Shown here one piece after another: positions 1 through 64,000 of a stretch of 64,000 nt of DNA. Made by a program: the position numbers and the translations under genes. This DNA comes from Cliona cf. orientalis (taxonomy: Eukaryota; Porifera; Demospongiae; Clionaida; Clionaidae): contig OZ005692.1 of assembly GCA_963930775.1 (NCBI GenBank), positions 11,141,029-11,205,028 of the forward strand, in the 5' to 3' direction. Within the stretch, counting starts at the first letter, position 1; each line of letters starts with the position of its first letter. The notes under the pieces were generated by a model that searched no databases, was not told the origin of the DNA, and was given only the letters and a program-made list of their open reading frames with translations.

Positions 1-12215
<12,215 letters not shown>

Positions 12216-14106
12216 TCCTGATCACAGAATCAAACTCTACCTACGAGAAATGAACAAACACCATCCGCTAGGTAATCACATTTTTCCATTCACAGCAACA
12301 CGGCAGCAGCAATGAAGGAATACACAAGAATTAGTCAACAAGTATGTAAAAATTATGAGGAAGTCTCAAGTGATCAACTACACATCTTCATGCATGCATG
12401 TAGTGACTGTCACAGAAATAGGTTTTTATCTTCATACATGTGGTAACTGTCAAAGAAATAGGTTTTTATCTTCATGCATGTAGTGACTGTCACAGAAATA
12501 GGTTTTTATCTTCATGCTTGTAGTGACTGTCACAGAAATAGGTTTTATCTTCATGCATGTAGTGACTGTCACAGAAATAGGTTTTTAGCTAGCAGGCAGT
12601 GCACTGTGCTAGTTAACACATTGTATTCATCGTCTGGTACACAATATAGGTGAAAATATCCAAGTTTTCAAACTATGCTCAACTTCTATTAACACCTGAT
12701 GGATTTGAAAGATCAGGCCATAATATTATTATATATACATGTACAGTATTTTAGTAAAGATGTAGCTACCAATTTATAATTGGCTGGACATTCTTCCAGC
12801 AAATTATGCCACTGATCGCCACCTCAAAGAAGGTCAATTGAGGCCATACAGCCTAATTTGTACAAGCTGGCGATGTTAATAATGACCACAGCTATGAGCC
12901 AACACCCATTCTCTGACAAACCCAGCCATGTTCACAAACACTTACTCAACATACCACCCTCTTCGAGCCCTGCAGGCTGTAACTAACAGCTTCTCTGTGT
13001 AGAACTTCACTGCTATCTAGCTCATAAAAAGGTGATGTACAATTTCTGGCTATCAATTGTGACCAGCTCTGAGAAAAGGGACCATTTGGAATTCATGTTT
13101 GTCGTACGTAGCTCGTAATAGTGTGTAGGGAATAATAATAAGCTGTATCCGCTGTATGTTGGTGTCAATACCCTGATACTATTTACTATACTACATTTGT
13201 AGAAAGCAAGTTGGTCATTGTCATGATAAAATTGGTCTTGTTTCATACTCAGTCTACTAATGCGAACGGTCCCTTTTCTCATAGCAGGTCACAATTTAAC
13301 TCGACAACTTAAGCATCTAGCCAAGATATGATCAACGAGCTTTGTACAAGAACGAACACACCTGACATTCATTCAGTGCAGCTGTCCTGGATACAGTGGA
13401 TTGATTGTTCTCTCTCTGTCTCTGATGGATTGATCCTCTGGTTATTTTTGAGCCTCAAAATAGACAGCTACTTCTGGTGGCAGCTGTTTGTAAGCTTTTC
13501 CAGCCACAAAAACAAAATATTATAAGGTGCTTCATCTGGCCACACCCCTGCCTGCATGTTGACCTTGCCAAAAATCAGTTTGATACAGCGCGCAGGCAGC
13601 TATTGAACTCTGTACGTGCAGCTAGCTCAAAGCATGAGGTACAGCAAATCATCCTGGTTGTTTCCCAGTCTAAAATTCTGTACCGTTGACCACGCTAGAT
13701 TTATTTAGTCACGCTCCATTAATTAGTAGATGGAGGAAACCTGCTCGTACTTTGTACGCTACTAGCACAAATTAATTTTTATATCGAATCTTTCAGCGAT
13801 CATACTCTACAGCCGCGAAAACGCCATCTTCGACTCGGCTAGATATCACAAATGAACTCTAGAAGGACGCGATCATGCTATGATAGACAAAATAGGACTC
13901 ACCAGGTCTTCTCCCCCGTCTTTGTGTGCGACTCGATCCGTTAATTGATAACCTTGATAATGTTATTCATACATACATGAGCAGTGCAGGGTGCAAGCAC
14001 TGATTGAATTGACGACCCATACCATGCATGAAATCTTAGCGTGCGCAAAATTTAACATTGGAGTCGCTAGAATAAAAATTTGGATGAGGAATACCGGTAT
14101 AATTTA
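12216..14106. other. Intergenic: upstream of the SMP-C2 gene and downstream of acylphosphatase A
   Basis: No supportable coding region. It holds the SMP-C2 promoter side, the 40-bp tandem array at 12383-12587, and, from about 13990, downstream flank shared with acylphosphatase B (26985 onward). Confidence 0.6.
12383..12587. repeat. 40-bp tandem repeat, about five copies
   Basis: The unit, GGTTTTTATCTTCATGCATG then TAGTGACTGTCACAGAAATA, recurs at 12421, 12461, 12501 and 12541 (39 bp), with a partial copy before 12421. The units are contiguous without spacers. It lies about 170 bp upstream of the SMP-C2 start codon. Confidence 0.95.
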
Positions 14107-14726
14107 TTATTTGCGAATGTTGAATGAAGAGTATTCTGTTCTATCAATGGTTTTCTCTCTCTTGAACTCACAGCAGTCGATTCTTGACCTAGGACTACCA
14201 ATACTTGATAACCACTCCTTCCTAAGTACAGAAATACAACATTCAATCCAGGAGCACACTCACTATAATAATAATTATATGGAAATTGGATGTAGACTTG
14301 TTCTCTATACGTATTAGCTAGGAGAAGCCTGCATGCATGTGGAATGAGGCTATAGAAATTAGCGACATGTTGAAAATCATTGGATACATGAGATAGCTTG
14401 ACCATACTTTTGTTACTCACATGGTGTTGACTTTGTCGTGAGGACCCTGGACCACGCCCACCACAGTCCCTCGGCTGGTATTTTGAACCCAACCAACCAA
14501 CTGGTGCCCTGAGGCTGTCTTCTGAGTGTGCTGAATGAAAATTATTCAAAATCTATCACAGCATGCTTTATACAAGTCCATAGCCTATACACACCTTTCT
14601 GAAGAAGACACCTGCATGTAGATACAAATTAAAGGTTTACTGGCATAAATTCATGTATACAAGCTCACCTTGCACTTTTCCAAACACCTCAAAGTGTACA
14701 GATTTGAGAGAAGGGCCAGCTGCCAT
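14107..14726 (-). CDS. Acylphosphatase (copy A)
   Basis: Four exons (14669-14726, 14595-14611, 14421-14530, 14107-14221) give 99 residues, the usual length of the family. Acylphosphatase hydrolyses acyl-phosphate bonds in the cytosol. The N-terminal signature FGKVQGVFFRK contains the phosphate-binding loop and catalytic arginine. The second motif, [18 protein letters not shown], contains the catalytic asparagine, and the C-terminus EYSSFNIRK is typical. The second exon is only 17 bp yet carries the active-site GVFFRK. It is the first gene of the five-gene block that is repeated at 27086-38049, and it appears intact. Confidence 0.92.
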
Positions 14727-15077
14727 CAATCACTCAGAACCATATGCTGTAAGTTACTATGGAGACAGGTTCCACCTTTACCTACTTAATTTTGTTATCT
14801 ATTTAATGCCCATCAACTATCAGTGCAAGCATACCACGTACACATGTAATAATAATTATTGTGTATAATATTACAGTAGTATAATATTATTATTATGTTA
14901 TCATTATCAAACAAAAACATAACTTGGGATGTCATGATCATCTGATCCATCCATTGCATAATAATGCAATAAAATTCAGTATAAACTCTAACTAGCTACA
15001 TGTACATTGTATATAATATCAATCATATCATTTAAAAATTTTCACAAGTTGTATTGGAATGCTGGAAAGTCTGTGGC

Positions 15078-16947
15078 TTAACGTTCCACTGATGTGACAA
15101 TACCCCTTTCGTTTACTCTGAACAAAGCTGGCGCAGAAGAGAGAAGCCATCGCTTAATTTGAGACTCGGACGGGGTTTGCAGATCAGATGCAATGATTTT
15201 TGATATCACCTCAGCAAACGCAGTAACATCATGTGGCACCTTGGATTCATCTTGCACAGTAAATTTAGCAAAGAGTTGATCCTTGCATCTCGAAAGAGCC
15301 ACTAAACTGTGGCACTTGGTGCATTCGGCTGATGTATGGTCCACCTTTGAGTTGCAGGATGGACATGCCTTGTATGTTGAAACGAAAGACACTGCCGCTA
15401 TTTGTCCTCGAATTTCTGTCTGAGTGTTCGAAAGTGTTATCTCCTTTGTGACTTCACCTATGTCATCAATTTCATTAATGGTACTGTCTTCAGTAGTAGT
15501 AATAAATCTTTTTCCTTTATACTGTCTAAATTTTACTTTAAAAAATCTATAACATTTTCCTTTACAAACTTTCCCAATATCTCCCTCCCAAATTTTCAAC
15601 GGCACCGACATGTCACTGTCCGCTAAAGTGCACTCCTGTTTTCGGAACTTGGAACCCGAACTGCTCTGCACATCCTCAGGATCTGTTATTCTTGAAATTT
15701 TGCCACATACTGTCACGATTTGACCTTTTATAGCGTTTTCTAATTCGCTCAATTGTTCCAGTACACGGGATGAAGTATAGATCCTGTCATTCGAAATTTC
15801 AAATTTCTTACTATGATTTGCTACAACCTTTGTTTTAGCTGTATGATGTAATTCAAAATCACCTTCAGTTGGAGGATAGGTCGAATACTTTATGGTGCAG
15901 TTCTTGATGGTACACGGTTTCTTTCTTTGTCTCATTTTCTCTACGTTAGGTCGCAGTGCAGGATTGTAGCAAACAAATTTCAGTGTCTCCTTCCCATCTG
16001 TTATGCAAGCACTGAAGTATTTTCGAGCTGAGTATCGTTTAGTAGAATGTATAGGAGACACGTCCACGATGACACCATGAACAGAAGCATTCTGGTACTC
16101 GTCATCAACATCAGACACGTCGAAGCTATTGGAGTCCACACTAGTACTCTCCTCTAGCCTGCGCTTTTTCCTTGGCGGTTCTGCAGCAAAATAATGAATA
16201 GTACAAGTGATCAGTAAGGAGTCACGTACACCCTCATGATCAGTGCTACTGGTGCTGACAAGTATTCAAAACGGTCATAACATTAGAGTCAGAAAATATC
16301 AAATTATTCATATTAAAAAATTAACTGCTACGATTAAAATAATAATAATTATGATGATCACCCTAGGCCCCAATTTGACATTGAGCCTGGGTATGAGGCT
16401 AATCCCAACGTGGGAAGGGGGGAAGCTACATCACCATACAGGCACTGTCCAGTAATATACCTATACATCTACCGGTATAATTATATTAAATATTATGCAC
16501 CCACAATACATTGACTCAGTATAATGTTGTTGTCCTACCGTTAAATGGAGAATCCTCTTTCGCTAGATCAGTATATTTTCTGTGATATGGCTTCAAATAA
16601 TCATTGACAAGGTCCAAACGATCACAATCTTTCAATAACTTCTCCAATTTAGCGGTATCTTGGGCGTGAAACAATCCTGCCTTTTCTAGCTTCGCTAGCA
16701 TATCTAATCCCGTCATTTTGTCTCCATCAGGACCAAGATACTCTCTCATAAGATAGCTAATAGTGCTTCGGTTACTAGCGTCTAATTGCTTTGCGATTTT
16801 CACAATTACCGATTTGAACTCGCGATCTGCACCTGACGGTGGGTAGCGCCGCTGAGTTAGTACAGATTCGTTAGTTGCAGAGGCGCCAGAAGATCCTGGA
16901 TACTCGGCCGTCGCGATCGAATCATCGTCACTATTTTGAGACGCCAT
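15078..16947 (-). CDS. DED-RPA fusion protein A: death-effector domain plus RPA70-like OB folds
   Basis: Two exons (16539-16947, 15078-16180) joined in phase 1 give 503 residues. Residues about 43-122 form a DED (FKSVIVKIAKQ; LEKLLKDCDRLDLV, with the DED RxDL motif as RLDL). Directly after the splice is the basic stretch PRKKRRL (139-145), a likely nuclear localisation signal. Residues about 165-490 resemble RPA1 DNA-binding domains: OB folds near 168-250, 288-372 and 393-490, the last with a four-cysteine zinc ribbon C409-X2-C412-X10-C423-X2-C426 (YKACPSCNSK). RPA1 OB folds bind single-stranded DNA, and DEDs make homotypic contacts in apoptosis and immune signalling. I infer a nuclear DED adaptor or nucleic-acid sensor. 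No such fusion is known to me. A paralog is at 28044-29984. Confidence 0.8.
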
Positions 16948-17313
16948 CGTCTTCGCTCTCTCAGGGTGCTGAGTCAGGCTAGGGTTTTCCCGCGTTTCTT
17001 ATGAATTCCCACCCCACTCACAATGCGCATGTCAATATGATGTCAACTCCTCAATCACGAAAACAATCAGAAATAAAAAGATTATGCAAAATAATTTAGC
17101 CAATTAATATGCCACAAAATTGGACTCTTTCATAGGTAGAGCAGTTTCAGTCTGCAGAGGTAATGGAGACAACGACAGTGTTTCCGTATTTAGGCTGGAC
17201 CAGCCGCAGCCGTTCAGGCTTGACTTGATGTCGATGTAAGTCTGTTAGTCTGCTTCACCTACCACTAGTACTGTAGTATCATGTGAGCGTTCAATCGATC
17301 ACTATTGTCCTAG

Positions 17314-19053
17314 TTAGTAATGGTAGCTGATACTGACACAGAGTTCAACACCATGGATCAAGTAGAAGGCGAACATGTGTAGCATCACCTCGTCGAGAGT
17401 GAAGTGGGCTTTCTTACAATCACCAGCATCGGAATATTTCAAATTCTCTGTACGTTCGACTGTGCATCCAAGTCTCTGCTCCTTCTGAGGATCGAATGCG
17501 GTGACTTGAATTATGACCTGTCCCCTAGCGTGAGGTGGTGCAGTAACTTCTGCCCACACGGAGATGTGTTCAGATCTGCTTTTGAATGGAAATATCTTCA
17601 GTAAAATTGAAAATTTACAGTCATTGACAGTCTGTGTTGCCTTGAAAGCTTCTGGATATGGAGCACCAATCGACCCCTCTTTAATGATGGAGTATAGGAG
17701 TGCAGAATCGAGTTGAATTCTCAGACATCCGCCCTCACAGGCCACTTCAGAGGTTTCGATCATAGAATCAGAATCTGATGTGCTCCCATCATTCAGTGTG
17801 GCATTCATGTCTGGTGATTCATCTCTTATAGGAGCAACGCTAACATTTGGTAGATTGTAACTGTTATCATACATAGCTGTCATGAACGATGGTTGAGGTC
17901 TGATACCAAATGCTGGATGGGGTATATCACAGGTAGTTGAAGGAATCGCTTCTACATTACAAAGCTCCACCCAAAATTCAATGTAGGGGATCCTCAAATA
18001 GAATATCTTGACATGCGAAAGAAATTCCATGACGACAGCCATTAATTTTCTGGTAGCTGGGTTCCACGTACAATCAATCGTTCCGATAAGCTGTGCTTGA
18101 GTAAATAATTTGATGCTCTTAACTTGAGCGAGTATTTGCTGCAAACTATGATCTGAGACATCAAACTCCATTCCCAAGATGCTGATGTGTGTCGCATTTT
18201 GATGGAGGCCATTTATTGAGATTTTGGTGACTGTAGAATTGATGCAGCAATTTTCCACAGTGACTGGGTCGACAGTGCCTGCTGATGCTTGTAGTCTTGG
18301 CAGAATCTCACTGGTTCTTAGCTGCACCTTGCAAACGTTTGATCCTGCACACAAAACAGATGGACAATAGAGTGGAAGCCGTATATATGCGGCCCCGGGC
18401 ATTCCCCTGGGGAAGTCCCTCCAGCATACTTATGCGCATGCTCTGCCAATGCGCGCCAACTTGTGGACACGTGGCTTATAAGTAGGATCGATCAGAAAGT
18501 CCCCACCTACGTCTACGTAACTCATTGCGCATGCATGGCATCCGTTAATTAATTTTTATACATTCCTGACTACGTAGTGCGACCGCTTAGTGGTTAAGTG
18601 GGCGCCCACAACAAAGGCATAGCAGCCACACAACAAACCGCCAACGTTTTCAAACATACCCAAAACAAAACCAAACTCACCAAAAAGAAACGCTGATTCG
18701 CTCTCCACTAAATCGGTCCTGGGAGGCGCAGAGTGTGCGTCCAAGTTCGGGTGGCTAGCGTCGTACTCGCGGCTAGATTGTAGGAGAATCACGGATCCAA
18801 TGTTACCTCCCGAAGAAGCCCTTCTCAGGTAGGCTGGCGATGATAGACAGCGCTCGCTAACTGGAAATATCTCTCCAGCCAACAGTAGATCGATGTCATT
18901 GTCAGATAGTGGTGATACTAGCGGCGAGGCTGGTTCCAAACCCTGGTGGTCGCGATCGGAGCTCGCCGTAGGGCTGCCAGCGATACCATCAAAAGACAGC
19001 AAATAATGAGCGTTGGCTGGAGAATCTTCCGATGTAGGCTGCTGGAATGCCAT
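17314..19053 (-). CDS. Double MATH/TRAF-like protein A
   Basis: Two exons (18681-19053, 17314-18344), phase 1, 467 residues. The N-terminal ~125 residues are Ser/Pro-rich without a recognised domain. Two C-terminal modules, about residues 130-250 and 360-467, share a pattern with the MATH-like ends of the neighbouring DED genes: FSILLKIFPF, HISVWAEV, then EVMLHMFAFYLIHGVELCVS. There is no DED. Its paralog is 30310-32195, in the same position of the second block. An in-frame ATG at 18402, inside the intron, would give a shorter form lacking the N-terminus. It sits next to paired NF-kB-like sites at 18397-18419. The domain assignment is by pattern only and the function is unknown; a scaffold working with the DED genes is an inference. 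Confidence 0.72.
18397..18419. promoter_or_regulatory. Paired NF-kB-like motifs in intron 1 of double-MATH A
   Basis: GGGCATTCCC (18397-18406, one mismatch to GGGRNWYYCC) and GGGGAAGTCCC (18409-18419, a perfect match on the minus strand) are adjacent. They overlap the alternative ATG at 18402. Paralog B has the same arrangement at 31619-31640. A third near-match, AGAAAGTCCCC, lies near 18495. Confidence 0.45.
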
Positions 19054-19875
19054 GAAAATTTAATATGCCTGTTTGAAAACTTAATACTCGACCTCGCCTA
19101 GAGCGCAATTACATAAGATTTACAAATTCGTAATTTGTGATATTCATCACACGAGCGTGACCGCGCTACCACAAGCAGATGATTATCAGGTGATCGTGAC
19201 TGCGCAATACCTGTATTATGCGTGTACATACTATATGGAGCTCTTTGTAGTAAAGTATATACTAAAAATGGATGCAAAATGCTGAAAAATGGGAATATTT
19301 ATACTGAAAGACAGGAGAACAGCTTGGAGGCGCTGTATATATACGTCACATTATGACAGCTAGGACATGCTATGAGAGAAAAGACTAACAAGGCTACACA
19401 CAGCACAATAATTATGAGGTCACATTTACAGATCAAGTATAGATTAGATAGATAGATAAATTTCTTAATGTCACGCATCAAAAATGCATCGGGCCAGAAT
19501 TTGGCCTATGTGATAAAAATGAAAATAAAAGATACAAGGTAAAAAATAGCACTAAAACATGTAGCTAGGTAGTAATAATAATTAGCAAACAATAATGGAT
19601 AAAAATATTAATATTGTATTAACATCTATAATATTATTATTAGAGTACAGTATATTGTATACACAGGCTTAAATTTTAAAACAGTGACAAATATATTAAT
19701 TCTTCAGAATGGTTACGATGGCCAGAAGTTACAGGGACGAAAGTACGATATAACTTTCCCGTGAGTGGGACTCTGATATCACTGCGATTTCAGCATCACT
19801 TGCCAGACTGCATTCAGTCTAATATTTATTACACAATAGATCCGATCGAAAATATTATAATTGTCCATGTGAGGC

Positions 19876-22317
19876 TTAAGTCTGACCTCCACCTGGGGTT
19901 GCCGTGTGGTCACGGTGCTGATCGCTGGCAGGCTGGTGCTTCTTGACTAGAATATAGCCATCGTCGTCCGCAGCATCTACCTCAAACATCTCACTGCACT
20001 CCAGAAACGCCTGAACGTGCAGGGTAATGATGTCAGATCGGCAATAGAATATTTCACAATGTGAGAGCACTTTATCGATGGTGTTTTTGAACTCGTAGCA
20101 GTTTGGGCTCAGAGGAATGCTGATCGTAGAAGTTTTGGTCAGGGGGGAGCCTTGTTGGTGATACGGAGTAACTTCAACCCTCAACGTACAGTAGCAGAGA
20201 TCGTTCACGAACACAGTGTTTTTTGATTTTGAAGCAAATTTGGCGCTAACTTGGACAGACATGTGCGTATTCTGATCGTAGGAAAGGGGAAAGATTTTGA
20301 ACGAAAGGGTAGGACCTTTTCCGTTTTCACAGGGCACACGAAATTTCAGCTTGTCTGGAAAGCAGCTGTAATCATGGCTACCAATCATCGAGTAGAGCTT
20401 CTTACGGTCTAGATCACACTTGTGGATTGGAGTTTTTGACATCCACTTATCTGAAAGAGAGAAAAACTATTACAGAACCATACCACACAATAGTGACTTA
20501 CTGTAGATCAGGAAATTTTCGTTGTTAAAATTTTTTTTGTTAACAATCTTTCCCGACAAAAATTAAATACACGAAATATTTTGTGTGCGTTAGTTAATAC
20601 AATGATGTATTACATACACTGGTGTATGCAACGAAAATTAGACTACGCGATACGCGAAAATTTATCAAGCGAAATATTTTACCGGCGAAAATATCCCTAT
20701 CTACGGTAGTATAGTTTACTATATTATTATTTGAAATTTGAACAGACAAGCACTGGGTATTCACAGCAGTATGCTATCAAGCCCTAGTCATAATTATATC
20801 ATATCACTGATGAAATTCATAAAGGGATATATATTATCATATGCATTGTATGCACGCCCCCCCCCCCCCCCCAAAGCTCAAGCAATTCTGTATCTCGTGC
20901 CGATACAAAGCACCTGCATGCTGTTATTATATTTATATCAATGATTCTTCCTAATAATATTATACATGTATATCTCAGTATAATAGACACGCTGTCGCGA
21001 CATTATGATCTTCAACCAATATTCACAACCTGATGGGGACGGGTATTATTACATGTACATCTGCTTACCTTGCTTGAAAGGTGACCCCTTGAGCACTGTT
21101 TGCGTCGAAGCATCCGAGAGAGAGCTTATTGATCTTTCAACAGGCACTTGGTTACTTGCAGCTTCTATTGAAGCCCCTCTTGGCTCGATTCCAGCATAGC
21201 TCGCACTACCTGGAGGAATAGTCTGGGGAAGGTGTACATGTAGGTTGGGCAAATTCTCTCTTGCATCCGGCAAAGGCTTCGATTTGACTTCAGCCGGGGG
21301 ATTTTCCAGATCGGGAGCCCCCGGGACGATGTCTTGCAAGCTGCCCTCAGATGCACTTTTCTCTAGTAGTGTACTATCTGCGATCTGAAAGAGAGGTCTA
21401 CTTGATGATAGCGCCGTTTGATGGTGTCTCTGTCGTTGAGGTGGTGGATAGCTGTGAACGATGGCCTCCTGGTTGATCGTGGCTGGGTGACTGTGGCTCA
21501 CTGGTTGGTGAGCTGTACCCGGACTCTGCACTTCTTCTCCTCCGTGAGCTCCAGAGGTTGGAGGGACGCTACTACCCTGCTTGAAGCTTTTCATGGACGA
21601 ATACTTCCCCGCCACCATCAGTGCTGCTATTTCTTCAGATTTATGGTCGTCGTTCAGGCCCAAAGATTCCTCTTCAGGCATGGAGGTTAGCTGTTGTCCG
21701 TGTGTAGCAGTCGGAAAACTCAGAGAGCGAGGAGGACCAACAGGGATTGGTTGAGAGGCCTCCACCACTGGTGCGGGGGCCTGTTGAAGTGATGGATCTA
21801 TATGGGACACAAAAAAACCTGCTAAATTCATATCAGTATGTTGTGACAAATTTCATGCTAATCATCTAACTTTAAAATTTTTATGGCTACACATACTCAG
21901 TTTACTTTAAAAGAAGGAAATTAAGTGATTTGATAAGGACCTCTGTAATCAAATTAGCTAACCAAACTCACGCAATAGAGTGCTTTGAAAATTCTCCACA
22001 GTGCCTAGCAGGTCGTGACGCTGGATACTTCTCAACAGTTCCATGAGCGGAGCGAGGTTGTTGCACGTAAACAAGCCGTTCTCCTCGAGGTTTTCAAGGA
22101 TCTCCAAGGCACTTTTCATTTGGCTGCCGCTAGCCTTGAGTAGGTGCTTGTAGCAAAAGCGCAGGCTTTCCACATCTTCTGGCTTGAGAGCTTGCGCCAG
22201 CTGAACGATCATCGGCTTGAATTTGTCGGGCTGTTGGATCGGCCTGTGGTCAAGATCGAAATCGTACTGACTTTGAAATGGCTGGCTGAAGCCTTCTCCA
22301 GAAGGAAACTCCGCCAT
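19876..22317 (-). CDS. DED-linker-MATH protein C
   Basis: Three exons (21972-22317, 21069-21797, 19876-20450), both introns phase 1, 549 residues. Residues about 33-111 are a DED whose last helices, LMELLRSIQRHDLLGTVENF, closely resemble the FADD/caspase-8 DED pattern including RHDLL. Residues 116-358 are a Ser/Pro/Gln-rich linker. Residues about 375-510 are a divergent TRAF/MATH-like beta domain (LSFKIFPLS, HMSVQVSAKF, VLSHCEIFYCRSDIITLHVQ). DEDs recruit other DED proteins; TRAF/MATH domains bind receptors or ubiquitin-ligase partners. I infer an adaptor between an upstream partner and DED effectors. It is the block A counterpart of gene E (32768-35203) and has an intact ATG in good context. 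Confidence 0.78.
20499..20708. repeat. MITE family 2, copy 1
   Basis: TACTGTAGATC at the left and ATCTACGGTA at the right are inverted ends. The interior is related in reverse orientation to 39439-39644 and 45790-45977. It lies in the intron between the linker and MATH exons of gene C. Confidence 0.7.
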
Positions 22318-22500
22318 GATAGCAACGCCACGTCGTAGCCTAGCTGATCGAGGTCAACTGCATGCATGAAGGGGGCTGGGCACGAGACTAGTTTATACAC
22401 TAGTACTTATGCATGGAATTTACGCCAGACCCCACCCCAATTTGCAAAAATTTAATAACTAATTATTGTGCGCATGCTCAATAAGAAGCAATACGCGCGC

Positions 22501-23668
22501 AAGTATGGGGGGTGGATAGTGTCAAAAGTACAGTCAGTGTTTTGGAGGAGGGTGACTTCTCTGAGGAGGGGGGTGGTTTCAACTGGAGGGGGTACTTTTC
22601 TGTTGGAGGATACCAGTTTTTGTGGAGGAGTGCGTTTTGATCTCGAGGAGGGGGTCTAGCGCATCCGGAGTAGGGGGTCATACTTCGCTGGGGAGGGGTG
22701 CATTTGATCTCGAGGAGGGGGTCTACATCACCTGGAGTAGGGGGGGGGGGTCACACACTTTTGCTGGAGGATCAAGGAGAGGTGTGTTTTGATGTCAAGG
22801 AGGGCTCTAGTTCATCTGAAGTAGGGGGTGATACTCTGGTTGGACGAGGATGCATTTGATTTCGAGGAGCCGACTACCGAACAGAATATTGTGGGTGTGG
22901 CACATTTTTACGCATGCGCAAATCTGTTAACATTATTTTAGTCTTCGCGCTATGTGCTGGTACCATGATGGTGCGGAACGTGTGCTGGGAAGCAAGTCGC
23001 TTAGAAATGAGTTGTTTTGGACTGGTGGTGTCTCCTGTCGTACAAAGGTTCAATAATTGTATGTGCTACGAACAAATTATCAAATATCTGCGCTTCATTG
23101 AATAAATGTAGCACCTTTGTACAAGAGACACCAGTAGTACGTCTACAGCAGTCCAGAATCACGCCACTAGCTTCCCAGCCTATATCTATAGCCACGTCCA
23201 AATTCAAAGCACACAGGCCATGCCACATGACGCGAAGATTTTTATGCGCATGCGCGAAATGTGCCACACCCACATAATTATAATAGACACAAACGGCTCG
23301 GCAACTGCTAGCTCCATTCCATTGCTTCAAATATGCCCCTCCTCCAGTGGAGGTAGCAGACCCCTCGTCCAGCGAAAGTATGATCCCCTCCTCGCGATCA
23401 AAATGCACCCCTCCTCCAGCGAAGTATTACCCCCTACTCCAGATGAGCTAGACCCCCTCCTCGACGCACCCCTCCTCCAGCGAACTATGACCCCTACTCC
23501 AGATGAGCTAGACCCCCTCCTCGAGATCAAAACGCACCCCTCCTCCACAAATAGTGGTATCCTCCAACTGAAAAGCACCCCCTCCAGTTGAAACCACCCC
23601 CCTCCTCAGTGAAGTCACCCTCCTTCAAAACAGTGACTATACTTTTGACACTATCCACCCCCCATACG
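22501..23668. repeat. Giant ~1.17-kb foldback (inverted repeat)
   Basis: The sequence from 22501 inward (AAGTATGGGGGGTGGATAG, GGAGGAGGGTGACTTC, GTGTGGCACATTT, TACAAAGGT) reappears as its reverse complement from 23668 inward, with a centre near 23084. The arms are ~580 bp and imperfect, and their outer parts are GGAGGAGGGG-type purine runs that could form G-quadruplexes. It fills the gap between gene C and the 3' end of gene D. No protein is recognised. Confidence 0.85.
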
Positions 23669-23707
23669 CAAGTTCAACAGTGCAACTTCATCATGACAAG
23701 AATAATA

Positions 23708-26245
23708 TCATTGGGAGGAAGCAACTTGAGAAGGAACAGAAAGGATAGAAATTTCAGTGAATTCAAAATCACTCTCTTTACACTCATAGTGTACAGTATT
23801 GTCAAGTCTACACTCAAGTTCAAACAGTTGCACTTTTGCATGAAAATGAAATTTATCCACACCGGCATTGCCATACAAAAATGCTTGGTGCTCCAACACT
23901 CTATCGAGCTTCATAGGAGTCCTGTGATCACAACTGACCTCACTGTGTGCAATGGCAAACTCTCCAGAAGTATTTCCGATTATTTTATTGTTTTTTGGAT
24001 TTATGACTTCCACCGAGAGACACACAGAACAGTCGCAGTACTCAACGAGCCATCTGTGTCGTGAGCAGTTCCTTGGAATCAATAATTCTCCGTCGATGGC
24101 CACATGACGTGACTCTCCACTCTCACATGGAATCACGCTCAAGAAGACTTTGGGATCTCTTCTCTTCTTACATCCCACAGGTAGAGAGAAATTGACACGA
24201 CTCTTGAGTGGCTTTCCGTGCTGCTCCATTCCCTTCATTAGACATTTCCTCGAGACAGCCCAGGTATAGTTTGTAGTGTGTGTCTTCGGAGGCTGGGTAG
24301 AGGAGGAGCCACTTCTACAGGCACCTGTAAGATGAAACCATGCAGCAGCAATGAATATCATTATTAAGCCAGGTGTTAGCGCTATATCTGGTTACAGTTG
24401 CATCATGTGATCGTCAATGAATATTAATTTCATTATGGATCACGACAATCAGTACAGAGTGAGTCAGCACAATACTTATATAACTAACCTTGTTTCCTGG
24501 ACTGATAAGGGCCGGGGGAGGTCATATGACTGTGCTGTTGTCCTGGACACTGGAAAGCACTGTGTGGGGAGGGGTACAGTGGCGGCTGCATCACATGTAC
24601 AGCGGGCAAACTGCAGCAGCTGCTGTGAGCGGGACATTGTGTGGAACCAGAATGATGGCGCATCGGGAAAGGAGTAGAGCAAGCCAAAAGAGCTGCTTCA
24701 CTATCGTGGGGGTAGCTGTTGCTATGAAGATAAGGGTAGCTTTGTCCTGAAGCAGCTGTACTGCATCGACTGTGAAGGTCACGACGAAGACTGGATGAGT
24801 TATACTCTCCATTCTCTTCAAGTTCGCTGAGAGAAAAAGACGGTTCTTCCACGATATCAGGGTCTTGAAGATTAGCACTCCACCGTCCAGAGGCTGGTGT
24901 GGAGGCTGATTCTCGATCCCTGGGGGTAGCAGATCTGTGTCGTGATCGACAGCGAATGTCATGATGATCGCCCCCTGGTCGTATTGGTGTGTGTGCACCT
25001 GAAGTAGCATTTCCCAAACTATAGACCTCGCTTTGTGTATCTGACCAATTCTGGTCAGCTCTTGCATGAATTTGCGGCTGAAAGCTGGGTACCATGTTAG
25101 GGGGAAGTGAGCTGGTAGGGAGACGCAGCGAGGTGGCAGACGATTCCTCTTCTGGTACAGAGTGCATACCAGCAGCGTACTTTTGAGCTTTTGCCTGTGA
25201 TATCTGCTTGATCCGACTGCGTTGTGAGCTGGGGTCCGTATTGGCTTTGCGTTCGCTCCTAGCTTCTCCTGTTATTGATTCAAACGTTGCAGAACTGCTC
25301 TGTGATACAGTACTGTGCAGACTCGTTGCAGGAAGGCTACGGGCACTTGGTGTACGTCGAATTGATCTTGCAGGGCTGGTAATTCTCTGACCTGAATGAA
25401 TTAGTAAACCCACACTATATACGGGATTTATTTAGGGGATTACAAATTCCGTTTACATATGCAGGCACATTTTGTCTCAATCTCCCAAATGGATGCATAC
25501 CTCATGTTTACTGTTATGACTAACGATAACAATAATAATTATTTCTACATCTTTACTACCCATTATCTGCTAGAGTTATTCTCAGGTTAAAACAAATAGA
25601 TTTTGGATACGTCAACAACGTACAATAACACAAAGTGTAAATAAACACTGGTCAAACGGTTGATACTGCGTGAATTAAATCATCATCATCCACACTATCA
25701 TAATATTATCAATATAGGGCATCCCGCGCGCGCGTGACCTATGGCAATGCGGTTTTGCGGTATTTTCCCGCGATTGATTCACAACTGTAACTCAATTTTT
25801 ATCTCTCGAAAACACAATTATTCTCACCACTTACTAAGTGTTTCCACTTATAAATCCACTTACCTTTGCTCGTAGTGTGCTCTCCGTACTTCTGCTTGTA
25901 CGGTTCGATGTACTTCGACGCTAGATCGCACCTATCGATGTCTTTGAGCAATCGCTCTAGCGGTTCGATATTGTCGTGAGCAAATATTCCCTTTCGCCAT
26001 TGCTTCCAGAGAATCTCGAGCGCCGTTGGTGTCTCTCGCCTAGTATCCATTAAATTTATGTCACACATGAACATCAGCATGGGGATCTCGGTTATGTCCT
26101 CAGCGATATTCTTCAGGACGCGTTTGAAGTCGGGGATCATATCGGAGAGACACTGACAAGGGATGGATCGATGCTCCTCGCTCGGCTCAGATTCTAGCGT
26201 CTCGCTGGGAAATCCCATCTCGAGATGGCTGTCACCGAACTCCAT
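23708..26245 (-). CDS. DED-linker-MATH protein D
   Basis: Three exons (25864-26245, 24489-25391, 23708-24324), phase-1 introns, 633 residues. Residues about 38-117 form a DED (FKRVLKNIAEDI; LERLLKDIDRCDLASKYIEP). Residues 128-428 are a long Ser/Thr/Arg-rich linker. Residues 429-633 hold the most divergent MATH-like domain of the set (VFLSVIPCESGESRHVAI; DRVLEHQAFLYGNAGVDKFH). The DED pairs best with that of gene F (37749-38049), sharing the ALEILWK or ALDILWK helix and RCDL motif, which places D and F as block counterparts. A CRE/ATF-like TTACGTCAT lies at 26378-26386, about 135 bp upstream of the ATG; gene F has one at a similar distance. Confidence 0.76.
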
Positions 26246-26377
26246 TGCAAAACAGCGTCCGTGGAGACTGATCCAGCTGAACCTGTGACTCGATTCGCTG
26301 CGACAGAGGAAAAGTTGATGTCGGGAGTAATTTTTTATAGTGCGCGATACGAGCTAGCTAGCTAGAGAAGTCCCTCT

Positions 26378-26386
26378 TACGTCATT
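26378..26386. promoter_or_regulatory. CRE/ATF-like site upstream of gene D
   Basis: TTACGTCAT, about 135 bp upstream of the gene D start codon. The paralogous gene F has TTACGTCAT at 38190-38198, about 141 bp upstream of its ATG. Confidence 0.4.
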
Positions 26387-26452
26387 AAAGGACAAAGGTT
26401 AGGCGCGGGGCCGGGGCTACCTGTACCTGGGTAAGTGCGCGCATGGTTAAGT

Positions 26453-26491
26453 GTGCGACGACCTTTACCAAATAATGCACCTACAATCATT
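26453..26491. repeat. Fragment shared with NDUFAF5 intron 1
   Basis: GTGCGACGACCTTTACCAAA followed by ATGCACCTACAATCAT matches 38577-38616 in the same orientation, differing by an inserted C. It suggests that the duplicated block carried part of the NDUFAF5 5' region. Confidence 0.8.
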
Positions 26492-26508
26492 TTTCCCCAT
26501 TTTTGCAC

Positions 26509-26805
26509 ACAGTGCAAGGGGTAGTCACTTATATACGCTTAGTATTACCATTTATGACCGGGATCAAAATGAAATCAAACGATCAAGGCCGATTTTAGTG
26601 CAGGATCAAGCGATCAGTCACTTTTAGCTAGTGGATATGACGACCATTACCTGAAACGTCATTTGACGTCACCAGGATCAAGCGATCAAGGGTAATTTTT
26701 ACCGAAAATCAAGCGATCAAGGCCGATTTTGTCGATCAAAATATTTTGATCGCGGTCACAAATGGTAACACAAGGCATATATATATGACCACCCCTTGCA
26801 GTGTC
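26509..26805. repeat. TIR element (MITE family 8)
   Basis: The left end CAGTGCAAGGGGTAGTCA and the reverse complement of the right end CACTGCAAGGGGTGGTCA match, and the inversion extends imperfectly for ~55 bp (TACCATTTATGACCG and its counterpart). GATCAAGCGATCAAGG repeats fill the interior. It lies between gene D and acylphosphatase B. Confidence 0.8.
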
Positions 26806-27085
26806 ATCACTGGCCGTCGCGATCGCGTCGACCGCAAAGTATTCAAACAATCAGGTGATGGGATTTAGGAAATATGATCATAAGTATTATACATAACAGC
26901 AATACTGTACTGGGCGCAAGCTGGAGGCTTTCATCCATAATAAAAAAATAATAATAATAGCTATATAAATTCATGATCCACACTGATTGAATTGACGACC
27001 CATACCATACATGAAATCTTAGCGTGCGCAAAATTTAACATTGGAGTCACTAGAATAAAAATTTGGATGAGGAATATTAAATTTA

Positions 27086-27826
27086 TTATTTGCGAATGTT
27101 GAATGAAGAGTATTCTGTTCTGTCAATGGCTTTCTCTCTCTTGAACTCACAGCGGTCGATTCTTGACCTAGGACTACTAATGCTTGATAACCACTCCTTC
27201 CTAAGAATAGAAATATATTACATTCAATCCAGGAGCACACTCACCGGCCATGGAGGGTACTATAATTATGGAAATTGGCTGTAGACTTGTTCTCAGGCCT
27301 AATTTTTCATTTCTAATATTATTGTCTTGTGCCGGGCCTATACTAATTGGCCTATAGCTAGGGAATGAGACTAGAAATTAGCGACAAGCTGAAAATCATT
27401 CCAGCTAGGCAGCTTAGTCACCATACTTTGTTTCACTCGCTCACTCACATGGTGTTGACTTTGTCTTGAGGCCCTTGGACCACGCCCACCACAGTCCCTC
27501 GGCTGGTGTTCTGCACCCAACCAACCAACTGGTGCCCCGGCTGAGGCTGTCTTCTGGGTGTGCTGCAAAAACATAGCCTGGCTGCGGCGAGCCCCTTCAC
27601 AATTATTGATATCTTGGACAGAATCCCTCACATAGTACTAGCTACATGTATAGCTAACTTGAGCATATTTAATACCTTTCTGAAGTCACCGTGACCTGTC
27701 AAAAGGTAAGGAAATTTATTAAAATTGCATCTTGTATGGCCTTCTTCATCAGCTCACCTTGTACTCTTCCAAACACCTCAAAGTGAACAGACTAGACTTG
27801 AAAGAGGAGCTAGGACCAGCTGCCAT
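27086..27826 (-). CDS. Acylphosphatase copy B with altered N-terminal half (possible pseudogene)
   Basis: The four exons correspond one-to-one with copy A: 27758-27826, 27676-27695, 27449-27562, 27086-27200. Relative to A they carry insertions of 6+5, 3 and 4 bp. The +5 (a tandem AGTCT) and +4 changes shift the frame, but the sum is a multiple of three. The frame therefore stays open for 105 residues and returns to acylphosphatase sequence at [17 protein letters not shown] through to the normal C-terminus. The shifted stretch replaces the signature loop (VQGVFFR in A), so the catalytic arginine context is lost. It is either a decaying copy or a repurposed, catalytically dead protein. Confidence 0.75.
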
Positions 27827-28043
27827 ACTTCTATAATTGCAGTTGAGAGCAATAGCTTGACGTCCTATACCGATCCCCACACTCTATTTAATGCTCATCT
27901 GGTTCTCTGTACATATAAATTTGTACGACCTTGACTGGTTTTTTAATACAACAGAAAAGCATCTAATATAAAACCGATTGTAAAAAATTAATAGTATTTC
28001 ATATTATATAATATTATGCATAAATTATATGAGTCAATTTGGT

Positions 28044-29984
28044 CTACGTGTCTGCACGGTTCACTTTAACCACAACTTTTTCTTGATTTATCACAAAGGT
28101 GGCTGGCTCAGCATCAATAAGCATGGATTTAATATCTGACTCTAATAAATTTGCAAGAGCATCTTTATCAATAATCTGAAGCACTCTCTCATTGAATGCA
28201 GTAACGTCATTCGCTTTATTAGATACTGTTTCGTGCACCGTAAATTTAGCATACATACTTGTGTCACACCGGGACAGCTTAACCATGCGTTTGCATATGT
28301 TACACCTTCCCGTTGTCGCGGTTGTGGGGGTTACTTTTCCCTTACACCTTTCTGAAGTACACTCCCTGTAAGCAGTGACCTTGTCTACTGCAGATATATC
28401 TCCGTGTATTTCTCGATTGGTGTTTGGAATTGTCTCAGTACTCAGATCATCTCCAATGTTGTCTATTTCAATAATTTCACTGTTCTTGGTTGTAGATAGG
28501 AAATGATTTCCCTGGAACTCCTTCTTTTGCACATCAACAAAGCAATAGCTAGATCCGGCTTCTACTGTTCCAATTTCTTCTTCCCAAATCTCTAACCTTA
28601 TACACATACTCTGATCAGCCAGCCAGCAATCTTGTTTTGTAAGCTTCTCGCTTGTATTCTTCTCCACTTCAACTGGACATTCAATCCTCACAATTTTACC
28701 CTGGATAGTAACATGTTCATCTCTTCTTGATTCCTTTGATTTCTGTAACTGACACAGCGTTTGAGTATGGGTAAAAAATTTGATCTTGTCAGCTGGGATG
28801 GCGAAATCTTTATCAGAATTTTCAACTACTTTCGTTTCTGGATTGCTAAATAGCTCAAAATCACCTCTCTTATCACGACGTGTCGACTGTTTTACACGGC
28901 AATCTTCTATAGTGACTGTTTTACCTTCATTACATAACTCCTTCATTGTGGACCTCAAGTGAGTGTCGTAAGACTTGAAAAGCAGCGTCTTCTTACCGTC
29001 AGTGATATCGGCTTGAAAATATTTGTTAGTTGGGTTATCTTCAGGCTTATGGACTCGAGAAACTCTTACGATAACGCCATGTACCGATGTTTTCTCGTAT
29101 TCTTTCTTTATGTTGGATACATTTAATCCTCTTGCTAGTAGCCTAGCGCTCTTTCTTGGTCTAGACCCAGTCTCTTCTGTAATAAAGGGGGAAGGGGGAT
29201 AAACAATGGGCTATTCCATTTTAAAAGCCCCACAGTGACGAATAAAATCTAATTTAATAGGTGTGGCAAACTAAATTCATAGACAGTTTAATTTTGCATG
29301 CAGGCAGGGTGGGCGGTCATTATTTCAAACTAGTAAGAGTACGAGAACTTGCGATCGCCAAGGCCATGCCCTTCAATTGCAGCACTTGAGAGGGCGGAGC
29401 TGCTGTATACAATCTGAAACTTTTTTTAGAAAATCTGAAAATTCATGCAGGCAGTGACGATCAACTGCGAATTCAGTTTGCCTGGGCTTAACTGTTAGAT
29501 AGACTAATTAATTTGAAATTGGACAGCGTAATTACCCCCCCCCCCCCCCCCCAAGAACCAATTGCAATAATTTATAGGGGTGTTTTTTGAAAATTGCACA
29601 TAATATTATAGAGCTCTTACCATCCTCGGCTTGTGTCAATTGGCTGGTGTGCTTCATACGGTATGGTTGCACATAATCACTAATGAGGTCATGCCTTCCA
29701 ACACTTTTCAGCAGCTCCTCCAAGGGCTCAACGTTGTAAGCCGAGAATTCTCCTTTCTCCTCTAGTCTCTCCAACATTTGTAGCGTGTTCATTTTATCTC
29801 TGCCTCGACCAAGTTTACGCTTATAAAGAAAGCGTATCTTTTGTTGGTTTTCATTCGCTTCGTCGTAAAGTTCGTCGGAAAGCTGAACTAGTAATTGCCT
29901 GAAATCGTCTGACCCAGGATACTCTTGAGTTTTCGAGTCATCGCGAGAGCTGGACGGCGTAGAAAATAAAGAAGACTCAGCCAT
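28044..29984 (-). CDS. DED-RPA fusion protein B
   Basis: Two exons (29621-29984, 28044-29176), phase 1, 498 residues, parallel to DED-RPA A. The ATG of MAESSLFS was chosen; reading frame upstream of it has no ATG. The DED covers about 26-108 (FRQLLVQLSDEL; LEELLKSVGRHDLISDYVQP). A basic stretch, RPRKSAR, follows the splice. The OB-fold region runs about 145-490 (SVHGVIVRVSRVHKP; VTIQGKIVRIECP; EIHGDISAVDKVTAYREC). The zinc ribbon is C394-X4-C399-X13-C413-X2-C416, the spacing I recall for human RPA70. This supports a true RPA70 DBD-C-type module. The inferred role is as for copy A; the two copies have diverged considerably. Confidence 0.82.
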
Positions 29985-30309
29985 TTTCAACGAGATCGGG
30001 TATAAATTTGGGGGCGCGGACAATCACATGCACAATGCATGATGTGCGCGTGCGCAAAGATTACGTAGACCGGGCCCCGAACAACAGAAAATTGTCACCT
30101 TCCAAATAATATTACAGAGATTAAAGCATCCACTCTAGACAAAAGATTATTACTTTATGGTAAGATTAATTAATAAATAATAATTATTATTACAGTGTCT
30201 ACATGACGTCATGACAGCAATGAGTCAGAAAAGATAATAATTATTATTAAGTTTTGAGCCGTTTGAGTTGTATTGTGACATTGCAGCTGATTTCGGAGAG
30301 GGAGGGGGA

Positions 30310-32195
30310 CTAGAAAGACTTAATGTCAATTTGGATCTGTTCGCAGTAGAATGCGTGCATCTGCAGCATGAGCTCGTCAAAGGAAACCTGGCACCTGGAA
30401 CACCGTTCTGTCTCAATGAACTTCAAGTTCTCGGTACACCTCACAGAATGTCCAAGCTGTCCACAATTGCGACCTTTACAAGGATTGTAGGCTGTAGCCT
30501 CAACAGTGATCTGGTCCAGGGGAAGACACTGGGGAACTGGAGAAGAGATCTCTGCCCAAAGAGATATATGCCTGCCTCCACACTTCAACGGGAGAATCCT
30601 CAGAATGATGGGAACGGTGGTGTTGCTACTGAAGGACCACGTTGTCCTAAAAATACAAGGGTATTGAATCGTCTCTCGGCTGTTGATGATGGAGTAGAGC
30701 TTCTTGCAGTCGAGATTGATGCTGAAGTTGTTTTGCTCTGGATCGCTGGTGTTTGATACTTCGACCATCTCCTCTGCAAGGATCACAATAAACAATGGAT
30801 GACGAAATTTATTTCAGATTCCAACCCCTTTATACTATAATTATTACCCGATTTCCTATAATCACATTACTATGGCACTACTCACCATTTGTGTCCATAT
30901 TTGTAGCTGGTTGCATAGCTCGGCAGTTTTCATCATCTCTGCTGTTATGACTGTGCACCAAATAAAATTTTGCAGCCTCTGTACCTGAGATACAGACCAT
31001 TGTGTCCGATGGCGGCTGATTGTGCAGGATTCGATCGTCGTCAGGCAGAGTTGACATGATCAGTGGTCTCGGACGAATCACTGTTGCGTGAGATATCGCG
31101 GTGGAGTAGGCGTCGGAAGATCTTGATGAAAGTTGGTCCACTTCGTCGTGGTCTAGCAGCTCAACTCGGATATTGATAAACTGATCCTTCCAGTAAAAGA
31201 TTTGCATATGGAGTAAAATGTCTTTTAGGGTGGTGCAAATCTTATTGCTCGTTCGTGATATCATGGATCCAGTGATTTTGTGTTTCTTGGAACGGCGATC
31301 TAGACCAAGAATTTCAACTGTAAGGCTTTTAACACCAGAAAGGTCAATCTTTTGCCCAGATTTGAACTTGATCTCGACAATGCTGATGTGTGCATTTGAT
31401 TTTCCATTGTGGAGACCGGTAAGGGTGACTTCTCTGATTGCTGAGCTGGCCTCATAACTCTGGAATCGAACTGGATTGCAACATGGTGGACTGGTACGAA
31501 TCTGGGAGAGAATTTCGTCTGGTTTGAGGCTGACTAGGTGCACCTCTGATCCTGCAGCAGTAACTGGATGTATTGTCATGTGAGAGGAAGTACAAATATA
31601 AACAGATTACGTCAGCTAGGGAATTCCCCGGGGACTTCCCATCTCGCTACAGGATCTACATTGCATCAGCGGAACTGTACTGATCATCATACCGGAAGCA
31701 CACGCCTTTTAATGTGGCTATGCTTCCAGGCAACCGGTTACCATCGCCCACGAATTCGCGAAACATCATGATCAATGAATTGGGTGTTTGGTGCTAATTA
31801 TCGGTCAATCTTCCGCAAACATGCAAACAAAAACCTCACTTACCGCGGTCATCACCCTGTGCATAGTAGCGTAGATCTGTAGATTGAATCTCGCAGCTAT
31901 GCGCGTCCACGTTGGAGTGCTGGCCGTCAAATTTGGCGATCGACAGTAGACTATGAGTGCTGTTGTGGCGCCGCTCGTAGCAAAGAGAGCCCATAGTCCC
32001 GTGCGAGCAGCATCGCTGCGTACTGCCACACACTGGCACCAAGCGAAGACGATTCGCCGAGCTAGAGCGATGGCGAAGATTGCCGTGGGCAGATCCTGTT
32101 GATGTTTGCAAACGATAGTCGTCTGGAAGAACACGCGTGGCGGGCGTCGGCCGAACGAACACTGGAACGTCGTTTATATCCGAAGTGCAATCCAT
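30310..32195 (-). CDS. Double MATH/TRAF-like protein B
   Basis: Three exons (31844-32195, 30886-31551, 30310-30773), phase-1 introns, 493 residues. The paralog of 17314-19053 with one extra intron separating the second MATH-like module. The first module includes SNAHISIVEIKF and DILLHMQIFYWKDQFINIRV. The second includes VPIILRILPLKCGGRHISLW and DELMLQMHAFYCEQIQIDI. The N-terminus is His/Ser/Arg-rich and faintly resembles copy A (VDAHS, DAHSA). An in-frame alternative ATG at 31579 lies just downstream, in gene direction, of a CRE-like and two NF-kB-like motifs. There is no DED. The function is unknown. Confidence 0.72.
31607..31640. promoter_or_regulatory. CRE-like plus two NF-kB-like sites in intron 1 of double-MATH B
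   Basis: TTACGTCA (31607-31614), GGGAATTCCC (31619-31628, a palindromic kB consensus) and GGGGACTTCCC (31630-31640) lie within 34 bp, about 30-60 bp upstream, on the minus strand, of an in-frame ATG at 31579. The kB pair is also found in paralog A. Confidence 0.5.
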
Positions 32196-32767
32196 TGAAC
32201 AAAATCTCGAATAAATAGTCCTTAATAAAAATTAATAGCCAATATATATACTTGAACTCGTGGCCGTGCTTCTGGATTTAGCTAGACAACTGAAAATTAA
32301 CTTTATTTTCAATTGCTTTGCGGTCACGCTCTCGCATATTATGCAATTATACGTACGTACGTCACTGTACGCGCAGTGTGTCATGTCATGCATGCATGCA
32401 TGATATGACCTGCCATGCATGCCATCGCAACAGCGAGCTATTTATAGCCTATGGCCAAAGCCTTATATGGCACACAAACAATAATACAATCAGGTGATAA
32501 TATATGACATAATATTTTTAATATAATAACAACTTCGCCGTCATAACAATATTCCCTATAGGTACATAACATCACACTGAAATGATTCTGTGATCACAAA
32601 AGATTAGAATGGAGCAAAATACTGAAAAATAATAATTATTAATCTTTTCTCTCAGAGCTGGTCATCTTCACGCAATACTGTAGCCTCCGTGCATCGGAGG
32701 GAACTATCATTTGGGTTTAGGTTTGGGAATGCAACGATAGCTAATCGTCAATCGTCAACAAGTTTCG

Positions 32768-35203
32768 TTAAGTCAGTGGATCTTGTGGCTCATTTGTTGT
32801 TACGAGAAGATAGTCCTTGCAATCGGGATCATCAGACTGGACCGCCACAATCTTATCCTGGCAGCGAAGCGTAGCGCCCACTTGCATCTGAATCTTGTTC
32901 GTCTTACTGTAGAGTATATCATTATGTGAGAGAGCTTGAGTGATCTTAACACAAGCTTCACACGAGGTTGGATTTAGCTCAGCTTTGCCTTCTTTCGAGG
33001 AGAGTCTATCGCGGGTCTTGACGTTGAAGAAGGTGGTCTTGACTTCGACGACACAGTTACAATTCTCCGCCATCTCCTTGCATTTACGACTAGAGAGGGG
33101 GTACGAAACATGTGCCAGCACCGTCGCGTGGCGCGTCTCTATATCAGCGTCTCGACCGTAGGGGAAAATCTCCAGAGACATGTGGACAACCCCTTTCCTT
33201 GATTTAGAGACGGGGATTGTGGTGTTGAAACGCTTGTGGTAGTGAGATGTCTTCTGCTTAGAGATCATGATTGCCATTTTTTCACGATTCAACAGAAACA
33301 GTTCCGGCTTGGAATGCCATACACGCCCCATGGGCATAGTTGAGCCTATATTTAAATAATTCAATTGTCATTATAAAATCAATATTCATGAAGGCATACA
33401 ATTCATGACATTCCCAGACGGTGATATAATATACACACGCATGCACACCCACCCGCTCACCCACACAGAGATATGCCATAGATTACCAAGTTTATTATGG
33501 CTATACTATGAGGTCACGACTGTGATACAGCTGAGCCAACATCCCCAGATTATGTTGAACCAAGTGACCTTTCAAAATTTATAATTATATAATACTCCTC
33601 AGGCCACCTATGCTAGTAGAACTAATGATATCACCCTAGCTTACATTCAATCGAAGCAGTGGCATGATGCAACACCGCTGCTCCATTGGTTGCGGCAGGA
33701 GTGACAGTAGCTGAAGGAGTTGGAGCAGTAGGATGACGGGTAATGGTGGCATTAACCTCTCTGGTCGTCTCAGGCACCGTGGGCAAGCCGGCTGTGTTGG
33801 GTACAGCTTTAGGTGGGTGTGATTTCCCCTCACCAGCCACGAAACAAGCCTCACCGTTGCCGTGGTCCGTAGCTTCAACTGACGTCTTATCAGTGGTAAT
33901 CGGAAGAGGTGTGTTAGAACGAGTCCGCTCGTTAGCCTGTTGTAAAGAAGCTGTCAGGGCTTTTGTCAAGCTGTCGTTTAGATTCCGACAAGCTGGCTTT
34001 GATCTCACCTCCGCGGGGGTACTGGAATGAGACGGAGTAGTGTTATCCATGGGAAAGTTCAGTTGAGAATCACAGTCGTGAGGAAGGGTGGATGATAAAC
34101 CTCCAACTTCGAATGAAACTGCTTGATTCGACACTTGGACTGAAGAACTACCAGCCCCACCATTTATTTGCTTCAACGGTGTCAGCTCTTGATCAGCTTG
34201 CGTCAAGCTAGCTCGTCGCAAAGGGTACCGCGGAGAGTTGTTGAGCTCGGCGATACATTGCCTTCCAACTCTACCAAGGGGATCCTCGCGATGGCAAGAT
34301 TTTGGTGGATGTGGGCTCGCTCCTCCAATTCCACTCATCTTTTGATCTAGGGTGGAGAGAATTTCAGACGAAAAATTACCAGACACGAGAAGTGATTTTT
34401 CTGAGACGTGCGTGCCATGTGCTCTGTGGATTAGATTCTCTTCTTCGATTGAACATAATTCTCGTGACGGCATCGTCGTCATTGACGTCACAGCCGCTGT
34501 TACAGGAAAGCTTGTGGATCTGTTGAGAGGAGCACTCTGAGGACGGCTGGGGAAACTGGACGTATTAGCCGGGGAGGAGACGGAGTGCTGCAAGGTAACT
34601 GTGGATGTGTACAATTCAATTAATGTAACCACATACAATATCAATATGGCCAGGCTTTTTATTGCCACTTGATCCTATATGGGGAGTAATCTCATCTATT
34701 TAAAAATTTTACTGGCAATGATAGGGATAACCATACAATTAAAAATAAAATATTTCTGAATCAGCCATTAATTATTGTTTATAAACAGTTCTGGACATAA
34801 TTTATCATCACAACTAACCTGCTTGGTTCAGCTGATGGCCGTACTTTTGGCGGAAGGGGTCCAAGTGGGACTCGACAAGGTCACAGCGTTCGATGTCCCT
34901 CAGCAAGCTTTCCAGAGGGTCTAATTTTCGCGCAGAAAAGAGACCTTTCTCCTCCAACTTTCGCAACAATATCAACGCCTTTGTGTCTTCTCCGACAGTG
35001 CCGAGTTTGTCTTTGTGCAGGTAGCGGATCTTATCTTTCAACTTTTCATCTTCTAGCGCGTCACCGAGCTGTAGAATCAGTCGCTTGTACTCGTGCAGGG
35101 GGTCGCCATTTTGGTAGAGTTTAGCGTGCGTCTCGGCGCCCAAGCTGCATGGATACGGCTGAGAGAAACCAGAAGGGGGTGGATCGCTATCGGTGGTGTC
35201 CAT
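32768..35203 (-). CDS. DED-linker-MATH protein E
   Basis: Three exons (34819-35203, 33645-34598, 32768-33345), phase-1 introns, 638 residues. The start is the ATG of MDTTDSDPPP; the reading frame extends upstream but without an ATG. The N-terminal SGFSQPY motif is shared with gene C (EGFSQPF). The DED covers about 38-117 (YKRLILQLGDAL; LESLLRDIERCDLVESHLDP). Residues 129-446 are a Ser/Pro/Thr-rich linker. The MATH-like domain is about 465-620 (HMSLEIFPYGRDADIETRHA; ALSHNDILYSKTNKIQMQV). The MATH exon is much closer to that of adjacent gene F than the DEDs are, suggesting gene conversion. Confidence 0.78.
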
Positions 35204-35454
35204 TGTGAACAAAGAAGCCGGGTTGACGGTGATTACCACACCCTAATAATAGCAATAGGATCCTCCCCATCTATTTTTGCGCATGCGCAAATAAATTATA
35301 CTCACGCGCGCATGAATAGAATTTGCACACCAGATCGAGGAATACGCCGGATCGTCTGCATTAAAATTATAGTAAGCTTAGTATCACACTTTCATACAGT
35401 ACAATAAATAATTGTCCCATAATATTATTTAATATGTTCGTGTACTTTTATTGT

Positions 35455-38049
35455 TTATTGTTCATTTGGAGTGTACGTAAGAAAAACATAGTCAGAGCAG
35501 TCTTGGTCATCACTTATCGCTGCCACAACTTTGTCTTGGCAGTGAAATTCCGCCTCCACCAACATTTGAATATTTGCAGCACTGTAGAGTATGTCACTGT
35601 GTGAGAGAGCTTGATTAATCTGGATGCAAGCTTCACAAGATGTCGGATTTAGCTCAGCTTCTCCCTCTCGCGAGGATAATCTTTCTTTAGTCATCGAATT
35701 CACAAAACTAGTTTTCACCTTGACAGTGCAAACACAGTTGTCTGCTATCTCTTGGCAAGGCAGTCGGTACTGGGACACCCTCACCAGTACAGTAGCGTGG
35801 CGGGACTGTATGTCAGCATCTATGCCATAGGGGAAAACCTCGAAAGTCAACTTTATGCCGCCTCTCCTCTGCGCGGACACGGGTATGATGGTGGTCAAAT
35901 CCTGGCCATACTGATGATAGTGGCATGTCTTATGGACAGCAATCATTTTGGCCATCTTTTTACGATCAAGTAGAAAATTTCCCCTTGAATTCCACTTACG
36001 CCGATCAGTGTCTGCAGCAGCTATATATAATAGATAAGTAGCATAATAATTATTGATACATAATGAGGGGGGCTAGTCAAATCATGGGACTATCCTAAAC
36101 AATATTATTAATGAACTTACAATGTGACTGATGAAACGAGAGCATCTCTTGATCGTCCGTGCTTCCACTCCACTGCTCCATATCAGATGATGATGTATAA
36201 GCTGAGAGAGACGCCATAGAACTGGCTGTAGACCCGATGTTCATCCGTCCAAACCTCTCCTGTAGTTCTGCATCCAAGGAAATGTTTGATGGTTGACTAT
36301 TTCTCTGAGCTCTAGAACCGATGGGAGCGCTCATGCGTGTATCGGACCTGGCACTGTAGGACGACCAACGACTGCACTGAAGAGTAGAAGGTGTTTGACT
36401 TCGGCTGAAACTGCTGTTGTTGATTGACTCCGCCCTCGATTGTCGCTCTAGGTGTTGTATTTGAGCCTGCACGGGTGTAGTAGCTACACTGCATTGTGAG
36501 CCTGATGCTTGAAATCGAGGGAAGAATGGAGTTTGTATTGCAGATGACAACGACGAATTCGAAGGTTCTTCTTCAGCGACTGTATCGCAGTATGGCTGCT
36601 GTGGATACTGCTGATAGTAACGATCTTGAGTGCACTGAACTGGGTCAGTTTGTGAGCGAGGTTTAGTTGCAGCAATGTTTAAGAGAGAGGAGTGAGCTGG
36701 AGGAAGGCTGATGGGACGTTGCTTAACTGCATAATAATTATTAAGGGTATGATTCAATCACAGCAATTGAAAATGGAAGGATCAAAAATAGCTACCTTAG
36801 GATTACGATTATTTGCAGGTACAAATTTTAGTGTATTTCAGAAATTGTGCATTTAGCGGGTACTCATTTTAGCGATTTTTTTATTAACATTCTATTTATT
36901 CAAAAATGTTGAAAATTTTAGTACTCGTGGGTACAATTTTTAGCGAAAATTAGGCAAATCATTAATTTCGCTAATTTAGTACTTGCAAACTAAAGTGTCT
37001 TTAAGGTAAGTAACTGTAATAGGTCGACTTAATTCCTAAGATCGGAACACCTTGCTTCTGCCATTAGGGTACATCGGCTACAACTTGGACTTTAAATTAC
37101 TTAGCGGTGTTTACCATGAACAATAGTTATGAGTCTCCTCGGATAATATCTCTACGATAATGCATGTTTTGTTGTTCACACTTGGGCTGTCTTATTCCCC
37201 CAGGTCCATACCCCTGCCTGTCCCCTGTTAAAAACAATGACTATAATAAACATCAACCATGCAACTCTAGCAACAAAACCGGTGCGATAGGCCTACGTAG
37301 GAATCGCTACTCAATCTTAACCCGTGATTATATACATCCGGCTCATGTCACTAAGACTCCCACACATCAGTGAGGCAGCTATAGCTAGCTATAATATTAT
37401 AGCTAGTAGATAATTGAGAGTTTATTAAACAAGTGTTATCGAAAGGAAATGCCTGGTCAGGGTGAATATGATGTTTAGCTATCATTGTTTCCCAAAATTA
37501 CCAAAGAAACCCATATACAATTATCAGTGATTTAGCTAGTTTACTATAACAGATTAACGGCCGTAGAAATGCACCAATTATCTCTTCGGAAGCCTAATAT
37601 AATATTATTAATTATGCTTGGATAGTATTAATTTTAATTGTTACCAGACTTTTTCCTAGAATTATTCAGGTTGTATTCTAGAAAAAAAGTTTGGTAATGA
37701 CTAACCGTATAACAAGAAGTACGCTAGTAATAATAATATTATACTCACCTGCATACTTATGCTTGTATGGTTCAATGTGCTTCGTCACTAGGTCACATCT
37801 GTCGATACCCCTCAGTAGACTCTCCAGTGGGCCAACGTTACTGTGAGCGAATTTGCCCTGTTTTTCGAGCTTCCACAGAATATCCAGTGCAGTCATTTTG
37901 TCCCTATCACTGCCTGTGCTGTTCATGCCACACATGTACATCAGCTTGGAGAGATTGTTAATGTCATCAGCAATGTTCTTGACCATCAGTTTGAAGTCTT
38001 CAAACATCAAAGTCTTGTTGGAGTTACACTGAATGCGGGCCTCCGCCAT
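35455..38049 (-). CDS. DED-linker-MATH protein F
   Basis: Three exons (37749-38049, 36121-36726, 35455-36020), phase-1 introns, 490 residues. The DED covers about 17-96 (FKLMVKNIADDI; LESLLRGIDRCDLVTKHIEP). The linker (101-302) is Ser/Gln-rich. The MATH-like domain (~330-475) includes LTFEVFPYGIDADIQSRHA and ALSHSDILYSAANIQMLVEA. It is the shortest DED-MATH gene. It is divergently arranged with NDUFAF5, with ~200 bp between start codons. The DED matches gene D, while the MATH domain matches gene E. Confidence 0.78.
36793..37007. repeat. MITE family 3, copy 2
   Basis: Begins TACCTTAGGATTACGATTA and ends CTTTAAGGTA. It is related to 6999-7226 and lies in intron 1 of gene F. Confidence 0.7.
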
Positions 38050-38250
38050 CAGTTATAGTAAGTGAAAACTGTGGATAATTTTGATATTATTTTTTATTAT
38101 GGATGAAAGCCTCCAGCTTGCGCCCGTCTGCGGCAGCAAACCTAGCTGCTCCGATTGTCCTGTCGTTTATATAGGAAAGAGAAGGACTGTTACGTCATCG
38201 ATAGCAGCATAGATAATGATAGCAGATTGTGTGACCAGGTGCAAAGGTCA
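38050..38250. promoter_or_regulatory. Bidirectional promoter region between gene F and NDUFAF5
   Basis: A 201-bp gap separates two divergent start codons. It contains TTACGTCAT (38190-38198) and a segment, 38098-38125, that recurs inverted at 26912-26946. An ATF/CREB-type factor could act on both genes (inference). Confidence 0.5.
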
Positions 38251-40289
38251 ATGATGTACTTGCGTCTCCTCTCCAAGAAGATCGGGCCCACATACTCAGT
38301 GCTTCGAGCCCTCTCTACGCAGCAGTGTCGCGGAGACTCTTGGATCTCGCGTGGAAAGGGGAAATATCGCCTGTACAGCAATGGCCGCGGGGCCAGTGGT
38401 GATTCCGCTGTGAGTGCTGACCGCAGCATCGGTGGGCCGTCGGGCGATCGAGGGATGAACGTGTTCGATAGGAAGGCGAAGAGATGGCACAAGAATCGAG
38501 CAGCCATGGCGCCCGATGCAGACACCTTCGACTACCTCAGGGACGAAGTAAGAGAGAGAATAAATCTAGATCTAGTGTGCGACGACCTTTACCAAATACA
38601 TGCACCTACAATCATCCATAGTCTAAATTATCTATGAATCATCTAAGACTAATTAATTTTTGCCCCTTTAATAGGTAGCTTCCTCTGTGTTGGACAGAGT
38701 GTCTGATGTGTCCAGGGTCTTCTCTGCGGCAATAGACGTGGGATGTGGGCGTGGTCACTTTGCTAAGCAGTTAGCCGGCGAAGGTGAAAGCGATCTGATT
38801 GGCTCACTCTACCAATGTGACATTGCCGAAAAAGCACTGGTAAATCAATAGTTAATTTACATCAGTTGTACCCCTAAATCTTATTGGATGTTTTACAGAT
38901 GTGTCCTAGTACATCAGCACCTTCCATACCTACTCATAGGATAGTAGCTGATGAGGAATTTCTCCCCTTTGCTGATAATACGTTTGATCTTGCCGTCACT
39001 GGTCTCAGGTACATCTTACAATACCATAACGATCTTGTAACTAGGCTCTCTCTCTCTTTCTCCCCCTCCCTCTCTCTCTCTCTCCCTCTCCCCCCAGTCT
39101 CCATTGGGTGAATGACCTTCCTGGAGCACTATCTGAGGTCTGTCGAGTCCTAAAGCCAGACTCTCCGCTCATTGGTGCCATATTTGCTGGAGATACTCTC
39201 TTCGAATTGAGATGTTCGCTTCAGCTAGCTGAACTGGAGAGATGTGGGGTGAGTTTTTACACCTAAAATTTCATCTTTAAATTTAATGTTTTCCTGATGA
39301 AATTAGTTGATTTTTTTTTATCCCTTCCTCTTATTTCGCAGGGATTTTCTCCTCATATCTCCCCGTTTGCAGAGCTGAGGGACATGGGAAGCCTGCTCAA
39401 CAGAGCTGGATACAACCTAACAACCATTGTGAGTTATATACTGTAGATCGGGATATTTTCGCCGGTAAAATATTTCGCTTGTAAATTTTTTTGCGTAGTC
39501 TAAATTTCGTTGCCAAGACTTTAGCGACCAAAATAGGTATGGGTCAACATACATTACACAAAATATTTCGCGTGTTTAATTTTTGTTGGAAAAGGTCATC
39601 GATGAAAATTTTTTTTAACGGCGAAAATTTCGTGATCTACGGTATTCACTAGAAGGTATAATGATGTCATACTCTAAAAAATATTTTTTTTTACTTAATG
39701 ATGTTATCTCTCTCTCTCTCTCTCTAGGATGTTGATGAGATCATTGTTCATTATCCATCGATGTTTGAGCTTCTTCACGACCTCCGTGGGATGGGGGAGA
39801 CGAACTGTGCCTGGACACGCCCACTCTTGCTGAGGCGCTCCGTGATGAATGCTGCAGCTGCCATCTACCATGAGATGTATGGGGTGGAGCAGGGGGCGGA
39901 GCAAGGGGTGGGGCCAGAGGCAGGAAGTGGAGGAGGGGATATAGTGATACCAGCAACATTTCAGCTGCTGTATTTTATTGGATGGAAACCTCATAAATCT
40001 CAGGTATGAGCAACACTGATGTGGTAAGATAAAATAATTTGTAAAAATTTTGGCCATTTAGAAAAAATTAATGGGTACGTATGCTAAACACCTAATACCA
40101 TTTGCCAAATTATTAAAGTTGTACGATATAAAATAATAATTATTATTTAATTCATAGCTGGCATATTATGTGACCATAGATGGCTTCTACAATTGATTGC
40201 CACCCACTGTAACATTTCCTCTACAGGTCAAACCTGCTAGACGAGGCTCTGCGTCAGTGTCACTCAAAGATTTGAATTCTGTTCACTGA
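38251..40289 (+). CDS. NDUFAF5: NDUFAF5, complex I assembly factor (methyltransferase fold)
   Basis: Seven exons (38251-38547, 38675-38839, 38899-39008, 39098-39248, 39342-39428, 39728-40003, 40227-40289) give 382 residues. NDUFAF5 is a mitochondrial SAM-fold protein that hydroxylates an arginine of NDUFS7 during complex I assembly. The N-terminus is rich in Arg and hydrophobic residues, fitting a mitochondrial presequence; the start was chosen at [10 protein letters not shown]. Visible marks are [13 protein letters not shown] (SAM motif I), [59 protein letters not shown] and a C-terminal [10 protein letters not shown] (CT)n run precedes the acceptor at 39727. Confidence 0.93.
38577..38616. 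repeat. Intron-1 segment of NDUFAF5 matching the flank of gene D
   Basis: GTGCGACGACCTTTACCAAA plus ATGCACCTACAATCAT, nearly identical to 26453-26491 in direct orientation. Confidence 0.8.
39439..39644. repeat. MITE family 2, copy 2
   Basis: TACTGTAGATCGGGATATT at the left, GTGATCTACGGTA at the right. It is the best preserved of three copies and is intronic in NDUFAF5. Confidence 0.8.
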
Positions 40290-40349
40290 GTATTTAGTGT
40301 TGTCCACAATCAATTCTTGTTGAGAGGTGTGTATTTACTTTCCCAGATG

Positions 40350-40576
40350 TACTGTATCCGATCTAATTAACGCACCATGAAAAAATAATTACGAGTGCTG
40401 GGTGGTACGCCATTAGAGCGTGAAAATTACCTTTCGTGACCAGGTGGCGCGCAATATTTGTACACAAAAGTATAGGGACGCGTGGGTGGGCGCATTTAAA
40501 TAGAGCGTGAAAATTGTAATTCAGGCCGAGGTGGCACATCTATTAGAGAGGCGCGTTAATTAGATCGGATACGGTA
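40350..40576. repeat. TIR element (MITE family 6)
   Basis: TACTGTATCCGATCTAATTA at the left and TAATTAGATCGGATACGGTA at the right are inverted copies. It lies between NDUFAF5 and the Fic gene. No coding content is seen. Confidence 0.85.
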
Positions 40577-40755
40577 CTGTGTGACCTTGATAGGTCTAGC
40601 TAGGTTGTTTAACGCACGCGCAGTGATGGGGGTGGATACCGCGCCGGTTGCCCCATGCTATTTTTGTTCACATGGACATGAATATCATTATCCGCCCGGA
40701 TTTATTTGGCGCATGGCGGCGACTGATCAATATGCAATAGAAACTCGCGTATATA

Positions 40756-40809
40756 CTGCAACCCGACCTGATCGGAGGTATACGTACCTCCGATCAGGTC
40801 GGGTTGCAG
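40756..40809. repeat. Perfect 25-bp hairpin upstream of the Fic gene
   Basis: Arms 40756-40780 and 40785-40809 are exact reverse complements with a TACG loop, and the pairing partly extends outward through the AT-rich flanks. It ends 89 bp before the Fic start codon. Confidence 0.9.
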
Positions 40810-40898
40810 CCCTATATATACGTATGTAAAGTTGTGTTTACGCACAGCAAAACGAAGATATCCACGAGAGCCGGTTAATAGAGTCATTCTAGTAATAG

Positions 40899-42062
40899 AT
40901 GGCGTTGGATAAGCTAAAGTTTCTCTTCGAGGAAACGCCTAAGTGGCGGGACCAAGGGTTACCTAAAACGTCTGAAATGATTGAGAGAATAACAAAGCAC
41001 CGATTACATTACAAAGGGCTGCCTGAAGACTCCAAACAGTTTTGTACGAAGCAATTCGCCCGCGCTATGGCCGTTGACTACATCCATAATTTGAATCTAG
41101 GAGAAATGGTTGGCACCCAAAATAAAGAAGATACACGGGAAGTTCTGAGAAAAGTTTTCGACGAGTCGGCGGGTGGCGGAGACGACACTAATAGTAGTGA
41201 GAAGAAAGAAACGATGAACACCTTTAGCGCTATGGAACTACTTCACAAAAAACGCCAAGAAATGGATAACACCGGTATGTTGACAGTTCAGGAGATCTGT
41301 GATGTCCACAAGGTGTTGCTTGAAGGACTTCATTCAGAACGTGGTACCATTCGTACTACTGAAACGTATACTCACTGGCATAGTGGTCCTTTTTTTTATC
41401 CAAAACCAGAAACAGCTGAACAGCTCTTCTACGCTCTGATTGATCACCACAATATATACATGAAAGCATGCCCACTTGACAGTACCACTAACGAGTATAC
41501 AATCTACATATTCAAGTGTGCTGCGCGTCTACTTTTTGAGTTTGTCGACACACATCCGTTTGGTGATGGTAATGGTCGAATGTGCAGGCTTCTCGCCAAC
41601 TATGTCCTTGGTCTTATCACACCTTTCCCAGTGTCCCTCTACCACACACACCAAAAGAGAAGTGAGCGTAATGACTACCTTGAAGCCATAGTGCGCTGTA
41701 GGGAGAATCCTGAAGATGGTCCACGTGACCTCGCAGCAATGTTAGTTGAAGGTGCATGGCATGGGTGGGAATGTCTGTTCGACAACCTAAAGAGAAGGCG
41801 CCAACTACAATCTGGTGTAAAAATTGGACCAATTGTTGTGCGAAAAAGTACATGTAATAAAGAGAATGTCTTTAAATGTGTCAACCGCATTTGGTCTGCT
41901 GTTAAAAATAGAGGTGTGCAAGTAGAGAAGGAACAAGTTGTACAATATATCATTGATACCGCCATGGACACTGATGTTGGCTCTTTAAGTTATAGCCAGT
42001 ATGTACAGAAAACTGTATCTTTAACCCAAGATGCTAGTGTGTTGTTGGACATTTTCCCTTGA
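40899..42062 (+). CDS. Fic-domain protein (probable AMP/NMP transferase), intronless
   Basis: A single uninterrupted frame of 387 codons. The catalytic Fic motif HPFGDGNGRMCR is at residues 219-230, matching HPFx(D/E)GNGRxxR. Upstream, GLHSERGTIRT resembles the beta-flap side of the Fic core. Fic enzymes transfer AMP or related groups from nucleotides onto Ser/Thr/Tyr of target proteins. I see no convincing inhibitory (S/T)xxxE(G/N) helix and no signal peptide or TPR, so it is unlike the ER enzyme FICD. The C-terminal ~100 residues, after SGVKIGPIVVRK, have no recognised domain. Being intronless among intron-rich genes suggests retroposition or horizontal origin (inference). Confidence 0.9.
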   Translation: MALDKLKFLFEETPKWRDQGLPKTSEMIERITKHRLHYKGLPEDSKQFCTKQFARAMAVDYIHNLNLGEMVGTQNKEDTREVLRKVFDESAGGGDDTNSSEKKETMNTFSAMELLHKKRQEMDNTGMLTVQEICDVHKVLLEGLHSERGTIRTTETYTHWHSGPFFYPKPETAEQLFYALIDHHNIYMKACPLDSTTNEYTIYIFKCAARLLFEFVDTHPFGDGNGRMCRLLANYVLGLITPFPVSLYHTHQKRSERNDYLEAIVRCRENPEDGPRDLAAMLVEGAWHGWECLFDNLKRRRQLQSGVKIGPIVVRKSTCNKENVFKCVNRIWSAVKNRGVQVEKEQVVQYIIDTAMDTDVGSLSYSQYVQKTVSLTQDASVLLDIFP

Positions 42063-43108
42063 AGTATGTCCTTGGAGTTTTCCTTTGCTAGTCTAGTTTA
42101 TACTTCCCTAAAAGTGAGTGCAAACAACTTTCCCTGTGAAAGAGCATAGTTAGCCCCCAAGCAAACAATAAGTGTCAATTGAGGTAGTACCCTGTTGCTA
42201 GATTGTGCTCTCACTTGTGTGCTAGCTATTAATTTTGCTGGGTGTGCTGTTTTTTTTTTTACCGTTTGGTTTTCTATAAGTATTAATTTTGTGTATTTGA
42301 TTTGTATGATTATTATCATGTTACCTACTATTCTATAAACCTTTTCTATAAGTGACCCTTATCAGCAGACAATTTGCATTCATCCAAGTGTTGCCTTCCT
42401 CCTGTCCTGTGGATAGGGTGTTCGTGATATCAATAATGTTGATGTATAGATTATTGGATACTACATGTACACGTACATAATAGTTATCTGTCAGTGAGTG
42501 AGCAATATGAGCCCTGCAAGGGCTCATATTGCTCACTCACTGACAGATAACTATTTTGTTGTATCTAGCACTGTTGGTAATGTAGGATTATGTAATCCTG
42601 CACACCTAATTGGATTGTGGCTAGAGTGTATGGCATGTACTCTGGGTGACTGCTCAACAACCAGTTCTATAAAACTCTTGAACACTACTCTACTGTACTT
42701 GGTTGCTTAGTAACTTACAACAAACATACTTATTGTGTCTTGTCCAAAACCACGCCCTGGGTCTGGTACAACATTGAGGGGTTATAGAATAAGATGGCCT
42801 AATGCCCTTTGGGTTCGTGGCCTAGCGCCTATAAACTAAGGTGGGATGGACTAATCTAGCATGCATTTGTTTTAGGTTTGGGTTCGGGTTCGATCAAGAT
42901 TCTTTTGAGATACCGCTATTGAGCACATGAGAGCGTTGCTGTGCCAAAACGATGCGTTGTCTGACAGTCACATGACGACCTGCATCCGATATAATATAAT
43001 ATCGATATCCGCCTCTAGCTCTGTTCATATTGGGGGTGGGGTCTGGAGCCCCTAATGCGGAATGGGACCGGGATTTGAGACAGATTTTCCAATTAAACCG
43101 CACCAGAG
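42063..43108. other. Intergenic between Fic and AP4M1
   Basis: No gene seen. It contains the 37-bp perfect palindrome at 42479-42555. The reading frame at 43030-43233 is a different frame overlapping AP4M1 exon 1. Confidence 0.6.
42479..42555. repeat. Perfect 37-bp hairpin
   Basis: Arms 42479-42515 and 42519-42555 are exact reverse complements around a 3-nt GCA loop. A transcript would fold into a long, perfect stem. It lies ~420 bp downstream of the Fic stop codon. Confidence 0.95.
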
Positions 43109-45097
43109 ATGCTGTCTCAGTTCTTCATTCTCTCTCCGCGAGGAGATACGATCGTCTTCAGGGATTGTATCCTGACATTTTAATACTAAATGCCGTGTAT
43201 CTGAATACTTGCATGCTCACCTATTTGTGTTAGTTTCTTTGATCGCAGCTCCTAGATCGCGCCGATGTTGGTAAGGGCTCGGCCGAAATCTTCTACAAGC
43301 AGGTCAAGTCATGGAAGGAGACGAAGGGCACTCACCCTCCACCCGCCATTGTGAGTTATAGCTCCTGATACCAGAAAATCAGTCTACCTACCTCGATTTC
43401 TTCGTCTTTCGATTTCTTCGTCTTTCAATAGCAAAGTGGAGATGGCGTTCACTTCCTCTATATCAAGAGAAACGGACTCTACTTCGTGTGCTCGACAAAG
43501 TTCAACGTGGCACCAGCCTTTGTACTGGAGCTGCTCTCAAGGTAACCTCTCTCTCTCCCCTCTTTTCTTTCGGATCAAGTGACAAGAATGGCACCACGAA
43601 AATTTTCAACCATAGAAGATACCGGTGACCTAATATCCTGTCATAATAGCATGTGAAAATTTGGGTGCCATTTATGCCACCTGACCCCTTCTCTCTCTCT
43701 CTCTCAAGATGCCCTCTCCTCCCTATTGTTACAGGATAGCTGGTTTGTGTAAGGACTACTGCGGCATTTTGAATGAAGAGGCCATCAGACTCAACTTTGT
43801 CTTGATCTACGAGCTCCTCGATGAAGTCCTGGTTCGTTAATTTACTATACAAACAAACATACATTGGCATAAGTTTTATCGATTTTTTTGTGGTAAAATG
43901 GAGTTGGCAGTCATAGCCCAAAATTAGCACATTTCATGCCAGCATAGATGTATATACGATGCCAGCTAGTCCGCCAGGAGATTCAATATTGCATACATCC
44001 GTATTAGAAGTAGATGCACACATATAATATACTAATACCGAAATTTTCATAAAATTTTCATTTTTCATTTTGCACGAAGTGATGAAAATTTTTACGCAAA
44101 AATAGTTTATCTGTACTAACTTATACATTGAATATATTATTATGGCACGTGCTTAAAGTTAACGAAAATATCGTTACACGAAAATTTCCAACAAAAATTT
44201 TTACAAAATGGACATGAATCCCCAAATACACACACACACTCTCTGACCCTTGACAGGATTTTGGCTACCCCCAGTCTACCTCGACGGAGGTACTGAAGTC
44301 ATACATCTGCAACAGCCCCTGTCCCGTGACCTACGAGAGTCGCCCCGGCCCCAGCGGCAAGGGACCCGGGGGGAACACTCTACCGAGCCATGCGGCCAAC
44401 AAGCCTATAGCCACATCGCTCGAGGGAAAGAGAGATCAGAAGAACGAAGTCTTCATTGACTTGCTGGAGAGACTGACTGTACTGGTCGCTGCTAATGTGA
44501 GCCTATTCTCTGTGTGTACATCAAAATTTACCCTATATACACAATGTACATACATAATATTATATAAGCAGTATCATACATTATCATGATGTCAATTTCC
44601 ATGATGTGTATGCTGTATTTTATGGAGCTTACAAGGTTTTTTATGGGGCTTACAAGGTTTTTTTATGAAGGATAGATACTGCAATTCAACCAATCAGATC
44701 ACTGTATTTGTTACAAGTAGGATCTAAATAATAATATTATATAAGCAGTATCATACATTATCATGATGTCAATTTCCATGATGTGTATATGCAATTTCCT
44801 GTTTTAGAAAGGCTAGGTACTGTATAGCTGGAATATTGACGGGAATTAAATTTGGTGGTTGAACCCAAAATCGCTATTGCAAGAATATTGGCGGATTTAA
44901 ATCTGGCGGTTCAGTACGCCATACATATATATATGCGAGTAGGAAATTTTGGCGGATTTTAATTTGGCAGTTGTAATGTAGATTGCCAAACTACCAAATT
45001 TAATTCTTTGCCAAATTTTCTGGCTATACGGTATGCAATTTCCTGCTTTAGAAAGACTATGTATCTTATGATGTTTTACGATCATGGTCATAATCTT

Positions 45098-45138
<41 letters not shown>

Positions 45139-47575
45139 GGGTAACATTCTTCGCTCTCACCTCGATGGCTGCATTCAGATCAAGAGCTTCCTGACTGGGG
45201 AGGCCGAGATAAGAATGGGCCTCAATGAAGACCTACAGATAAGCTCCGAGGAAAAGAGGCGTGGCTATGGGGGCGTGATCTTGGACGACAGCAACTTTCA
45301 CGAAAGTGCGAACCTTGAGCTATTCGATAAAGAAAGGATCATCAGTATCAACGCTCCAGATGGAGAGGTGAGGTTGTATGGTAAAGGGTCGTCAAGTCAA
45401 GCAATTCACATACGCCTCTAGCGACCTTTACCTAATAGTCCACTGAATTGATCAATATTAATTTTGAAGTGTTGATTCAGTTCATTTTCTCTCTCTCTCC
45501 CCCCCCCCCCCTCCCTCTCTCTCCAGTTCACGTTGATGAACTACCGTGTGACTGGTGACTTCATCAACAGCATTCCATTCCGAGTCTACACCACTGTTGA
45601 GGATGGGGACATACCAAAGTTAGTTAGTAATAATATTAATAATTATCATTAATATTAATATTCAATCTAGTCACTATTAATATTTTTGATTATCTGCAGG
45701 ACCCTAAGAGTATGCATCAGGCTGAAGTGTGAAATACCACAGAAAGCGTAAGTACATGTACTCAGTGGTACTCTAGTCAGAAATCCATATACCGTAGATC
45801 GGGATATTTTTGCCGGTAAAATATTATATATTTCGCTTGTAAATTTTTCGCGTAGTCTAAATTTCGTCACCAGACTTGTGGCCAAAATAGGTATAGGTCA
45901 ACCTACACGTTACATAAAATGTTTCACATGTTTAATTGTTGTCGGAAAAGGTTGACGAAAATATTTTCGTGATCTTGTCGCTGCTGTGGCCTGCGACACT
46001 AATATTACTAATTTTACCAATTTCACCAACATTACCCTTGTCGCTGCCGTCACCTACGGCACCAATATAACTAATTTTACCAGCATTACCCTTGTTGCTG
46101 CCGTCGCCTACGGCACCAATATAACTAATTTTACCAATTTTACCAGCATTACCCTTGTCGCTGCCGTCGCCTACGGCACCAATATAACTAATTTTACCAA
46201 TTTTACCAACATTACCATCATTACCCTTGTCGCTGCCGTCACCTACGGCACCAATATAACTAATTTTACCAGCATTACCCTTGTCGCTGCCGTCGCCTAC
46301 GGCACCAATATAACTAATTTTACCAATTTTACCAGCATTACCCTTGTCGCTGCCGTCGCCTACAGCACCAATATAACTAATTTTACCAATTTTACCAGCA
46401 TTACCCTTGTCGCTGCCATCGCCGGCGCCTATGGCACCAATATAACTAATTTTACCTATTTTACCAACATTACCAGCATTACCCTTGTCGCTGCCATCGC
46501 CTATGGCACCAATATAACTAATTTTACCTATATTACCCTTCTGTGGGACAATGGCCTGCATGTACAATGTCATAGAACACCATCAATTATTAATTTTGTG
46601 GGACAGTGTCCTACATGTACGTAGAGTACTGTCAATTCTAAGATTTAAGAATTAATGGTACTCTCAAGTGTAAAAAATTATGGTTCTTAACCTTGTACTA
46701 GTGCATCATCGTCAATTCATGAGGTGTAATACTATTTCTCTCTATTTATAGGACTGGTACGAACATTACAGTTCGTATTCCGGTTCCCAAGGCGACGGTG
46801 AGCGTGTCCCACGAGGCCCTCGGGCCTGGTCAGGTGACCGAGTTGAGACCAGCTGACAAGGTCTATACCTGGAAGATCAAGAAGATCGACGGAGGAGATG
46901 AACAGATACTGCTGCTCAAGGTAACAACAACTGGAGCCAGGGATTAATACAGGATCATTAATAATAATTGAAGGGCCGAGAACCATAGTGGGCAAACCCC
47001 AAATTAAAAGTGGAGAATTGTCTAAAAAGCCCAAAAATGGACTAAAAACCATACATTGCACTCGACTAAGTTACTGAAATTTTATGGTTCTCAGCCCTTT
47101 AACTGTTGGGGCCCCCCTCCAGACCACAAAGGCCAAATTTGATAACTTCATCATTGCTTGAGTAGAGCCATCGCTCAAGTTAATTGATACGATCTTGACT
47201 GTGACATTTTAGATTCTTCTCTCTGACGTGACAAAGACTGTGAAGAAGGAGATCAACTCCGTGTCTCTGGATTTCGAGATCCCCATGTTCATCTGCTCCG
47301 GAATGAACATAAGGTTCCTGCGGGTCTTTGAAAGGGGGCGTGGCACCTCACTACCCTTCAGATGGGTGCGATACATCACACACAGGTCAGCAAAATTTCA
47401 TGCAATTTTGCTGCTATATGCGAAGTACATATCTCTGTGCAGACATTAATTATTTTTCTTCCCCCCCCCTCCCTCTCTCTCTCTCTCCCTCTCTCCCTCT
47501 CTCCCTCTCTCCCTCTCTCTCCCTCTCCATCTCTCTCTTCCTCCCTGCAGTGACTCCTACGTATTTAGAGTATGA
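43109..47575 (+). CDS. AP4M1: AP-4 complex mu subunit
   Basis: Eleven exons (43109-43166, 43256-43350, 43432-43541, 43735-43831, 44257-44496, 45140-45367, 45527-45618, 45700-45747, 46752-46920, 47213-47385, 47551-47575) give 444 residues, close to the ~450 of the family. The mu4 subunit is part of the AP-4 coat at the trans-Golgi network and binds tyrosine-type sorting signals. Marks include an N-terminal longin fold (MLSQFFILSPRGDTIVFRDY; LIYELLDEVLDFGYPQ), the linker motif DQKNEVFIDLLERLTVLVAA, and the mu-homology domain ending RWVRYITHSDSYVFRV. For exon 2 the acceptor at 43255 was preferred over the AG at 43248 because only it keeps the frame from exon 1. (CT)n runs abut several acceptors. 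Confidence 0.93.
44625..44730. repeat. Dispersed repeat, inverted copy at 50647-50745
   Basis: GCTTACAAGGTTTTTTATG, CAACCAATCAGATCACTG and TTGTTACAAGTAGGATCTAA occur here, and their reverse complements occur at 50647-50745. It lies in the fifth intron of AP4M1. Confidence 0.75.
44819..45033. repeat. MITE family 1, copy 4
   Basis: Begins TACTGTATAGCTGG and ends CTGGCTATACGGTA. It is flanked on both sides by copies of GCAATTTCCTG(T/C)TTTAGAAAG. Intronic in AP4M1. Confidence 0.8.
45790..45977. repeat. MITE family 2, copy 3 (right end lost)
   Basis: Begins TACCGTAGATCGGGATATTT. The body matches 39439-39644, but it breaks off at GTGATCTT where the minisatellite begins. Intronic in AP4M1. Confidence 0.75.
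45978..46545. repeat. ~63-bp minisatellite in AP4M1 intron 8
   Basis: About nine copies of units built from ACCCTTGTCGCTGCCGTCGC, CTACGGCACCAATATAACTA and ATTTTACCAATTTTACCAGC, with whole sub-units missing in some copies. All length changes are multiples of three, so one frame per strand stays open for more than 200 codons. It sits between AP4M1 exons ending 45747 and starting 46752. Confidence 0.9.
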
Positions 47576-49708
47576 TTATGTGTCAAATTCGTATCAGACT
47601 AACTTCTTTTATGCTCAAAATTTTATAAATTTAATGTTAGTTGCAACAGGTTTGTATTATTTAATTTTGTACTTTGTATTGCTAGTTGTACAACTAGACT
47701 TGGAATGTGTGGCATAAAAATATAATACTCTATTCAATTCAATTCATAGAAACCGACTAAACAGTGTCTAACAAGTTTAGAACATATAGCTTTGTATTGC
47801 TAGAGCCAGAGGCAAAATTCTGTAGGTGACTATGAAAATCTTGTAGGTCAGTAGCCAATCACATTGCAGTATTTGTTACAGCTATGATATTTATATTATT
47901 GTTTTGTCTTCCTATAGATACTATGGCATGGTCTTCGGGACCATGGTAACTGCTTTTATCTGCTTATGAGCTACAATTTGGTTTTTGTTCCAGCTCCATA
48001 GCTCTTTCCGTTGCCGAGATACACTTTGGAGCGCGCCGCGGTATAGAATTAATGATATTCATAGCTTTTAATTAATTACGTCACGGTCCGTACATTCCAA
48101 CGTGAAACCCATACGCGTTTTGCTACCCCTTGTCCCAGCTCAATAAATAGCATTTTCCGGGAGGGACTATCGGGGCTAGACGGTGTCAGGGGTACCCCCT
48201 CTGGCACCTGCAGCTGAAAACTGCACATGGTCCTGGGCATACATGGCTTAGGGGTCGCCCAGGTTCCTCCCTCGAATACCCCCCATCCTGGACAAAGCCT
48301 GGTAATCCACCATAGGCTGACTTCGGTCCCCTGTGGCTGTGACACAGAAGCCTAACTGGCTGCAGTAATGTCTGCAGTGTACCCTGACCAACGTTCCAGC
48401 CTAGAGCTCGGAAGGTCGATGGGAGGATGGGGTTATAATTTTTTTTTTTTTTCCATTTCATCAGTCAATCCCTCATTGTAGCCTGCCATAATTATGCCGA
48501 TATCTTTCTTCAGAATAATAAATACAATGTCATGTATGTTTATGCTCGATTTTCATCACCACTAGTAATATAATAATAATAGTAATATTAATAATATTCA
48601 CAGCTCTTAATGAGCCTATACTCCATCAAGAAAAAGATCATCTAAAAAAGTAATATTAAATTTTTCAAATTACATGTGTATAATATTATACTACTATTGT
48701 CTTAAGATCTTTACTATAAAATCTTGCTATGATAATGATGTGTATTCATGTCAGAGAAAGGGGGAGAGAGGTAGAGAGAGAGAGCTAGGGAAAAGTGCTG
48801 TTTCTAATCATTTTTGTTACCATAGCCTTCCCCCAAAGTAATCACATGCATTGTCAGGATACAGTATACTGCCACCATAGCATTAAGGTAACTGTGGAAG
48901 CTCCCACATGCATTCCACTGATTGGAGGAGGCACATTCCCCTTGTGTACTGAGGATGTATTTGGCTTGACCCCAGTTGAACTCGATCTGCGGCACCCATT
49001 ATATAAGGGGAAGTCCCTCCATTAATTACTTCATGTCTTTTGTTTGCATCTCTGTTCCCTTTTAAGACCTGCATGGCTGCAGTGAGAAACGGTCACTTGA
49101 TGTTCTTCATGAGCCTTAGGTGACATTCCACTATCTGGAGAGGGCACACATGTTTAGGTATGGTCACATGTGGTTTGCCCCTAGCCAATGATACGGGCAA
49201 TTACATTGTACAACATGCATCACGAAGTCACTTGAACTTTGTCCCTTAGACATATGCATGCTCCTGTGGTTAGTACTTACTCTACAACTTAATGTTATTG
49301 TTATGAAGGACACTGATTATTGTGTTGTGTATATAAGTGTATGCACTTATGTTCGCCTGGGAAGGGGAAATGTTGGGTGGTTATTGTTTATCAGGCTGGC
49401 ATTCTCTTTGTGGCTATAGCTGTAGCCAGACACATGCACACACTCACATGCATGCAGACATGCACATGTGCACACACACTAACACCGGGTGCTATAGCTT
49501 GAGGTACTAAGTGCTGATGTTATACACTGTAACACAGATTGAATTGGAGCACATGTATGGGTTTTGAAAATGAGTTTGAGAAAATCATTTAAACAAACAA
49601 AACGTTTGATAATTAATTATACACAACAAAACAGAACACCATAAAATTAATACATAAATATTAATAGTTAAGAGAAAAGATGGGAAGTACATTATTAAAT
49701 TTATGATG
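47576..49708. other. Intergenic between convergent AP4M1 and Death-FN3-MATH genes
   Basis: No gene seen. It holds dispersed repeat copy 2 (47920-48296). Flank matching 57430-58716 lies in 47570-47611 and 48660-49708. Confidence 0.6.
47920..48296 (-). repeat. Dispersed ~390-bp repeat, copy 2
   Basis: The reverse complement of 4983-5372 with modest divergence. Because it is absent from the duplicated flank at 57430-58716, it may have inserted here after that duplication. Confidence 0.75.
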
Positions 49709-52700
49709 TCATGACGACCTCACGTTCATATTGACATGAATGACCAGTGACGAGCGTCCCTCCGCCAGTGCCTCGGATAGACCCAGTTCACTGTGACTGA
49801 CCAGTTTTGGAAATGACGCTACGGGGGGCCGCTCGGACGCGTCACCGCAACTATTGATCATTTTCACGTCAGTTTCCAGCGCCCCTGTCTTGATTAAGCT
49901 ACCATCTACTCCATCGTAAGAGAGCTGAACAGTGATGCTCATGGCGGGGATCTCGACCATCCTGTGCTGCTGCTCCTTGCGTTTCGATTTCTTGTTGAGA
50001 TACGATCTTGCAACATCGATGTAGAGAGCCGAATACTTCTCCTTGCTGAAGGTGGAGGGAACGAAACGCATCTCGTAGCGAGGTCCACGGTGGCTCTTGA
50101 AGGAGGGAAAATCCCCACTTAGGACTGGATTTTGGCTGTTCTTGTCGATCGATTTCTGGATCTCTTTGAGTTTAATTTTCATTGAGCCCGTGACTGTGAT
50201 TTCACTGTCGACTGGGAGTGGCTTCTGATTCGGAGGGCTCATCTGTCGGCTAAGACTGCTGGACTTACTGTCATGACCTGCACATGTGTTTCCAGGATAC
50301 TCAATTGTCGGCCTTTTATAGTATTTACTCTATTAACAATAATATAAGGATTTGTATTATGTTTAGCATTCAAGAGATAAGCATACTTAACACTGGCTAT
50401 AATAATAATTATTATTATATTATGCAAACATTAACAGGTGTAAATCATAGCCTGGAAGCACCGCTGTATTAAGCTCTAGTTCTGCTGGCTTGCTATTTTG
50501 AGCTCTCTCTCTCTTTCTTTCTCTGTTATTGAATGTTTAGTTTCAAGAGATGCACGCAGACATTATCAGTGTGACATGCCATTCCCAAAAATAAACTCTA
50601 TATATGCAAAAGTAAACGACTAAATGCTTTGCATAAAATTATATGTTATTAGATCCTACTTGTAACAAATACAGTGATCTGATTGGTTGAACTGCAGTAT
50701 CTATCCTTCATAAAAAACCTTGTAAGTTCCATAAAAAACCTGGTAAATTTTGCTTGCCTATGGCTAGTTTGTTGCTAGGCAGTTGTTTATATACAAAGCT
50801 GTTGGCTAGGATCTAAGGTAGTTAGACACTGTTTAGTCAGTTTCTACATGATTTAGAAGACCTCGGGGCTCAGTAGAGAACCCTCGCTTCGCTCGGGATT
50901 CTACACAGAGCCCTTCTGTCTTCTAAATCACATAGAAACCTCCTAAACAGTGTCTATGTACGTATTGTTAATAATGAAGATACAGAAACTTATTCATAGC
51001 CGTAGTTCACATTCACTCACTACTCTCTGAGAGATATTCCCCCATTGCCCAGAATATAATATTTTATGAAAACAATGTCACCAATGCAGTAAGTAGATCA
51101 ACCACTCACCACTTGCTGCCGAGGCAATAGAGAGTTGCGATCCATCCATACTGCTCTGCTCACTTGGACTGCCGTAGGTGGTCTCGGAATCCAAGCTTGT
51201 GGAACTGGAATGAGACTGCAAATGCGGACCGGTACCAGTAGCACCGTGCATGTGCATAGCAGCATTCTGCTGTGCTTTCACATAACTGGCGTGGGTGGTA
51301 GTTGATAGAGAAGATCTCCTCCTCCTTATGGGCTGTAGATCATCCTGCTCCTCAGTAGCTTAAAGGAAAATCCACACCATGGATAAAAATAGACATATGG
51401 ATGGAACAGAAGCAGTGAATAAAGGTGATAGGATGAAAAGATATTTGTAATTTTCAGTAGAGAGAGGGATGCTTCTGTTCATTAATCAGGGGGAACTCTT
51501 TGGGGAGGGGGTGGAATACAATTTGCCAATATTTCTTGAACTATAATATACTTATAATTAGAACTGGAATTTAATTTTATGATGTAATTTCCTGACTGTT
51601 TAAAGCTGTGATTTGCTAGTCAGTCTGTATGTGTGCACAGCGTGCTAAATCAATGAAAGATATTGAATTGCCACGGTCTCTGAGACGCAGGCGCTACATA
51701 TTCAAACAAAGGAGACTCCTGCTCATGAAATCTGGAGGGGGTTTACATGCATGTATGCTGGTCAAGATCTCTCTCTCTCTCTCACCTTGTAGAGTAGATG
51801 ACCGTATGGAGTAATATCCAGATGTACAATCTGTGTCCCTGGACGACGCTATAGATCCAATCGCCCCTGCCTGTGTCAGTGACAGTTTTTCATCGGTCTG
51901 TGTCGAACTCGTGCTAGTCTGTCGCTGGAAGAACGTCTTTGAAAGATTCAACAATTTAAACCCTATCAGTGGCAATAAAGGTCATTAATCATTAACCAGG
52001 CCAGTCAAGCGGGGGGGGGGGGGGGGGGGGGGGAGAACTCTAAAATTCTTGTGGGTGGGGGGCATGCAGTGCAGGCACTGATCCAGAAAATTTTCATGGA
52101 AGGTGGCTGATGGGGTGGCTACCCATAGTAAACTATACTGGTGGAAGGGGGGTGGCTGGTTAATAATGGTGGACATCTCCTATACTACATTGCATAAAAG
52201 AACTGGTGAAGGGCGGTAGCTAGTCACCCTATCCACCCCCCCCCCCCCCCCCCCCCCCAGCCCCTGCAGTGCATGGGCGCTCACTCAGACTATGGTAATA
52301 TAACTATTAAACCTATTCATAATTAGTAATTACTGTGGAATAGTATGCTTGTGCTAAAGTACCAAATTCATCAAGAAGAAAGTAATAAGTTTTCTATGTG
52401 ATTCTTTACCTCCCGGAGATGTGGTAGAGGATACAATTATTGGTGGTCCAGCACCTGCTTCTGTCATTGCACTGACACTGAAGGCATAAGTGGTATAAGG
52501 CCTTAAGCCAGACACTTCATAAGAGGTAGCATTTCCATCCATCACTGGAATTTCTTGTGTAGAACCAGGTCCCTCAACCTGTACTGTGTAGCCGGTGATG
52601 GTGTCATTCTGTTTATCCGCTGGTACAGGAGTCCAGGAGAGCTGTGCTGAAGTTGGGAGACTGTGACTGACAATCAACTTTCCAGGTGTACCAGTTGGAA

Positions 52701-54510
52701 CTGTGGGCGTGCGTTCACTTGAAGATTTACGTATATCAGCACTGCTTGCCAATTGCTTTGCTACATCTTCCACCTACAATAATTACGTACACATAACGGT
52801 ATATACTGATGAAAAATGGGCCAAGAAAAGCATACCTGATTTGATACAGATTTTGAATCTTTTGGTACAAAGACTACCATACCCTTTACTCTCAGTAAGG
52901 CAATTTTCTCCTTCGGCAGGGGAAACAATTTTTCTGCAACAGAATCCGGAACTGAAAATATAAGTATTATGCTACCCTTGTCAATTCGGTGGAGATGAAG
53001 GGTAGCTGGTGGGACACCAAGATCATCTGCAAGTGTCTCCTTGATCTTCATAGCATCTCCAAGGGTTTGTAACCTTTTTTCACCTGTTAATGTTGGTAAA
53101 ACTATAGCAAATAATTTCCTTTTTTTCAGTTTAGAAAGCCGTTGCCCACAAGTACAACGGCCTGGTTCAACTTCAAAAACTTTGCGGTTACAGAATTCCT
53201 TAAACTCTTTAGAATAATCAGCTAAATGCACTTTATCGTTTTTATCACCAAATTTATTAATTATATCTTTCAAAATTTCATGATTGAAGAATGACATTTC
53301 TGGAGCAAGATGTGAGAATACTTGATCAATTGATGTTGATCCTATTAACTTATCATGCAAAGAGGAGTCGGAATTGATAGCCACTCTGACTAAACTGTCA
53401 ACTTTCACTCCTTGCCGTATTAGAGAATCACAAGTTTCATTTGAAAGATTGGTAAAACTCTTCATAATTTTTATGGTATCCTTTTTCAACATGTAATTCA
53501 AATTTTCTTGATCCTCTTCACTAAGAGTGGTCATTCCAAGGTAAGGGATACACGATTGAGGACAACCATCTTGAAGGTAAGTTTCTAATGAGCATTCACC
53601 ACAGGGGCAGCGAAATTGTATGTCAGATTCTGAACCATTTTCCTTTGCATCACAGTCAGTCTTGGTGGTTTCTGGAAATTGCAAGGTTACCGTGCCATAA
53701 TAAATGATTTCTCAATTCCCCCAACTGCTATTGCCACACTATTAATGGTACATGCAATGTGAAATTATTCATTTTGTTAACTATCCTAGTATAGATTGGC
53801 CCAGCCAAACAATCACGCACAAGAACATCTGACCTGCCCCACCCCCAGTTGTAAAAATCACTAGGCCTAAATATGAGTTCTTCTACATGTGTAACAGCAT
53901 TACATACCATTGATTGTAGACTATAGTACTAGGCCCTTAATCCAGATTAGAATCTGGACTATTAAAAGTTTCTGTGTAAACGCCTTATAAATCCACTTTT
54001 AATCCGGCAGATCACGTCCTGATATAGATTAAAAGTGGATTACGCGAATAAAAGTAATGGGCCATGATCCGGATTAAGCACTAGTGTATAAACGCAGTTT
54101 AAACCGGTTCAGTTCAATCTGGATCAGTGTGTGGAAACGGGGCTTATGATTTATATACGAGTTTACATACCCTTTTTGTCGCTCAAATGGTTTGCTAGTG
54201 TCTTGCACAGAGACTCGGCTTGGTATCTTTCCCCTCTGTTCAGTAAAGCATCTACGAGAATCTTATAAGTAGCTTCGTGCCCCTTCCTGTCCCTCCATTT
54301 GCGTAGAGCAGCTATCCTTTTCTCCTCTTCTGTAGTATTTTCTCTGTCAACATCACCAAGATCGAGTTCACTGAGCAGAGACCCAAAAATCACTCTCCAC
54401 TCGCGGAAACAATCGGCCAGAGAAGGAATAATGCTACTATCGCAAGATTTTGAAAGCTCATCATGATCAGCCGCGAGGCCGACTACATTAACAACTTCTT
54501 TCTGTGCCAT
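49709..54510 (-). CDS. Death domain + cysteine-containing region + FN3 + MATH-like protein
   Basis: Six exons (54171-54510, 52836-53671, 52410-52773, 51786-51962, 51110-51358, 49709-50277) give 844 residues. Residues about 28-107 form a Death domain (CFREWRVIFGSLLSELDL; ALRKWRDRKGHEATYKILVD). Residues 114-392 are a two-part region with cysteine pairs (CPCGEC; CTCGQRL) and no recognised domain. Residues ~410-510 are a fibronectin type III domain (SAQLSWTPV; TGYTVQVEG; LRPYTTYAFSVSAMTEAG). Ser/Thr-rich exons follow. Residues ~690-840 are MATH/TRAF-like (YEMRFVPSTF; FPKLVSHSELGLSEALAEGR; SLVIHVNM). No signal peptide or membrane span is seen, so it is probably an intracellular adaptor. Its last exon is duplicated at 58717-59288. 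Confidence 0.8.
50647..50745 (-). repeat. Dispersed repeat (inverted copy of 44625-44730)
   Basis: The reverse complement of the repeat in AP4M1 intron 5. It lies in the last intron of the Death-FN3-MATH gene. Confidence 0.7.
50825..50963. repeat. TIR element (MITE family 7)
   Basis: AGACACTGTTTAGTCAGTTT near the left and AAACCTCCTAAACAGTGTCT at the right are inverted. The centre is itself palindromic (CTCGCTTCGCTCGGG). Part of the same end occurs near 47756-47775. Confidence 0.75.
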
Positions 54511-57420
54511 TCTATATCATTGATCAATTGACTGTCTATAGTCTCGTGCGCCAGCCCCTCCTACAGTATAAAGGGGTAACTGCAAAACCTGGACTCTGGA
54601 CTGGACCATACTCGTGACGACCATTACCAGTTCCCGAGACTGACAATCAGTGTGTATCTTGGACATCTGATGACTCATGGATGATTGCAGTCACTCTGTA
54701 CATTCACTTTAGACTACTACTAAGGGGTTGGGCACGAGTCAGAATCATCACATTTATGCTCAAATTCTACAATTCTACTAGTATTAGTTTCAACTAATTT
54801 GTGTATATTTTGTGTGGCATAATTATTACCCCGCGCGCATGCGCAAGGGGTAATCGGTTGTGTCGTCGTGAGCACAAAAATCGCCATATCTCGAGATGTA
54901 GAACGTCTAAGCGACTCGTAAGCACAACGAATCAATCGAATTCGGCGAAAAACTAGCTTCAGTGTGCGTCAAATCGATGGACACGGTCCACGGGTGTCAC
55001 AAATAGTGCCTTTTTGTTGGCTAACGTAGCCACGCCTATCGACAGTGCCTACTCAATTGTGTTTTCTGCTCATGCGCGCGCGCACAACTAAGTAGCCAAG
55101 AATATGACAGGTAAAGATCGTCGAAATTAATTATGCTCATGAAATCTGATAGTCTCGTGCGCGCGTGCTCTAGTTACTAGTATCTTCGTGCACACGCCTA
55201 TCGTGTTATTTGTCATTAAAATTATTAATAATCATTATTATATACGTGTACGTACGTTAGTCTACAAGTCACATGATAAAATCACATGCCTGTAATCTGA
55301 TTGGTAGTCCAGGATCCTGAACTGTCGAGTCAGCAAATACAAGAAATGGCTCGAAGTGCGCCAGACCCTTTCCCTCTTTTTGGGGGTGGGGTCTGGGCAC
55401 GAGACTAGAAATCTGACGGAGCTGAAATCTGCAGCCCTATATTACAACAAAATATTGGAAGTATCAGTTCATATCTCCTAGTAGTCTAGATCTGGTGCAG
55501 AGAAAGTGCTTTTTGTCACCGGGGCTAGATACAGCAACACTTCCACTAATTTTCTGAAGTTCACAAAATTATAGCCATGCAAACAAAAGCAATTCTATAG
55601 ATAATTTGCACAATGTGCGTGCGGGGTATGTGCTCTACAGAGCTCTAGTTCGTTCTTAAGTTCTTTTTCATTAATATTGAATTTCCTTTTGAGGAAGCAA
55701 GTACCGTATACTTTCTAATTTAGGCGCCCCTAAAAAATAATTACAGATCGCGCAGGCGCCTCCAATTAGAACCGAAAAATTCTCGAGCAGGTCAAAGGGC
55801 GCCTAAATTAGGGAGGCGCCTAAGCGCTGCAATTAGAACGCGTTAACGGTTCTGGAAGTTTTGCCAGAGCTCAAGCGCTATCACTAACCAGTACTATTTA
55901 GTGGCAGTGAATATTACAGTGGCAAAAGCAACAAAAATATGGTTCTAGTTTCAGTTCTTTTTGGAAGTTTCACTCTGATCGCTGAATCATGCTCGAGTTG
56001 TCGGTACCATAGCCATCAGAACGGTTGTCTCTGACTCCAGAAAGGCGTCAAAGCAGTAGGTAAGTGCCCATATAAATGTAAGAGATAGCTTAGTTTGACA
56101 TCTAAACTGCTAGCTCGATAGATCAATCGACGATACAGCGGTATTGTGATATTGCACGTGGCAATACGTTCCAATTAAATAGGCGCCACCTAAAAATAAT
56201 TGATGTCCGGAAAGGCGCCTTAAATTAGAACCGAAAAAATTGCGCAGGTTTCAAAGGGCGCCTAAATTAGGGCGGCGCCTATTATTGGAACATATACGGT
56301 ATACATTCCAATGGTTGGCTAGGGCACATTGACCTTTTGACCTCATGCCAATAATATTTTTCATTGCTCCTGCCTGCATGGAGGTGATGATATAATAGCT
56401 TCAGGCACTGTATTATAGATTAATAACATGGCATGAGTTGTAATAATAATTATAAAATTTCCCTTCTATTGATATGTTGTTAAAATTATGATGTAATTTT
56501 ATGGTATTATCATTTTCGGCTGGTAACCAAAATTTATAAGGAACTGTGCTCTATATAGTTGGAGAGCTAATCAATTTCTGCATTCCATTGACTAGAGAAG
56601 GCACATAGCTTCAGGTAGTCTGTCCTTATGATAATGATTTGATGAAGTCACTCAAACTTTGTACCATACTGTTATGATATCCAATATGAAAGTCAATAGG
56701 TGCACCTCCAAAATAATAGTGTGCATGGTGTGTAAATATTGGCTGATTCTTGATAAGTGTTTAATTCAGTATAATCATTATAGCTAGCATTCTTTCTGAG
56801 GCTACAGGCAGGTACACACACACACATGAGCTCGAGATTGCCAGCTGGGGGGAGGGGGGGAGTGGGGGGACACTGCAGTCACGCTTGAGGTAAGGGAGCC
56901 AGGAAGCTGACCTTTTGACCTTGACTCTCTCCCTACACACACACCCTCTTAAAAATGCTGCAGAATAATATAATATAAGGCCTAGCTGGTTTCTATCATC
57001 GGAGGATTGGATTAAAATTAATTTATGAGATAATTAATTCTATGGGTGTAATATTTATTATATCACGTTTGAGGAAAGGGAAGAGGAGCAGCTATGCTCT
57101 TGCAGAACTTTGTATAGTGTATAAACAACAATGATGTCATGCCTGGTTTCCATGGCAATTGCTTGTGCTCAGTCCACGGTTGGAACTTTCCAGCTAGATT
57201 TTCACATGAGAGGAACCCTTACTATAGGTAGCTATACAGGACACCATCATCAGGAGCACAATATGAACTCTTGCAAAAAATAGCTGAAATCATCCACCGG
57301 CCAGCATGGAGTGGAGAATTGTAAGGTATCTCTCTGCCACAAGGTCGTAGGTGCATCGCTACACATGCACTAATGTCCTGTTTACTGGATATTCAAAATT
57401 ATGATTGTGTTCGTATAAAA
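54511..57420. other. Intergenic, no gene seen
   Basis: The 5' flank of the Death-FN3-MATH gene. The only structure supported is the composite TIR element at 55702-56301. Confidence 0.6.
55702..56301. repeat. Composite TIR element (MITE family 5)
   Basis: Begins TACCGTATACTTTCTAATTT and ends GGAACATATACGGTA. Two similar internal blocks (AGGCGCC, TTAGAACCGAAAAA, AAAGGGCGCCTAAATTAGGG) lie at 55722-55830 and 56165-56290. This suggests either one 600-bp element or two solo copies around a spacer. Confidence 0.7.
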
Positions 57421-57429
57421 AGCCAAAAA

Positions 57430-57576
57430 GTATGATTATGTGTCAAATTCGTATCAGATTAACTTATTTTATATTTTATTGTAATTACATGTGTATATAC
57501 TACTATTGTCTTAAGATCTTTACTTTATAATCTTATGATAATTATGTGTATGCATGTCAGAGAAAGGGGAGAGAGG

Positions 57577-57618
<42 letters not shown>

Positions 57619-58716
57619 GAGAAGTGCTGTTTCTAATCATTTTTGTTACCATAGCCTTCCCCCAAAGTAATCACATGCATTGTCACGATACAGTATATAC
57701 TGCCACCATAGCCAGGTAACCAGTGAAGCTCCCACAATATCATGCATTCCACTGACTGGAGGAGGCACATTCCCCTCTGTACTCAGGATGTATTTGGCTT
57801 GACCTTAGTTGAACTCTGTGACACCCATTATATAAGGGGAAGTCCCTCCATTAACTACTACTTCATGCCTTTTGTTTGCATCTCCGTTCCCTTTTAAGAC
57901 CTGGTTGCATTGAGAAATGGTCACTTGATGTTCTTCGTGAGCCTTAGGTGACATTCCATTGTCCGAAGAGAGCACACATGTTCAGGTATGGTCACATGTG
58001 GTTTGCCCCTGCCATGGCCAATGATATATATACGGGCAATTACATGTACAACATTGGTGATTTGGGCATCTGGAAGTCACTTGAACTTTGTCCCTTACTA
58101 CCCTTAGACATGCATATGCATGCTCCTGTGGTTACTCTAAAACTTGTTTTTATCATTGATTCATCCTGTTGTTGTTGTGTATGCCTGGGAAGGTGGTGGG
58201 AACTTACTTTTACCACTACCATGCCATGCCAGGCTGGCTGGCAAAGCTTCCTTCTGGTGGTTACTCTAAACTGATGATTACTGTGAATTGTTGTGTATGC
58301 CTGGGAATAAGCTAGGGGGAGCTTGTTCTTGTGGCTGTAGCCCGAGGCACATGCACGCACATATTATCATGCACATGTGCACACGTTATACTAAGACTGG
58401 GGAGGGGGGGGGGTGCTATAGCTTGAAGTACTGATATTAAATATAGGTACTTCTTCTCCACATGCCATACACAGATTGAATTGGAGCACATGTAAGTTTT
58501 TGAAGTGATGTTCACATCAAATATCAATGAGTATTGTGATTACCGAAATAACAGAGTTTGAGAGAATTATTTAAACAAAAAAAAAATTAATAATTAATTA
58601 TACACAATAATTATTATTATGTATATGAGTTTGTCAATGAATTATACTCTCACAACACCATAAAATTAATATATAAATAGGTAAGAGAAAAGATGGGAAG
58701 TGCATTATTTATGACA
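57430..58716. repeat. Duplicated 3' flank of the Death-FN3-MATH gene including an AP4M1 3' fragment
   Basis: 57430-57470 matches 47570-47611, which spans the AP4M1 stop codon and the sequence after it. From 57480 on it matches 48660-49708 (for example CTATTGTCTTAAGATCTTTA and GTCACATGTGGTTTGCCCC). It is continuous with the duplicated exon that follows. Confidence 0.85.
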
Positions 58717-59288
58717 TCATGATGACCTCACGTTCATATTGACATGAATAACCAGCGATGAGCGTCCCTCCGCTAGTGCCTCGGATAGACCCAGTTCACT
58801 GTGACTGACCAATTTTGGAAATGACGCTATGGGGGGCCGCTTGGACGCGTCACCGCAACTATTGATCATTTTCACGTCAGTTTCCAGCGCCCCTGTCTTG
58901 ATGAAGCTACCATCCACTCCATCGTAAGAGAGCTGAACGGTGATGCTCATGGCAGGGATCTCGACCATCCTGTGCTGCTGCTCCTTGCGTTTCGATTTCT
59001 TGTTGAGATACGATCTCGCAACATCGATGTAGAGAGCCGAATACTTCTCCTTGCTGAAGGTGGAGGGAACGAAACGCATCTCGTAGCGAGGTCCACGGTG
59101 GCTCTTGAACGAGGGAAATTCCCCACTTAAGATAGGATTTCGGTTGTTTTTATCGATCGATTTCTGGACGTCCTTGACTTTGATTTTCATTGAACCCATG
59201 ACTGTGATCGCGCTGTCGACTGGGAGTGGCTTAATCTGATTCAGAGGGCTCATCTGTCGACTGAGGCTATTGGACTTACTATCATGAC
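58717..59288 (-). pseudogene. Duplicate of the last exon (MATH-like) of the Death-FN3-MATH gene
   Basis: 190 codons are open and nearly identical to 49709-50277, with one extra codon near the start (LNQIKPL against PNQKPL). The AG acceptor and phase-1 boundary are preserved at 59289. Similarity stops abruptly just upstream of the acceptor. I found no Death, FN3 or linker exons between 59289 and 64000. It is either an orphan exon or the end of a gene whose upstream exons lie beyond the window; the intact frame argues that it is young or still used. Confidence 0.7.
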
Positions 59289-59378
59289 CTGCACAATCAT
59301 ATAAAATTAATATATAGTGAATAATGTATGTGAATGAGAGAATGAAGACCTTGAATATATATATTTTAGAATTAATAT

Positions 59379-59570
59379 TACCGTATAGCCGGACAAATTG
59401 GTGGGGAATTAATCAGTTTGGTGGTCTATGTTACAACCGCCAAATTAAAATAAGCCAAAATTTCCTACTCGTATTATATACGTATGGTGATCCGCTTAAT
59501 ATTCTTGCAATAGCGATTTCGGGCTCAACCGCCAAATTTAATTCCCGCCAATATTTCCGGCTATACAGTA
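59379..59570. repeat. MITE family 1, copy 5 (reverse orientation)
   Basis: Begins TACCGTATAGCCGG and ends CCGGCTATACAGTA. The interior is the reverse complement of the other four copies. It lies ~90 bp upstream of the duplicated MATH exon. Confidence 0.8.
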
Positions 59571-59596
59571 TGCTTATTAAATTGTAGGGAGGATAC

Positions 59597-59599
<3 letters not shown>

Positions 59600-59677
<78 letters not shown>
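59600..59677. repeat. (GA)n microsatellite
   Basis: About 39 GA dinucleotides, followed by imperfect purine repeats to about 59706. Confidence 0.95.
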
Positions 59678-59680
<3 letters not shown>

Positions 59681-62600
59681 GGAGAGAAGAAAGAAAGAGA
59701 GAGAGATACAATTAAGTTTGGAGGAAATTGTGTACATGATCTGGTCACATTAGAGGCTAGAACAGCTGACAGAGACCCTGTGAGGTTGTCTTCCTAAACC
59801 AATTAACAGCTTTGTTGTTGAATTGGTTTAGGAAGAGGGGGCCACTGATAATGAGCAGTGGTCAATACACTGGATACCATACTATACCATATTCTCACAG
59901 GTCTAGACAACAAATAAAATTTGAATTGTGTTAGTGAGCACAGCTGTGTACACTGGCTAAGTAAATTAAAGGGTTGACCCTCAGGTCCCTGGGATGGATT
60001 CACCTCCTGTGGTAATTAAAGCCATTCTATAGCTATAGATCTAGAACAGCATAGCCACATTCACGATATCAAAGGGGATGGCGGGAAAAAAGCCCCCCAA
60101 GATACAGTACCAAACAGCTGCTGAAATTCCCGCCATTCCAAACCAGACAACTCACCAACAGTCACCAAGGCAACCAATAATTATGACTTTGCCAAAAGAG
60201 GGGCCCCAAGGAAACATAATATTATCTCATTTCACATGCACTCCATAAATCAAAATCAATGCTAGAACTTGATACTTCCAAACTAACAGATGAACCTAAT
60301 TCGCCATGCTAAATTTAAGCACATTTCATGCGCTCAAGGTAACACTATACTGGGCTGACATGACAGACAACAATACCTTATTAGTCAACCCTGCAGTAAA
60401 GTTGACACAAGATTATAAGGAAGGCTGTAATTAAAACAAGACGTGTGTTCATTTGTAGCTTCAAGGTTTGTCCAGCCATGCACTCGAGTTGACAAAGAAC
60501 CTCGCATTCTCAAAACACATGTCAGCCACGTCAACTGGCACATTTATGGCATAATGTTTAAAATACTGCACTCTTCGTGTGTGTGTATGCATTAGCCATA
60601 TTCAGAGTGGCCTAAGGTACCCAGGCAGGCAGTGAGGTAGTGTACACTAGCTACGTCTTGACATTCTCAAGACAATTGAAATGATTACTCTCTAACTACG
60701 TAAACTTTATCTCGCCAGGGCAGGGCATTGATTGCACACTATCATAGACTAACAAAGAGTTAGCCATATTCAGAAACTGTATGTATCAACGACACGCATG
60801 CCACAGCGTGCATAATTATGTTGATAATAATGTTATTATGATAAACCAACAGGATGCATAGCTGCTAGCAGAAGAGTTGTGGGATTTCCCCTGGTACGCC
60901 CCCCCCTCTCTCCCGCGCCCTCAAGGGGGTTTAACCTATCGACCTTCGATATTATGAGACAGACACTCAACACCATTATCTCACGATTGTGCCGTGGCTT
61001 ATTCATTCATAGAGATTAATGAAGCACATCACAACACATGCTGCACATCATTGTTTTAGTGCACAATAATATGGCATCTTAATCATTTCAATTAGATCTC
61101 GTCACTTCTTGGAATCACTTTGGTATGATAAATGACCCATTACCAAATCAATAATCAAATTATGATGACCTACACTAGAGCTATCAATAAGTGATTAATT
61201 GAGTTAAACAGTTACACTAATGCAATTATTACACCTCATGACACCACAAACAGCTATAGCTCCCCCCATCGCCCCCCATGGCCCGTTCTCTTACATAATC
61301 ATGGATGACTACGAAGGTATACTAGTTAGACACATAAGCCACAAAAATATTTAAATGCAACCACTTATGATCGAATTGATCTGTACATACTGTACTTTGC
61401 AAGTCAGTTGTCCAGTGGAAAGGGTAAATAGGCAGTGGCTCTCAAGTGCTTAATTCAGTTATACTACAAGTCAACAAAGGCTTTCAGTTTATATAGTGAC
61501 AGAGACAGGTGCAATTCCCTAACTTTCCAAGACAACTGACCTGCAAAGCACAGAAAACGACTTCCCCTGGGCCCATGAAGATGAGTGTGTTAATTAGTGT
61601 ACTTAATTGTGAGCACATGTGTTTGTGTACAAGTGTGTGTGTGTGTGTGTGTGCCTTGTGGTGTGTGGGGTTCAGTCATGTGGTAATTAGCTGGTCAGTG
61701 TAATGATAATAACAATGGTGGTGGTCGGACTTGTGGGCTGCATGAATTCATGAAACACCGGGATGTGGTGGTACACACGGTGTACCCGATCAACCACAAA
61801 ACCTTTTATTCAACAATGCTCCAAAACACAGTAAGGCCATGCAGCTTAGTGTGGCATGTACACTATGAGAAAAGAGCATTGGTGCCGGCCAAGCTGAGGC
61901 CATCCAAGTTAACCTAGACTTCCTGGCTCCTCTAGTATACCAACAATAAATTGGAGGCCCCAACCGTTACCCTTTTGAATGGGTGGATGTGCATTGATGG
62001 ACATCATGTTACTGCACTAATGGCTACAGCCCTATTATAATATTATGTTACTATATTTAGCCATGATATCATCACCATGGCAACCTATTGGCAAGGAAAT
62101 GTGTATGGCCCTCCCTTCCCTTTTTCAGTCTTAAACATTGTTTTGTACTTTACTCCTCCACACGTCGCTACTTACCCTGAATAATTATATAATAATTATG
62201 TAATCACCTTTTAGTGAAACACTTAGACATGAATAGCATTAATTATTTGGGGGAACTCTCTATTTGCCAATAATTTATTAGAGACACTGATGTACCTACC
62301 ATAAAAAAATTAATTCCACGCCAAGTTTAATTAACAGTCTCGTTTTGTTTGGATTTTGCATAGTTTTCTCTTAATAGCAGTCACGCTCAGAAACACAAGA
62401 CGTGTTTGCTGCACCAATTCCCATTTTTACCTTAAACAGCAAACTGGGCTAAGTGGTGATCAATGGCTGAGCACCATGTGCTGCGGTGGCTCAGAACCTA
62501 ATCGATTTCTCTTTGTTTTGTTTACCAGAAAATACGAGTCCGTAGTTGAAATATCAGCATGCACAGCGATAACTGTCGGGCCTACACAATGTGAGCTACC

Positions 62601-63009
62601 AGCAGATCTTGCACACAACAATAACAAAGTTGGTGTTGGTCATAACAAACTTGCAATGAGATTCCTGCGACAATCAGATCACGTTACATGCCAGACTCAA
62701 CAGGGTGTAAGGATGCACCAATACCAAGTTCAAAATTTCACATACCTTATAATAATCATCAGCTATAATATTATATAGGTAGGTACAATAGCACTAACAC
62801 TACTAGTTCATTGCTCAAAAGTGCAGCGTATGAGTTCATCCTGCACTAGGAGGTCAACTGGTCTCTCCCACACAAACGCTGGTGTGCTTAATTGAATTAA
62901 CATTTCCCCCATCTCATGATTGAGTAAGCAGTCCCTTCTCTCCCTTCCTCCCTGAGGAAGAAGTAGCACTTACACTATCACTCTATCACCTCCAGGATAC
63001 CTTTGTACG

Positions 63010-63011
<2 letters not shown>

Positions 63012-63051
<40 letters not shown>
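63012..63051. repeat. (CA)n microsatellite
   Basis: About 20 CA dinucleotides in the region without genes. Confidence 0.95.
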
Positions 63052-63055
<4 letters not shown>

Positions 63056-64000
63056 CTCACTCAAACATGCATTGTCTCCCACACACATCTTTCTGTCAAT
63101 TACTTCTTGTCTTTAGGTGGGAGGGGCTGTAGCCATTGTTATCTTTATGGCGCTGTCCTTAAGTGTGTGTATATAGATCATGAGTTCCAATTACTAGCAG
63201 CAGCAAGTTAAGGAGTCCATAAGCCTTTGCTAACTAACAGCCTATGAGACAGTACAGTTGTCTCCATCTCTGTCTCCAGCTCAGGACTACAGTAATCGGC
63301 GCATGTTAAGACTCCCCCAGATCGTTTTATATCGCCACGCTGAGCCGTGTACTCCCACACACCCTGGGCACACGCATGCACGTAGGCAGACCTCCATTAG
63401 TCATACTTGATAACTTTGGCCAGTAATTAATTACAATACGTGATCTACTTGCTATAGGAGTCACAAAGCTCTACACTTTAATTTACTACAGATATTGAAA
63501 GAAAGAGAGATAGAGATAAAAAACGATTTAAGGATCACGGTCCTGGCATAAGTGAAATTTTTATCAATCATTCAAGTCGAGCTTCATTTAATCCCACCAT
63601 AAACTATTTCCTTTCTGCTAATCACATATATGCGATAGTCATTAATGACATCATGCTAAATTACACCACAAATCTGATGCCATGGTAACAGAGCAGTCTG
63701 TGAACATGCTTGACTAAGTGTCTGTTGTGCCAAGGCTACATAACTCAGCTACCAAATTTGCCAGTTTGACGATGACAGTTACCCATAGTTTCACTGTTGT
63801 GAGAAGCAAGGTCATGCTCCTCTTGTTCACCCCATCTTAGATCTCACTGTTTTTGGTTGAGCCATTGTTCCACATGAGCCTATGCTAGCACTGTGTAATT
63901 GATTCACTGCACATACCAATTCCATAAATGCTGCTGTATGTTTGCACTGAGCACCACTATAATAAGTCATGGGAATTTCTTTCACCTGCATCCACAGTCT

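Follow-up and report, generated by a model that had tools for sequence, protein, structure and literature searches.

A sponge gene array that joins DED heads to MATH-like or RPA70-like tails, the latter akin to Helitron-linked RPA copies

In a stretch of 64,000 nucleotides from the genome of the sponge Cliona cf. orientalis, hereafter termed the window (C4:11141029-11205028 of 216.8 Mb), we find six genes, A to F, which all start with an exon encoding a DED and end in one of two kinds of C-terminal module. These genes are located on the minus strand between 15.1 and 38.05 kb, with MATH-like tails in B, C, E and F and RPA70-like tails in A and D, and amid them sit two double-MATH genes, both without a DED match. 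A modular architecture with a common domain order and phase-1 joints is supported by our analysis, and in the best reading the DED-tail genes constitute a lineage-specific array of death-fold adaptors composed of exchangeable phase-1 exons. On the functional side, we assign a probability of about 0.5 to the proposal that these proteins are DED adaptors with a tail that determines the trigger, with the DED-RPA proteins acting as ssDNA sensors convergent with AIM2 and their DEDs recruiting DED-caspases. The features of the region are as follows, with coordinates referring to the window.

13998..14726, minus strand: acylphosphatase-like neighbour gene, separate from gene A (PF00708 1.1e-7 for exon 14530-14420)
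15078..16180, minus strand: terminal exon of gene A, RPA70-like, about 366 codons with OB folds and a zinc ribbon (Pfam REPA_OB_2, profile)
16539..16947, minus strand: first exon of gene A with Met start, DED 16591-16818 and phase-1 donor (PF01335 38.3 bits; joint 16539/16180)
about 17314..19059, minus strand: double-MATH gene 1, with one exon at about 19053-18681 and one at 18344-17314 (two stretches matched by the window MATH profile)
19876..22317, minus strand: gene B, whole, with DED exon (DED 21985-22221), linker about 21797-21069 and MATH exon 20450-19876 (PF01335 58.5 bits; MATH-like by alignment)
23708..26245, minus strand: gene C, whole, with DED exon (DED 25904-26128), linker 25391-24489 and MATH exon 24324-23708 (PF01335 25.9 bits, below cut-off; alignment; joints)
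26981..27826, minus strand: second acylphosphatase-like copy, adjoining gene D, frame disturbed (79.7% DNA identity to the copy next to gene A)
28044..29176, minus strand: terminal exon of gene D, RPA70-like (Rep_fac-A_C and REPA_OB_2, both below cut-off)
29621..29984, minus strand: first exon of gene D with Met start, DED 29676-29903 and phase-1 donor (PF01335 43.7 bits; joint 29621/29176)
30310..32231, minus strand: double-MATH gene 2, exons ending at 31844, 31551-30886 and 30773-30310 (window MATH profile; joints in phase 1)
32768..35203, minus strand: gene E, whole, with DED exon (DED 34865-35089), linker (sites uncertain) and MATH exon 33345-32768 (PF01335 34.0 bits, just below cut-off; AlphaFold2 and Foldseek)
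35455..38049, minus strand: gene F, whole, with DED exon (DED 37777-37995), linker about 36696-36121 and MATH exon about 36011-35455 (PF01335 36.6 bits; identities, trees)

The assignment of the first exons relies on searches with the Pfam DED model (PF01335), which matches all six of them, those of A, B, D and F above the curated cut-off of 35.9 bits and those of C and E below it. A profile of the six DEDs compared to solved structures identifies c-FLIP (6.6e-16), caspase-8 (3.6e-11) and FADD (4.4e-5), in agreement with the original prediction, made from the sequence of the window, of six genes on one strand that open with a DED exon. Near the end of the domain, the R, D and L of the sequence R-x-D-L, which we take to be the DED motif near the last helix and which matters for DED assembly, are unchanged in all six proteins. 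The window genes thus contain a DED of the same family as FADD, caspase-8 and c-FLIP, whereas a MATH or RPA tail takes the place of the death or caspase domain found in those proteins.

As judged from candidate splice sites, the DED exons are probably spliced to the tail exons. For all 13 joints within the eight genes of the window the best-scoring GT..AG combination is in phase 1, and the same holds for three further joints to the right of the window, with scores whose weights reflect a general animal consensus not fitted to this genome. Exons of this phase can be exchanged without a break of the reading frame. In B, E and F several candidates score alike, which leaves the exact splice sites of these genes uncertain. 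Weakly scoring joints, such as the first joint of gene B with a score of 1.7, would be accounted for if DED exons and C-terminal exons came from separate, alternating genes that had been joined artificially in our models. We regard such an artefact as very improbable in light of the phase found throughout the 13 joints and of the order of DED and C-terminal exon, which is found in all six window genes and again on C16, C14 and C19. It is also disfavoured by the RPA exons of A and D, where no Met is found in the open frame before the OB fold and a splice acceptor is predicted instead; a Met upstream of the first OB fold is present in all five full-length relatives of these modules, a count that leaves aside the sixth relative, L038, whose 5' end is missing. 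A single gene of the order MATH-MATH-DED-RPA was considered as well and rejected because the last exon of both double-MATH genes ends in a stop and a Met precedes the DED in all six cases.

The C-terminal exons of B, C, E and F are beta-rich. Up to E 1, Pfam MATH and TRAF models match none of the window modules, and the sequence of the window MATH family is far from these models. An AlphaFold2 model of the module of gene E, which was obtained from eight window sequences, shows a pLDDT of 78.4 and a pTM of 0.74. A Foldseek search with this model lists MATH domains from SPOP or USP7 in all of rows 1-23, the best at E 2e-6, with TRAF6 and TRAF4 found lower in the list. TM-scores reach 0.67 by target, and their modest values by query, at most 0.50, count against the assignment. 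Because the top rows are MATH domains, the earlier MATH call is right in fold for gene E, whose tail, as the one module modelled, is predicted to form a MATH beta-sandwich. The other window modules align with that of gene E, and those of B, C and F and of the double-MATH genes would be MATH-like through this family alignment; in case of the two double-MATH genes, the window MATH profile that matches them includes both as members. Support for a MATH identity hence comes from fold prediction for gene E and from the family alignment, and not from the Pfam models. A UPA domain, suggested by a weak match of the module of gene B to UPA-FIIND (0.011), was dropped as an alternative identity of the tail because the first 23 Foldseek rows for the module of gene E contained MATH domains only. 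The window modules, by prediction, have the MATH fold in common with SPOP, USP7 and TRAFs, but they differ from them in a sequence that is beyond the reach of the Pfam models and in being joined to a DED. Between the MATH exons of E and F, changes are mainly silent (dN 0.30, dS 2.68). Ordinary MATH_2 domains are found at a minimum of 150 places in the genome, three of which are located 5 to 16 kb to the left of the window.

The RPA-like tails of A and D are each encoded by a single exon of about 370 codons. Both modules are 42% identical, with a saturated dS between the two genes. Pfam RPA models match either gene below their cut-offs (REPA_OB_2 2.5e-4 in A; Rep_fac-A_C 7.1e-5 and REPA_OB_2 0.009 in D), and the module of gene D on its own does not find an RPA match among solved structures at E 0.1. 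A profile containing A, D and six relatives found elsewhere in this genome identifies human RPA70 (8rk2) at 4.6e-13, in a match that covers DBD-A, DBD-B and the zinc ribbon of DBD-C in this order. The four cysteines of the zinc ribbon are kept in all eight rows of the alignment, in gene D with the spacing of human RPA70; the OB folds of HIN domains are devoid of a zinc ribbon. Inspection by eye of the positions equivalent to F238, F269, W361 and F386, which presumably constitute the stacking aromatics of human RPA70, shows an aromatic residue at three of the four in A and D, but not at that of F269. An AlphaFold2 prediction from the two window RPA sequences resulted in a pLDDT of 40.2, which counts against the assignment, and this model was not used. 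The RPA-like character proposed for these tails is thus borne out by the eight-row profile and the invariant cysteines, whereas the HMMs of the OB domains match both genes but stay under the curated cut-offs. In the reading that we favour, the RPA modules of A and D would bind ssDNA.

The RPA exon of gene A begins with the basic stretch PPRKKRRL, which would suit a nuclear protein no less than a cytosolic sensor. It speaks for the main rival of our proposal, in which DED-RPA would be a nuclear protein of the DEDD/DEDD2 kind that tunes transcription, repair or replication stress instead of serving as death sensor for foreign DNA. This rival draws further on the nuclear location of ordinary RPA work and on DEDD2, a DED protein described as nucleolar in PMC8195603. 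We consider it unlikely, though deserving of attention, as the corresponding stretch of gene D is less basic than in A and as the growth of the array and the exchange of its modules would be more like immune genes.

The RPA part of A and D is akin to transposon-linked RPA copies of the same genome. Searches with the module of gene D identify 53 places, including A and D, and searches with that of gene A 61. At least 32 of the 53 places have a Helitron_like_N match no more than 15 kb away, compared to 2.7 on average and a maximum of 9 in 1000 draws with positions shifted along contigs, in an analysis where the Helitron_like_N set contains the best 150 of 180 candidates and where the genome counts for other families are lower bounds too. 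Among the matches listed, the nearest Helitron_like_N is 200 kb from A and 187 kb from D, and neither gene has a listed Rep/helicase match beside it; A and D are also the only two of the 53 RPA places with a DED match within 15 kb. Helitron RPA genes are known in plants, zebrafish and a sea anemone, and PMC4683698 describes an RPA70-like single-strand-binding protein near Helitron Rep genes, to which the tails of A and D are kin. In A and D, by contrast, the respective sequence follows a DED as the tail exon, at 187-200 kb from the nearest match listed. No relative of the RPA module of gene D was found in viral contigs.

In a phylogenetic tree, this RPA family is set apart from cellular RPA70 (100/100), and A and D form a pair (91/96). 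A grouping of A and D with cellular RPA70 is not rejected in an AU test (p 0.242), so that the capture of a Helitron RPA by the host is not proved and the transfer may have gone in the reverse direction. The kinship to Helitron-linked copies and the many Helitron matches in the genome would also be consistent with DED-RPA proteins that restrain Helitrons by competing with, or sensing, Helitron RPA on transposition intermediates, with the DED mainly promoting clustering. As the tree is compatible with either direction of transfer, we view such a role as rather improbable.

Within the array, modules were exchanged between genes, as gene F combines a C-like DED with an E-like MATH module. Its DED is 54.8% identical to that of C and 36.1% to that of E, and its MATH module 60.1% identical to that of E and 20.1% to that of C. 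AU tests reject a DED tree in which E and F are made to group (p 0.0245) and a MATH tree in which C and F are made to do so (p 0.0147), with p values that are somewhat generous because the tests were chosen after the identities had been seen. The respective branches are supported at 89/61 (C and F) and 92/97 (E and F), neither being a starred branch. In the linkers, the sole shared stretch is a weak one between B and E (2.7e-4).

A second type of rearrangement concerns the two DED-RPA genes, each of which has a double-MATH gene before it and an acylphosphatase-like gene after it. The DNA at 13998-14533 and 26981-27565 is 79.7% identical, a query with 14100-14560 finds these two places only in the genome, and their acylphosphatase identity is based on the PF00708 match of the exon next to gene A. 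The shared order of flanking genes and the identity of the acylphosphatase copies indicate that double-MATH, DED-RPA and acylphosphatase-like gene were probably duplicated as one block, and A and D would consequently go back to one fusion event and not to two. A block of 595 columns shared on the 3' side of both DED-RPA genes had been a candidate for a conserved RNA, which was discarded as the block is the acylphosphatase gene; a search of Rfam up to E 1 gives no match there, and the folding z-score is 0.11.

The array was originally placed at 14107..38049. It is indeed present there, but this left end is too far out, with 14107-14726 belonging to the acylphosphatase-like gene, and its end at 38 kb does not hold, as seven further DED matches are found to the right of the window (C4:11220526-11241741, up to 36.7 kb past its edge). 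Neither the link between the RPA module and Helitrons nor the flanking acylphosphatase genes nor the extension past the window had been part of the original prediction. Two of the seven DEDs belong to genes whose tail is MATH-like, with matches to MATH_2 at 0.0023 and 0.15 that stay under the cut-off, and the window MATH profile has no match in these tails at E up to 1. The other five surround a Roc/Ras GTPase-like exon, which is weak and below cut-off, and a death-domain exon above cut-off. Genes with the order DED, linker and MATH-like module are also found on C16, C14 and C19. Their modules match one another, with 55% and 43% identity to that on C14. Among the other loci examined, the window MATH profile matches the C16 module only (2.8e-5); it has no match to the C14 module at E up to 1, and its comparison to the single C14 sequence by hhalign is weak (probability 3). 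At two loci on C9 a caspase domain is located about 1.1 kb downstream of a DED, and a candidate DED-caspase partner is thus present in the genome.

A constant death-fold head combined with a variable tail is a theme that has already been published. Kaur et al., 2021 (PMC8195603) report 357 proteins of Amphimedon, most of them with one to three Death-like domains followed by TRADD-N and variable C-termini that include MATH. This NCOA6 clade resembles the window genes in its death-fold head, a variable and possibly MATH tail and its lineage-specific expansion in a sponge, but it contains a TRADD-N domain, for which the linkers of B, C, E and F show no match at E up to 1, a level at which a strongly diverged copy could escape. 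The initial claim that neither a DED-MATH nor a DED-RPA family had been described therefore has to be softened with respect to DED-MATH. Its second part stands insofar as the open literature that was searched does not name a DED-RPA protein; in the text of PMC8195603 neither 'RPA' nor 'ssDNA' occurs. New are the tie between RPA and Helitrons, the exchange of modules and the duplication of a block.

The DED-RPA layout has a counterpart in the PYHIN proteins AIM2 and IFI16, for which reports are confined to marsupials and placental mammals (PMC3458909). AIM2 is described there as combining a pyrin domain with the two OB folds of HIN in a DNA-driven assembly. Both systems contain a death fold followed by tandem OB folds, which bind DNA in the PYHIN proteins and would do so in DED-RPA, and are encoded in a gene cluster, but the PYHIN proteins join a pyrin head to HIN whereas DED-RPA joins a DED to RPA-type OB folds and hence is no member of that family. 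By analogy, a DNA-triggered assembly might liken DED-RPA to AIM2.

In the mechanism that we favour, the DED would be the constant, self-assembling part that recruits DED-caspases of the same genome, and the C-terminal exon would decide what starts its assembly. The MATH fold of DED-MATH proteins would bind peptide motifs of partners and thereby gather the DEDs. In DED-RPA proteins, the RPA70-type module, of a kind also found with the Helitrons of this genome, would bind ssDNA, and several such proteins on one ssDNA would align their DEDs to nucleate a caspase-activating assembly that is joined by DED-caspases. DED assembly, cell death and an immune role of the array genes are inferred. An innate-immune or cell-death role of the array, as initially proposed, is plausible, and the array suggests a home-made DNA alarm able to trigger cell death. 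More tentative, and in our view possible but doubtful, is the full evolutionary scenario, in which an early-branching animal would have fused a DED to an ssDNA-binding protein taken from a rolling-circle transposon, resulting in an ssDNA death sensor that is convergent with AIM2 and kept in an exon-shuffling array with DNA- or protein-sensing tails.

If DED-RPA proteins work in this way, DNA sensing by a combination of OB folds and a death fold would have arisen at least twice in animals, and one of these origins would have employed a DNA-binding part of a kind found in jumping genes. It would be an accessory protein of transposon type, and not a transposase, that was drawn into a death pathway of the host. 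The array would then also be a modular system provided by nature, with different triggers acting through one DED, and the way in which ssDNA might be read in an animal that lacks PYHIN genes becomes directly testable.

The DED-MATH genes of the array, whose MATH-like tails in the window have no match to the Pfam MATH models, are flanked by ordinary MATH genes, and a Fic-domain gene (PF02661, 54.9 bits) adjoins the array:
C4:11124466-11136032, same strand, three places strongly matching the Pfam model MATH_2, on the left side and 5-16 kb away from the window
Window 40899-42062, plus strand, Fic-domain gene in one exon

Further exons on the minus strand in the right part of the window comprise a pair that is MATH-like by eye and an exon with an fn3 domain:
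Window 49709-50329 and 58717-59412, minus strand, MATH-like exon pair with 89.8% DNA identity over 684 columns
Window 52354-53711, minus strand, fn3-domain exon (61 bits)
A Pfam scan of one of the two near-identical exons (49709-50329) gave no match. The fn3 exon has a copy at 85% identity located 35 kb further right, and an exon next to it shows a very weak match to TRADD-like_N (0.15), which is under the cut-off.

Behind each of the two genes combining a DED with an RPA-like module, A and D, resides an acylphosphatase-like gene:
Window 13998-14726, minus strand, copy behind gene A
Window 26981-27826, minus strand, copy behind gene D
In a DNA comparison of both copies, the exons and the stretch following the stop are almost identical while the introns are scarcely alignable, and length changes upset the reading frame of the D-side copy.

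Elsewhere in the genome, DED matches were found in the following locus:
C4:11235406-11241741, locus L015, five DED matches, four of them in similar tandem exons
Beside them are a death-domain exon and another exon whose Roc/Ras matches are weak; the locus likely encodes one or several DED-GTPase-death-domain proteins. At five loci on C12 and C1 (L002, L003, L004, L007, L008), a DED opens long frames of about 585-598 aa, as bounded by the locus ends, and four of the five frames contain a second DED match.

Near the RPA frame, a coiled-coil-like frame on the other strand, which by eye looks alike from locus to locus, was observed at five of the six RPA loci viewed (L034, L036, L037, L038, L039); in the one such frame scanned, all Pfam matches were under the cut-off. 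Two copies of the RPA module, at C16:2883129 and C4:11349886, have equal scores and are equally distant from Helitron_like_N matches, which themselves score equally and both reside in frames of 2191 aa. Because of these shared scores, distances and frame lengths, both RPA copies are probably recent copies of a single Helitron.
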